64,000 bases of DNA from Cornus controversa (Eukaryota > Streptophyta > Magnoliopsida > Cornales > Cornaceae), in the NCBI GenBank assembly GCA_026545225.1, contig CM048846.1, positions 17,844,501 through 17,908,500 of the forward strand, written 5' to 3'. Position numbers and translations under genes: made by a program. The notes below the pieces were generated by a model. That model saw only the letters and a list, made by a program, of their open reading frames with translations, did not search any database and was not told the origin of the DNA. This document shows positions 1-64,000 of the stretch, piece by piece (position 1 is the stretch's first letter; the number at the start of each line of letters is the position of its first letter).

Positions 1-251
1 GAGTGTAATGGGTGTGAGTCTAGGACAGAGTGTTGTATTTTTGCTTTGACAATAGTAGATTTAGTTCTCTGGGGCTACAAAATCTTACCCATAGTTTTTT
101 TTTTTCGATCTGGATTTTTCACGTATATCTGGTGCATTCATTTACTTTATTTTATTTACTTACTTTGTGGGATTGTGTAGATTTTAATTAGAGTTAAAAT
201 TGAATAATCTGAAAGATTAAACAAAAAACGAGTAAGCCTAATCACCCCCCT
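1..251 (+). repeat. Right end of a ~1.25-kb LTR-like repeat, cut by window edge
   Basis: This is the end of a repeat whose full copies lie at 252-1530, 15381-16650 and 16651-17925. It has the same run from a GAGTG(C/G)A-type motif through a long T tract to a C-rich CACCCCC stretch. It aligns with about 16390-16650, so positions 1-1530 look like the duplicated counterpart of the end of unit B plus unit C. The family assignment (long LTR of a Sirevirus-like copia element) is from memory of such LTR ends and is tentative. Confidence 0.5.
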
Positions 252-1530
252 CTATTTTTGTAATTGACAATATCCAGTGTCAAAACTAAAAATAATTGAG
301 TTGTTATATTTTATTTATATTCTTGTAATTGATCATGTAATCGAAGTCTCAGAGTAAGCATGAAGTTTTTCACCAACAATACAAATGTTTTTCAAGGTAT
401 AAAGCTTGAATCTTTAGAAGAAGGCATCAATGATCTGAATAAAAAGTTGATCGATTGAAGTTTTCAAATAGTTCTGCTTGCATGAGGATATCGTTGATCA
501 AATATTAGAGTCACGTAGTCTAGATAAAGTGGTGAGAACACATATATTTCAAACCGGGTGGTTCCAACCTTACAAAATTTGAGCTATTTTTCTACAATGT
601 TGGACCAGTCCAAGTTCTAGTCCATGAGGTCTCGATATCTCAAACCAAGACCTCTGCAAGGCTGGACTACTCCAAGTGAAGGCTGGACCGATCCAAGCCT
701 TCTAGTCTAGTGTTTTTGCCTTCCTTAATCCTATTTTGACTTTGATTTAACTATGAAATTCTTAAACTTTGAAACTTGTTTCCTATTGATTTTTAACTTG
801 TTTTTTAAGAAAAATTAGAGTTTTTAATATCTATAAAAACTTCATATGATTTCTCTCTCGGTGTGCTTTCACAAAACTTTTAATATGCATCAAAAATATT
901 ATTTTTAGAAAAAGAAAGCATTAAGATATTTTTCAACAGATAACTTTGTTTTTCTGTTTATATTTTTAAGAGTATACACATATTCACTGAGTGATTTAGG
1001 TTTGCCTCTTTACTTGATCAATCGTTTGAAGATTGTTTCATAGATTTCTTATTAATCAAGATACTGGATTGATTTTTTCTACAACTATTCGTTGGTGAGT
1101 AAGGAGAAGAAGATCGCACTACGAAAAGGACAAAATACTTTCTGAGTGTTGGTGTTCTTCTAGTTACCCTTCTGAAAGAATTGTGACATTAGCCGGGAGT
1201 CTACAACAATTGGACTAGGGAGTCGCAATTGTAAGTTTGAGGCGTTCTGCATCAAGTTCTTGTCAGAGTGGAGTGGATGTGAGTTTGAGACAAAGTCTGT
1301 TGTACTTATCTTTGGCGATCGTGGATTTGGTTCTTCAAGGCTACAAAGCCTTACCCGTGATTTTTTTTCGATCTGAATTTTTCACGTATATCTGGTGCTT
1401 TCGTTTACTTTATTGTACTTTATTTTATTTACTTGCTTTGTATGATTGCTTAGATTTTAATTGGACTTAAAATTGGATAATATGAATGATTAAGCAAAAA
1501 GCAAACATACATAATCACCCCCTTCTAAGT
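252..1530 (+). repeat. LTR-like repeat unit A (~1.25 kb)
   Basis: Full copy of the repeat seen twice in tandem at 15.4-17.9 kb. Landmarks in order are a GTGTCAAAACTAA start, a region of paired 'accagtccaag' type motifs near 600-700, a purine-rich AGGAGAAGAAGATCGCACTA near 1105, and a C-rich CACCCCCTTCTA end near 1515. No protein-coding domain is visible. It looks like LTR material without an internal region, but I could not fix the termini or find target duplications. Internal open frames such as 1237-1470 are not conserved between units and are not called. Confidence 0.45.
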
Positions 1531-2962
1531 TTTAAATCTAACTTTCAAAGCTGCTTCCGCACCACGCAACTCACATAATAAATGTGGCAGCTTTTTTAAA
1601 AATTGCTTGATGCGAATTGCTCCTTATTACATATGATGATGTCAGAATTTTTTGAAGATTCAAAAATACTCTTTTTGTCATTTCACATTTTGCATTTTCT
1701 TAAAATAAAAAAAAATTATAAAGTAAGAATACATTAGTCTGTTCGTTGTTCATTTTCTCCCAAATTGAAAATTTGTTTTTATTTACATAAATTGAAAAAT
1801 GTAAGAGATTTTGGAAACAAAATGAGTTTTTCACATTTTCTACGTAGCAGAGGGAGTTTTTTTTTTACTTTACCCTTGAATATAACAACTAAGAAAGCCC
1901 CAGCCATACCACACCAGTTGAAATCTTGTCTTAGCCTCTCCTCCAGCAAATGGTGCTCAAACACCATAAATCTGCTTTCGTTGTATCCTAAGTTCCTTTT
2001 ATTCCACTGCTATACAAATATGCATGAGATTAAGTGGAAGCATTCATATGCACCATGTCATTGATATCTGTAGTCAATGAAAATAAAGATATATATAGCT
2101 TATGTACCATGTATATATGTAAAAGAAACTAATCCTCCCGAAGAGTACTTTAACTTGTCTAAATGAGAAATATATCCCTTTTTAAGAATCCACTATACAA
2201 TAACAAATCAACACTTGTCCCATAATAAAATTTGTCACAGGTCCACCACATCCTACTTGTGTATCTCTAAATTTTGAAATGGCATCCTCATTACTCCTCT
2301 ATATTTGATTGTGAGCCAAATCTTCGTAAAGTTAAGATAAATGATTTTCTCACCCAAATTCGGAGATTGTATCATCACCTCTAAAGTTAATATTTTCCTT
2401 TTCTTCTTCGGTTAAGATATATATACAGCTTTATTAAGGTATTCTTATTACTATTTGATTATGAAAATCCAAGCATTTAACTTCTTTCCAGACCTAGAAG
2501 ATTGATTAATCCTTATAAAAATCCTTTAATTGTGATGAAACAATATTGCCACGAAAAAAGTTATTTTAGTAACGTCCCTTTATTCGTCAGAATTGAAGTA
2601 TTTATTTGTGACAATTCTGAAGTGTCATAAATACTTTTTATTTGTGACAGTTAATTCTCGTTACTTATAATGTACTACTTGTGACATTATTTTACCGTTA
2701 CAAATACTTTTTATTTGTGACCCCAAATTTCCGTTACCTATAATAAATTACTTGTGACATTATTTTACGTCACAAATTCCCTCTGTCTTTTTCCTCCCCT
2801 ATCCAATTTTGGTCTCTACTAATACTATTCATAATTTTCTTTCTTGGTTCTCAACAGTACTCTATCATCACAAATTCATAAATATTTTTTTCTAACTGAA
2901 AACTAATCGTCAGTTGCATTGTTGGGTCTCTACTAATACTATTCCCAATGCATATTAAACCA
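1531..2962. other. Duplicated spacer upstream of G1, no gene
   Basis: Non-coding. It is nearly identical in order and content to 17926-19310, upstream of G3. Recognisable shared blocks are the CACCATAAATCTGCTTTCGT stretch (near 1963 and 18357), the ATTTGTGAC-rich repeats (2540-2780 and 18950-19130), and a final 'ggtctctactaatactattccc'-type block. Short open frames here differ between the two copies and show no protein features. Confidence 0.7.
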
Positions 2963-2970
2963 CATTAATG

Positions 2971-3597
2971 CAGGGCCGGCCCTGGGCCTAGGCGGTTCAA
3001 GCGGTCACCTAAGTCTCCCAAAATTTTGAATTTTTTGAGAGAGACCCCAATTTTTACTAAGCCCACTAGATGTTATTTAAAAAAAATATAGTAAATAATA
3101 GTCCAGGATGTCTAGGCCAACATTTAGAAACAAATAGTCAACTAGATCTCATTTAAAAAATAATGATAATAGTCCAATACACTGGTTTGGGCTTCATTTT
3201 AAAAATAATGATAATAGTCTAATACACTGGTTTGGGCCTCATTTAAAAAATAATGATAATAGTCCAATACACTAGTTTGTACCTCATTTTAAAAATAATG
3301 ATAATAGTCCAATATGTTTGAGCCTCATTTTAAAAGAAAAATTATAATTTTTTCTTATAAAGGTGTGTTGAATATTTTCTTTTAATTTTTTTATGTGAAT
3401 TGGATCGTGCTATTTATAAAGCATCAAGACCAGAGTTTTTTTTTCAACATTAATATATTTTATTTGCTTATAGTCTCATTTTAATAAAAAAAATTGCACT
3501 CCTATAAAATTTATTCACGCGTGAAACTTTAGGTAGAAAGGACCCATTTGAAAATTCGCGGCCTCTCATCATTTTTGAAATCTCAAGACCGGCCTTG
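2971..3597. mobile_element. Non-autonomous hAT-type element (MITE) with 8-base target duplication
   Basis: The element is flanked on both sides by CATTAATG (2963-2970 and 3598-3605), the 8-base target duplication expected of hAT elements. The ends are imperfect inverted repeats: CAGGGCCGGCCCTG on the left, and on the right the complement of CAAGGCCGGTCTTG. The paralogous spacer upstream of G3 carries a single CATTAATG at 19695-19702 with no insertion, which is an empty site. The interior (about 3130-3325) is a roughly 60-base unit repeated about four times. No transposase is present. Movement must have depended on a transposase supplied elsewhere. Confidence 0.88.
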
Positions 3598-3605
3598 CAT
3601 TAATG

Positions 3606-4017
3606 TTATATCACCTATCGAATCGTATTAAACTAGTCGTAACATTACTCATAAAGTTAATGTTTTTCTTTTCTTCTTATTGGTTGGTGCACCACCAACA
3701 CAATTTTGTATCTCTAGACAAGAAAAGTTTAGTATAGTTAAATCTCAATTGACTAACCTTCCAGTTAAATCTCACTTGACTAACCTTCCATTCGAGATTG
3801 TGAAACTGATTTTCATCCAATAGTTAAAAATGTGAGTTGAAGATGAAAGTGCCTTTACAACGAGTTAAGTTGCCTCATATATTAATGAAACTTGTTGTCC
3901 CATGTATATTAATAGGAAGGACCACTTCCATTCACCAATCTAGGTTTTTGCATCCTCATTAATTTTTTATTTTAAAAATTCAGGCTATTAACTTCTTTTG
4001 TATGTTATTAATTAATT
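3606..4017. other. Promoter-proximal spacer of G1
   Basis: Non-coding. It resembles the regions just upstream of G2 (10560-10860), G3 (19703-20090) and G4 (30971-31180), with shared blocks such as the stretch around 'ggaccactt' followed by 'ttgtatcctcattaat'. No further structure was seen. Confidence 0.6.
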
Positions 4018-4078
4018 GGCATGGCAATGTTAACCTGTCACAGTCGGTTGAATATCCTTATAAAATCCAGGTAAACCT
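4018..4078 (+). promoter_or_regulatory. Conserved promoter block of G1 (GTTAACCTGTCACA plus TATA box)
   Basis: Contains GTTAACCTGTCACA, then a GGTTGAAT motif, then TATAAAA at 4059-4065, about 80 bases upstream of the G1 start codon. The same ordered block precedes G2, G3, G4, G5, G7 and (with a degraded TATA) G8, which supports a core promoter shared by the family. Confidence 0.72.
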
Positions 4079-4230
4079 TGCTCCTATATCACCCTTGTTC
4101 TGTATATATCTTCTTCTTCTTTTAATTTGCACATACACAAGTACATGGCTATTGCTAAATCAATCACACCTTCATTGTCTCTCTTTTGCCTTGTGCTTGT
4201 CACCTTCTTGGCTCTTCATGATCAATGTAA

Positions 4231-4294
<64 letters not shown>
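4231..4294. repeat. (TA)n microsatellite in the intron of G1
   Basis: About 60 bases of alternating TA directly after the splice donor. The introns of G3 and G8 have shorter TA tracts at the same place, so this is a lineage-specific expansion. It produces spurious open frames rich in Ile-Tyr on both strands. Confidence 0.95.
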
Positions 4295-4299
<5 letters not shown>

Positions 4300-4469
4300 C
4301 CTAATGCATTTTTTGTTGCCTTTCTTTTGTTTACTGGATTTGGCTGTGATTCTGATTTTTAATTTTCGATTCTGATCAGGCAGTGAAGCCAGAGCTGATG
4401 ATGTGGTCATTTCCGAGGTCAAAAATGCTATGATAGAAGAAAAGAAAACTTCTGAGACATGCATATATA

Positions 4470-6579
4470 TGTTGGATATGTGGCTCGAATTTATGGCACC
4501 GAAAGCCACCGAAAGAGAAGAAAATTAGGTGCCGATTTTTTGGACTTTCGTCTGCCAGAAGTAGCCGAACTTTTGGACTTGATATCCCTCTTTGTAGTAT
4601 ATATATACTTGATGTATATACTGTAAGATGAAGGCAAGAGATGTAGCATGGGGTGCACCACAGGGTATGCACAATCTGAGAGAAAATTTGTATCTGTTTT
4701 GTAACAATTTTCTCTATAGTGAATCATTGCCTCCCGTGGACGTAGGCAATTGCCGAACCACGTAAAATATCTGTGTATTTGTGTGTGTGGTGCTTTGTTT
4801 GTTAAATTTCTGGGCTCCAGGGCACAACAAATTGGTATCAAAGCCTTGGTTCAGAGCATTTTTCTCACTGCCTATAAATTTAAAGTGCTCAAACTTGAGT
4901 TTTGAGCATACTGGAGGGTAGATCTCGCCCATACGAGACCAACAGAACAAACCGGAGGTCAAACGGAGGTCGGAAGAGCCCTCACGCGCCACCAGAAGAA
5001 ATCGCGTGTAATGCACGCTTCCCACGCGCTCTCACGCGCCAGTAGTCTTAACGAAGCGTGAAATTCACGCGCTCACGTGCTCCAGAGGTAGAAGACAAGT
5101 GGAGGCCACGCGCCCACTCGCCCCCACACGCTGCACGCGCTTGTGCCGCATCAGAGCTGACTCAGCGAGTCTGGACCGAGTCGACTCGCTGACTCAGCAT
5201 TTGACTCATCTGCCACATCAGCCGATGGTGCCATGTGTCAGCCACGTGGCTTGACTTTTCCAAAAATTGCAATTCAGTCCTTGTTATTTTTGAAAATTTC
5301 AATTCTGCCCCTCTATTTTCTAAAAATTACAATTCTGCCCCTCAGTTTTTTGAAAATTTCAATTCAGCCCCTAATGTTTATGTAAATTACAATTCGGCCC
5401 CTAAAGTTCCTAGTATTTGCAATTTTGTCCCTGATGTTTCTAAAAATTGCAATTCTGCCTCTGAACATCTTGTTAATTGCAATTCAGTCCCAAAAGTTCC
5501 TATTAATTGCAATTCTGCCACTGAAGTTCCCATTAATTGCAATTCAGTCCCTGATTTTTCTAAAAATTGCAATTCTGCCTCTGAAGTTTTGATTAATTGC
5601 AATTCAGCCCTCTAAGTCCCTAAAAATTCACAATTCTGCCCCTAAACTTTCTGATTAGAATTGAAGTTTGTATTTGGGGTGGATTTAGCTATGTTTTATG
5701 GGATTTTGCGGTTGATTTACGGTAAATTTGTTTAATTTGGGCAGTGATCTGTCATGGTTCAAACACTGAGTATTTTTTGGTGTTTGGTTTGGACAACTTT
5801 GGCATGTGGCAATACAAAGTTTTGGATGTTCTGACTCAACAAAGTTGGTGATAGTCTTGGTGGGCTGTCATATTTGGTTTTATTGGGTTGATTTCAGAAA
5901 TCAATTTGTTTTGGGCCTCTATAGTGAATAGGCTGAATTTGAAGTTGGTTTGGGTCTTGTTTGAGTTGTGAGTTGGTCCAACATGGCTGATGGTTTGGGC
6001 TTTCCATAGGCAAGCAGAAAAAAAGGTCAAGTTCAGCACTGACATTCATCGTGGCGTCTAAGGGCGCATTGGAGGAGGCAACGTTGATTGGTCGTTTTTC
6101 ACCGAGGTGGAGAATGTTGATTGGTGGATTCCTGCCAAGTTGAAGAGCGTTCAGAATTTTCACCAAGGTGGAGATCGTTGATTGGTGAATTCTCGCAAAG
6201 GTGGAGATTGTTGGATATGTGGCTCGAATTTATGGCACCGAAAGCCACCGAAAGAGAAGAAAATTAGGTGCCGATTTTTTGGACTTTCGTCTGCCAAAAG
6301 TAGCCAAACTTTTGGACTTGATATCCCTCTTTGTAGTATATATATACTTGATGTATATACTGTAAGATGAAGGCAAGAGATGTAGCATGGGGTGTGCACC
6401 ACAGGGTATGCACAATCTGAGAGAAAATTTGTATCTGTTTTGTAACAATTTTCTCTATAGTGAATCATTGCCTCCCGTGGACGTAGGCAATTGCCGAACT
6501 ACGTAAAATATCTGTGTATTTGTGTGTGTGGTGCTTTGTGGTACTTTGTTTGTTGAATTTCTGGGCTCCCGGCACAACA
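4470..6579 (+). mobile_element. Short non-autonomous LTR element (TRIM/LARD-like) inserted in G1
   Basis: Two direct terminal repeats, 4470-4829 (360 bases) and 6209-6579 (371 bases), start TGTTGGATATG and end CACAACA. A 5-base target duplication ATATA lies on both sides (4465-4469 and 6580-6584). A primer-binding-like TGGTATCAAAGCC starts at 4833 and a purine-rich tract ends at 6208. The roughly 1.4-kb interior has no gag or pol, only GC-richer leader sequence (4900-5230) and a tandem array (5254-5640). The terminal repeats differ at only about 1-2% of positions plus a few small indels, so the insertion is recent, probably around a million years old or less. It is structurally whole but has no coding capacity. 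Confidence 0.88.
5254..5640 (+). repeat. ~30-base tandem array inside the LTR element
   Basis: About a dozen degenerate copies of a 27-33-base unit built on 'aattgcaattc(a/t)g(c/t)cc'. Because the unit is close to a multiple of three and free of stops, one frame stays open on each strand (5235-5615 plus, 5387-5602 minus) and reads as a repeated Asn-Ser-Ala pattern. I regard these as by-products of the array, not proteins. Confidence 0.8.
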
Positions 6580-6723
6580 ATATACTGAATTTTCATCTTG
6601 TGGGCTCGGATTTCAAAGTTGTTGGTGGTGCCGTAGCACCGATAAATACTATCCCACCAAACTATCAAGAGTCTTCGCAAATGCTTTTTCCTTGCCACCG
6701 GCACTATACATAATGTGCCATGA

Positions 6724-6800
6724 GTCGACATTTGTTTTCTTTGCTTCGATCGGATCTTCCTTCTTTTGCGTTGCAGCGATACAAATGTGATCGAAGAACT

Positions 6801-6843
<43 letters not shown>

Positions 6844-7161
6844 CCTGGAATATTAAAGAATATATAAAATATAAGTTCATTTTGTCATGAAGATACATTA
6901 TTATAATTCTGCATTTTAATTTTCCATATGTTTTGCACAATACTACTACACCAAAATATATATATATCTTATCATTTCTGCTCTACGTCCCTTGAATCAA
7001 ATTTCTGACTTTGCCCCTAGTCGTAAAAGGAATCAAAAGTGGTGTTAACACCTATACCATCTTTTCAACATCTCTCAAATTATTGTATTTAATAGTGTGC
7101 CTTTAATATGAAACAATTGTTTGTTACTTACCCAAAAAAAACAAATAGAATTTTTTTGTTT
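6724..7161. other. 3' flank of G1, no gene
   Basis: Contains the 3' flank shared with G3 (block near 6745-6780 matches 20625-20680), a (TA)n tract at about 6803-6840, and the start of the spacer block 'ggtgttaacacctat' that recurs at 9270, 13600 and 21865. No gene seen. Confidence 0.6.
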
Positions 7162-7170
7162 AATTTAAAA

Positions 7171-8396
7171 GGACAAAATGTACTCACACCCCCTAAGTTT
7201 GCCCTAAATATACTTATATACAAAGTTTGCTTAAACTTACACTTATACCCTTGAAGTTTCGAGTTTGACCGCACACAACCCCTAATTGAAATTCATCGGT
7301 CAAAAATTTATTTGAAATGTCTGTTTTACCGTTCACAAACTGAAAAGGCATTTTTAACTTTACTTTTTACGTTAAAATACCATATTGTTCCGAACTTTTC
7401 TTTTTCACTTGACAAAACTACCCTTATTACCTTATTATTTTTCTCCTCACTTTCTCTAATTCTTCCTCTCTCTCTCCTTTTTTTTTTCTCTCTCTTTCTC
7501 GAATCTGTCTCTCTACATCTAACCCTCTCTCTTTTCTTTATTTTATCTACTTCTCTCTCTTAATTCTTCACCCTTTTCTCTTTTTTCTTTTATTTTTTTT
7601 TCTCTTTTACCGTTTGTTATGGCAGTGCACATGAAAATTAGCAATGATAGCATGGTTTTGGTGGTGGCAATGGTGTCTCGGCAATAGTAGAAATGATGGC
7701 AATGCACGTGAAAATTAGCAATGATAGCATGGCTTTGGCGGTGGCAGTGGTGTCTCGGCAATAGTAGAGATGACAAAAGAGGAGACCTATATATATGAAG
7801 AATGTTACAAGAGTACATGAGTTTATTTGCAAATATGAGAAAGTTAAAAGAGGATATTTTGCATTTTGCCTTTTATTACAAAGTATACATATATTTATTT
7901 CAAAAAGGAAAAAAAAAAGTAGTGATGGCACTGATAAAATTGAAATAATAAAGTAAATTTTAGCCTCAAAGTTTGAATTTGTTTAGATTGAATTTTATTT
8001 TTCAGTGACAACTAATATTGGGTCATACACATAATAGAGAAATAATATAAATTATTTGTTAAATTGAATCACCAAAACACATTAGACTCATTTCTTTATT
8101 TCACAATTCTTTTTATAACTAAAAATTAAAACAAAAGAATACAAAGAATTTTGTTGCCCCTTCACTGAATTTAGGGGACACTAATATAGTAATATATCGA
8201 TTGAATGGTTAATTTAATTATTTTATTTTAATAGATTTTTTAAATATAATATAGTTATTATATTGATGGGTAAAATTATAATTTCCCATCAAATTATTGA
8301 TGCAATTTTGTTCAAGGGTGTGAATGTAAATTTAAACAAATTTTGTACATGAGTGTGTTTTAGGCAAATCTCAAAGGGTGTGAGTGCACTTTGCCG
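7171..8396. mobile_element. Non-autonomous Mutator-like (MULE) element, 9-base target duplication
   Basis: A 9-base duplication AATTTAAAA flanks it (7162-7170 and 8397-8405). The ends form long inverted repeats of roughly 95 bases. The left end runs GGACAAAATGTACTCACACC, and the right end read on the minus strand is CGGCAAAGTGCACTCACACC. The similarity continues inward through the ACACTTATACCCTTGAAG-type stretch. Long terminal inverted repeats with 9-base duplications are the Mutator signature. Paralogous spacers at about 13730 and 22000 have the same flanks joined without it. The interior holds a pyrimidine-rich stretch (7440-7610) and a 77-base tandem duplication, but no transposase. No captured host gene was recognised. 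Confidence 0.85.
7621..7774. repeat. 77-base tandem duplication inside the MULE
   Basis: Two adjacent copies (7621-7697 and 7698-7774) differ at only about half a dozen positions. Both include GCATGG(T/C)TTTGG and GTGTCTCGGCAATAGTAG. Confidence 0.85.
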
Positions 8397-8405
8397 AATT
8401 TAAAA

Positions 8406-10080
8406 TAACAATTCAGTACTTGAGGCTATAGTGAAATTTGTAACGGTCCACCATGTACCCTAACTATGTATCTGCAAAAAATCTATGAGGGCACTCTCAT
8501 TGAGCTTGCATTATCAATGATTGAATTGAGAGGCTACGAGGGATATAAACTCAATACAATAGTTAATAACATAGCATTCACGTGATAAAATTACTCTATA
8601 TTTGATTATAAGTCAAATTGGAGAGTCCGAACAACTTACATATTCTCTAGTTTGAAGGTTCTGTTCTTGCTAGTGATTAATCAAAATTATCTTTAGAATT
8701 TCATTAGAATTCCACTTTTCTCTACTCATATGTTGTTACTCATTTGAAGAATTAAAATGAATTGGACAAAAAGTAAATTATTGGGCCCGCTAAGGACCAA
8801 GGTTGTAAGGGTTTTATATTGCTCATACAATATTGAGAATTCCGAGAGCGTATTTCGGGATTAGGATTTGAGAGACCGGTAGATATTCTTTATTTCTTCG
8901 CATATTGAAATTCATTATGGATATACGTTGTAAGCTGAACCAAATTAAATCTATGTGTTTTGGATAGTGCTTGATTTTTCGTTTATGTTATTTCTTGATT
9001 ATTCTTTTATGCTTTTTAGTTATTTGTCGCAACATAAATCAGAAGTGTTAACTCTGGGCTTGGATTCTCTCCAAGTTTTTCTTTCTCCAAGCATCTCCAA
9101 ACAAAATTCGACCATTACAAATGTGTCATGTCATCACTTGTTCAACTACCGATCATGTATGGTCACATACACAACTTAATTCCTACAAAAAAAATTACAT
9201 GATTTGAATTTAATTGTCAGATCTTGCCTTAGAGGTGTTTGGAGAGAAAAACTAAAAGGAGGATCCCAATTCATTAACACCCATCCCATTTTTTCACCAT
9301 CTTTCAAACAATTGTATTTAGTAGTCTCCATTTAGTGTGAAACAATTATTTTTAATTACCAAAATAAATAAGTAAATAGAAATGATTTTTTTTTTGGGTT
9401 TAATTGGAATAACAACTCAATACTTGAGTGTTCAATAAAATTTGTCGCAGGTCCACCACATTTCCAACTATGTATCTCCAAATGTTAAAAATTTATTAGG
9501 AGGGCACTCTAATTGAGCTTACGTTATCAATGATTGGATTGAGAAGCTATGATGGGTATAAACTCAATCCAGAACATGGCATCCACGTGATAGAATTACT
9601 CCTCTATATTTGATTGTGAGCCAAATCCGAATAAAGTTAAAAATAATAATTTTATCCTCAAAATTGGTGCGTCCCAACCAGAGATAGATGGACCGTGGGG
9701 GTGTAGGGTCATACCTTCTGTTACATGATTCCGATGAATCACAAAAAGACAAAAAAAAATTTAATTTTTAATGACGGGTCTTTCGGTTGTTAGGTTTTTT
9801 TATACATTTTCTTAAATTATTTAAAATTTTTTGTCCGTTAAGTTTACTTAATCTCTATGCCTTTTTGTATTATTTATATAATTTAATACAATTTTTTATA
9901 TTTTTAACATTAGTGATCTGTAATAATTTTTCATGCATCACTACTCTAAAGTTAATATTTTTCTTCTCTTCTTATCGGTTGGTCCACCAACACAAATTTG
10001 TATCTCAAGATAGGAAAAGGAAGAGTTTATCATGGTTGAATCTTACTTGAGTTAGTACCTTTGGTCAAACGCCAACTTAT
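8406..10080. repeat. Two degenerate copies of the cluster spacer, no gene
   Basis: Two copies of the recurrent spacer block lie at about 8430-8640 and 9420-9640. Landmarks are 'ttgtcgcaggtccaccac', 'agggcactct', 'cactcaatcca', 'cacgtgatagaattact' and 'atatttgattgtgagccaaa'. The 8640-8760 part (TCTCTAGTTTGAAGGTTCTG onward) matches gene 3' flanks at 21487, 31980, 40450 and 60975. Open frames here are short and not conserved between copies. Confidence 0.65.
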
Positions 10081-10560
10081 AAAAGGACAAAGCAAAAGTA
10101 ATTAGAAGGACACCGACGTGGTGTCGGTTGACTGCGCTCCGATGATCAAGTCAGATATCGAAAATAATTTTTAAAACTATATCAAGACACTCAGAGGATA
10201 TTAATTACGTACCTTAGTATATATAAATCGTCTCTATATTTATAGCAGACGAATAATAACATGTCCAAGTAAGAGACTGACTCTTCAGTTCCCCAAACTT
10301 ATCTGGAGATAGAAGAGTCGTGGTAAAAGTATATCTCTTGTACACGTTACCTTAATTAGCATATCTCTTGTACACGTTACCTTAATCTCAACTTCCACAT
10401 GATAAGTTTTCACAATTGGAGTCAAATACTCTATCAAGTACCTTTCGAACGAGTACTTCTACAATATTTCAGAAATTTATTTCAGAAATTAGTTAAATGT
10501 AAGAATCTCATCACTGATAAAATATTATTTTTCATTATTATAGAAAATTATAAAAAATGA
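10081..10560. other. Unresolved insertion-like segment upstream of G2
   Basis: This segment has no counterpart in the spacers of the other copies. It starts with a GC-richer GACACCGACGTGGTGTCGG palindrome-like motif near 10110. It includes a TATA-like run (10218-10250) and a short direct duplication of TATCTCTTGTACACGTTACC (near 10332 and 10363). This would fit a solo LTR, but I could not define ends or a target duplication. Confidence 0.35.
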
Positions 10561-10860
10561 AGTCAATTAGTGATGGGTTTCCCGAATACACGAAATCCCC
10601 CCTATTTAATAATTTCCCCTTTGGGACAGAAAGATTGTGAAATTGCTTTTGATCTAATGGTTGAGAATGTGAGTTCAAGATTAAAGTGCCTTTACAATGA
10701 ATTAATTAGCAATATTACTATAAATGAGAGTGAAGTAAGTTGCTTCATATTAATGAAGTTTGTTGTCCCATTTATATTAATAATGGGAAGGACCACTTCA
10801 CAAAGTTAGTTTTTTGTATCCTCATTAATGTTTGATTCGGTATTAAAATTCAAGTTGTAG

Positions 10861-11223
10861 GGGCTAGTTTGGTACGCAAGAATGAAATAAAGTGGGAATG
10901 GAATGAAGTTAGGAATGAAGATCATTCTCATTCTAATGTTTGGCTACAGATAGAGAATAGTGTAGGAATAAAATTGTATTACCTTCCAACATGTTATATT
11001 TTTCTATATAAAATAGAATCAGTTTTAAAAATATGACATAATTTGGCCAATTTAATTTAATTACCATGTTAAAAAAAAGAATTAATTACCTATTTAGTTA
11101 AAAATATATAAATCAAGATATAATCCGTCTTTTTCTTCTAGTCAAGATTAATATAATCTTTTACATGAAAAAAAATAATATTTTATTAAAAATTGAAAGT
11201 GATAAAACAAGAACCTATATACC

Positions 11224-11259
<36 letters not shown>

Positions 11260-11477
11260 GGTATATAGGTTCTTGTTTTATCACTTTCAGTTTTTTATAT
11301 ATATATATATATTCTAGAGTGAGCGGTAAAAGAGAGAGATGCATTAATGAAGAGAGAGAAGATGATTTTAATAATAAATGAGAATGGAATGGTCATAAGT
11401 GAAATGGTTTTATTGGAATGAGCATTCCAAGAGAATGACTTGAAATGACCATTTCATTTCTAATGTACCACAACAAA
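10861..11477. mobile_element. Degenerate MITE-like insertion in the G2 upstream region
   Basis: The left end GGGCTAGTTTGGTACG...GAATGAAAT is loosely complementary to a stretch ending near 11477 (read on the minus strand: TTGTGGTACATTAGAAATG). The whole segment is absent between the equivalent flanks of G1 and G3. No transposase is present. The target duplication is unclear, so the class (PIF/Harbinger-like by its GTTTGGTAC end) is a guess. Confidence 0.4.
11188..11296. repeat. Near-perfect long hairpin with TA loop
   Basis: Two arms of about 45 bases pair almost perfectly around a (TA)n centre: left GTGATAAAACAAGAACCTAT, right its exact complement at 11262-11284. Outer bases extend the match to about 11188 and 11296 with one mismatch. 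Such a foldback may be a small inverted-repeat transposon or a palindromic rearrangement inside the larger MITE-like segment. Transcribed, it would form a stable hairpin. Confidence 0.85.
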
Positions 11478-11547
11478 CGAAAAAAAGAGAATCAAAGGTA
11501 GAATGATCATTCCATTTCACCTTCATTCCTTCTGTGTTAATTTATTA

Positions 11548-11606
11548 GCATAGCAATGTTAACCTGTCACAAATTAAAGGTTGAATCCTTATAAAATCCA
11601 GGTAAT
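11548..11606 (+). promoter_or_regulatory. Conserved promoter block of G2
   Basis: GTTAACCTGTCACA followed by GGTTGAATCC and TATAAAA at 11590-11596. It is the same block as in the other copies, 112 bases upstream of the G2 start codon. Confidence 0.7.
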
Positions 11607-11707
11607 CTTTGCTGCTACAGCATATCACCCTTGTTCTCTATCTCCTCCTCCTCTTCTTCTTCTTCTTCTTCTACTTCTTCTTCTTTTGCACATACACGAG
11701 ACACAGC

Positions 11708-12141
11708 ATGGCTATTGCTAAATCAATTACACCTTCATTGGCTCTCTTTTGCCTTGTGCTTGTCACCTTATTGGCTCTTCATGAATGTAAGTATTGTAAG
11801 TATATATATATACAAGCCTAATGCATTTTTTGTTGCCTTTCTTTAATTTGTTTATTGGATTTGGCTGTGATTAATTCTGACTCTTAATTTCTTACATTTT
11901 GCTTCTATTTCTTATGAAAATCTCTCCATCACATGATCGATCAAGCAGTGAAGCCAGAGCTGATCATGTGGGTATTTCCGAGCTCAAAAATGCTATGACA
12001 GAAGAAAAGATTACTTCTGAGAGATGCATGGAGTCTTCATCTTGTGGGCCCGGATTTAAAAGCTGTTGGTGGTGCCTGGCAACAACAGTTTCTATCCCAC
12101 CAAAAAATCTTGTAACCGCAACTGCTTATAGGTCGCCATGA
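11708..12141 (+). pseudogene. G2: ESF1-like secreted peptide gene, decayed
   Basis: Exon 1 (11708-11786) is intact and encodes the signal peptide ending LLALHE plus one base, followed by GTAAGT. The splice acceptor that the other copies use (ATCAG before GCAGTGAA) reads ATCAA here. The nearest AG lies one base further on, so splicing there would shift the frame. Exon 2 in the family frame (about 11945-12141) still spells SEARADHVGISELKNAM, a C-x5-C start and SCWWC, but the three or four cysteines after CWWC are all replaced before TGA at 12139-12141. A second donor (11796) keeps the same phase and does not restore the frame. The promoter block is present, so a transcript is still possible. 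Confidence 0.75.
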
Positions 12142-13590
12142 GACATTTGTTTTCTTTGCTTCGTCTCTTCCTTCTTTTGGGTTATGATACAAATGTGAAG
12201 TACTGGAAGCATTTATTTATGGGAAATACTAAACTTCATAATTTTATTTTACGAAATTTAACTCGAATTTATGTAACATATGATAATATCATCGGGACTC
12301 CGTGTATGGATGAAATTCCACTAATACTAACTTACCATTTAATTTTATCTCCTAAAATAATGGAATATATCACCTGCCACGTAGATTTGAGCTAAAATTT
12401 GTGATATTTATTTGAGACGTGTAGCATTACTCTTTATTTATATCATCATTCTGGAATATTAAAGAATAAAACAAAGCCCATTTTATCATGATGGAACATA
12501 CATATATTATTATAATTTTGCATTTAAATTGTCTATATATTGTAGCTTCAAAATTTAACATGCTACCCATTAAATTGGAAAAAAAATATGCTAGTTTTTC
12601 AGCTAGTTCTGCTTGTTCATTTTTGTAAGTGTAATTCACTCTCAGACCGAAGAGATTTGCCTAAATCATTTTCAAATTAAAATTTTAAAAAATTACTCAA
12701 ACACACCTGTGAGAGACGAACAAACCGAGTCTCAAACTCGACTCGACTCGATTCATTTCCATCCTAGTCTGAATTATAAATATGTAATAGCATGTATTAT
12801 GTATATTAAATATATATCTAATTTTTAATTTCCTACTTTATACATAAACTTTGTTTTTAATCTGTAAAAATATATAAATGTCAAATGATATAATAATAGA
12901 ATAAATTTTATTACATAAAGCAAATTTTGGGGTTATCAAATTTTGTAAACTAAATTTTTATTTAATATGTTTATTAAATAAATATAGATCATATATAATA
13001 TGTACAAATTTACAAAATTTACAATAAAGTTCAATTGTAAATTAATAAGGGTTGTTTTGTGCATTTAATTTTGTCTAAAATGGTCATTTCAATTCATAAT
13101 TAGAGTTATTTTTATCCTTTTAGTTCTAACATGGGTAATTTGGATGTTTAACATTTATTGATTTCAGATTAATGACAGGGATCTAAAAGTTATTTTATCA
13201 AATCTCATGAGAGGTTGATCACATTGTTTTGAAAACTTTCATACGAGAATAATTAGAATTTCATAGAATTCCTCTTTTCTCTCTTTTCTCATCTCATATG
13301 AAACCCAATTGAAGGCCTGTTTCTAAGGATGTTAGGATTTCGAATTTATCATTTAATATTGAGAATTCGGGAGAGAGAGAGAGTGTGTGTGTATGGGAAT
13401 TAGGGGTTTGAGATATTTGTACATATTCTTCCTTCTTCGCATAGTGAAACTAATCTTTGGTCATATTCACCATTTACATAGGTTATAAGCCGAACCAAAT
13501 TAATTCTCTCTGTTATATATGGTGCGGGATTTTCTGTTTATGTTATATTCTTGACTATTTTTTTTGTTCTTTGCAGTGGTTTGTGGTAGC
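12142..13590. other. 3' flank of G2 and AT-rich spacer, no gene
   Basis: 12142-12620 contains the gene-family 3' flank ('ggaatattaaagaata' near 12452, as near 6848 and 20710). 12640-13140 is very AT-rich with no recognisable element. 13200-13590 is the recurrent block beginning near 'ttagaatttcatagaattcctc', matching 21520-21850. No coding signal. Confidence 0.55.
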
Positions 13591-14782
13591 AAGAACCAAA
13601 AGGTGTGTTAACACCTATCCCACCTTTTCAATATCTCTCAAATTATTGTATTTAATAGGTTTGCCTTTAATGTAAAACAATTGTTTGTTACTGCCCAAAA
13701 TAAATAGAATTTTTTTTATTATATAATTTGGAATAACATCTAAACACTTAAGCTCATAATAAATTTGTGACAGTCCACCACGTACCCATATGTCCATTTC
13801 CAAATTTTAAAAATCTATCAGGACACTCTCATTGAACTTGCATCATCAATAATTGGATGACTACAAGGGTATAAACTCAATCTAATAGTTAATGATATAA
13901 TTACTCAATATTTGATTATGAACTAAGTCTTTTTTCTTTTTTTCCAGTAAGTGTTGTATATATATAAATATACGAAAATAGATTTACAAAATCATGGGCC
14001 AAAGACCCCAAAAACCTATCAGCGAAACCCAAATAGCCCTACAAAAAGAAAGCCCAGTCCTATAAGGCTAGCCCATGATGTACAAGCAATAACTTTTCCA
14101 TCCAGCTAACTAGGCCCAAGCAGGTCCATAACACCAAAAGGAAGGAGCCAGTAACGCGTGGTATATCTATCGTTTCCATCGAGGGTTCTAGTCTTCCAGA
14201 GTTGGTTCCCATTCTCAACCTAGGTCAATAATTGTTGGGGGTTTGCTGCAATCGATGGGGAGAAACCAGTCACGGGTGATTCTTCTTGCTGATGGAAAAT
14301 CTTTTAGCAGAATTGAAAGAAGCCCGTATCCAACACCGCTCGGTATGTTGAGATTCTATTCTAGAAGAATCGAACGACTCCCCATCTCAGGTCAGGATCT
14401 CAGGTCAGGTAAGTCACAAAGTATGACCACGATATGAACTAACCGATTTATCCGAGTGACAGATTATGTGGCAGTATTTCAGTTGTTAGAAATATAAAAA
14501 TTTGAGGACAAAAGTACCCTCAAAACCTTTTTTTTTTTACAATTTCAATTGCTTCTTCTCTAATTTTTTCATCTCGATGTTTTAAAAATCTATTAGGAGG
14601 GTACTCTCCTAAGCTTGCCTAAACAATGATTGGATTGAGAGACTATGATGGCTATAAACTCAATCCAATAGTTAATAACATCGCATTCACGTGATAGAAT
14701 TACTTCTTGGTATTTGATTGCAAACCAAATCTAAATAAAGTTAAAAGAAATGATTTTCTCTTCAAAATTGGTGTGTCCTACC
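13591..14782. repeat. Spacer duplicon copy 1 (matches 21851-23172)
   Basis: Collinear with 21851-23172. Both contain GTGTGTTAACAC, the TTTGTGACAGtCCACCACGT block, and a stretch around 13990-14260 with CAAAGACCCC(A)AAA, TATAAGGCTAGCCCA and TCCAGCTAACTAGGCCCAA. They then share a GGGGAGAAACCAGTCAC motif and the CACGTGATAGAATTAC block. The 13990-14420 part may be an older insertion that was duplicated along with its spacer. No intact gene. Confidence 0.65.
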
Positions 14783-15226
14783 TAGGAATGGCAACGTGGC
14801 GTGTTTGGATGTGGGGACTCCAATTCCATCCCAGTCCCCTGTTTAGCAAAACTCTCCTATCTCTACTTCAAACCGTTTATTAAATGGGATGGATTTTCTT
14901 TTAGGAGAGTGTACTCTTTTTTACTCATTACACTCTTTTATGATAAGATATTTTGCAATTTACATGTACACCAATAATATTTGAAGATGTAAAGGTTATA
15001 TATATAACTATATAACATTAATTTTGTATGTGTATAATAAATATAAGAGTAACATGGTTCATATAAATTATAAACAGGGTGTAGCGGGGATGGGATGTCT
15101 ATCCCCACTCCCGCCCCACAACCATGCAACTTTTTCCCTCTCACCCCTATAATCACACCAAAACCATTTAGAATCCCTTAAAACCGGTTTAAACTGAGCG
15201 GGGTGCGAGGCAAATTGTCATCCTTA
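14783..15226. mobile_element. hAT-like MITE
   Basis: The left end TAGGAATGGCAACG and the right end (minus strand TAAGGATGACAATTTGCC) are short inverted repeats of the 'TAGGGATGGCAA' type common in plant hAT MITEs, with GGGGATGGGATG and CCGCCCC tracts inside. The flanks ('ttggtgtgtcc' to 'caataagagatgg') are contiguous in the paralogous spacers near 9668 and 23150, which marks the insertion. The 8-base duplication is eroded and I could not confirm it. Confidence 0.6.
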
Positions 15227-15380
15227 CTCCCAATAAGAGATGGAGGAACAGTGGTGGTGTGGGACTCACATACCATCTATTACTTGCTCCAACACCCTAG
15301 ATTAAAATATTATATCACGAGTAATTATTACAACGTCTTGACCAATCACAAAAAGATACAATAATATGTGACATATATTT

Positions 15381-16650
15381 TTGTAATTCGAAATCTTCTG
15401 TGTCAAAACTAAACATAATCGAGTTGCTATATTTTATTTATATTCTTGTAATTGAAGTCTCAGAGTGAGCATGAAGTTCTACACTAACTATGTAAATGAT
15501 TTTCAATGTATGAAGCTTGAATCTTCGGAATAAGACATTAATGATCTGAACAAAGAGTTGATCGATTGAAGTTTTTGGATGTTTTCAATTACATGAGGAC
15601 ATCGTTGATCAAGTATGGGAATCACGTAGTCCAGGTAAAGTGGTGAAAACACATATATTTCAAACCAGGTGGTTCCGGCCTTGCAAAATAGGGATTTTGA
15701 GCTATTTTTCAAAACTTACAAGGTTAGACCAGTCCAAGGTTTAGATGGACCGGTCCATGAGCTCTCGGTATCTCAAACCAAGACCTCAGCAAGGCTTTAC
15801 CAATCCAAGTGAAGACTGGATCGGTCCAAGCCTTTTGGTCTAGCCTTTTTGTCTTCCTTAATCCGGTTTTGACTCTGAAATTTTTTTAAACTTTGGGACT
15901 TGTCTCTTATTGATTTTTAACTTATTTTTCAAGAAAAATTGAAAATTTTAACATCTATAAAAACCTCAGATGATTTCTCTCTCGGTGTGCTTTCACAAAA
16001 TTTTCAATTCGCATCAAAAATATTATTTTTAAAAAGAGAAAACGTTGAGATATTTTTTAACAGAGAACTTTATTTTTCTATTTATATTTTTGAGAGCACA
16101 CACATATTCACTGATTGATTTAGGTTGGCTATCTTTGCTTGATCAATTTTTTAAAGACTACTTCAAAGATTTCTTATTGATGAAGTTATTGGATTGGTTT
16201 CTTCTACAACTGTTCATTGGTGAGGAAGGAGAAGAAGATCACACTATAAAAGGGACATAATACTTGCTAAATTTTTGTGTTCTTTCAGTTAGCCTTTTGT
16301 AAGGATTGTGACATTCGCTAGGAGTCTACAACAATTAGATAAGGGAGTCACAATAGTAAGCTTGAAGCATTCCACATCAAATTATTGTCAGAGTGCAATG
16401 GGTGTGAGCCTGGGACAGAGTCTGTTGTACTTTACTTTGACGACAGTGGATTTGGTTCTCCGGGGTTACAAAACCTCACTAGTATTTTTTTTTCGATATG
16501 AGTTTTTCATGTATATCTGGTGTATTCATTTACTTTATTTTATTTATTTGCTTTGTGGGATTACGTAAATTTTAATTGGAGTTAAAATTGGAAGATTTGA
16601 AAAATTAAGCAAAAAACGAGTAAACCTAATTACCCCCTCTATTTTTGTAA
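15381..16650 (+). repeat. LTR-like repeat unit B
   Basis: Same 1.25-kb repeat as unit A, directly followed head-to-tail by unit C. It carries GTCAAAACTAAACATAATCG at the left, the paired 'accagtccaagg'/'accggtccatg' motifs near 15725-15760, the AGGAGAAGAAGATCACACTA motif near 16227, and a C-rich end near 16630. No gag or pol is found between B and C. Tandem LTRs of this kind can arise by unequal recombination between elements. Confidence 0.45.
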
Positions 16651-17925
16651 TTGGCAATATTTAGTGTCAAAACTAAACATGATCGAATTGTTATATTTTA
16701 TTTATATTCTTATAATTGATCATATAATTGAAGTCTCAGAGTGAGCATGAAGTTCTACACCAACAATGTAAATGTTTTTCAAGTTTGAATCTTCAGAAGA
16801 AGACATCAATAATCTGAATAAAAAGTTGATCAATTGAAGTTTTCAGATAGTTCCGATTGCTTGAGAACATCATTGATCAAATATGAGAGTCACATAGTCT
16901 TGGTAAAGTGGTGAGAACATATATATTTCAAACTAGGTGGTTCTAACCTTACAAAATAGAGGTTTTGAGTTATTTTTCAAAAATTACAAAGTTGGACCAT
17001 TCCAAGGTCTAGTCCATGAGGTCTTGGTATCTCAAACCAAGACCTCTGCAAGGCTATACTGCTCCAAGTGAAGGTTGGACTAGTCCAAGCCTTCTAGTCT
17101 AGCGTTTTTGCCTTCCCTAAATCTATTTTGACCCGAATTTAATTCTGAAATTTTCTTAAACTTTGGAACTTGTTTCCTATTGATTTTTAATTTGTTTTTC
17201 AAGAAAAATTAGAGTTTTTAATATCTATAAAAACTTTATATGATTTCTCTCTTTGTGTTCTTCCACGAAACTTTCAATATGCATCAAAAATATTATTTTT
17301 AGAAAGAGAAAGCATTAAGATATTTTTCAATAGAGAACTTTTTTTTCTGTTTTTATTTTTGAGAGTACACACATATTCACTGAGTGATTTAGGTTGGCTC
17401 TCTTTACTTGATTAATCGTTTGAAGATTGCTTCAAAGATTTCTTATTGATCAAGCTACTGGATTGGTTTCTTCTACAACTATTCGTTGGTGAGGAAGGAG
17501 AAGAAGATCGCACTACGAAAAAACAAAATACTTGCTAAGTGTTCGTGTTCTTCCAGTTACCATTCTGTAAGAATTGTGACGTTAGCCAGGAATCTACAAC
17601 AATTGGACAAGGGAGTCGCAATTGTAAGCCTGAGACGTTCCACATCAAGTTCTTGTCAGAGTGGAGTAGGTGTGAGTCTGGGACAAAGTCTATTGTACTT
17701 AGATTTGATGATAGTGGATTGGGTTCTTCGGGGCTACAAAGCCTCACTCGTGATTTTTTTTCGATTTGGGTTTTTCATGTATATCTGATGCATTCATTTA
17801 CTTTATTACACTTTATTTTATTTACTTACTTTGTGTGATTGCTTAGATTTTAATTGGACTTAAAATTTGATAATATAAAAGGTTAAGCAAAAAAGCGAAC
17901 AAATCTAATCACCTCCCTCTAGGTT
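16651..17925 (+). repeat. LTR-like repeat unit C
   Basis: Second tandem unit. It aligns with unit A more closely than with B (for example AGGAGAAGAAGATCGCACTA at 17498 and 1105). This fits A and C being the two products of the large segmental duplication. Confidence 0.45.
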
Positions 17926-20091
17926 TTAAATCTAATTTTCGCAACTACTTCCGCACCGTGCAACTCACATAATAAATGTGTCAGCTTTATTAAAAATTGC
18001 TTCATGCAAATTGCTCTTTATTGTATATGATGATGTCAGAATTTTTTAAAAATTCAAAAATACTCTTTTTGTCTTTTCACGTTTTGCATTTTCTTAAAAT
18101 AAAAAAAAAATTTATAAAGTAAGAATACTTTAGTCTGTTCATTGTAATTTTCTTCCAAACTGAAAATTTGTTTTTATTTACATAGATTGAAAAATGTAAG
18201 AGGTTTTGCAGACAAGATGAGTCTTTGCACATTTTCTACACACTGAAGGGTGTTTTTTTGCAATTTACCTTGAATAAAACAACTAGGAAAGCCTCAGCTA
18301 AACCACACCAGTTGCAATCTTGTCATAGCCTCTCCTCCAGCAAATGGTGCACAAACACCATAAATCTGCTTTCGTTGTATCCTAAGTTCCTTTTATTCCA
18401 CTGCTATACAAATATGCATGAGATTAAGTGGAAACATTCATATGCACCATGTCATTTATATATATATATATATAAAAGAAATTAATCCTCCTGAAGAGTA
18501 CTTTAACTTGTCTAAATGAGATATCTATCCCTTTTTAAGAATCCACTATACAATAACAAATCAACACTTGGCCCAGAATAAAATTTGTCACAGGTCCACC
18601 ACATCCTACTTGTGTATCTCTAAATTTTGAAATGGCATCCTCAATACTCCTCTATATTTGATTGTGAGCCAAATCTTCGTAAAGTTAAGATAAATGATTT
18701 TCTCTCCCAAATTCGGAGATTGTATCATCACCTCTAAAGTTAATATTTTCCTTTTCTTCTTCGGTTAAGATATATATACAGCTTTATTAAGGTATTCTTA
18801 TTACTATTTGATTATGAAAATCCAAGCATTTAACTTCTTTCCATACCTAGAAGATTGATTAATCCTTATAAAAATTCTTTAATTGTGATGAAACAATATT
18901 TTCATGAAAAAATTTATTTTAGTGACATCTCTTTATTCATCACAATTGAAGTATTCATTTGTAACAATTTTGGAGTGTCATAAATACTTTTTATTTGTGA
19001 CAGTTAATTCTCGTTACTTATAATGTACTACTAATTATGACATTATTTTACCATCACAAATACTTTTTATCTGTGACGCCAAATTTTCGTTACCTATAAT
19101 AAATTATTTGTGACATTATTTTACATCACAAATTCCATCTTTGTCTTTTTCCTCCCCTATCCAATTTTGATCTCTACCAATACTATTTGTAATTTTATTT
19201 TTTTGGTTCTAAACAGTACTCTATCATCACAAATTCATAAATATTTTTTTCTAACTAAAGACTAATAATCAGTTGCATTGTTGGGTCTCTACTAATGCTA
19301 TTCCCAATATTATATACATATTAAATACGATAAGTATCTTAGACAAAAATACCATTTTCACATATTTCATCATCTTTTCTCTACGTGTGTGTATATATAT
19401 ATATATATATTTCTTTGTTTCCTTCCACTAATATTAGATATGGCTAATATTTTAAAAACAAGTTGTATTCCAATTTTTTGGTAACTATTTGAATATATTC
19501 TGAAACTTTGTTGAAGAAGATTAGGGTTGTTCTGATAATGGATTTAGATGGAGAGAGAAAAAGATGATTAATGGTGGAGAGAGTGGGAGTACTTATTGGT
19601 TGAAAAAAGAGAGAACAAATTCTGAAAATTTAAAAGTATTTTAGTCAAAAAAAAAAAAAAATTATACTTTTAATGTCCTCCAATAACTAAACCACATTAA
19701 TGATGGATTGAAAGTCGTGTTAAATTAGTCATAACATTACTCATAAAGTTAATATTTTTCTTTTCTTCTTATTGGTCGGTGCACCACAAACACAATTTTG
19801 TATCTCCAGATAGGAAAAGTTTTATGGTAATCTCACTTGACTAACCTTCCCATTCGAGATTGTGAAACTGATTTTCATCCAATGGTTGACAATGTGAGTT
19901 GAAGATGAAAGTGCCTTTACAACGAGTTAAGTTGCCTCATATATTAATGAAGCTTCTTGTCCCATGTATATTAATAGGAAGGGCCACTTCCATTCACCAA
20001 ACTAGGTTTTTGTATCCTCATTAATTTTTGAGTTTAAAAATCCAGGTTGTATTACGAGTTAATATATATGCCAATTAACTCGTAATTAATT
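17926..20091. other. Duplicated spacer upstream of G3, no gene
   Basis: Counterpart of 1531-4017. It has an extra segment at about 19311-19690 that the first copy lacks (an insertion here or a deletion there), and it lacks the hAT MITE of the first copy: the single CATTAATG is at 19695-19702. No coding region. Confidence 0.7.
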
Positions 20092-20150
20092 GGCATTGCA
20101 ATGTTAACCTGTCACAGGAGGTTGAATATCCTTATAAAATCCAGGTAAAC
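20092..20150 (+). promoter_or_regulatory. Conserved promoter block of G3
   Basis: GTTAACCTGTCACAGG, GGTTGAATATCC and TATAAAA at 20133-20139, 78 bases upstream of the G3 start codon. Together with intact coding sequence this makes G3 a good candidate for an active gene. Confidence 0.75.
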
Positions 20151-20216
20151 CTTGCTGCTATATCACCCTTGTTCTGTATCTCTTCTTCTTCTTTTAATTT
20201 GCACATACACAAGTAC

Positions 20217-20601
20217 ATGGCTATTGCTAAATCAATCACACCTTCGTTGGCTCTCTTTTGCCTTGTGCTTGTCACCTTCTTGGCTCTTCATGATCAATGT
20301 AAGTGTATATATATATATATGCCTAATGCATTTTTTGTTGCCTTTCTTTTGTTTACTGGATTTGGCTGTGATTCTGATTTTTAATTTTCGATTCTGATCA
20401 GGCAGTGAAGCCAGAGCTGATGATGTGGGCATTTCCGATGTAAAAAATGCTATGACAGAAGAAATCAAAACTTCTGAGAAATGCATATATATAACGTCAT
20501 CTTGTGGTTCCGGATTTCCAAGTTGTTGGTTGTGCAGTTGCAACAAGGATGACTATCCCACCAAACTATCTTGTCTTCGCAACTGCCATTGTGAGCCATG
20601 A
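20217..20601 (+). CDS. G3: secreted cysteine-rich peptide, ESF1-like, intact (eight-cysteine type)
   Basis: The gene model joins 20217-20298 and 20402-20601, giving 93 residues. Exon 1 gives an N-terminal Met, a Lys at position 5 and a hydrophobic core (LALFCLVLVTFLALH), and ends in phase 1 at GTAAGT. The acceptor is GATCAG. The split codon makes Cys28. Residues 28-33 (CSEARA) fit a signal-peptidase site, so the product should be secreted. The mature part has an acidic or polar linker (about 34-54). The domain has cysteines spaced C-x6-C-x6-C-x2-C-x-C-x9-C-x3-C-x-C, with the core SCWLCSC and the stop directly after CHCEP. There is no proline tail, unlike G4, G6 and G7. The CWxC core followed by C-x3-C suggests the ESF1-like family of plant signalling peptides. 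An unrelated cysteine-rich antimicrobial-type peptide cannot be excluded. Supported by TATA box, canonical splice sites and open frame. Confidence 0.75.
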
Positions 20602-21630
20602 GTCGACATTTGATTTCTTTGCTTCGATCGTCTCTTCTTTCTTTTGCGTTGCCGCGATAGAAATGTGATCGAAGAACTGGAAGCATTTATTTATATATAT
20701 ATATCAGCCTGGAATATTAAAGAATATATAAAATAAAATTCATTTTGTCATGAAGATACATTATTATAATTCTGCATTTTAATTTTCCATATATTGCTGA
20801 TTAAAAATTTAACTTGCTACCCATTAAATTGAAAAACAATGCTAGTTTTTCAGCTACTTCTGCTAGTTGATTTTTGCAAGTGTAAATCACTGTCTTGTCC
20901 AATTAAGAGACACCTCAGTCAAAATTAGTGATTTCTCAATGAATTGAATTTTGTTTTAAACTAAGATATTGATCATCTCAGTTATGATACAAAGCAAAGG
21001 AAATTGAAATTACGATTTTATCCTCATCCCAACATGCACACATTCTCCCTCCCTTCCATTCTCTCACTACCGCAGTCACCTTAAATCCTTCCAATATGTC
21101 CACTGCACCACCACAACAACTGTATGCATATATGTATATATATATATATATATATATACCTTCAGGGAATAGGGGATAACCAACTAAAATCCATCAGTTT
21201 CGGGGAAACATCAGCCCCTTGTGACAAATAAGTGGTGAGATAACCAACTAAAACAAGAATATAAACCTATTCGATCAATATATGCGCCTAGAAGAGCAAG
21301 TGATTCGTGGGTCAGAACTATGCCAGAAGACAGGGGAAACAGAAAGAGTGTGTGCACGCAAGGGATGGCTTGAACAAATAATAGTTCATGGAATAGAACA
21401 CTCATTTACCCGAATGCTAGATCCAGTGTCCACATATAAAGAAGTGCAGGTCCAAATGCAACAAGTCTAGTTACATACTTGCAAATTCTTTAGTTTGAAG
21501 GTTCTAATTTTGCTAGTCACTAATTAGGATTTCATAGAACTCCTCTTTTCTTTGATCATTTGCAGTTACCAATGGAAGAATTAAAATGAAGTGGACAAAG
21601 GTTGTTAGGGTTTCCCATTGTTCATGCAAT

Positions 21631-21675
<45 letters not shown>

Positions 21676-21850
21676 GTGAATTAGGGTTTGAGAGACTTAT
21701 ACATATATCCTTTCTTCTTCCCATGGCTAAATTAATTGTTGCCATCTTCACCGTAGACGTAGATTACAAACTGAACTACACTAATTCTCTTTGGTATATA
21801 TGGTGCCTAATTTTCCGTTAATGTTATTCTCGACTTTTTTTTGTGTTTGG
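20602..21850. other. 3' flank of G3, no gene
   Basis: 20602-20880 is shared with other gene 3' flanks ('ggaatattaaagaata', 'cattttgtcatgaagataca'). About 21320-21410 carries the conserved 3' block (GCCAGAAGA, AAGGGATGGCTTGA, TTCATGGAATA). 21636-21672 is a (GA)n microsatellite and 21133-21159 a (TA)n tract. No gene recognised. Confidence 0.55.
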
Positions 21851-23172
21851 GGTAGGAAGAACCAAAAGGTGTGTTAACACTTATCCCGTCTTTTAAATAT
21901 TTTCAAATTATTGTATTTAATAGTTTTCTTTTAATGTAAAACAATTCTTTGTTAATTACTTACCAAAATAAATAGAATTTCTTTTATTATTTAATTTGGA
22001 ATAACAAGTCAGCACTTGAGCCCATAATGAAATTTGTGACAGGACTCACCACGTGCCCAGTTGTCTATCTCCAAATTTTAAAAATCTATTAGAAGGGCAC
22101 TTTCATTAGCTTGCATCATAAATGATTGGATGGCTATGAGGATATAAACTCAATCCAATGGTTAAGAACATAGCATCCATGTGATAGAATTACCCAATAT
22201 TTGATTATGAACCAAATTTTTTTTTTTGGTTAGTGTTGTAGTGGTTTCTCAGCTTCCTCGGTTCCATGTGCCTCCAACGTTGTTGTCGTGGAGGTTCATG
22301 GACGTGCGCTTGCGCTCTCATATGCGAAACACATTGCGTGCATGGGAAGTCTTTTCTATATATACACAAAAAGAGATTTACAAAATCATGGCCCAAAGAC
22401 CCCCAAAAGCCCTTCAGTGAAACCCAAATAGCCGTACAAAAAATCCCAGCCCTATAAGGCTAGCCCAAGATGTACAAACAAACTTCCATCCAGCTAACTA
22501 GGCCCAAACAGGTCTATTACTACAAAAGGAAGAAGCCAGTGATGACTAATGAGTGGTATATTTATCATTTCCATCGAGGGGGTCTTCTACTATTCCAGAG
22601 CTCTGAACAGAGGAGAGCAGAGCATACTTCCCATTCTCAACTTCGGTCAATAATTGTTGGGAGTTTGCTGCAGTTGGTGGGGAGAAACCAGTCACAAGTG
22701 ACTCTTCTTGCTGATCGAGAAATTTTTACCCGAATTGAATGAAGTCTGCATCGAACACCACCGTTGGGTATGTTGAGCTTCTTAATCTCATCAAATGATT
22801 AGAAATTGAAGTTATTTTTTGCACCAAAGCATTATAATTTGAAGATAATTTTGTAATTATATACTAGATGTGATTTTGTTAAACGAATCATTAGTCTGGA
22901 GTGTTAGGATAATTTTGCAAAAACTTTATTTTGAGAATAAGTAGGCTAAATCTTTGAGGACGTCAGTGTAACTTACCCTTTAAAAATCTATCATTGCTGC
23001 TCTTGTGTCATCAACAATTGAATTGACTACGAGGGGTTATACTCAATCCAATAGTTAAGAGAATGACATTCACGTGATGATTACTCCTCAATATTTGATT
23101 GTGATACAAATTCTTATAAAGTTAGCAGATTATTTTTCCTTCAAGATAGAAGCATCCCAACAAGAGATGGAG
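21851..23172. repeat. Spacer duplicon copy 2 (matches 13591-14782)
   Basis: Collinear with 13591-14782 through the CCAAAGACCCCCAAAAG, TATAAGGCTAGCCCA and GGGGAGAAACCAGTCAC landmarks. It differs by small indels and by about 240 bases near 22760-22990 that do not align well. No intact gene. Confidence 0.65.
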
Positions 23173-23181
23173 GGACTGTGG

Positions 23182-23411
23182 AGTTTTTTTTTCTTTTTTG
23201 ATAACTAAGGTGTCTAAGACTTTGCCCCGACTAATCCTTGGGATCCGGAAAGGTGTCTCTCCTCCTCAAACCGAGTAAATTGTGAAAAATGATTGCAGAG
23301 ACATGGCCCTAAGGAATTGTTTGCATTCAAATATAGTCGAACCGATAATTTGATGATTCATGAGGCACTAGGGCCAAGTGACTTCACCACTTGAGTCAAT
23401 CCTTTAGGGTT
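23182..23411 (-). mobile_element. tRNA-derived SINE
   Basis: Read on the minus strand it begins AACCCTAAAGGATTGACTCA. It shows an A-box-like GACTCAAGTGG and a B-box-like GGTTCGACTAT at tRNA-like spacing. It continues about 150 bases and ends in an A-rich tail (T-rich 23184-23200 on plus). A 9-base target duplication flanks it, GGACTGTGG (23173-23181) and GGACTGCGG (23412-23420), with one mismatch. The same spacer sequence is uninterrupted near 9688 and 15245. I do not know the SINE family name. Confidence 0.82.
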
Positions 23412-24929
23412 GGACTGCGGGGTGTTAACATATCACCACTTTAAAGTTAATATTTTTCTTTGTTCGAATTAGTTGGTCCATCGACACAATTTTCTATTTC
23501 TGAATAGGAAAAGGTTATCATGATTGGATCTCACTCGAGTTAGTACCTTCCATGGAATCGAAAAATTGCATTTGATCTGATGATTGAGAATGTGAGATTA
23601 AGATGATAGAGTTGTACACACAAATTTTGAGTCTGAGAATAAGATCAAAACATGTGACCAAATAAATCAAATTTATTAAATTCAAGAAATATGGGTTACA
23701 AATCTTTGTAGATCTTTACAAAAGAAAGATAAGTTCATCTTATTCGATTTCCTTGGTGATCCGAATTCAATGGCTACTGGAGCTTGATCTTGAATTAGAT
23801 TAAACTTTAGTGAAGAACGGCACGTGGATGATGTGCTTGTTGTTCTTCTCCTTCATAGTTTAGATGCTTTGGAGCTTTGAATTTCAAGTGAAGATCTTGC
23901 ACAGTTTTAGCTTTCTCTAAGAGTCTTCTGGTTGTTTCCTCCCTTTCTTTTTCTTCCCTTGGACTTTTATTTATAGGTTTCTAAAAGGGGCAAACTAGTA
24001 ACTTCTTTTACTCTTGATAATTATCTTTGATGATAATTATCCAATTAATATATATCAATTATCTTTCGACTCATTTTCTAGTGAGTTTTGACTTTTTGGA
24101 TAACTTAAAATGACTCATGACCCATTTATTTGTAATGGATCTGGATTTTGAATTGCTTAACGCATTAGGCCATATTTTTAAAGTAGACCAAATTGAAAGT
24201 AAGGCCATATTATAATTTGGATTCACCCAACAGTTTTTAATGTTTACAAAATGCACTCACTTCAAGTTCGCACTAATACCGAGTTCGTCGCGTATTTAAA
24301 ATGGGGCTTGAAGTAAATTTATTTATTTATTTATTTTTAAATGCAATTTTCCAACATCCAAATTTTGGACACTTTCCGTGACATGAACTAAGATTGCTTA
24401 AATTTCCTTCTTTGAATGGAACTATGATTTCCTAATTCTCCTTTTTCTGATTGAATCAGCCTCTTGAAAATTCTGTTCCAACTAGGATATTTTTTTTTTC
24501 CTTATCCAAGTAGAATTAGAGTTTTAAGAATTCATCTGCAAATAGGATTAAACTAGTGTGGACTATATATAACCCACGAGTCAGGCTTTTGACATCAATT
24601 TGCGTTGTAATATTAATTGTTGAACTTTGAAACGAAGTAAACATCAAATTGTCGGTGATAAAAGAAGGAAGAGCTCGTAGTTGCAATACCCACTTTTCCT
24701 TGCCGAAATCTTTATCATAACATCAGGTTCTTCACTTTATTTTTATTATTTCCTCTCTCTTTCATTACTTTAATGACTCAAGCTCCTTCATTTTTTTTTA
24801 CTGTTTCCTTTATTGTTCTATCGCATGCCTCACAAACATAAACTCTTATATATTTCTATCACGCAACCCAAGGTTTTTTCTTTCAACCAATTTTCTACTC
24901 ATCTCTTTCTCTTATATAGAGGTCTAGGG

Positions 24930-25724
24930 TGTAGTAACCCTCGTGGACGGGTGTGAGTGGGCGGGTGCGAACACAGACACTGGGCTGAGCTACCACACTA
25001 ACAAGGTACAGGGTGCTCAATCCCACATCGCTTGGGTGTGGAAAAGGGGATGTGCTTATATATAGTATGTTCTCTTCAAATGGTATGAGACCTTTTGGGG
25101 TAAAATTCAAGAGCAAAACCGTGCGGGCTTCGGCCCAAAGCGGACAATATCATACCATGTGTTGGAGCGGGGTATTACAGTTGTAGTAAACCTTGTGGAC
25201 CGGTGTGAGTGGGCGGGTGTGAAGACAAGACACTGGGCTGAGCTACCACACTGACAGGGTACAGGATGCTCAATCCCATATCGCTTGGGTGTGGAAAAGG
25301 GGATGTGCTTATATGTAGTATGTTCTCTTCAAATGGTATGAGGCCTTTTGGGGTAAAACCCAAGAACAAAATCTTGCGGGCTCAGGCCCAAAACGGACAA
25401 TATCATACCATGTGTTGGAGCGGGGTATTATAGAGTGTGCCGACGAGGACGTCGGGCCTCGTAGGGGGGTGGATTGTAGTAACCCTCATGGACGGGTGTG
25501 AGTGGGCGGGTGCGAAGACAGACACTGGGCTGAGCTACCACACTAACAGGGTACAGGGTGCTCAATCCCATATCGCCTGGGTGTGGAAAAGGGGATGTGC
25601 TTATATATAGTATGTTCTATTCAAATGGTATGAGGCCTTTTGGGATAAAACCCAAAAGCAAAACCGTGCGGGCTCAGGCCCAAAGCGGACAATATCATAC
25701 CATGTGTTGGAGCGGGGTATTACA
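24930..25724 (+). mobile_element. TRIM array: three LTRs and one minimal internal region
   Basis: Three direct copies of a 250-base terminal repeat lie at 24930-25179, 25182-25432 and 25475-25724. Each starts TGTAGTAA and ends GGGGTATTACA or close to it. Only two bases separate the first two. The second and third flank a 42-base internal segment containing CGACGAGGACGTCGGGCCTC and a purine-rich GTAGGGGGGTGGAT. TAGGG on both outer sides (24925-24929 and 25725-25729) shows that the array behaves as one insertion. It carries no genes, as is typical of TRIMs. A related copy sits at 47352-47664. Confidence 0.85.
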
Positions 25725-26548
25725 TAGGGTGTTCTCCAAGTAAAAGAAAATAAGAAAGTGTTGAAAAGAAATTCTGCCAGAATATTTCCTCTGACTTGCA
25801 ATCCAATTTTGACCTTGAATAAGTGTGATTTACGAAATTTTTATGAAATACAAATATCTTAGGATTCAAGTTAGATTTTCACAGCCGCTAAGTTTGCTTA
25901 ATTCTAATATTCGAGTCGAGAGATATGGTTAAATTATCATAACTGGTGTAATGTTCGCGCATAATATTGTGACTATTTTGACACACGATGTTTCCCAGTG
26001 AATAATATTTCTAAAAACTCTAGGCTTACAATAATTTGATACTCGATCTAAAATTTATAGACAAAATAGTAAGACTACACAGAAAAGTCGTAGACTTTAT
26101 ATTTGTTAAATTTGGGCCTTTTCCACAAACATCACTACAAACCTGGATTGTCTTTGTCTTCTCTACCTTGGCCTTCGCTTCTTTTCTCATTTTTTTGAAT
26201 GATAACTTGGCAGCGAGCAAATTTTCTCTTTGTTTTTTTCAATAGCAACTTTGTCTTCCCTAATTTCAATTAACTAATTTTATTTTTTTTATTTTTTTTT
26301 CAAATCAGCTTCTACTTATGGGTTCTGCTCGAGTTTTGTGCTACCTCTAGAATAACATACAAATCCATTGAACTCATCGAGAAAGATATCTGTGTGTGAG
26401 TCACTCAATTTTTTTTTGTAAGTTTTAAGTTCTTTGTGAATTCTTGCATATTTCCATTCCTTTTCCAATGTGGGACAGCTTTCTAAAATGCTGCCAAATT
26501 GTCAAATCACTTCTTTCAGAATATGGAGTTTGGAACGCCATTCATTAG

Positions 26549-27045
26549 TCCCTTCGGGGTCACTTAGTTCTGTTGGAACACTTTATTATCCTTTTGGGAG
26601 TCCTTTAGTTCCGTTGGAATAATTTATCGTTCCTTCGAAGTCCCTTAATTCCATTGGAACACTATATCATCCCTTCGGGGTCACTTTGTTCCGTTGGAAT
26701 ACTTTATTGTCCCTTCGGTGTCCCTTTGTTTCTTTAGAACACTTTATCATCCACTTTATTGTCCCTTCGGGTCCCTTAGTTCTGTTGGAACACTTTATCG
26801 TCACTTCGGGGCCACTTAGTACCTTTGGAACATTTTATCGTCCCTTCGTGGTTACTTAGTTCCGTTGAAACATTTTATTATCCCTTTGGGGTCACTTAGT
26901 TTTGTTAGAACACTTCCCTTCGGGGTCACTTAGTTCATTTGGAACAATTTTCATCCCTCGAGATAACTTAGTTCCGTTAGAACACTTTATCGTCTTTTCA
27001 AGGTAACTTAGTTTCATTGGAACACTTTATTAGTCATTTTCGGAT
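26549..27045. repeat. ~40-base tandem array inside the old LTR element
   Basis: About twelve degenerate copies of a unit built on CCCTTCGGGGTCACTTAG followed by TTCCGTTGGAACACTTTAT. Copies differ freely, so the array is old. The units are contiguous with no unique spacers. Confidence 0.85.
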
Positions 27046-27199
27046 ACTTTTTTTTTCGGTCAGGTAAATAACCTTTGACTTCTGCCAATCATGGTTTTCT
27101 TCAAAAGCTTCAAGGCGAACACAGTAACCATTCTAGAAAGAGAGAACAATGTCATGTAGAAAAGAACTACACTAAATATCCCACTGGTGGGTTGTTTTG

Positions 27200-27405
27200 C
27201 TCCATGGGCCAAATTATCACGGTGCGATAGATGCTTTCAACATTTGGTGGCATGTCAAGTTACCATAGTGCGACAAAAAACTTTTAACATATTTTGGCAG
27301 TGAGTCAAGTCGTCACCACGGTGTGGCAGATATCGTCAACATCATAGCAGCAAGCCAAGTCACGACAATACAACAAACATCGTCAATATCTTGGTGGCAG
27401 GGCAA
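27200..27405. repeat. Short degenerate tandem array
   Basis: Four to five loose copies of a unit of about 45-55 bases with CAAGTC(A/G)(C/T)CAC.. and '(g)caacatc.tgg.ggca' motifs. It lies between two other arrays inside the same LTR element. Confidence 0.55.
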
Positions 27406-27519
27406 AAGAATTTTTTTTTTTGTTGGGTCAACTGAACTTAGAACAAAGCTCAAAGCTTCTTACGTACCCTCAAAAGGAATCAAGTCATTTACGTAATTCA
27501 AAATTTTTTTTTTTTGTGA

Positions 27520-27830
27520 AGATAATTTATACTCATATCAAGGAATGCTTGTTTTCTTTTTATTTTTTTTTATACAGACAGTTTATACTCATGTTAATGA
27601 GTGTTTTTTTCATACATACAATTTATACTCGTTTCAAGGAGTGTTTGATTTTTTTTTCATGAAGACAGTTTATACTCATGTCAAATAGTATTTTTTTTTT
27701 AACCTTACCAAAAAAAAAAAGTTTTTTTTTTTTTTTGTAAAGTTTATACTCGTGTGAATGAGTGTTTTTTTTTTTTGTAGACAGTTTACATTTGTGTCAT
27801 AGAGTGTCATCGATAGTTTAGATTCGTATT
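27520..27830. repeat. Degenerate tandem array with T tracts
   Basis: About six copies of (GACA)GTTTATACTC(A/G)TGTCAA followed by GAGTG and a long T run, at 40-75-base spacing. Confidence 0.75.
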
Positions 27831-28199
27831 GGGGAACATTTTAGCTTTAATTATTCTTCAACTTTGCAATCCTCGGTGTCAATTTGGAAATTTTCTTTTT
27901 CTTCATTGTACCCTTCTTGTACTTCAGAAGAAACATCTCTTTTGAACTTGTCTCCCACTCAGAAAGAAGAGATATTTTATTCGTCATGGTCCATGTAGGA
28001 GGATTGAACCTCACCTAGTATGTTTTCATTCTGTTGCGAGGTTCGATCCATACAACATCTTCAGGCTTTGGTCCCTACACTTTTCCTTCCTTCAATCTTT
28101 TGTTTTCACAGCTTCTCGTTTTATTTGGAATTATAGATGACTTTTTGTTGTTTCTCGCTTTCTTGTTTGAAACCTTCGTTTTACTGGTTGTTATAGACA

Positions 28200-30330
28200 G
28201 TTCGAGAAAGTGACTTTTGATACATCATTTATGTGTTTCTGGGCAATGATTCTTATGAGATTTGTGCAAGACTATTCTTATCTTGAACTTTCCTTTTTGG
28301 CCTACATGTAAGCACAATTTTCTGATCCTTTCTACTTGAAGTTGTTTGAGGAGAATTTGAAGAATTACCGTTACAATGCTTCTTTGATACAAATCCTTGT
28401 GATTTGTCACTTTGGTTATACCCTTATCTTTCTTGTTCATTTCTTGAGACTTCTTTCTTATTTTGAAGTTCAAGAGAAATATGTAGGCCTTTTTAAATGA
28501 TAGGCGTGAATCTTGCTCCTTTGCTAAAGATATTTCATATGAGAGAGCTGGGAATAAGCTTTGTATGGAAGATTTGCCCCCTGTCTGTTCAGTTTTCTTT
28601 TTTCTGGCTTCTCACTTTTTGTTGGAAGGTTTTTCAAACATTTGCTCATTCGAATAGTGGCGAGCTGTCTCAAATTTCTTGTACTTGAAAGTTGATTTTT
28701 CCAACAAGTCTGGTCTTCTACTAAGGTTTTCTTAACTCAATGTCTTATGTAACTAAGAACATTCAGATGAAGTCACTGAAGCAACATGATGTGTTTTTTG
28801 ATACAAGTCTTTAAAGACAATACTTATAACATAAGCTATTTCATCGTCCGAGTTATGAGGTATTTTGTCTTTCTCTTCGGACTAAACCTCCTCATCTTTA
28901 AAACAATTGTCAAACATATTGGGAAAGGTAAAAGCCTTTGCACCAAGACTTGTTATGTTGAACTTCATATCATGGGCAAGAGTAACCAGTTCTTCAAATG
29001 TACGAGGCCTGATTCCTTGTAGAATGTAGAGAAGCTCCCAGTGCATGTCTTTCATACACATTTCGACTGTTGAGACTTTAAAAAGATGATCTTTGCAATC
29101 AAGACTTAGAGCTCGCCAGCGGTTGATATAGTCGACCACAAGCTCGCCCCTCATTTGTTTAGTGTTAGTGAGTTCTAGCATACTTATTATTCTGTAAGTA
29201 CTGTAGAAGAGGTAGAGAAACTCTCACTCAATCTGCTCCCAACAGTTGATACTCCTAGCTTTGAGGTCTGTGTACCAATCAAATACAATCCCCTTGAGAG
29301 AACGAACAAATTGCTTGACTAAGAGGTTCCCTTAGGTGCCAGCGTTATTACAAGTCTCCACAAAGTGCGCAACATGTTGTTTGGGATTGCCTTTCATCAA
29401 ATTATTGAAATTTTTTCAGTTGATATCTCAGTGGTGTTTTTAAGCTATCAATTCTTTCGATGTAGGGTTTTGAGTACATGAGATTACTTTGAGAGGCGCC
29501 ATCATACTGTGCTCAGATTGTATTTGTTATTATATTTTACAATTATTGGACAGATAGCAAAGCGATTAGCGAAGCACATTAGTTTCGTCAGCCATATGTC
29601 CTGACGTAGATGTGTAATGACGATCTTTTGATTAAGTATCTTGAAATGATGAATTTGAAGTATTCGCAAGCAGTTGTGTTGACTCGTCGGGATTTTGAAT
29701 TTCAAGCTTACTTATTAGCATAGCGATCTGCAAGTCCTTCTCTTAAACAACTTTTGTGAGGTTTTTGATTTCGTGTGCCAACACTGCCAGTTGGTCTTCT
29801 ACCGAGGTTATTCCAATCATCAAAAATGTGACAAAATTCGAATAGGAAATATCTTAAGGGCTAACATTCTTTGAAGTGACCGATTATTCTAAAATCTCAA
29901 GTAACGACTCTGAGAGCGAACAACACTAGAATTGGCGTCAGAGACGGAGTGGGGTGAATGTGGTGGCACCAACTTTTCTAAAACAATGTCAGAGTTCTTT
30001 GCTCCTTAAGGATCAATAGTGTTAACATGTTGAATTTTCACATCTATTGGTTTAGTAAGATTGGTTTTCACCAAATCTTGTTGATTCTCGAGCGAATCAA
30101 TTGCTTTGGCCTTGCTACACGTGATAGGACTTGCAGTGGTGATGCTAGCACTTGACGGGTTCCTAGTATTTTTGCCACTGCTTGCAACAGCTTTAATGTT
30201 GGCCAATGCAACAACAGTGTCTTTTGATATTTTCTAATTTGTAGTTTGAACCTTGGGAGGAGCCATAAATTCTGATGAACGGCGTTTTTGATGTATGATG
30301 TAGGAGACAGGGATGGTCCCACCAGGCGTG
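28200..30330 (-). other. Gag-like remnant of the old LTR element
   Basis: The minus-strand open stretch 29181-28882 reads with a Ty3/gypsy-type gag flavour (VVDYINRWRALSLDCKD, then LQGIRPRTFEELVTLAHDM). Shorter stretches at 30322-30068, 30206-30006 and 28473-28225 share the same orientation and order. The region is broken many times. The assignment rests on recognisable gag phrases, not a search. Confidence 0.65.
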
Positions 30331-31179
30331 TCAGAAATTAGTACACACAAATTTTGAGTCTGTGAATAAGATCAAAACACGTGGCCAAATAAATCAAATT
30401 TATTAATTTCAAGAAATATGAGTTACAAATTTCTGTAGATCTTTATAAAAGAAAGATAAATTATTCTGATTCGATCTCCTTAGTGATCCAGATTGAAAGG
30501 CTGCTAGAGTTTGATCTTGAATTGGATTGAAACTTTCATAAAAACGGCACATGGATGATGTGTTTGTTATTCTTCTCCTTCAGGGTTTAGATAATTTGGA
30601 GGTTTGGATTTCAAATAAAGAATCCTGCAGAGTTTCAGTTTTCTCTAAGAATCATCTGGTTGTTTCAACTCTTTCTTTTTCTCCCCCTGGACCTTTATTT
30701 ATATCTTTTGTGATAATTATTTAATTAATATATATAGTTATCTTTAATAATAAATATATATACATATATATCAATTATCCTTTGACCCATTTACTAGTTA
30801 GTTTGGACTTTTTAGATAACTTGAGTTGGCTCATGACTCATTTATTTGTAATTGATCTGGATTTTGAATTGCTTGACTCATTGGGTCATATTTCTAAAGT
30901 GGACTAAATTGAAAGTAAGCCTAAATTGTAATTTGGATTCACCCTATAATTTTTTAATGTTTAACAGAGTCATTACAACAAATTAATTAGGGATACTACC
31001 ATAAATGACAGGGAGGTGACTTATCTCATATTAATGAAGTTTGTTATCTCATATTAATGGAACGGGCCAATTGATTAAATTAGTATTTTCTTCTTCGGAT
31101 AAGATTAAGGTATCCTCATTAGTGTATGATTTTAAAAATCAAGCAATTAATTTCTTTCCTATGTTATTATTAATGAATT

Positions 31180-31235
31180 GGCGTGGCAATGTTAACCAGC
31201 TACAGGAGGTTGAATCCTTATAAAATCTATGTAAT
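31180..31235 (+). promoter_or_regulatory. Conserved promoter block of G4
   Basis: GTTAACCAGCTACAGGAGG (a variant of the GTTAACCTGTCACA motif), GGTTGAATCC and TATAAAA at 31219-31225, 67 bases upstream of the G4 start codon. Confidence 0.7.
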
Positions 31236-31291
31236 CCTTGCTGCTACATCACCCTTGTTCGATCTCTACCTGTTCTTCATTGCGCAAACAC

Positions 31292-31722
31292 ATGGCTATT
31301 GCTAAATCAACCACACCTTCATTGGCTCTCTTGTGCCTTGTGCTTGTCACCCTCTTGGTTCTTCATCAATGTAAGTATGCCCAATGCATTTTTTGTTGCC
31401 TTTCTTTTGTTTACTGAATTTGGCTGTGATTCTGATTCTTAATTTCTTACATTTCTTCTATTTCTTATGAAAATCTTTCACATTATCAGGCAGTAAAGCC
31501 AGAGCTGATTTGGGCTTTTCCGAGCTAACAGTTCCCATGAGAAGGGGCTCTGATGAGAAAATTATATCCGATAGGTGTGTCCTGTTTTCGGTGTCCAAGT
31601 TTGGAAGTTGTTGGCGTTGCGTTCGCAGCCCTGAAAAAGGATGCTTTCCCAGCGAACAATCTTGTCTTGACTTCTGCCCTCCCTTGCCATCGCCGCCGCC
31701 ACATAGTGCTCAAACACCTTGA
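31292..31722 (+). CDS. G4: secreted cysteine-rich peptide with proline tail, ESF1-like, intact
   Basis: The model joins 31292-31370 and 31490-31722, giving 103 residues. Exon 1 encodes the signal peptide ending LLVLHQ. The intron has GTAAGT and TATCAG, and the split codon makes Cys27. The predicted cleavage region is CSKARAD. The mature peptide has a basic/acidic linker, then cysteines spaced C-x10-C-x2-C-x7-C-x6-C-x3-C with the core GSCWRC and KGCFP, and a tail with short proline runs ending HSAQTP. Six domain cysteines fit three disulfides. It is nearly identical to G6 over both exons and the intron, so the two arose by recent duplication or gene conversion. It has a TATA box and the promoter block, and is probably expressed. 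Function is unknown beyond likely secretion. Confidence 0.75.
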
Positions 31723-32686
31723 AACATTTATTTTCTTTGCTTCCTAGCTCTCTTCCTTTGCTCTGCTATACAAATGTGGCGAATTGAAAGCGTTTATATT
31801 GGTATGGAAAAAAGAATAAAATACAGTTCATTCTCTCGTGAAGATACATTATGATTTTGCATTTAAATTTCGAATTGCTACTTAAAAATTTAACTTGCTA
31901 CTGATTAAATCGAAAAAAATACTAGTTTTTTCGACTACTTCTGTCAGTGAATTTTTGAAATTTAACATGTTACATATTTCTCTAGTTTGAAGGTTCTATT
32001 TGTACATGATCAAGGTAAGAATTGCTTCATTGTTTCAAAAAAATATGACAGAAGATGGTGGTAAAAAGAAAACATCATGCAGGCAAAGGCATGGCTTGAT
32101 CAAATCTCAATCCCTGGACTACAATGTCATGGACCTGAATTTTTGTTTTCAATTAATTTCCTCAAATCTATACTGAATAAACATGCATTAATTTTACTTG
32201 TATGCGAGACTATCGCTTTTGGACCTCTTGTTCTCATAATACTTCATTTTCTTATGAGCATTGAGATGTGACGAAATTCCTCCTTCATATAATTATAAGA
32301 ACTGAGGATTTCTTGAATTGGAGCCCTCTCTCCTCATTATTAATGGTGAACATTCACATATTCGATAATTCGCACCTCTTACTATATTGTTCTCATAACA
32401 CTTCCTTTTTCTTTTTCATTTTTTCTTTTTTAAATAAAAAAACCACTGTGGACTTCATTGATTTCATAAAAAAAAATTCCTGAACTTTCATTTTTACACA
32501 AAATTCCCCTATACTATTCCAAAATTAGGCGGATACCGGGTACCACTCTTTCGTTTGCGGGCTCTTAGAATAGTGATAAAAAAAATTGACATTTTTTAAC
32601 CTAAAATCTCTATAATTCCCTTCTTTATTGATTAAAATTACATATCATCATTTTTAAATCCATGAATCAACCTCTAATGTAAATGG

Positions 32687-32724
<38 letters not shown>

Positions 32725-32867
32725 CCCTATTTTTTTTTTTTTTTTGGTTATTAAGAGCTCTTTTGTCATTTTACAACTTATGGTATTTTTTTTTTTCATT
32801 TCTTGAATGGTAAAATAGTAAATTAGATGTATGTTAACGGCACTCTAACGAATTTGGAGTAAGTTGT
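31723..32867. other. 3' flank of G4, no gene
   Basis: Contains the family 3' flank ('ctcgtgaagatacattatg' near 31840) and the conserved 3' block at about 32045-32140 (ATGACAGAAGATGGTGG, CAGGCAAAGGCATGGCTTGA, CAATGTCATGGACC). A (TA)n tract lies at 32700-32724 with poly-T after it. No gene recognised. Confidence 0.55.
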
Positions 32868-33324
32868 TGTTGGGAATTAATAAATCAGAAATCTAAGAGT
32901 TAAACAATCATACAAGACACATAAATTTATATGGTTCAAAAAAAAACTTTGTTTACATTCACAGAGCACACTGAAAAACTTTACTATCAACAATAATGGA
33001 ATGACATGTGGCCCACAACAATCTAGAATGACTGCCTCTCTTTGTGTACATGACCTAAAAGTCCACATAACAATATTTGGGCCACAACGACATGTGGCCC
33101 ACAACAATCTAGAATTGAACCTAAAAGTCTACAAAACAATATTCCAGCTTGACTCCCCATCGGAGTCCGCAAAGTGCCAACATAAACTGAACTTGTGATT
33201 CAGTCTCCAAAACCTAAACATTTATAACTTTCAAATGATTGAGAGGTTAGTTACATTGCAGGAATATTTGCAAAACTGTAAAAGTGAATTTTACACTCTC
33301 CAAACACGAAATTAATTCCCCAAC
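32868..33324. mobile_element. Probable solo LTR or inverted-ended insertion
   Basis: The ends are complementary: TGTTGGGAATTAAT at the left and ATTAATTCCCCAAC at the right. Inside, a stretch of about 26 bases (TGTGGCCCACAACAATCTAG core) occurs twice, at about 33005 and 33091, with following sequence also partly repeated. The TG start suggests an LTR, but the right end lacks a clear CA and no target duplication was found. Confidence 0.45.
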
Positions 33325-33446
33325 TTTTAATTTTCTTCTTACAAATTCATATTTATGGTGGATTCTCGAAAATAGCCATCAGAAGGAGTAGTTGTTATTT
33401 GTAGTTATAAGCTAGACATCAAAAACTAATCAATAGGAAAATAAAT

Positions 33447-34143
33447 GGAAAAATTACACCTAAGCTTACTTTTATTTTCAATAGACAAGTAAGTCTTATA
33501 ATTTTGTTTATAGGACCAATAAGTCCTACTTTTGAAACTCTTTACATTTAAGTTCTAAACCACTAAACATTCCATTTATACCCTTACCAAATTAGATTTA
33601 ACATTAATATAATTAAAATTCAATTCCAATTTTTTTTTTTTTTTTGTAGATTTTACTACAATAAATTTTCAAATACAAATATTAAAAATTCTATTTAAAA
33701 ATTAATAAAATATTATAATTTCTTTTTATTGAAATCATTTGAATAATCTTTTATTCCTTTGAAAAAAAGACCAATTATTTTGATAATTTAATTAAATTTA
33801 ATTCCAAAAATCTTTTGTAGATTTTATGACAATAATTTTTCATATACAAAAATAAAAATTCTATTTAAAAATTAATAAAATATTATAATTTCTTTTTGTG
33901 GAAATAATTTGAATAAAATTTTAACCTTTTGAAAAAAAACTAATTTTTTTTTTAAAATAAAAATATATTAATGAAAAAAAAATTTAACTGTTAATAGAAA
34001 AATTTAGACATATTTAAATATTCAAATATAAAATTTTGACTTAGGAAATTATAATTGCAAAATTTTAGTCTAATTTTGTAAGGGTATAAATGGAATGTTG
34101 AGTGGTTTAGAAGAGAAAAGTAGGACTTAGGTGTAATTTTTCC
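33447..34143. mobile_element. MULE-type MITE, 9-base target duplication
   Basis: AAAATAAAT is duplicated exactly on both sides (33438-33446 and 34144-34152). The outer ends are inverted repeats (GGAAAAATTACACCTAAG left, CTTAGGTGTAATTTTTCC right). Inner parts pair too: TTCTAAACCACTAAACATTC near 33550 with its near-complement at 34090-34115, through TATACCCTTAC. The interior is extremely AT-rich, with a repeated pair around 33620-33740 and 33800-33920. No transposase is present. A diverged relative may lie at about 35440-35595. Confidence 0.85.
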
Positions 34144-34155
34144 AAAATAAATTTA

Positions 34156-34535
34156 TGCTTAGTTTGGTAGGAAAGAAGGAAAAGGAGTAGAGAGAAAAAG
34201 TAAATTTCTTTGTTGGGTAGAGACGATGAAGGAGGGAAGAGAAAACATGATGGATGAGTCATCATTTCTCTTTCATAAATTTTCATCCCTTCAAATTTGA
34301 ACGGAAGATAGGATGGAAGAAAGACAAATCTACTATAAATGTTTTAAATTACAAAACTTTTCATATTTCTCTTATCTTCTCACCTAACAAATAAAGTAAC
34401 ATATTATCTCCTTCTCTTTAATCCAATCAAACAAAAAGAAAAAAGAACACAATCTTTTTTCTATGAATGTCTCACCCATCCATCCTTTATTCTCTTTCTT
34501 TCATTCAATTTTTTTCCTTCCTACCAAACGGAGCA
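34156..34535. mobile_element. Tourist-like MITE with TTA target duplication
   Basis: Inverted ends TGCTTAGTTTGGTAGGAA and (minus strand) TGCTCCGTTTGGTAGGAA surround a 380-base AT-rich body. TTA flanks it on both sides (34153-34155 and 34536-34538), the target used by PIF/Harbinger elements. It lies directly against the right target duplication of the MULE-type MITE at 33447-34143. No coding sequence. Confidence 0.78.
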
Positions 34536-34538
34536 TTA

Positions 34539-35875
34539 AAGAAATAACAAGTGTGATTCCATGCTAATTTGTCATGCTCAAATAAAATTTGATTTTTCTT
34601 TTAAAATTTTTCTTATAGATTCAAGACTCCTTGTCGATTCTAGGTTTCTTCACATTAAAAGGGTGTTCTTTCTACATCATTTTCACTACATCAGAGATTC
34701 CCTCTGATGAAAGCTTTAGTTATGTACAAGAAAAGAAAAATTATTTGAAGTTCAAACTAATTCAATGAGTCCTATCACTACGTGTCAACATTTAAAAAGT
34801 CAATGATACCATGTCATCAATGTACGAAAAGTATTAAAATATTTTCGTGATTCCCACCATTATGCGGCAGTCACATTCAAGTTTTTGATGCTCAGACTCC
34901 ATGTCACGAAAAGACCTATACAATCATAGAAAAGATTTACAATACATCTGGTGTAAATACACCGGACGAATCTGGACCTTGCGTGTTGTACACACACAAT
35001 GAAATTCACCCGGTATATTTACACCTGACGTATTATAGACGTACTCACAATCATGAACCCCATCTCCCCCAAACAAAAATGAATCAAAAGGGGCCAATAC
35101 AAATGAACAACAAACTGCCAATGTTAGTGTGAGTCTATTAACAATACTCTTATCACTCTGGCATTCAAAAATCTATCAAATGATCTTGCAATACCAGAAC
35201 CACTCCATGTACCCCAAATCAAACTCCTTACCCTCCTGCCATAGATCCACACAAGAAGAATGGTGAAAAAACAACATCTAACACACTAATGTAAAGCATA
35301 TGATAATGCTCCAAATCTCCCAGTTCCTATCATTGGAATTAAGCATAAGATTAAAAATCCCCCAGCAGAGCAAGACGGACATAATCATGAAAAGATTGTA
35401 GGAAGATGAGTTTCGTACTCGATTGATACTTAGTAATTAAGGCAATACTAGAAAAACAAAAACAAAAAACAAATTTGAACTTATTTGGAAATAACTCTCA
35501 AAAGTAGGATTTTTTTGTCCTAATAAAAATTTTATAGGACTTGGTTTGTCTTTGAGGTGCAAAAGTAGGATTAAGTTGAAATTTTTCCTTTTTTTAACAA
35601 ATGTGTAAAATTGACTTAAAAAATTGTTTTCTTTTTCTACAAACATTCCCCTAATTTAACATCCATGAAAATCGATCTTGAATTTAAAATTTTCCTTTAA
35701 TATGAAATTATTCTTTGATTCAATTGGAATAAGTGAATAACAACTCATCGAACTAGTTTTGAAATTTGTGGTTCCTCCATCGGTACAATTTTGTATCTCT
35801 GGACAAAAAACTATGCTATTAATTAACTTTAAAAATCCAAGCATTTAATTTCTTTCCTATGCTATTAATTAATTG
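34539..35875. other. AT-rich spacer upstream of G5, no gene
   Basis: No gene or complete element recognised. About 35440-35600 has AAGTAGGATTAAGTTGAAATTTTTCC-like sequence reminiscent of the 33447-34143 MITE ends. An inverted pair around 34955-35035 (GGTGTAAATACACCGG and CCCGGTATATTTACACC) could form a hairpin. 35760-35875 resembles other promoter-proximal spacers. Confidence 0.45.
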
Positions 35876-35942
35876 GCATATATGGCAATGTTAACCTGTC
35901 ACAGACTCACAGGAGGTTGAATCCTTATAAAATCCAAGTAAT
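35876..35942 (+). promoter_or_regulatory. Conserved promoter block of G5
   Basis: GTTAACCTGTCACAGAC, GGTTGAATCC and TATAAAA at 35926-35932, with a short local duplication of CACAG between the first two motifs. The block is retained although the gene is broken. Confidence 0.7.
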
Positions 35943-36011
35943 CTTTGCTACTACATCACATCACCCTTGTTCTCTATCTCTTCTTTTTCTAATTTGCACA
36001 TACACAAGTAC

Positions 36012-36404
36012 ATGGCTATTGCTAAATCAATCACACTTTCATTGGCTCTCTATTGCCTTATGTTTGTCACCCTCTTGGCTCTTCATCAATATAAGTATGC
36101 CCAATGCATATTTTAATTTGTTGCCTTCGTTTTGTTCACTAGATTTGGCTGTGATTCTGATTCTTTCTTTCATTTGGCTTCTAATTCTTATTAAAATCTT
36201 TCACATGACCAGGCAGTGAAGCCAGAGCTGATGTGGGCATTTCCGAGCTCAAAGATCCTATGACAGGAGGCTCTAATGAAAAGATTATTTACTGAAAATG
36301 CGTCCAGTTTCCATCTGAGGTCAAACGTTGTTGGCGTTGCGTTCCCAACCCTGGAGTACGATGCCATTCCGTTTCCACCGTCACCTAGTGCTTAAACGCC
36401 TTGA
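36012..36404 (+). pseudogene. G5: ESF1-like secreted peptide gene, decayed
   Basis: Exon 1 (36012-36090) encodes the family signal peptide (ends LALHQ), but the splice donor reads ATAAGT instead of GTAAGT. Exon 2 from 36213 starts CSEARADVGISELKDPM in the family frame and meets a TGA about 30 codons in, just before the first domain cysteine. The sequence beyond still encodes a KC, a RCWRC core and VPNPG in the same frame before further decay. The family stop would be near 36404. Two independent lesions (donor and nonsense) make it a pseudogene. It is closest to G7 and G6 in the linker and CWRC region. Confidence 0.8.
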
Positions 36405-37616
36405 AACAGTTGTTTTCCATCTCAATTGCTTCTCCTAGCTTTCTTTCTTCTTTTCTTCGGCACTACAAAATCCTAAACCCTAAATCCTGAAATAGAAAAT
36501 AAATTCAGTTCATTTTGTCATGAAGATACATTATGATTCTGCATTTTAATTTTTCTTTACTGATGAAATTGAGAGAATACTAGTTTTTGAACTAGCTCTA
36601 TTAGAGCATTTTTAAAATTAATTTGACAACCATGCATGAAACATAGTATATACAATAACTAATGAGACCAAAAATCTGTACAATGCACCTACATGAGCAA
36701 AGCAAGAATTGCATGCGCTTCAAAAAAATATGCCAGAAGATGGTGAAAAAAAAAAATTCATGCAGGCAAAGGCTTGGCTTGATCAAATCCTAGTCCCTGG
36801 AATACAATGTCATGGAGCAGAATTTTTTTGTTCAATTTATTCAAATCTACATGGAATATGCATAATGGGCTAGTTTAACATGCAACATAATTTTACTTCA
36901 CTATATTTATATTGAATGTATTGTAAATCTTATTCGTCTTATGACCTCTTCATCTCAAAATACTTCATTTTAATAAGATGTGACGAACTTAAAAGAACGG
37001 ATTAAGTGCACGAGTCTCCCGTCCTGTTACGAAATATGACAAGAGTCAGATGTATATAATCTTACTTCTATATGCAAAAAGTTGTATATAATCTTATTTC
37101 TGTATGCAAAAAGTTATTTTCTAGGTAACAATGTTATAAAAACTGAAGAGTGCTTGAATGGAGCCTTCTATCATAAATCTTAATGGTTGATCACATATTT
37201 TAATCTCTTGTCCTCAACACACTTCTTATTTTTTACTTTTTTTTTTAAACAACATCACCAACACTGCAAAGTCTACAATGATATAATGGTCATTGCCTTA
37301 ATTGTGGCAGTAACGTTTACACATTCAAAGATACCACGTTTGCTATAAAAAAAAAAAAACTTGTCTTGCTAGGAAAAAAAAATATAAATAAACTTGTTAT
37401 ACTTGAATAAAATTTGAGATATATTTTTTCATTGTCCTTGTAGATTCAAGACTCCCAGTGGATTCTGGGCTTCTTCATATAAAAAATGGAAAAATGGGCT
37501 TCCCTGGACATCAAAACAAACATGTGCAAAGTCATTTATACCCTTATAATTTATATAATATTACAATATAAAAAAACACTTTTATCTGAAATGACTAAAT
37601 AAACCTTAGGCTGCGT
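36405..37616. other. 3' flank of G5, no gene
   Basis: Includes the family 3' flank ('cattttgtcatgaagataca' near 36511) and the conserved 3' block at about 36720-36815 (GCCAGAAGATGGTG, CAGGCAAAGGCTTGGCTTGA, CAATGTCATGGAG). A short direct repeat of TATATAATCTTA occurs at 37053 and 37085. No gene recognised. Confidence 0.5.
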
Positions 37617-38130
37617 TTGATACCTCTTATTCGATCGAATTGCGCGCGCGCGCTCTCTCTCTCTCTCTCTCTCTCGTTTTCTTTAGACAGAGCTTGCTTT
37701 GAAGCTCTCTTCACGGCAAGAAATGGAGATGGCAACTCTCGTTCGCATGCCATTATGTCCAGTGTTCATGAGGTACACACTTTTTTTCTATCCAAAAGCC
37801 TAACTTTAAACCCTAATACAAAACCCACTTTCCCAAATTTACTCATCTCAGACTTTTCGCGAACACTCTGCAAAATCTCTCCATGTTAACACCTTCAAAC
37901 TCTCGTCGCCTTTCTCAATCACGCCCTCGAAACCCTTCGAAAACAAATCGATCTGTTGTGCATACGATTGTAAGGTTGATCGGATCGAACTTGCAGGGGA
38001 TGTCGGGTTGTCCGAGTCGAAGGTGCCGCCGGAGCAGTTGGCGGAGGAGACTGTGTGTTCGAAGTAGAGTGGGAGGCAGTCGGCGACGGAGCAGGTGGCG
38101 CCAGAGTTGAGTTTTCTTGAAGAATTCTTC
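37617..38130 (+). pseudogene. Possible fragment of a host gene (5' region), function unknown
   Basis: A GC-richer island in AT-rich surroundings. It has a (CG)n/(CT)n leader-like tract (37643-37676), an ATGGAGATGGCAACTCTCGT-type possible start near 37722, and a C-rich stretch 37860-37950. It continues with 38000-38110 (GTGCCGCCGGAGCAGTTGGC region) that can be read in one frame as an acidic stretch containing KVPPEQLAEE. No single frame stays open throughout and no splice structure is clear, so I take it as a truncated or captured piece of a nuclear gene, perhaps one with a transit peptide. I do not recognise the parent. The long minus-strand open frame over it (37919-38689) is a TA-repeat artefact. 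Confidence 0.3.
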
Positions 38131-39630
38131 TGAGATATTTGGGTTTAATACAAAGCTTTCTGGAAAAGATATGGCAGCAATGGCTCTGTAACGTGAGTGT
38201 GTATATACAGAGATTGTGTGATATATATATATATATTAGAGAAAGATTGGAGATGGAGAGAAAAATAATATATACATGTACACATATATACAAACAATCC
38301 ATTTGGAAAGATCTTTGAGGTGTGTGTATATATGTAAAATGTAATTTGGGTATATATGTATTTAAATATATATGTGTATGATGTGATTTGGTTTTATATA
38401 TGTGTGTGTAATGTAATTTGGGTGTATGTATATGTGTATATATATATATATAATATATATATATATGGTATATGCCATCTCGGTGAGGGATCTGCAACAA
38501 CATTATTGATTTGAAGTACCTTTTCAATTCCAAATACAGAGTCATGCATATGCACATATAATATATATATAAGAATATCAATATACTTATACTTATATGT
38601 ATAATATAATATATATATAAGTTTACACAGTCATGCATATGCACATATAATCTATTTATATGAAATAGATTCAAAAAATCCATTGCCAAGGCCCCCTACC
38701 ATTCTGTACAAATCCAGAGCAAATAAATTAAGCATGAACTAAGGTTTATGGATTTCTTTTGGGACTGTGGGAAAAGGTGGTGTTGTTAGAGGAGGTGGTG
38801 GTGTGTTGAAGTGGCTATGGAGGTGGACTTGGGAGAGAGAGATGGGAAAAGAGAGAGAGTGAAATACAGAGAGGCTGAAATTGGAGAGAGAGAGTAGGGA
38901 GAGGAATTCTAAATTGAAGGAGTATAGAGAGAGAGGCTGAATGTTTTGTTCTCAATGTATGAATAATATTTTTGTCATTTCACAATATAGATTAAGGTTA
39001 TTGTTGTCTTTTTCAAACAAAGCAAGGGCAACTAAGTTTTTTTTAAAAAAATATATACCGGTTCTCATAGCAGCGCAAGTGCCAAATATCAAGGTTATAT
39101 AGTGTAATAAACGGCAAATATAACTGGCATGTGTAATTGAACCAAACTTTAGAGAAAGTCAATTTATTTTATCTTATAAAAAAATGCGATTTTTTTTTTT
39201 TCCTATTATTTTTAAGTTTTAGTTAAGGAAAACTACACTTAAATAAAGTTTGAAAGCCTAAATTACAAAGTGGTCTATTTTAAAATTTTATTTTTCAATT
39301 TGACTGAATTAAACAAAATAATTACATATACATTTAAAATTATTATTCCAAGTCCAAATGTCCTTCAATGAATGAAGGACAATAGAACTCAGATTCCCAC
39401 ACATTAAAATGCCATTTTAATCATAAAATATATAATAAAAGAATTTTTATATATTTATGTGTAAAATGGTACAATAAATGCAAAATAAATACCATAATGA
39501 CAAACAAAACTATGACAATAATACAATTTTAAGCAATCATAACAATCTTTTCACCATCTCTCAAATTATTGTATTTAATAGTTTGTCTTTAATGTGAAAC
39601 AATTATTTGTTAATTACCAAAAATAAATAA

Positions 39631-39672
<42 letters not shown>

Positions 39673-39712
39673 AATAACAACTCAACACTACTTGCTAGTT
39701 GCTGCTACATCA
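38131..39712. other. TA/TG-rich spacer, no gene
   Basis: 38200-38660 is dominated by TATA/TGTG simple sequence, with two copies of a CAGTCATGCATATGCACATATAAT-type block (near 38560 and 38630). 38820-38940 is GA-rich. 39545-39690 is a fragment of the recurrent spacer ('ctctcaaattattgtattta') with a (TA)n tract at 39638-39671. That spacer then joins directly to the G6 leader. Confidence 0.5.
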
Positions 39713-39752
39713 CCCTTGTTCGATCTCTACCTGTTCTTCATTGCGCAAACAC

Positions 39753-40209
39753 ATGGCTATTGCTAAATCAACCACACCTTCATTGGCTCTCTTTTGCCTT
39801 GTTCTTGTCACCCTCTTGGCTCTTCATCATCAATGTAAGTATGCCCAATGCATTTTTTGTTGCCTTTCTTTTGTTTACTGAATTTGGCTGTGATTCTGAT
39901 TCTTAATTTCTTACATTTTGCTTCTATTTCTTATGAAAATCTTTCGCATTATCAGGCAGTGAAGCCAGAGCTGATTTGGGCATTTCCGAGCTAAAAATTC
40001 CCATGAGAATGGGCTCTGATGAGAGAATTATATCCGATAGGTGTGTCCTGTTTTCGGTGTCCAAGTTTGGAAGTTGTTGGCGTTGCGTTCCCAGCCCTGA
40101 AAAAGGATGCTTTCCCTGCAAACAATCTTGTCTTGACTTCTGCCCTCCCTTGCCATCGCCGCCGCCGCCGCCGCCGCCGCCGCAGCCACATAGTGCTCAA
40201 ACACCTTGA
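39753..40209 (+). CDS. G6: secreted cysteine-rich peptide with long polyproline tail, ESF1-like
   Basis: The model joins 39753-39834 and 39956-40209, giving 111 residues. The signal peptide ends LLALHHQ. The intron has GTAAGT and TATCAG. The split codon gives Cys28, followed by SEARAD. The domain matches G4 (C-x10-CWRC core, KGCFP, C-x3-C) with one extra cysteine (FPCKQ instead of FPSEQ), giving an odd seventh domain cysteine. A CCG trinucleotide tract (40156-40182) lengthens the proline run to eight before QPHSAQTP. Coding sequence and splice sites are intact. The upstream sequence does not contain the GTTAACCTGTCACA/TATAAAA block: the match to G4 stops at about 39690-39700, so a deletion joined spacer to leader. 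Expression is therefore doubtful unless another promoter is used. Confidence 0.7.
40156..40182 (+). repeat. (CCG)n trinucleotide tract in G6 coding sequence
   Basis: Adds prolines to the C-terminal tail relative to G4 and G7, without changing frame. It is a likely site of length polymorphism. Confidence 0.9.
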
Positions 40210-41540
40210 AACATTTATTTTCTTTGCTTCCCAGCTCTCTTCCTTCTTTTGCACTGCGATACAAATGTGAAGAACTGTAAGCATTTATATCATCAGCCTG
40301 GGATACAGAATAATATACAGTTGATTCTGTCACGAAGATACATTATGATTTTGTGCATTTTTTGAAATTTTGTTAGATCCTCGTCGGAAGAGGTATGTCA
40401 ATCTATCTACGTAAGAGAAACAAAGGAAAATCCACCAGTTTTGCATATTCTCTAGTTTGAAGGTTCTATTCTTGGTAACCCAATTTCAGTTTTATGATAA
40501 TAGTGAAGAAATTATAGAATATCCAGAAAATATTAACTGTTCAAATATTGGGCTTAGCTATGGCTCTCTAAAACTCTTTCCAATGTTTTTGTTGGCTTTC
40601 GGCCCTTTTGATTTTGAAATGTTTGGGCTTGTCCTCCCAAGCCCTCTCAATTACTGAACTCTGTAATTATTTTACACTAGTTTAAGCAAGAGAATTTTGA
40701 ATATTATTAATCCATGAATGAATTATCTGTTCTCGTAGTACATATATATATATATATATATATAATGGAGAAAACCTAACAACATAAGAAAATATTACAA
40801 CCAAAAGCTAAAAATAGGTTGAAATTACTATTTCTATAAATTGAGAAAAAAATAGGACACAGTAAAAACTACTAAATATAAAAAAAAAATCATAAGAATT
40901 CGAATCTGTTTAGATCTGCCAACAAAAATCTTAAATCAGGCAATAAACGATAGAATTTAGCTGGAAAACATGGTTTGCCTGATTCCAGTCAAAAAAGAAT
41001 CTTTTCAGATCAAAATGACTTGTCGAAACTGTTCTAAAAATGTGTTAGGTCACTCGCTTGACCTTCCGGTGATCTCATTGCCAACCCGTTCTATATCACA
41101 AAGGGGATAAAGAATCAATTTTGGGTCTGCTTCTACATATAAGCATGTACATCTAAAAAGTTCACATTTTAAATATTCACCAATTTTGCCAAATTCTATA
41201 AGGCTTTGTTTTTACTTTCTTTCTTTTTTGTACTACGGAAAGACAAAAAACAAAAAATAATTTATTGACACTTAAATAAAATTTGATATTTTTTAATTTC
41301 CTTATAGGTTCAAGATTCCCTAGTAGATTCTAGGATTTCTCCTTATAAAGACTAGCAATATTACCATAAATGAGAGTTAAATCTTAGTGGAGTATCCCTG
41401 TACATCAAGAAAGTTATCCCATATTAATGGGAAGGACCATTTCATAAAGTTAGTATTTTACGTTTTTTTTTACTCATTAATGTTTGATTGTGAATTAAAA
41501 TCCAAGCATTTAATTTCTTTTCTATGTTATTTATTAGCAT
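40210..41540. other. 3' flank of G6 and upstream spacer of G7, no gene
   Basis: Contains the family 3' flank (CACGAAGATACATTATGATT near 40332), a (TA)n tract at 40741-40764, and AT-rich sequence. From about 41350 ('agcaatattaccataaatgagag') it carries the promoter-proximal spacer shared with G2 and G4. No gene recognised. Confidence 0.5.
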
Positions 41541-41592
41541 GGTGATGTTAACCTGTCACAAAAGGTTGAATCCTTATAAAGTCCAGGTAAAC
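41541..41592 (+). promoter_or_regulatory. Conserved promoter block of G7
   Basis: GTTAACCTGTCACAAA, GGTTGAATCC and TATAAAG at 41575-41581, 67 bases upstream of the G7 start codon. Confidence 0.7.
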
Positions 41593-41647
41593 CTTGCTGC
41601 AATATCACACTTGTTCTCTATCTCTTCTTCTTTTGCACATACACAAC

Positions 41648-42062
41648 ATGGCTATTACTAAATCAATCACACCTTCATTGGCTCTCTTTTGCCTTGTGCT
41701 TGTCACCCTCTTCGCTGTTCATCAATGTAAGTATGCCAAATGCATTTGTTGTTGCCTTACTTTTGTTTACTATATTTGGCTGTGATTCTGATTCTTAGTT
41801 TCATACAATTTGCTTCTATTTCTTGTGAAAATGTTTCACATGATCAGGCAGAGCTAATGTGGGCATTTCCGAGCTCGAAGATCATATGACAAGGGGCTCT
41901 AATGAAAAGATTTTTTCCAGAAAATGCTCCGAGAATGGAAGTTGCTGGCGTTGCGTTCCCTACCCAGCAATAGGATGTTTTCCCAGCGAAGAAATTTGTC
42001 TTGAATTCTGCGAACCCTTGCCACCGCCGCCGCCAGCACAACCTAGCGCTCAAACGCCGTAG
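41648..42062 (+). CDS. G7: secreted cysteine-rich peptide with proline tail, ESF1-like, intact
   Basis: The model joins 41648-41726 and 41848-42062, giving 97 residues. The signal peptide starts MAITKS and ends LFAVHQ. The intron has GTAAGT and GATCAG. The split codon gives Cys27 followed by RANVG: three codons (SEA) present in sister copies are absent, so the usual cleavage region is shortened. The linker is ISELEDHMTRGSNEK. The domain is C-x5-C-x2-C-x7-C-x6-C-x3-C with core GSCWRC and IGCFP, and the tail PPPPPAQPSAQTP precedes TAG. It has six domain cysteines, all paired in principle. The spacing between the first two cysteines is shorter than in G4 and G6. Promoter block and TATA box are present, so a functional gene is likely. 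Confidence 0.75.
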
Positions 42063-43162
42063 AAACATTTTTTCTCTTTGCTTCCTTAGATCTCTTGCTT
42101 CTTTTGCACTACAATACAATGTGAAATACTGAAAGAATTTATATCATCGAATAAAGAATAACATGCCGTTCATTCTGTCAGGAAGATACATTATGTTTCT
42201 GAATTTATATTTTTGCATTGCTACTTGAAAATTTAACATGTTAATGACTAGATTGACAAAAAAATATGCATTTTCAAAATTTTGTTAGATCCTTCCGTGA
42301 AGAGGGATATGAATCCATTTGACAAGAGAGGTAAAATCGATCAGCTTTTGCGCAACATCAACCCCTTTGACAAGTAAATGATAAGATATGTTACGAAAAT
42401 TAACCCTAAAAAAAACACACATGCAAGAACGCTGTGGTTCACCTAAAATTTGGATTACGTTTACCGAATTGATCGAATCATCGAGATTTCACTATAATAA
42501 AAAGCAAAATGAATTACAAAGTTCAGAATGATTTTGTACTGCTCTTCGCTGTACTCTTACAAAATGAGGAATACATATATAATAAATATGAAAATACCAA
42601 AATAAGCATGCATGCATGCACAGAGTATTACCTCAAAAGTTCACATTCTTTGCATGGCTGATTTTTTTAATGACCATTTTTATTACTTCAGAGAACTTTA
42701 GAGTGTTGAAAGATTAAACATACAGAAGCATATTGGTAAGATATCTACAAGAAGGTCCCAAATCTCACACGTGTGGTAAGATACAGAAGCATATAGAAGT
42801 ATTTTGGTCATATAGCTTGTAAGGGCATTTTGGTCATATAGAGTTAAAAGAATCTCACACGTCTCTCACGTGAATATGTTCCGTTACTGTTTGACATTAA
42901 ATTGACAGATTGGAGGCATATTGATTGTGTGAAATTTTGAATTCATAGGAGTTTCATGAGATTTAAGTACCATAAAGGGGTTATATGATTAAAATTTATA
43001 ATATAGTGTTTCTTTTATGAATTAACCCCTTAAAAAAAACAGACCAGCAATATTACTGGTAACGGTCATTTCAAAATTAAAATTAGTGTTTTACGTCTTT
43101 TCCTCTTTGGATAAGATTAAGGTCTCCTTATTAATGTTTGATTCTAATTAAAATCCATGCAT
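42063..43162. other. 3' flank of G7 and upstream spacer of G8, no gene
   Basis: Family 3' flank near 42180 (AGGAAGATACATTATG) and shared 'ttgttagatcct' block near 42285. A small direct repeat occurs around 42730-42850 ('ggtaagatacagaagcata', 'ttttggtcatata' twice). From about 43045 there is promoter-proximal spacer. No gene recognised. Confidence 0.5.
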
Positions 43163-43222
43163 TTCAATGTTAACCTGTCACAAATTAAAGGTTGAATCCT
43201 TGTAAAATCCAGGTAAACCTTG
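43163..43222 (+). promoter_or_regulatory. Promoter block of G8, TATA degraded
   Basis: GTTAACCTGTCACA and GGTTGAATCC are present, but the TATA position reads TTGTAAAA. The following leader matches the other copies up to about 43278 and is then separated from the G8 start codon by a 323-base insertion. Confidence 0.6.
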
Positions 43223-43278
43223 CTTCTATATCATCACCCTTGTTCTCTATCTCCTCTTCTTCTTTTGCACATTCACAA

Positions 43279-43601
43279 TGTTAGTACAAAAAAATGTTTG
43301 GCTAATTTTATCAAACCAATTTGTTGCACACACTCAGATATTAAAAAGTATTCTTTATTTTTTGAAAAAAGATGACCCTTTCTCGTTAACCCTTTCTTCT
43401 ATTTATACAAGTTTGAAACTTGAATCATTTTAGAACTCAAATTTCTTTATTTATAATGGCTAAGCTGGGCCATTTAGTCTTCTTTAGGAGACCCGGCCCA
43501 CTTCTTTTTAAATTGTTCCTTGGGGCTCTCTTGCTTTTCTTCTAAACTTGGGCTCAATCTTTTCCTGGATTCAGCCTGTTTGTGCTTTAGTAAGCCCAAC
43601 A
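43279..43601. mobile_element. Insertion in the 5' leader of G8, LTR-like ends
   Basis: Compared with G7, the leader CACATTCACAA is broken here and resumes with the start codon. The inserted sequence begins TGTTAGTAC and ends AAGCCCAACA, an inverted TGTT(A/G)G/C(T/C)AACA pair as in solo LTRs, and has a TATA-like TTTATACAAG near 43403. I find no clean 5-base target duplication, so the class is uncertain. The A of the G8 start codon is the last base of the inserted segment, so the insertion abuts the ATG. Confidence 0.5.
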
Positions 43602-43686
43602 TGGCTATTGCTAAATCAATCACACCTTCATTGGCTCTCCTTTGCCTTGTGCTTGTCACCTTCTTTGCTCTTCATGGATGTAAGTA

Positions 43687-43726
<40 letters not shown>

Positions 43727-44120
43727 TAATGCATTTTTTGTTGCCTTACTTTTGTTTACTGTATTTAGCTCAGGTTCTGATCCTTTCTTTTTGCAAATCT
43801 TTGACATGAAAAGGTAGTGAAACCACGGAAGTTGGTGTGGGCTTTTCGGAGCTCAAAAATCATATGATAGGGGCTCTAAAGTAATGATCGTTTCAAAAAA
43901 ACCATGTGTCAAGAAATTAGAATGCAAGGATGAAAATTGTTGGTGTTGCTCTACAAACTCCAAAATAGGATGCTTGCCCAAAGAAGATTGTCAGAAACTC
44001 TGCCCGGTTACCTCCTCCAACGAGTGCTCAAACGCCATGAAACAATGGCTTTCCTTGCTTCCTCGATCTCTTCCTTCTTCTTCTTCTTCTTCTTCTTCGC
44101 TGCAATACAAATGTGTATGA
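43601..44120 (+). pseudogene. G8: ESF1-like secreted peptide gene (CWCC type), frame broken or alternatively spliced
   Basis: Exon 1 (43601-43679) is intact, with the signal peptide ending FFALHG. The donor is GTAAGT and the family acceptor AAAAG is at 43813. From there the frame reads CSETTEVGVGFSELKNHM and then meets TAA at 43882, because one base is missing relative to sister copies. The cysteine domain is open in another frame (43884-44120). It has the most ESF1-like pattern of the cluster, KKPC-x5-C-x5-CWCC-x6-C-x5-C-x3-CP. An alternative acceptor at 43851 (TTTTCGGAG) would join exon 1 in phase to that frame, so a secreted product is possible. After CPV the frame also differs from sister copies, adding a long Ser-rich tail. 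The promoter TATA is degraded and the leader is interrupted, so expression is doubtful. Confidence 0.6.
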
Positions 44121-44432
44121 GGGGAAGTGGAAGCATTTATATCATGCAACCTGGAATGATGAATAAAAATTAAGTAGTTTAATGTTTAGTCATGATCAAA
44201 GGCACATTATGATTATGCATTTAGATTTTGTGATTCTGCTTAAATATATAACATGCTATTGCTACTGATTAAATTGAGATAATACTAGTTCTGTTAGTGA
44301 ATCTGTAAAATTGGATAAGTATTTGAATTTTGAACCTATCTAAATGAGAGACACAAGAAGCAAAATCCATTAGCATTGCAAAATTTCAACCCATTTTTAA
44401 CAATTAATTGTGAGAGCACAACTAAAACAAGT

Positions 44433-44492
<60 letters not shown>

Positions 44493-44543
44493 TACAACTG
44501 CAATAAGGGGCTGCAATAACCAAGTAAAGCAAGATCTATCCAA
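44121..44543. other. 3' flank of G8, no gene
   Basis: Family 3' flank ('gcacattatgattatgcattta' near 44202) and a long (TA)n microsatellite at 44433-44490. It ends at the left LTR of the copia element. The continuation of this flank is displaced to 55388-55751 and 60641-61110. Confidence 0.6.
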
Positions 44544-47351
44544 TGTAAACATTTCTCCTTAGGAGACTTAAAGTGGCCCACATGCCACATCATCTTTGTT
44601 ACAATATATATGTATATATAACACTTCGTATATTTTATTGAGTCAAAATATATGAGTGATAAATATAGATAACTATCTTATCTAAATATTTTAAATTGGT
44701 GTATCTAAAGTGATTAAGATATCAACAATTTTCTTGATGGTAGGAAGTTAATAAGGATATTGATTGATATGGATAAGGATCCCTGGCCTATCTATATATA
44801 GCCTATGACCATCAATCTGTCATTGTGCATACAGAAAACCAAGAGTAGGCTGGAAACTCCTATCCATCCTTTACCATACAAAGACTATATTGTGTGAGGG
44901 TCTTACAATGTTAAAGAAGGATTTAATCAAATCAATCACAGCTTAAATCTCATGGCTGGAGGTAAGTATCTTGGAACAATTCTAATTTGTTTACATCAGT
45001 GGTATTATCTTAGAACAATTCTAATTTGTTTACGTTAGTGGTAGTATCTCACAACAATCCTGATTTGTTTACATAAGTGGTATCAAAGCCTACTTCTAAG
45101 CCATATTTTTCAGCATGATGCGTGATTGGTGATATTTAGATATTCATAACAACCTACTGTCATGATCTCTTTTTCGCATGATTAAAGATGGGTATAAATC
45201 ACAACAATCTGGTTTATATAGTGATTTCTGTCATTAGAATTTTGAGTTGGAATTTTTCAGGTTCTATAAATACTGTTGTAGTATATTAATAAATTCATTA
45301 TTCCTTTGATGTATGCTTGTTAAAATTGGTTGAGCAATTTTAATTTTTACATTTCCCGAATTTTTTATATGCTAATTTTTGGACTACATTTGCACGTTTT
45401 GGAGGCTTAACTATGTGGCTTAATTTTTATTCTTTCTAGTGCTACATGCATGCTATTTAGGTAATATTTATTCACAGATTATGAATGTTTTATGGCTATA
45501 ATTAATTATTTGATTTTATGCATTATTTGTGCCTCATTATAATGTTAACATTTTATAATGGATTGTGCCACATTTATACATCCCATTGTTTTAAGAGAGC
45601 CACATCATCTTAAAATAGTGTGGATTAGCAAGGGCTTGCTTGGTTTGTATCTCTCATAACAGTTTCTGTTTTAGGAGTGATAAAAATACAGAAATTGATT
45701 TTTTGTATTGCTTGGAACTGTTTTTAGAGAACAATTTTTTGAGAACTGAGTCACTTGAGTATAGAATTTTAGAGAACAAAAAAAAGTTTTTTTGTGAGTT
45801 TTGAAGATAAAAGAGAGAACAAAGGAAAACACGGAGCTACGATGCTTTACTTAAAAATACGGTAACTCATACTCGTTTATAACACCAACGAACACCCATG
45901 GTCATCATCAAATCTTTTGCCCAAAGCTCCAAAGCACAGCCACAAGCAAATCAAAGAACACCCATGGCCATCATCAAAGCTTCTGCCCAAAGCTCCAAAG
46001 CAAACCCACTAGTAAATCAAATAATGCTTCCACAACTACCCTGTCAAATCAAAGAACGCTTCATCTCTGCCACCATACACCCCTAACTCGTCAAAAATCC
46101 AATCAGAAACCCGTCCATCGCTACCAGCTTCACCGCAAATAGTATCTCGAGAATTTCATCAACCTTCGGCGACGCTCTCATCTGCTGCAAAACGTCCTCT
46201 GAAAATGTCTCAGCTATCTGATCTTCACTTTCAGAAATTGCTTGCACAAAGCTCCTTCGATCTTCTTCTCTTTTTCCTTCTCATACTAACTCTCTCTTTC
46301 TCTCTCAATCTCCCTCGGATTCTTTCCCTCTCTCCGACAGGTATGAGGTTCTCTTTTCTTGGTGTCTAGAATCCATTAGTCTTATAATAAGGTTGATAAG
46401 CAAAATCTAATGTACGATACGATCTTGTCCACAGGTAGGTTTGGATTTTTGTTTACTGAATATAACATTGGTTATCTCAGATTAAAGTTTCTTGTTTCAA
46501 AGTATTAATGTATGTTCTTGGATATTGCAGCTATGACTACTTCCTATGTTAATGATTTTTCTCGCATTCCGGTTCTTGATGATAATAATTATTCGGACTA
46601 GAAGGACAAAATCTTTTTGACATTGGGGTGTATGGATCTCTATCTGGCACTCCGTATGGATGAACTGCCTATTCCCACGAAGACGAGTACCAATATCGAA
46701 AAGAATGCTTATGAGCACCGGGAGCGATCTAATTGCCTAGTCTAATGCTCATAAAGTAACATGTTGGAAAAAACATTAGGGGTTCTATCCCACCTCATGA
46801 TAAGGTCAAGGACTACATAAAGGCCATCGAAGAGCAATTTGCTAGTTCTCACAAGGCATTGGCGAGCACCCTGATGAACAAGTTATCAAGCATGAGGCTT
46901 AACAGTTCAAGAAATGTGCGTGAGCACATTATGGAGATGAGGACATTTTTGCTCAACTTAAGTCCTTAGAGATTGAGATATCTGAGTCATTCCTTGTCCA
47001 TTTCATTCTTAACTATCTTCCTCTAGAGTATAGGCCATTCAAAGTCTCTTATAACACACATAAAGTGCAATGGTCCGTCAATGAAACTCTGACTTTGTGT
47101 GTTCAAGAAGATGAGAGGCTGAAGTATAAGAAGGTGGAGAGTGAGCATTTGGTGACACGTCCAAAGGGACAATGGAAAAAGGATAAAGGTGTTCTACAAA
47201 CAAACAAAAAATGACAAAGAACCATTCAAGAAATATGGTGATAAAGAGATAAAGATGCATATTTCTTTTGCAATAAAAATGGACATAAGAACAAAGATTG
47301 CATTAAATATAAGAATTGGCTCATAAAAAAAATGTAATCTCACATCTCTTA

Positions 47352-47664
47352 TGTAGTAACCCTCGTGGACGGGTGTGAGTGCGACGAGGACGTCGGGCCT
47401 TGTAGGAGGGTGGATTGTAGTAACCCTCGTGGACGGGTGTGAGTGGGCAGGTGCAAAAAGAGACACTAGGCTGAACTACCACACTGACAGGGTACAGGGT
47501 GCTTAATCCCACATCGCCTGGGTGTGAAAAGGGGATGTGCTTATATGTAGTATGTTCTCTTCAAATGGTATGAGGCCTTTTGGGGTAAAACCCAAAAGCA
47601 AAACTGTGCGGGCTCAGGCCCAAAGCGGACAATATCATACCATGTGTTGGAGCGGGGTATTACA
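47352..47664 (+). mobile_element. TRIM copy inserted in the copia element
   Basis: It is related to the array at 24930-25724. It starts TGTAGTAACCC, keeps only the first ~40 bases of the left terminal repeat, then has the CGACGAGGACGTCGGGCC internal segment and one full right terminal repeat ending GGGGTATTACA. TCTTA on both sides (47347-47351 and 47665-47669) is its target duplication. It lies between the gag and protease-integrase regions of the host element. Confidence 0.87.
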
Positions 47665-50600
47665 TCTTATGTGTTATGAATCCAATTTTATTGATGCTCA
47701 TCTATTCAGAAAATGGGATGCGTTCGCACGTTGAAGCTATGGGAACATTTAAACTTATTTTAGAGAATGACTTTATTTTGGACCTTGAAAATATTTTTTA
47801 TGTTCCTTCATTTTCTAAAAAATTGATTTCAGTTTCAAAACTAGCATTACTAGGATTTGAATTTTGCTTTGTTGGTGATAAATTTTCCTTTGTTAAAGAC
47901 TCTGTTATTATGGGCACTGGAATTTTGGTCAACGGTTTATATAAACTATCTTTAGATTTCGTATATGAGCAAAATCTTTTAATTATACATAATGATATTA
48001 GCATTAAGCATAAAATAACTGATGAGATCTCCTATACTTTATGACATAGGAGATTAAGATATATTTCCATTGAGAGAATAAAGAGATTAGTAAATGAAAG
48101 AATCTTTGAGGCTTTAGATTTTTTCGAGTTTAGTACTTGTGTGGACTGCATAAAAGGAAAGCAGACCAATCAGTCGAGTAAAGGTGCCAAAAGGAATGAA
48201 GAAGTTCTGAAATCATACATATAGATATTTGTGGACCATTTCTTACCCCTTATCTAAATAGTCAGAGATATTTTATCTCATTGATTGATGACTATTCATG
48301 GTTTATGTATGTCTACCTCATTTTCAATAAATCTGAGGCATTGGATGTCTTTAAAATATATAAGAAAGAGGTAGAAAGATAATTGGATAAAAGGATCAAG
48401 ATAGTAAGATCTGATAGGGGTGAAAAATATTATAGTAGGTACACAAATATGAGATAGAGAACGGGTCCATTTGCAGATTTTCTTAAGGAAGAAGGTATTG
48501 TTGCTCAATATGCTATGCCAAGCACACCTCAACAAAATGGAGTGGCAGAAAGGCAAAATCGTATCCTTATGGATATAGTAAGGAGTATGCTTAGTAACTC
48601 TAACCTCCCTTTGTTTTTGTGGAGTGAAGCCTTAAAGACAGCAATGTACATTTTAAATAAGACTCAACTCCCGTGAATAAAAGTGAACTGATTATTTTTA
48701 AGGGAGGTCGAATTGATATCCTTGAGAAACAACCAGTTCAACAACCACCACCACATGAGAAACATGTCAACATGGATTCTACAGCTCCAAATCTACAAAA
48801 TCCATCACACATAAGGAAGATGTTAACATGGGGCCTATAACTCATAATCTACTAAATGTAGGTGAGATTGTGGAAATAAAGAGATCCTCAAGAACAAAAA
48901 AGGCCAGCAATTCCTATTGATTACTTTGTGTACCTTACTGAGTCTGACTTTGATGTTGGACTTAAAGGTGATCCTATTTCATTTTCACAAGTTATGAATA
49001 AGGAAAATCTTAAATTCTGGTATGATGCTGTGAAAGAAGAGATGGAATCAATGGTTAAGAATCAAGTTTAGGAAATTATTGAGTTACCTAAGGGAGTCAA
49101 AGTCATTGGCTGTAAGTGGCTATACAAGACCAAGAATGACTCAAATGGTAACATTGAGCGATATAAAGCTAGACTTATAGCCAAAGGTTTCACTCAAAGG
49201 GAAGGCATTGATTACCATGATGCTTTTTTCTCCAGTTTTAAAGAATGATTCGTTTAGAATCATCATGGCTTTAGTGGCTCATTTTGATTTGGAGTTACAT
49301 CAAATGGATGTGAAAATAACCTTTTTGAATGGGGATCTTGAGGAAGAAGTGTACATGAAACAACCAGAAGGATTTTTCTCTAATAAAGATGGACAATTAG
49401 TTTGCAAGCTAAAAGAATCCATATATAGACTGAAGTAAGCCTCCCGTCAATGGTATTTGAAGTTTCATGATGTTATTTCTTGAAATGGATTTACAGATAA
49501 TGTTGTGGATAATTGTATATACTTTAAGATAAGTGGAAACAAGAAAATTTTCTTAGTTCTATATGTGGATGATATTTTACTTGTAGTTAATGATTTGGGT
49601 GTGCTACATCAGACCAAACAATTTCTTTCTCAAAACTTCAAAATAAATGATATGAGTGAAGCCTCTTATGTCATTGGCATAGAGATTCACAGATACAGAT
49701 CTCAGAGGACATTAGGATTATCTCATAAAGCCTACATTGAAAAGGTTTTAAAGAAATTTAGAATGAATAATTGTAAGGCTAATGTAGCTCCCATCTTGAA
49801 GGGTGACAAATTTATTTTGAGTCAATGTCTGAAGAATGATTTGGAAGAAAAAAAGATGAAAAGCATTCCATATGCATCTGTCGTTAGCAGTTTGATGCAT
49901 GCGCTAGTTTATACAAGACCTAACATTGCATTTGCAGTAGAAATGCTGGGAAGATATCAAAGTAATCTAGGTATGGAACATTGGAATGCTGCAAAGAAAG
50001 TCATGAGGTACTTACAAGGAACCAAGGACTACATGCTCACTTATAGACATGTTGATTGTCTAGAAGTAATTGGATATTCAGACTCAAACTTTGCGCGGTG
50101 TCAAGACTCCCAGAAGTCTACTTTAGGATATATCCTTTTGCTAACAGGATGTGCTATCTCGTGGAAAAATGCCAAAGGGACGATAATTGCATTGTCTACT
50201 ATGGAGACAAAATTTATAGCGTGTTTTGAAGCAACTTCACAAGCTGTTTGGTTACGAAATTTTATCACAATAATTCAGGTTATGGATTCGATAATCAGGC
50301 CCTTAAGGATTTATTGTGATAATACGACTGTAGTTTTTTATTATAAGAATAACAAAAGTAGTAGTCGAAGCAAGCATATCGACATAAAGTATCTTGTTGT
50401 TAGAAAGTGAGTCAAGAAGCAAGAGATCATTATTGAGGATATTAGTACAGATCTTATGATTGCAGATCCCATGATAAAGGAAATCTCAATAAAGATGTAT
50501 TCGAGACATGTACAGCACATGGGATTAATTAGCTCATTTTATGCTTGATTTTATTTTTCTATTGACATTATGTTACTATTAATAAAGGCAATTCAGTTAT

Positions 50601-51120
50601 TGCGCATTTAAGTGTTTGCCTTTAATACAGTCCATGGGGATTTTTGGACCCAGGATGACTTATATGAAGTCATTCGTAGAGTATGATATACCATATAAAG
50701 TTTTGAGACGGTGGTGCATTGTGATTCATGGAAGGGAGTGTCTAATACATATGGCACAACCGCCATGATTCGTGTGTTGTCTCTCAAATAAAATTTGGAT
50801 AGTTTCAGTTCATGATCATGGTTAAGATTTTATTTTTTCTTACCTAGAAAGTTCAAGATGTGTTGTGTGTGCCAAGTGGGAGAATGTAAGCATGTCTCCT
50901 TAAGAGACTTAAAGTGATTCACATGCCACATCATCTTTGTTACAATATATATGTATATATAACACTAACGTATATTTTATTGAGTCAAAATATATGTGTG
51001 ATAAATACAGATAACTATCTTATCTAAATATTTTAAATTGGTGTATCTAAAGTGATTAAGATATCAACAACTTTCTTGATGGTAGGAAGTTGATGAGGAT
51101 ATTGATTGATATGGATAAAG

Positions 51121-54100
51121 GTATGGGTGCACAAATAATCCATGAATTCGTGAATTCGATCTGATTCGATCCGATCTAGACGAATCCAATCCAATCTGAT
51201 AGCTAATGGATTGGTGACGGATTAAAAAATCAGAATCCGTTAGCCACGGATCGGATTACGGATTAGAGGATCTGAAATTCGATCCGATCTGTAATCCGAT
51301 TCGTGGTAATCCATGGCTATATATATATATATATAATATTAGTAATTATATTATTATATGTATAATAATAAAATATGATACTAAACCTAAAAGACTCAAA
51401 AGTCTCAAACAATATATTACAATACTGCATTGTTGCGCGGCTTCCAGTAGTTCAACCTTCGGCCCTTCACGCTCATCACGCTGCATCTTCGACCACCATC
51501 TCTCTTCGACGACGACTGAAGCGGCCTCCTTCTCCGACGTCTTCACTCACCACCATCTCCTTCCTCGACAACTTTGTCGACACCATCGATCTGTGAGCTC
51601 AACCACCAAAACGCCGGCATTATCTTCGACAACATCTTCATCATTTTCGGTGAGATTACAACACAGATCTATTATTGATGTTCCTTTATTTCATTATCAT
51701 GTAGCTTTCAAGTCCTTGTATTGCTTTGTTCCAACTTCTTCGTCAATTTTTTGTTTGAATTTTTTTTTTTCATGTAATTTTTTTTAGTCTTTGTAATTCT
51801 GTCCATTTGATCGTGTTAAAATTGGACCAAATTAGATCTTCTAAGTAATGCTATGAACTAGGGTGTCGAATTAGGAAGTTGATAATTTGTCCTCTTTTTC
51901 TAATTGCATCTCAATCCTCGTTAATTGCGGGAAAAATTGGGCAATTTTGATTTAGGTGTTAAATGGAATTGTAATAATCTTATATGGTTCACATAATTTT
52001 GATGTAAAGAGTTGATTTTTTGTTTTGGGTGTTAAGTACGATTTTTTTTTAATTTTTTGGTTGAAGCTCTAAACCAATTATATCTTAAAAACTGTTGAGA
52101 CTTGAGACTAACAACTATACTTAAAATTGCCTGGGTGATAAGTAATCCAAAGGAATAAGTTTCTGATGTAAAGAGCTGATCTCTTATATTGTTATTGATT
52201 TTCTTCCTGCCATCTACCACATCTCAATTGTGGTCAAATTAGTGGCAGAGCTCTTGCTTTTCTATTTTTTTTTTTTATAAGTCTCCTGTTTTTCTTATGA
52301 CCCTTAGTATTCACTAACAGTGGGTGAACTTCAAAAATTATCCAAGGAGTCTTTCTTGCATGTTTATTAATTAAAGTTCAATAACTGTTAAGTTTAATTC
52401 AATTTTTTTTCTTGTCTTGACAGATGACAACTATAGGAGATGCAGATATGCAAGTCTCAAAAATTTTCACCAATGAGAATAATTCACACACTGAGGTATG
52501 TACCAAGAAAAAGCATTTCCTATCAGATGTTCGGGATCATTTTACAAAGGTTCTATATGGGAATAATACAAAGTCTAAATGTAATGGGAAATGCAATTAT
52601 TGTGGTACATCATATGCATGGGTGAGTGCAAATGGGACAACTACATTGAAGAACCACTTAAATAGATGTCTCAAATTTTCAAATAATGAAAAGAAACAAA
52701 AACTTATATCATTTCAATCAGTGAATGAAGGAGATTGTAATATGACTTCTTAAAAATTTGATCAAGAGTTATGTAGAGATGCACTTACTAAAATGATTAT
52801 CATTGATGAATAACCTTTCAAGTTTATTGAGCATGAAGGTTTTCGATATTTTCCTAATGTGTTGCAACTGAAATTTAAATTGTTGTCACGTACGATTGTG
52901 GTTAGGGATTGTTTGGCATTATATGGAATTGAAAAGCTGAAGTTGAAAAGCTTGTTGAGTCAACTAAATCAAAGAATTTGCATCACCACTGATTAATGGA
53001 CATAATTACAAAACCTTTCTTATATGTGTCTCACAGCTTATTTCATTCAAAAGAATTAGACATTACATAAAAGAATTTTGAACTTTTGTCCAATTTCTAG
53101 TCACAAATGTGATGAAATTGGTCGTGCAGTTGAGACTTGTTTGATTGGTTGGGGTATAGAAAAATTATGCACACTCACAATTGATAATGCTAGTTCAAAC
53201 GATTTAACGGTTGCATACTTGAAAAAGAAGATTTCTAGAAAAGTTGACACTTTTGTTTTAGGTGGTGAATTCTTTCATATGAGGTGTTGTGCACATATAT
53301 TGAACTTGATTATGAAAGATGGTTTGAGTGAGTTGCATAGTTCAATAACTCGAATTCATGCGGCTGTGAGGTATGTTAGGAGCTCTCCACAACGAGGAGA
53401 GCGTTTTAAGGCATGTATGTAGAGGGAGGACATAACATGTAAGTCACATTTGTGCTTAGATGTTTTAACTAGGTGGAACTCTACATACCTTATGTTAGAA
53501 ATGACAATAAAGTTTCAATATACTTTTGAAAGGTTAGAAGATGATGATTTAGATTATGTAATAGAACTTAAAAATCAACCTCCTACTAGAAGTGATTAAA
53601 ATTATGCTCAGATTTTCACCAAGTTTTTGGGCAAGTTTTATGAGACCACTAAAATACTTTCCGAATCTTTATATGTTACTTCCAATACATATTTTTATGA
53701 AGTGTTAGGAATTGAAAAGTTGTTAAAGGTGTGGTCAAATAGTTCTGATCTATGTTTAAGTTCCATGGCAGCAAAAATGAAAAATAAATTTGACAAGTAT
53801 TGGGGAAGCATTGATAAAGTGAACATAGTGGTAGTGTTTGCGGTTGTTTTGGATGCTCGCTACAAGTTGGAGTATATGTAATTTTGTTATTCCCAACTTT
53901 ATTACTCTGAAATGGTCAATGACCTTACTAAAAAAGTAAATGATGCATTGGACCGCCTTTTCAGTGAATATACAAATTTTCATGCACTGTCTTCAAGTTC
54001 AGGTGAAACAAGTCAAAATGCAAATGAGATGGGGGTTGATCAACCAAATATGGAGGCAAGTGAGCAAGTAGCACCTTTTAAATCTATGTTCAAAAAGAAA

Positions 54101-55080
54101 AAAATGATGAAACAAAGTGAAAGTAGCTGGTCAGAAGTGGAAAAATATTTAAATGAAATTTGTGAAAATGATTATTCAAATTTTGACATATTGAATTGGT
54201 GAAAAGTGAATGGCAATAAGTATAAAGTACTCTCTGAAGTGACAAGAGATATTCTAGTCATTCCAGTCTCTACTGTTGCTTCTGAGTTGGCTTTTAGTAC
54301 GGAAAGTCGTGTGCTTGATCAATTCCGTAGTTTTCTAACCCCAAAGCTTGTGGAATGCTTAAGTTGTACACAGAATTGGTTGTGGGCTTCACCAAACCTA
54401 ATTGAAGTTGAAAAAAAGTTGGAGAAACTTGAACAATATGATTTCGGTAACCATTTATTTAATTTGTTTACAAGTAATTGTCTTATTGTTGATTTTAATT
54501 AAATTTCTATACTTGTGCAGATATAAGTACAATTTGAGGACATTCATGGAAGTTGTTGTTTTGTTTGGATGATTTGTGATTGGTTGTGTAATATTTGATA
54601 TTTTAATGACTTGTGTTTTGTTTACTATTTTAAATTTCTAAGATTTGTTGTGGAACTTCAAACTTGTGGCTACTAATTGTTTGTGTGTTATGGAACTTGT
54701 TTAAAACTATTATGACTATTTTATAATTTCCAAGTATTTTTTTTACTTTAAAAAAAATGATATTCATGCTCTGTTGTTCTGTATTGGAGTTTATTTTCTT
54801 TTGCTTGAGACTTGTTGCTTGTGTTGGGATTGTGTATCAGTTTATGTAGAATTTAGTGACAGGATTAAACCGATAATAATTTATAATAGATCTATGGTGT
54901 ACAACCAGTTTATCAGCTTGAACTAGCCCAATCCACAATCCGATCTGATCCGTTCAATCACGAATCGGATTGGCAGATTACCACGAATGGAATCGGATTA
55001 GATTTTTGTCAATCCATAATCTATAGATCGGATTAGGATTATGCATAATCCGATCCGATCCTATTTGTGGTCACCCCGGT
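51121..55080 (+). mobile_element. hAT transposon (~3.96 kb) inserted in the 3' LTR of the copia element
   Basis: The LTR sequence known from the 5' copy is interrupted after 'gatatggataaag' and resumes at 'ccttggcctatct'. The ends are short inverted repeats, TATGGGTGCACAAAT left and (minus strand) GGGGTGACCACAAATA right. Subterminal regions on both sides (51140-51310 and 54920-55070) are dense in GGATCGGAT/ATCCGATC motifs in both orientations, the usual transposase-binding layout of hAT elements. The encoded transposase remnant is listed separately. I cannot see a clean 8-base target duplication: only GGT is shared, so the junctions have eroded or been rearranged. Confidence 0.82.
52424..54502 (+). 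pseudogene. hAT transposase (BED finger, RICESLEEPER/DAYSLEEPER-like), decayed by in-frame stops
   Basis: One reading frame runs from ATG 52424 to TAA ending at 54502. In order it shows: a BED-type zinc finger (C-x2-C ... H-x4-C, about 52592-52663); the catalytic-domain phrase TIDNASSND (about 53170); the FHMRCCAHILNLI segment (about 53272); LTRWNSTYLML (about 53467); and the C-terminal hAT dimerisation domain (DILVIPVSTVASELAFST, then VLDQFRSFLTPKLVE, about 54245-54360). Nine stops interrupt it in the same frame: 52751, 52811, 52994, 53003, 53057, 53420, 53597, 53879 and 54200. I see no frame shift, so decay has been by point changes only. Some stops fall where relatives have Trp (for example ILNW-stop near 54200). 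The upstream 51310-52420 region is leader or intron with no conserved protein. It cannot make active transposase as it stands. Confidence 0.85.
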
Positions 55081-55387
55081 CCTTGGCCTATCTCTATATA
55101 GCCTATGACCAACCATCTTTATTGTGCATACAAAAAACCAAGAATAGGCTAGAAACTCCTATCCATCCTTTACCATACAAAGACTATATTATGTGACTTA
55201 ATCAAATCAATCACAGCTTGAATCTCATGGCTGGAGGTAAGTATTTTATAACAATCCTAATTTGTTTACATCAGTGGTGGTATCTTGGAACAATCCTGAT
55301 TTGTTTACGTTAGTGGTAGTATATTAGAACAATCCTGATTTGTTTACGTTAGTAGTAATATCTCACAATAATCTTGATTTGTTTACA

Positions 55388-55469
55388 TTAGCACCAATAT
55401 GAGCAATTGATTCATCCATTTTATAACTATGCATATATATATATGTATATATATAAATATATGTGTGTG

Positions 55470-55501
<32 letters not shown>

Positions 55502-55751
55502 GCAGAAGATAGTGAAAACATGAGGTTGTGCTAGTAAATGCATGTTTTGTGCACATAATAATTCATGGACTATAATGCCATGTACAAGAAAATTGTTACT
55601 GCAAATTCCTAAAATCTATAGTGACCATATATGATGGGATTCTTTAATCTGAAATATAATTTTTCCTACTGATACAAGCTTTCTGGATCTATAACTCCTA
55701 GTTCAATTTCATTGGCCATGAACGAAGATCATACAGTTGAACATATAACTA
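55388..55751. other. Displaced 3' flank of G8, no gene
   Basis: Sequence between the two copia elements. It includes the conserved 3' block at about 55500-55600 (GGCAGAAGATAGTG, TTCATGGACTATAATGCCATG) found downstream of G3, G4 and G5, plus TA/TG simple repeats (55433-55500). Confidence 0.55.
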
Positions 55752-55756
55752 CTTAT

Positions 55757-58700
55757 TGTTAGGAATATATGCGGAAACGTAATCAAAAGATAAAATAATC
55801 ACAAAAAAAACATTAGAGATTTACTTCGTTCATCCTAACAATGGGTTATGTCCAACGAGCACACCGAACAATTTCACAATGAAAAATATGATGGAGGATT
55901 ACAATCACTCAAACTTTTTTCTCTCTTGCTCTCACCAATTTCACAAAATTGGATTTCTTCGGCTCACAATTGTTCTCACAATTTGATACACAATTTTAGG
56001 GTTACACAAAATTCCTATTTATAAAGAAAGATATCTTGGTCACCAAGTCTTCAAGTTTCAAAAAGAAAGTTCAATTAGGAATTAAATTCCTAAACAAGTC
56101 CAATAATAATAGAAAATAAATCTTCCAGCAATCAACCTTCCAAAAACCATCATCCTCAGGCTCCACAACCACAACAATCTTCCACTTGGAGACTAGAGGA
56201 CTAAAGAATGTTCTCCATCAACTCTCTCTATGCATTGCAATGCACTTCGGTGTGCTCATCTTTCTGTCTTCAAGCTAGAAGACCTATTGAAGTTGCATAA
56301 AGCTTCAGTTTCTCCATCATCACTGCTTTGGTCAACATATCAGCAGGATTCTTGGTGCCAAGTATCTTCTCAAGTAACAACACTCCATCTTCTAACAGCG
56401 AGCAAATGAAGTGATATCGAAGTCCTATATGTTTGGTCCTTGAATAAAATGCAGAATTTTTTGCCAAATGTATCTCACTCTGACTGTCACTGTGAAAAAT
56501 ATTTTTCACTTGCTTAAATCCTAACTCTGCCAACAAACCTTGTAACCAAATCATCTCTTTACTGGCCTCTGTGATTGTTATGTACTCTGCCTCTATTGTG
56601 GACAACGCTACAATCTTTTGTAACTATGAAACCTAACTGATTGTAGTAGTACTAATTGTGAACACATACCTGGTCATACTCTGTCTAAGACTAATTTCCC
56701 TAGCAAAATTAGCATCTACATAACCATGTAGTCGCAAGTCGTTTCTTCCGAAGCATAGGCATTTTTTTTGGTACCACGTAGATATCGTAATATCCACTTC
56801 ACTGCTTCCTAATGTAGCTTTCCTGGATCACTCATGAACCTACTCACAGTTCCCACTGCATAAGCAATGTCTGGTCTCATGCACACCATAACATACATTA
56901 AACTTCCAATGGCTGAAGCATGCGGAACTTTAGCTATGAAGTTTTTCTTTTCTTCTGTCCTCAGACATTGATCCTTGGATAAGCGAAAGTGGCTCACTAA
57001 GGGTGTGCTCACCGACTTAGCGTTGCTCATGCTAAATCTCTTCAAGATGTATTCAACATAGTTGGCCTAAGACAAGTGCCAAAATATATTTCTACTTGTC
57101 CCTTTTAATTATCATCCCAAATATCTGTTTCGCTGCACCAAGATCCTTCATCTCGAACTCATTTGATAACTGTTTCTTCAACTTGTCGATTTCTTTAAAA
57201 TCAGAACCTGCCACTAATATGTCATTAACATAAAGCAGTAGTATGATGTAACTCGCATCAAACCTTTTAAAGTAGCATCAACGGTTAGCGTTGCATTTGT
57301 TGTAACCATGTCTCTGCATAAAATTGTCAAATTTCTTGTACCACTGCCTCGAGGCTTGTTTCAAGCCATACAAACTCTTCATCAACTTGCACACAAGTTT
57401 CTCTTTTTCTTTGACTAAGAAATCCTCCGGTTGCTTCATGTAAATCTCCTCATCTAGGTCTCTATGAAGGAAAGTAGTTTTCACATTTAATTGTTCAATA
57501 TACAAATCCTCATATGCAACAATGATCAAAACTGAACGAATGGTATTCAGTTTTACAATCGGGGAAAAGATGTCAGTGTAGTCAATCCCTTCCTTCTTTT
57601 GAAAGCCTTTGACCACCAATCTAGCCTTGCATCTCTTGGAATCGTCATGTTCCTCTTTAACTCTATACACTTATTTGTTATGGAGAGCTTTTTTCCCAAT
57701 GGGTAATTCGACTAGCTCCCATGTACGATTATAGATAAGGGACGTCATCTCATCTTTCATTGTTAGCTCCCACTTGCTCGAGAACTCAACTTAACATGCA
57801 TCATCGTAGCATTCAGGTTCTCCACCATCTGTCAGCAACAGAAAATTCATGTACTTTCGATTTGGTACATGTGGACGAGCGGACCTTTTGGGTGTAGGTG
57901 TCATAGTTGGGCTCTGTGGTGCTCGTTGTTCTGCAAGCTCTTCTGGCTGAGGATCCTCATCAACCTGCTGCACCACACTTCTTACTGGATCATCATCCAA
58001 CTCGACATACTCTGAATTTTCTTGTACCAAGCTAGTAGGTTATACAATACTTCTATCCTTGTACATCATTTTTTCATTAAAAATTACATCTCTACTACGA
58101 ATGATCTTCTTATTTGAGTAATCCCAGAGTCGATAACCAAACTCATCTCCTCTATATCCAATGAAGGTGCACTTTAGTGACTTGGGATCCAGTTTTCCCA
58201 TAGCATAATCACTAATATACGCATAAGCAATATAACCAAACTCTTTCAGCCATCAAAGTTTACCTCCTTGTCGCTCCAGACTTCTTCTAGTGTTTGATGC
58301 TCTAACAGCACTAACGGTCCTCGATTAATAAGGTAGGTCATTGTATTGACTGCCTCGGCCCAAAACTGTTTGGGTAGACCTAACTGAATTCAACCGTTCT
58401 GCCACCCCGTTTTGCTGTGGGGTTCCTTGCACAATCCATTCCAAACAGATCCCATTCTCAAAACAAAATTTTTTGAACCTGGTGTCTTCATACTCACCAT
58501 TGTTGTCTAACCTCAACCTCTTGATCTTCAAGCCCGTCTCATTCTCTACCATAGCCTTCCATTTCTTGAACACCCCCAAATACATCAGATCCGTGTATGA
58601 TCATCGATGAAAGTCACAAAATAGGACTTTTCGCCAATGGATGAGACCGAGGCTGGCCCCTAGACATCTATGTGAACTAACTCAAGCTCTCACTCTTGAG

Positions 58701-60635
58701 AATTCTATCACTCTTCTTGAAACTAACACTCTTCTATTTACCGTACACATAATTCTCATAGAAGTAAATATCAATCGATTTCAACCCTGGTAGTTTTTCC
58801 AATCAGTGCATAACTTTGAGCCATTTTTCACTAATATGACCTACTCTCTGGTGCCACGGGTTATTATCTTCTTTGCTTTTAATAATCGATATTGATACTT
58901 TAGTACTGGAAGTTGTGTCAAGAGAGTCATTCTTCTTACCACGTGCTATGATCATAACGCATTTAGAGACTTTCCACAATTCTCCAATGAAGTTTATAGC
59001 ATAACCTTTATCTAATAATTGACCAACAAAAATCAAATTCTTCCTCAAGACTGGGATGTGTCTCACATCCTTTACCTTCCAAACAGATCCAATCAATTTG
59101 ATCTGTACATCACCCTTGCCGACTATGTCGCATAGTTGATCATCACCAAGATACACCTTACTAAGGTTACCAGGTGAATAGCTAGTAAATAGCTCTTTGT
59201 TTGAGGTAGTGTGAAACGAGGCCCCAAAGTCAATCACCCATGACTGTCTTGCTCTCCAAAGATCATATCAGCACTTCATCTGAATCTTCTGAGACAATGT
59301 TTGCTTCGATTTTCTCTTCTTTTCTTTCTTTCGGGACTTTACATGAAGTCCAGTAAAAACCCATCTTATCGCAATTCTAATACTCAATGTCTTTAAGATC
59401 TACAAAATTGCCTTTGGAATTTCGAGACTTTGATCTGCCATTCTTTGACTTGGAACAACCATGTCCATTGCCACCTTTCTTCTTATTCGAACTTCTACCT
59501 CTGCTTTCGACGTTCAATGCCAAACCACTGGTAGAAACACCATTTAATTGCCTTCTAATTTTTTCAGTTAGAATCATGCTGACAATGTCATCGAACTCTA
59601 ACTTTGATTTCCCTACAAAACTGCTGATTATAGTAATTGTGCCACTCCAACTCTCGGGTAACTGCCTTAGAATTAGAAGTGCACAGACCTCATCTTTGAA
59701 GTCAATTTCAACAGATTCTAATTGTTCAACAATCTCATTGAATACATTGAGATGCTCGTGAAATCTTCCACCTTCGGACATCTTTAAGTTAAACAACTTC
59801 TTTATAAGATATACCTTATTTGCTGTAGACGGCTATTCGTACATAACTGAAAGGGATTCCATGAGAGACGTTATTGTCTTCTCATTTTTTATGTTAAAGG
59901 CGACCGATTTTGACAATGTCAATCTGATCATTGCAAGAGCCTTCTGATCAAGCTTGATCCTTTCATCTCTACTAGCTTCTTTCTAAGTGGTAGATCTAGA
60001 TCTTTCTGGATCAGATAGTCCTCTATCTGCATCTTCCAGAAATCGAAGTTTGTGCCATCAAACTTCTCAACCTCGATACTCTATCTTCTGGCGCCATACT
60101 CCTACTCAAACAAATAGATCTGTGATGAAAAACTTTGCCAAAATTTTGTCAACCACCTGTCATGTCATTGATACGCAAACCAAGGTTCTGATACCACTTG
60201 TTAGGAATATATGCGAAAATGCAATCAAAAGATAAAACAATCACACAAAAAACACAAGAAATTTACTTGGTTCACCCTAACAATGAGTTACGTCCAAGAA
60301 GTACACCGAACAAGTTCACTATGAAAAATATGATGGAGGATTACAATCACTCAAACTCTCTTCTCTCTTGCTCTCACCAATTTCACAAAATTGGATTTCT
60401 TCGGCTCACGATTGTTCTCACAATTTAATGTACACTTTTAGGGTTACACAAAACCTCAATTTATAAAGAGAGATATCTTAGTCACCAAGCTGTCTTGGTC
60501 ACCAAGTATTTAGGTTTCAAAAGGAAAGTTCAATTAGGAATTAAATTCCTAAACAAGTCCAATAATAATAGGAAACAAATCTTCCAGCAGTCAACATTCC
60601 AAAAATCATCGTCCTCAGGCTCCACGACCACAACA
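55757..60635 (-). mobile_element. Ty1/copia element, minus strand, both LTRs, coding region broken
   Basis: LTRs lie at 55757-56176 and 60199-60635 (plus strand TGTTAGGAATATATGCG to CCACAACA), flanked by CTTAT on both sides (55752-55756 and 60636-60640). The primer-binding-like sequence (minus TGGTATCAGAACC) adjoins the right LTR at about 60183-60196. Parts on the minus strand are: gag about 60000-59370 with a basic tail; protease and pre-integrase about 59240-58800 (WHQRVGHIS); integrase to about 58320 (GTPQQNGVAERLN); reverse transcriptase about 57670-56800 (KTTFLHRDLDEEIYMKQPEDF); and RNase H 56605-56270 (SRTKHIGLRYHFI). The structure is nearly complete in length, but coding is interrupted at about ten places. 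LTRs differ at about 7%, suggesting a few million years, so it is older than the LTR element in G1. Confidence 0.88.
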
Positions 60636-60640
60636 CTTAT

Positions 60641-62290
60641 GATGGAAAGTGTGGAGCCTAATAATGTTGTACACCTTAGTCCAACTTTGTAAATTTTTTT
60701 TAGATATTTTGGTATTGACGCACTTGTTGTGTGCCGTTTTTCTCATGATAGTGAAATCCCTACAACATCGAGGACGTAACCCAGGTGTTTAGGTGAACTT
60801 CGTAAATTAGTGTGTTTTTACTTGCGTGTTCGATCTATTTTTCTCTTAATTTTTACAACAGTTTAGATGTTACCAAAACCAAAATGCTAGGTCCAATATC
60901 CAAACATAAAATGCATGCTAGTTCCAGTGACTAATCAGAATCATATAATTGAGCATAAAACTAAACCATTAAACACTAGTTTGAAGCTTCTATTGTTGCC
61001 ACTGTCTAATCCGAATTATCTTCAATTTATTAGAATTCCTTTTTTTACTGTGTATGTCTACAGTATTACCCATTTGAATAATTAATATATATTTGACAAA
61101 GCATAACTATATCTCATCATAATCTAAAAGGAAACTCTTAGTACAGTACATGGGCAATTAGGATAGATTGATAATATCACTACAAGCATATCCATTTGAT
61201 TCCAACATTGATGATTGGGTAAAAAGCAGATTCCTTTAATTTTAAGTTTTCATTTTATTTATTTTTTAAAAAATAATTTGATAAATGATCATGAACCCTC
61301 TGTATCTCCATGAATTTAATTAACTTTAGACATTAAAAAAAAAAAATTCCTTTTCACTTTCTTTGTTTACTTCTAGATGAATATCTGCCTAACTCATACA
61401 CCACCTTAATACAGTACATATGCAATTAGGACTTTAAGAAGCTTTACTTGGCTGAAAGCTATATATATAGATATTATATTAAATAGTTATATAAAAATTC
61501 TAGTCATTATATATAGGAGCAGAGTACACTGAAGTTAAATTTATGTATTTGTTTAGGCAAAAGTGTGAAATTTCATCCATAAACATGACATGTAAAAGAA
61601 GAGTTGGAATTATTGAATTCTTGATCAGGAAGAAAAACTACTGTCTATCTGTAGTACATCTTCACTGCTGTGATTTATATAGAAGTGTAAATGGACATGG
61701 AACACTAAGAATTGTTACTTTGAATTGAAATAGATGGATAATCTTGTCCAAGGGTCTTGAAATTAGGAACTAATTTCCCTTAATCAATGAAGAAACGCAA
61801 CTCAATTTCATCTTTTCACAAATTAATCTTGTCTTTTAAGTAGGCATGTTTGTGTATATATATAAGCTGAAATGTTCTATTGTTCATTTGTGACTAAAAA
61901 ATTCTTTCACACCAACACCATCTATAAGTAACCATTGGATATAACTGATATGTTTTTTTTGGTAACTTCCTTTTTCCACTTATACCATATTTATGAGTTA
62001 TAATGTTTGGTGTGCAAGACATTATTACTGTATATATAAATATATGTATGTATGTCAGATTAATTTAATAAACATTAGGATCATCTTCAGTGCTGAGACT
62101 TAATAACATGCATACAATAATACAAAATTGTTTCCCTTCTTTTTTTACTTTTTTTGTTAGATTAAGAAAAAAAAAAAAAAAAGAGCTCCTAATTATAATA
62201 TGCTTCATAGATTTTTTTTATCAAAGTTGACAAGATTTTAACCAGAGCTGCAGAAACTAACATTAATACAAAGATGATACATATAGCATG
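60641..62290. other. Cluster edge and intergenic sequence, no gene
   Basis: 60641-61110 still belongs to the peptide-gene cluster: CACTAGTTTGAAGCTTCTAT and 'tattagaattcctttttt' near 60975-61050 match the 3' flanks near 8640, 13240 and 21490. Beyond about 61110 the sequence is single-copy within the window. It is AT-rich, with no open frame that looks coding. 61543-61728 is open but shows no protein feature. Confidence 0.5.
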
Positions 62291-62305
62291 GTATGAGTGG
62301 GGCAG

Positions 62306-62632
62306 TCACGGGGCAGAGAAAGCATCGCCCTGTTGCAGCCACATCTCGTGGTAAGCTGAGACCGTGTCCGCGGCATGTTCCGGCGACGAGGAGGAGGACG
62401 TGCTTAGCAGAGCATGGAAAGTGCTTCGGAGCTTGTATAAGCTCTTGTGATGACGAATGCGCCTGAGGACCACATCTTTGTCCAGTGATTTTGATGCATG
62501 AGCTGATGATGATTTCAAATAAAGGTGGGTTGTGACAGAGTTCACACTTTCAGCCTCGTTTTTGCCCTCTGAGAGGCTCAACTTCTCGTCCTCTGAGAAA
62601 GTTGGTAGGTTTTTGGATATGGTGAAAGCCAT
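62306..62632 (-). CDS. Small plant protein of unknown function, 108 residues
   Basis: A single-exon open frame on the minus strand, ATG at 62632 and stop at 62306-62308. The sequence is hydrophilic with no signal peptide. The N-terminal 30 residues are polar (SEDEKLSLSEGKNEAES), the centre is basic (VLRRIRHHKSLYKLRSTFHAL, read as VLRRIRHHKS then LYKLRSTFHAL), then a Ser run (STSSSSSPEH) and a conserved-looking end (YHEMWLQQGDAFSAP). The basic centre followed by an aromatic/acidic C-terminus resembles small uncharacterised plant proteins of about 100 residues. I recall the type but not a name. A TATA box stands 73-80 bases upstream. Codon use and GC content are clearly higher than in the surroundings, supporting real coding. 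It is unrelated to the peptide cluster and marks its right border. Confidence 0.75.
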   Translation of the reverse strand: MAFTISKNLPTFSEDEKLSLSEGKNEAESVNSVTTHLYLKSSSAHASKSLDKDVVLRRIRHHKSLYKLRSTFHALLSTSSSSSPEHAADTVSAYHEMWLQQGDAFSAP

Positions 62633-62704
62633 TTCTTGCTAGAATTAATACAGAGTGTTATTGATTTGGAAATGAGATAGTGGGATTGGGATTGCCATAT
62701 GGTG

Positions 62705-62712
62705 TCTATATA
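62705..62712 (-). promoter_or_regulatory. TATA box of the small protein gene
   Basis: TATATAGA on the minus strand, 73-80 bases upstream of the ATG at 62632. This is a normal distance for a plant core promoter with a short leader. Confidence 0.55.
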
Positions 62713-62802
62713 CGTGCGTTTGTGGGAGGTTTCTGTGGGTTGATTGGCTAGTGGTTTTGCTTTGTTTGTTAGCATTGGGTTTTTGGGTTCTCTGCATTTC
62801 AA

Positions 62803-63221
62803 ACTAGGAGTTGTACTTACTTTTGATGTGTGGGCTTGGCATGTGACAGCTGCATACGTGTCTTAAAACAGGTAGTACGGACACGAAAATATATTTTGAC
62901 ACGTTAAATTTAAAATAAAATAAAATAAGACACAGAAACACGAATATAAACACAAAAATAAAGTGAACACAATTAATATATATATATATATATAAATTAT
63001 CCTTTATATTTAAAAATAATAATTAGAACATATTACATAATTTATGGTTGAGAGTTATATAAAAATTCTAATATCATATATGTTATTACTCTCTCACAAT
63101 CATTGTAATTATAATTTTATTATATATAAGAATTGTCATTGCATCTAATAGTACGTAATAGTATCAACTTTCTATTAAAAGAAAAAGAGTTCGAACATTT
63201 TGAACTTTATCTATTTTGTTT
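62803..63221. other. AT-rich intergenic, no gene
   Basis: Contains a (TA)n tract at about 62975-62993 and AAAATAAAATAAAATAAG. No element or gene recognised. Confidence 0.5.
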
Positions 63222-64000
63222 TCAAGATTGTTATTTGTTTATATTATATAAGATTTGTATGGGAAAATGTATGATACGTATGTCAAGTGTCAGGGTGTGT
63301 TTTGGAGTATGACACGGACACAACACCTTCTTAAAAGTATATATGATTGAGAGAGTTGCTTTATTAAATGACGTGGGTGTAGAGTTGGAATCTCGATGTT
63401 GTACGTGTTGTATCAATTCCGATAGACCCCAACATTTGTATAAGCGAGCACTCATGTGTGAGTGGGGCTCTATACGACGCGGTATAACACACTTCAAAGG
63501 ATCCTAGTGCATGGGTGTGAACCTGAAACCCCTCCACTCCTCTTTGCGAGAAATTTGGTGTCCATCTAGTGCATCAAAGCAATGCACTTTTGATGTCTAG
63601 CACACAATAGGAGGGGATCCAATTCTCCTATGGGTGGTGGGCATGTTATTCAACGTTATATGTATAATGTTTTCAAGACTGTCATCTGTTTGTATTATAT
63701 AAGATTTGTATTGAAAAGTATAGATGTGTTTATGAAGTATCGTGTCTAACACAGACACTATACCTTCAAAAAGTGTTAATGCTTTATAGCTTAAAAGTAG
63801 ATGACGGATAGAGTTGCTTTATTATATGACACTTGGTGTTTTACGAATTGTATCAATTTCAACAAATTCTAATATTTGTGTAAGTGAACACTCATATGTG
63901 TGAGTTTAGATCTATTCGATGAAGTATAACACAGGTGCAAAAGATCCTAGTGTGTAAGTGTGAATCTAAAACCCCTCACTCCTCTTTATAGGAAATTTGG
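63222..64000. repeat. Tandem duplication, unit ~450 bases, running off the window
   Basis: 63222-63549 and 63672-64000 are diverged direct copies. Both start TTCAAGA(T/C)TGT(T/C)AT(T/C)TGTTT, run through TATTATATAAGATTTGTAT, and include GTGTAAGTGAACACTCAT-type and AAGGATCCTAGTG-type motifs. Both end CACTCCTCTTT...GAAATTTGG. The second copy is cut by the window edge, so more units may follow. No coding region is conserved between the copies. Confidence 0.75.

Follow-up and report, generated by a model that had tools for sequence, protein, structure and literature searches.

The array described here comprises 11 or more tandem genes that encode small, presumably secreted, cysteine-rich peptides, 8 of them within the window (the whole 64,000-nucleotide stretch of Cornus controversa DNA analyzed), and it is probably a derived offshoot of the Meg/ESF1/PCP-B superfamily, whose members are plant signaling peptides. 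The array grew through duplication, copies were lost via insertions, splice-site changes, and frameshifts, and sequence was exchanged among copies through gene conversion. As read from the gene structure, exon 1 would encode the signal peptide and exon 2 the mature peptide.

Eight copies of one repeat family (D2; starts at 4143, 11706, 20215, 31290, 36010, 39754, 41646, and 43599) lie on the + strand of the window and are interlinked in a self-BLAST of the window (E ≤ 1e-20); the eight same-strand copies with a common exon-intron structure reported in the initial annotation are thus present. Each of these copies (G1 to G8) has an exon 1 of 79 to 82 bp, an intron of 103 to 159 bp placed inside a Cys codon, and an exon 2 (Table 1). 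Three further copies (U1 to U3) lie upstream of the window, for an array total of 11 in 80 kb; two coding exons and a single intron are found in 8/8 window copies and also in U1 and U3. Exon 1 diverges by 2.4 to 11.4% among G1 to G8 (all 28 pairs), and the signal peptide in it was recognized by visual inspection of its hydrophobic core. In exon 2, a short linker precedes a cysteine domain of roughly 30 to 40 residues around C-W-x-C, which is followed in G4, G6, and G7 by a proline-rich tail.

Table 1. Features of the array. Positions are those of the window, except for U1 to U3, which are given on contig C2; in G1 to G8, exon 1 begins at the ATG.
Feature	Position	Strand	Remarks
U3	C2:17807991		open; third cysteine missing
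U2	C2:17839304		exon 1 alone remains
U1	C2:17840361		frameshift
G1 exon 1	4145..4226	+	signal peptide
G1 exon 2, portion 5' of inserted element	4380..4469	+	
LTR retroelement within G1 exon 2	4470..6579	+	LTRs 4470-4829 and 6209-6579
G1 exon 2, portion 3' of element	6585..6720	+	CWWC; end approximate
G2 exon 1	11708..11786	+	
G2 exon 2	11946..12133	+	broken; CWWC; end approximate
G3 exon 1	20217..20298	+	
G3 exon 2	20402..20601	+	open; CWLCSC; precursor 93 aa
G4-G6 gene-conversion tract, G4 side	31238..31744	+	
G4 exon 1	31292..31370	+	
G4 exon 2	31490..31722	+	open; CWRC; proline-rich tail; precursor 103 aa
G5 exon 1	36012..36090	+	donor GT to AT
G5 exon 2	36213..36380	+	broken: in-frame TGA, cysteine end gone; end approximate
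G4-G6 gene-conversion tract, G6 side	39699..40231	+	
G6 exon 1	39753..39834	+	upstream without ancestral promoter
G6 exon 2	39956..40209	+	open; CWRC; longest proline tail; precursor 111 aa
G7 exon 1	41648..41726	+	
G7 exon 2	41848..42062	+	open; CWRC; proline-rich tail; precursor 97 aa
G8 promoter/5' leader block	43050..43278	+	variant TATA; displaced
Insert separating G8 leader from ATG	43279..43597	+	~320 bp
G8 exon 1	43601..43679	+	
G8 cysteine domain	43866..44018	+	CWCC; eight cysteines; open, out of frame with exon 1

Five of the 11 copies are open (G3, G4, G6, G7, and U3), and six are broken or truncated. Within the window, the annotated division into four intact and four broken copies (G1, G2, G5, and G8) stands, and the count across the array supports the proposed birth-and-death family, with gene conversion acting as well. 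The 2.1-kb LTR element that disrupts exon 2 of G1 is flanked by a 5-bp target duplication (ATATA, 4465-4469 and 6580-6584); its LTRs differ by 5 substitutions across about 360 aligned positions, and its sole listed frame of at least 120 aa is a 126-aa frame over a 30-bp repeat. In G2, the acceptor is off by one base and a second frameshift lies downstream, and in G8, a frameshift lies 5' of the cysteine domain, with the frame reverting 3' of the domain.

A promoter shared by all copies had also been proposed, and this proved true in part: the block ATGTTAACC ... CTTATAAA, at -75 to -152, is in place in only six of the eight window copies. G8 has a variant of it, displaced from the ATG by the insert, and upstream of G6 the block is missing, with an (AT)n tract at that position. 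Thus, G6, though counted as intact, has lost the ancestral promoter. The strongest candidates for functional genes are G3, G4, and G7, each with both an open frame and the promoter; the loss of one core cysteine in U3 and of the promoter in G6 makes these two questionable.

To which family do these peptides belong? Meg (PF24153) is the top Pfam match of all five open full-length copies (E 2.5e-4 to 0.037), at 14.7 to 21.7 bits, and none of the five reaches the curated Meg cutoff of 27 bits. Tested singly against Pfam without the signal peptide, the open mature domains matched Meg in 0/4 cases. Control shuffles keeping the signal peptide and cysteines matched Meg in 0/8 cases, and full shuffles did so in 1/2, at E 8.4. 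When a profile of 10 mature domains, signal peptide removed, was searched against 177,635 PDB sequences, the best match was maize MEG14 (7dab; E 4e-4), with the runner-up at 0.31; MEG14 was not found by two permuted control profiles, the second of which was poorly realigned. Alignment by hhalign to a 41-residue stretch of MEG14 gave 80% for the array profile and 3.8% for a permuted one. As single sequences against the PDB, full-length G3 had no Meg match, and G8 had MEG14 in fifth place (E 3.5); the predicted structure of G8, at a low pLDDT of 61.8, has a short helix near C7-C8.

A canonical relative on contig C1, L044, has two exons, separated by an intron that interrupts the Cys codon at which the array copies are also split, and eight cysteines with CXCC present (C-x4-C-x4-CWCC-x7-C-x6-C-x3-C). 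L044 scores 30.8 bits against Meg, above the cutoff, with ESF1 second (E 1e-3), and aligns to the array profile at 93.6% by hhalign; in a genome search with L044, the single other place found was G7 (E 0.78). The ESF1 profile (PF18209) is absent from the Pfam matches listed for the window proteins and U3, and 0/4 of its places in a genome search fall inside the cluster. Defensin, albumin I, and other plant cysteine-rich peptide families are absent among the Pfam matches listed for full-length and mature forms, a listing that mostly stops near E 0.1, and Meg is the nearest profile. In total, sequence comparison supports membership in the Meg/ESF1 superfamily via the MEG14 profile match and L044; the ESF1-like label given initially is borne out at that level, more firmly for Meg than for ESF1.

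The annotated core motifs are confirmed (CWLCSC in G3, CWRC in G4-G7, CWCC in G8, and CWWC in G1 and G2). G8 has the canonical eight cysteines (C-x5-C-x4-CWCC-x7-C-x5-C-x3-C; compare MEG14, C-x6-C-x4-CYCC-x7-C-x6-C-x3-C), G6 has seven, G4 (CWRC-x7-C-x6-C-x3-C), G7, and U1 have six, and U3 has five; the eight of G3 are placed differently from the canonical pattern. CXCC, which marks the Meg/Ae1 supergroup (PMC4236715), is kept in 1/10 domains (G8, itself out of frame), and C4 is missing in 9/10. The second lost cysteine differs by subclade, being C2 in G4-G7 and C6 in G1-G3, U1, and U3. The residue after C3 is aromatic in 10/10 domains, W in nine and Y in U1.

Maize Meg genes (PF24153; CRP5420; 7dab) have two coding exons and one intron, local duplication, and decayed and promoterless copies (PMC4236715); the array resembles them in its two-exon layout, local duplication, and decayed and promoterless copies, in the C5-x7-C6-x6-C7-x3-C8 spacing of G4 and G7, in the nearly full pattern of G8, and in the top profile match. 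Unlike Meg, CYCC has become CWxC or CYWC in 9/10 array domains, cysteines are fewer or moved, G4, G6, and G7 have the proline-rich tail, and the array proteins fall below the Pfam cutoff. The W after C3 stands, by our own matching, at the place of the ESF1.3 aromatic, Trp-48, the counterpart in PCP-B gamma being Tyr-45, adjoining Cys-44 (PMC5215366), and ESF1 is the second match of L044; unlike ESF1 itself, the array lacks any match to the ESF1 profile. PCP-B proteins are described as ESF1 related, often duplicated, and fast diverging around the cysteines, and Arabidopsis PCP-B-like proteins as having seven or eight cysteines (PMC5215366), unlike the six of G4 and G7. In the Arabidopsis PCP-B pattern, CX4CX7-8CXCCX6-8CX6CX3C (PMC9856046), the C2-C3 loop is x7-8, whereas in G8 it is x4, as in Meg.

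Is the array driven by diversifying selection acting on its mature domains, as in an arms race over recognition or parental conflict? This explanation is compatible with a derived Meg/ESF1 array, and we hold it to be possible, if tentative. The gene-conversion tract shared by G4 and G6 (~507 bp) carries 13 substitutions in 507 positions, and the adjoining 118 carry 23. Since conversion, 11/12 coding differences alter an amino acid; over the tract, 11/235 amino-acid-changing sites differ versus 2/247 silent, intron, and 5'-leader sites (p 0.010, uncorrected), and the substitutions are split over both lineages (6 on G4, 7 on G6). Exon 2 also diverges more than the intron in G4-G7 (42/202 versus 11/119; p 0.008, uncorrected) and in G6-G7 (p 0.001, uncorrected). 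However, amino-acid versus silent changes in G4-G6 stand at 11 to 1, too few for a ratio, the numbers are small across several uncorrected tests, and patches converted from other copies could give a false appearance of excess change. In U3-G3, the exon 2 contrast falls short of significance (p 0.06), and the divergence of amino-acid sites is no greater than that of the intron (p 0.33). Outside G4-G6, dN/dS is 0.35 to 1.08 for the cysteine domain (0.75 to 1.08 for G3 versus others) and 0.57 to 1.23 for the whole coding sequence; given the former, positive selection on the mature domain is suggested, not shown.

The 5' half of the copies (promoter, exon 1, and intron) is conserved or homogenized, exon 1 has no surplus of silent over amino-acid change (dN/dS 0.49 to 1.80, with one pair without silent change), and silent sites in exon 2 diverge as well, exceeding the intron. 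Much of the exon-intron contrast would therefore be explained by homogenization or constraint of the 5' half, and the contrast alone is no proof of selection. The initial picture of a conserved secretion signal with a diverging mature peptide is accurate as description, and the dN/dS evidence on selection is mixed. There is modest evidence that the cysteine domain is under purifying selection: in G6-G7, 18/106 amino-acid sites differ versus 12/32 silent sites (p 0.026), and in G4-G7, 16/100 versus 9/29 (p 0.11), both uncorrected and on rounded counts.

We speculate further, on a reading that we consider rather unlikely, that the scaffold has been rewired: from the canonical eight-cysteine Meg/ESF1 pattern, C4 would have been dropped in all but G8, C2 or C6 lost according to subclade, two cysteines gained in G3, and the proline tail added in G4, G6, and G7, with the secretion module kept uniform by conversion, yielding alternative ligands for co-evolving reproductive receptors.

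Defense-peptide families typically form tandem arrays in which the signal peptide is conserved and the mature domain varies, and the extra cysteines of G3 are unlike Meg. An antimicrobial array (defensin-like, albumin I, or other knottin), pathogen driven and converged in cysteine spacing, is nonetheless improbable given that no such family is among the Pfam matches listed, that non-cysteine positions count in the MEG14 match (the permuted profiles fail), and that L044, with the same layout, is a Meg above the cutoff. In tomato, Fusarium infection down-regulates one MEG-like gene and elicitors another (PMC8198727), so a defense link is possible even within the Meg family. Also improbable is a decaying relic with no working copy, its open frames left by recent conversion or chance: the 6/11 broken or truncated copies, the losses in G6 and U3, the dN/dS of G3, and the near-equal amino-acid and silent change in exon 1 would fit, but promoter, splice sites, and frame are all kept in G3, G4, and G7, amino-acid change in the cysteine domain trails silent change in G6-G7 (less clearly in G4-G7), and exon 2 diverges about as the intron does in the dead pair U1-G2 (13/224 versus 11/157; p 0.67), unlike in G4-G7.

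Meg, ESF1, and PCP-B peptides have roles in supplying nutrients to the seed, patterning the early embryo, and hydrating pollen. By analogy with this family, we posit for the derived Meg/ESF1 array that the precursor would be secreted and then cleaved, with disulfides stabilizing it, that the peptide would serve as a ligand at the cell surface, presumably in reproductive tissue, and that the aromatic residue after C3 would be a contact, as in ESF1 and PCP-B. The superfamily fold is described as a helix plus a three-stranded sheet with conserved disulfides (PMC5215366).

Sequence similarity between Meg and ESF1 is reportedly undetectable outside the cysteine pattern (PMC4236715). A single genome that holds both a canonical gene, L044, with Meg above the cutoff and ESF1 below it, and a derived array in which cysteines are fewer helps connect Meg with ESF1. 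The array also offers a natural resource for asking which of the disulfides, and which aromatic contact, are needed for function, and it appears to be a novel, rapidly evolving offshoot of an already known type of plant signal.

The array that the initial annotation had reported is real and was described mostly correctly: eight head-to-tail copies of one gene (G1 to G8) occupy the + strand from 4145 to about 44.2 kb of the window, four of them, as had been stated, open (G3, 93 aa; G4, 103 aa; G6, 111 aa; G7, 97 aa) and four damaged (G1, G2, G5, and G8). The product of exon 1 (79 to 82 bp) resembles MAIAKSITPSLALFCLVLVTFLALHDQ and is a predicted signal peptide, judging from its hydrophobic core; the intron falls within a cysteine codon, and exon 2 carries a linker (e.g., SEARADDVGISDVKNAM) followed by the cysteine domain. 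The promoter, described earlier as common to all copies, is in place in six of the eight but is lost from G6 and displaced by an insert in G8. Splice-site or frame lesions are present in G2, G5, and G8; a putative cryptic acceptor near 43851, derived by hand from the sequence, could, as a remote option, restore the frame of the G8 cysteine domain. G1 is interrupted by a 2.1-kb LTR element (LTRs of 360 and 371 bp; 5-bp target duplication); with 5 substitutions between these LTRs over about 360 positions, the insertion looks recent. A putative tRNA-iMet-like primer site follows the 5' LTR, and a 30-bp periodic repeat (5252 to 5640; at least 11 copies listed) lies within the element.

Three further copies lie upstream of the window: U1 is frameshifted, U2 consists of exon 1 alone, and U3 is open, with its third cysteine lost and a 3' end that differs from those of the other copies. 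When the G7 exon 1-intron block was used as a DNA query against the genome (772 Mb in 61 contigs, with the window spanning C2:17844501-17908500), at least 12 matches were returned, these being the 11 array copies with G1 found twice; none of the matches listed lies outside the array. Window positions 1 to 2949 and 16391 to 19308 form a segmental duplication of 88% identity, composed of ~1.27-kb tandem units, and because its halves sit upstream of G1 and of G3, respectively, a block duplication of ~16 kb is suggested to have produced the G1/G3 pair. An array of ~40-bp tandem units occupies 26549 to 27055. Downstream neighbors of the array include a G-alpha-domain frame and a cytochrome P450; another flanking frame (L026) resembles the N-terminal part of an extra-large G protein.

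Features of the array, its window, and its flanks
Feature	Location	Strand	Basis or remark
Proline-codon repeat of G4 tail	31680-31720		
Proline-codon repeat of G6 tail	40144-40206		Longest tail of the three
Proline-codon repeat of G7 tail	42012-42059		
Copia-type fragments (RVT_2 reverse transcriptase, Pol_BBD)	47676-48041, 49505-50407	+	Profile matches
Copia-type fragments (RVT_2 reverse transcriptase, Pol_BBD)	57281-57670, 58806-59237	-	Profile matches
Frame without Pfam match	L026:4045-5493	+	Pfam profile search; useful for synteny
G-alpha domain frame	L027:6902-7525	+	Pfam profile; useful for synteny
Cytochrome P450	L028:8923-9600	-	Pfam profile; useful for synteny

To which family do these peptides belong? 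The best Pfam match of the full-length open copies is Meg (PF24153; E values of 0.0029 for G7, 0.003 for G3, 0.026 for G6, and 0.037 for G4), as it is for U3 (2.5e-4), and all five score under the curated cut-off of 27 bits. Neither defensin nor albumin I nor any other cysteine-rich family is among the Pfam matches listed for full-length or mature copies. The mature parts alone give no Meg match in the four open copies and one among the eight pieces (G8, E of 0.77), and the full-length match therefore owes part of its score to the signal peptide. Shuffling the mature part while keeping the signal peptide and cysteines abolished the Meg match in all eight cases; one of two full shuffles still matches, at an E of 8.4. 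Given that the mature parts are weak singly, they were tested jointly, as a profile. Against the PDB, a 5-copy mature-domain profile finds a sole sequence, the maize peptide MEG14 (7dab; E of 0.027), and a 10-copy profile places MEG14 first (E of 4e-4; runner-up, 0.31). Neither of two permuted profiles finds MEG14, the cysteine columns having stayed well aligned in the first but not the second, and hhalign with MEG14 gives 80% for the array profile versus 3.8% for the first permuted profile. Single-sequence PDB searches find no Meg for G3 and place MEG14 fifth for G8 (E of 3.5).

In the genome, the Meg profile finds nothing at an E of ≤0.001; at ≤10, the sole place of weight is L044, on another contig (C1:107222471-107222644; E of 0.0087), with two weaker places (L045, E of 3.9; L046, 8.6). 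Read by eye, the L044 gene (locus 1251-1701) has two exons and looks intact; its signal peptide ends in SHE, and its intron lies inside the next cysteine codon, like those of the array genes. Its pattern, C-x4-C-x4-CWCC-x7-C-x6-C-x3-C, is of the canonical eight-cysteine Meg/ESF1 type, and the spliced product scores 30.8 bits with Meg, above cut-off, and 19.7 bits with ESF1 (PF18209; E of 1e-3), under the cut-off of 24.1. L044 reaches 93.6% against the array profile, aligns with G4 over 24 residues in a single pairwise BLAST comparison (42%, E of 7e-5), and, as a domain query against the genome, finds G7 as the sole other place (E of 0.78). On this evidence, the best reading of the array is that of a branch derived within the Meg/ESF1/PCP-B superfamily. 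A direct ESF1 label was rejected, as none of the four places that this profile finds in the genome lies in the array; by reading, L040 and L043 are helicase-looking frames and L041 sits amid retroelement-like frames. Weak protein matches at L007 (E of 4.6) and L039 (E of 0.56) look unlike cysteine-rich secreted peptides.

Departures from the MEG14 pattern (C-x6-C-x4-CYCC-x7-C-x6-C-x3-C) differ among copies, with columns set by alignment that are firmest for C3, C5, C7, and C8 and weaker for C1 and C2. G8 is near-canonical (C-x5-C-x4-CWCC-x7-C-x5-C-x3-C), yet out of frame with exon 1; C1, C3, and C5 to C8 are retained in G4 and G7, which have no C2 or C4; and G3, U1, and U3 are without C4 and C6, G3 having gained two cysteines. 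An aromatic residue follows C3 in 10 of 10 array domains, a residue reported to be functionally essential in ESF1.3 (PMC5215366). The C-terminal tails of G4, G6, and G7 are proline rich and vary in length, in what looks like triplet slippage; we speculate that such a tail could hold the peptide to the cell wall.

Among pairs of G3, G4, G6, and G7 other than G4-G6, dS is 0 to 0.10 in exon 1 and 0.43 to 0.78 in the cysteine domain, divergence is 0.09 to 0.18 in the intron and 0.21 to 0.28 in the 3' UTR, and dN/dS is 0.35 to 1.08 for the cysteine domain and 0.57 to 1.23 for the whole coding sequence; thus, the 5' half is conserved or homogenized and exon 2 more divergent across all sites. The proposed contrast between mature domain and signal peptide holds in that the cysteine domain diverges more, but the changes in exon 1 are few in total and not chiefly silent (dN/dS of 0.49 to 1.80 where defined), so its likeness is put down to the 5' half having diverged little as a whole rather than to clear protein-level constraint. 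Exon 2 diverges more than the intron in G4-G7 (nominal p of 0.008) and G6-G7 (0.001), and the difference is borderline in U3-G3 (0.06), where exon 2 dN/dS is 0.52 and divergence at amino-acid sites is no greater than in the intron (nominal p of 0.33); the dead pair U1-G2 diverges equally (intron, 11/157; exon 2, 13/224). Two sets of counts were set aside: those for G1, whose exon 2 was pieced together from either side of the element, and the G4-G6 value of 20/226 for exon 2, which takes in a misaligned proline repeat.

The exception, G4-G6, shows 13 differences over the 507 bp that begin in the 5' leader and end shortly after the stop, then 23 over the following 118 bp (nominal p of 9e-10), a jump that marks a gene-conversion tract. 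The 5'-half and exon 2 trees both give G4+G6 and U1+G2, and they offer no proof of conversion, as their disagreements are confined to the weakly supported G8 and G5. Within the tract, coding changes are 11 amino acid changing and 1 silent, with 1 change in the intron and 0 in the leader (11/235 amino-acid-changing sites versus 2/247 others; nominal p of 0.010), a hint of positive selection in this pair rather than a general demonstration. Hypermutation of the cysteine domain is not required, because the 3' UTR also outpaces the intron (0.21 to 0.29 versus 0.01 to 0.10 among G4, G6, and G7). Retroposition of G6 is rejected because the intron is retained and the 3' UTR is homologous.

By analogy with the family, the peptide would be secreted, cleaved, and disulfide folded and would then act on a surface receptor. 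PCP-B is reported to compete with RALF for ANJEA-FERONIA (PMC12786044), ESF1 to function in suspensor development, and Meg1 to act in the endosperm transfer layer (PMC4236715); on this basis we infer that the array peptides may have a reproductive role. Among the titles and abstract openings listed by family-focused searches of mostly open-access literature, none reports the array or six-cysteine Meg relatives. The earlier family guess, an ESF1-like label, is correct at the level of the Meg/ESF1 superfamily, though not as a direct ESF1 profile match, and is narrowed to a derived branch; the canonical gene, L044, is an obvious target of functional study.
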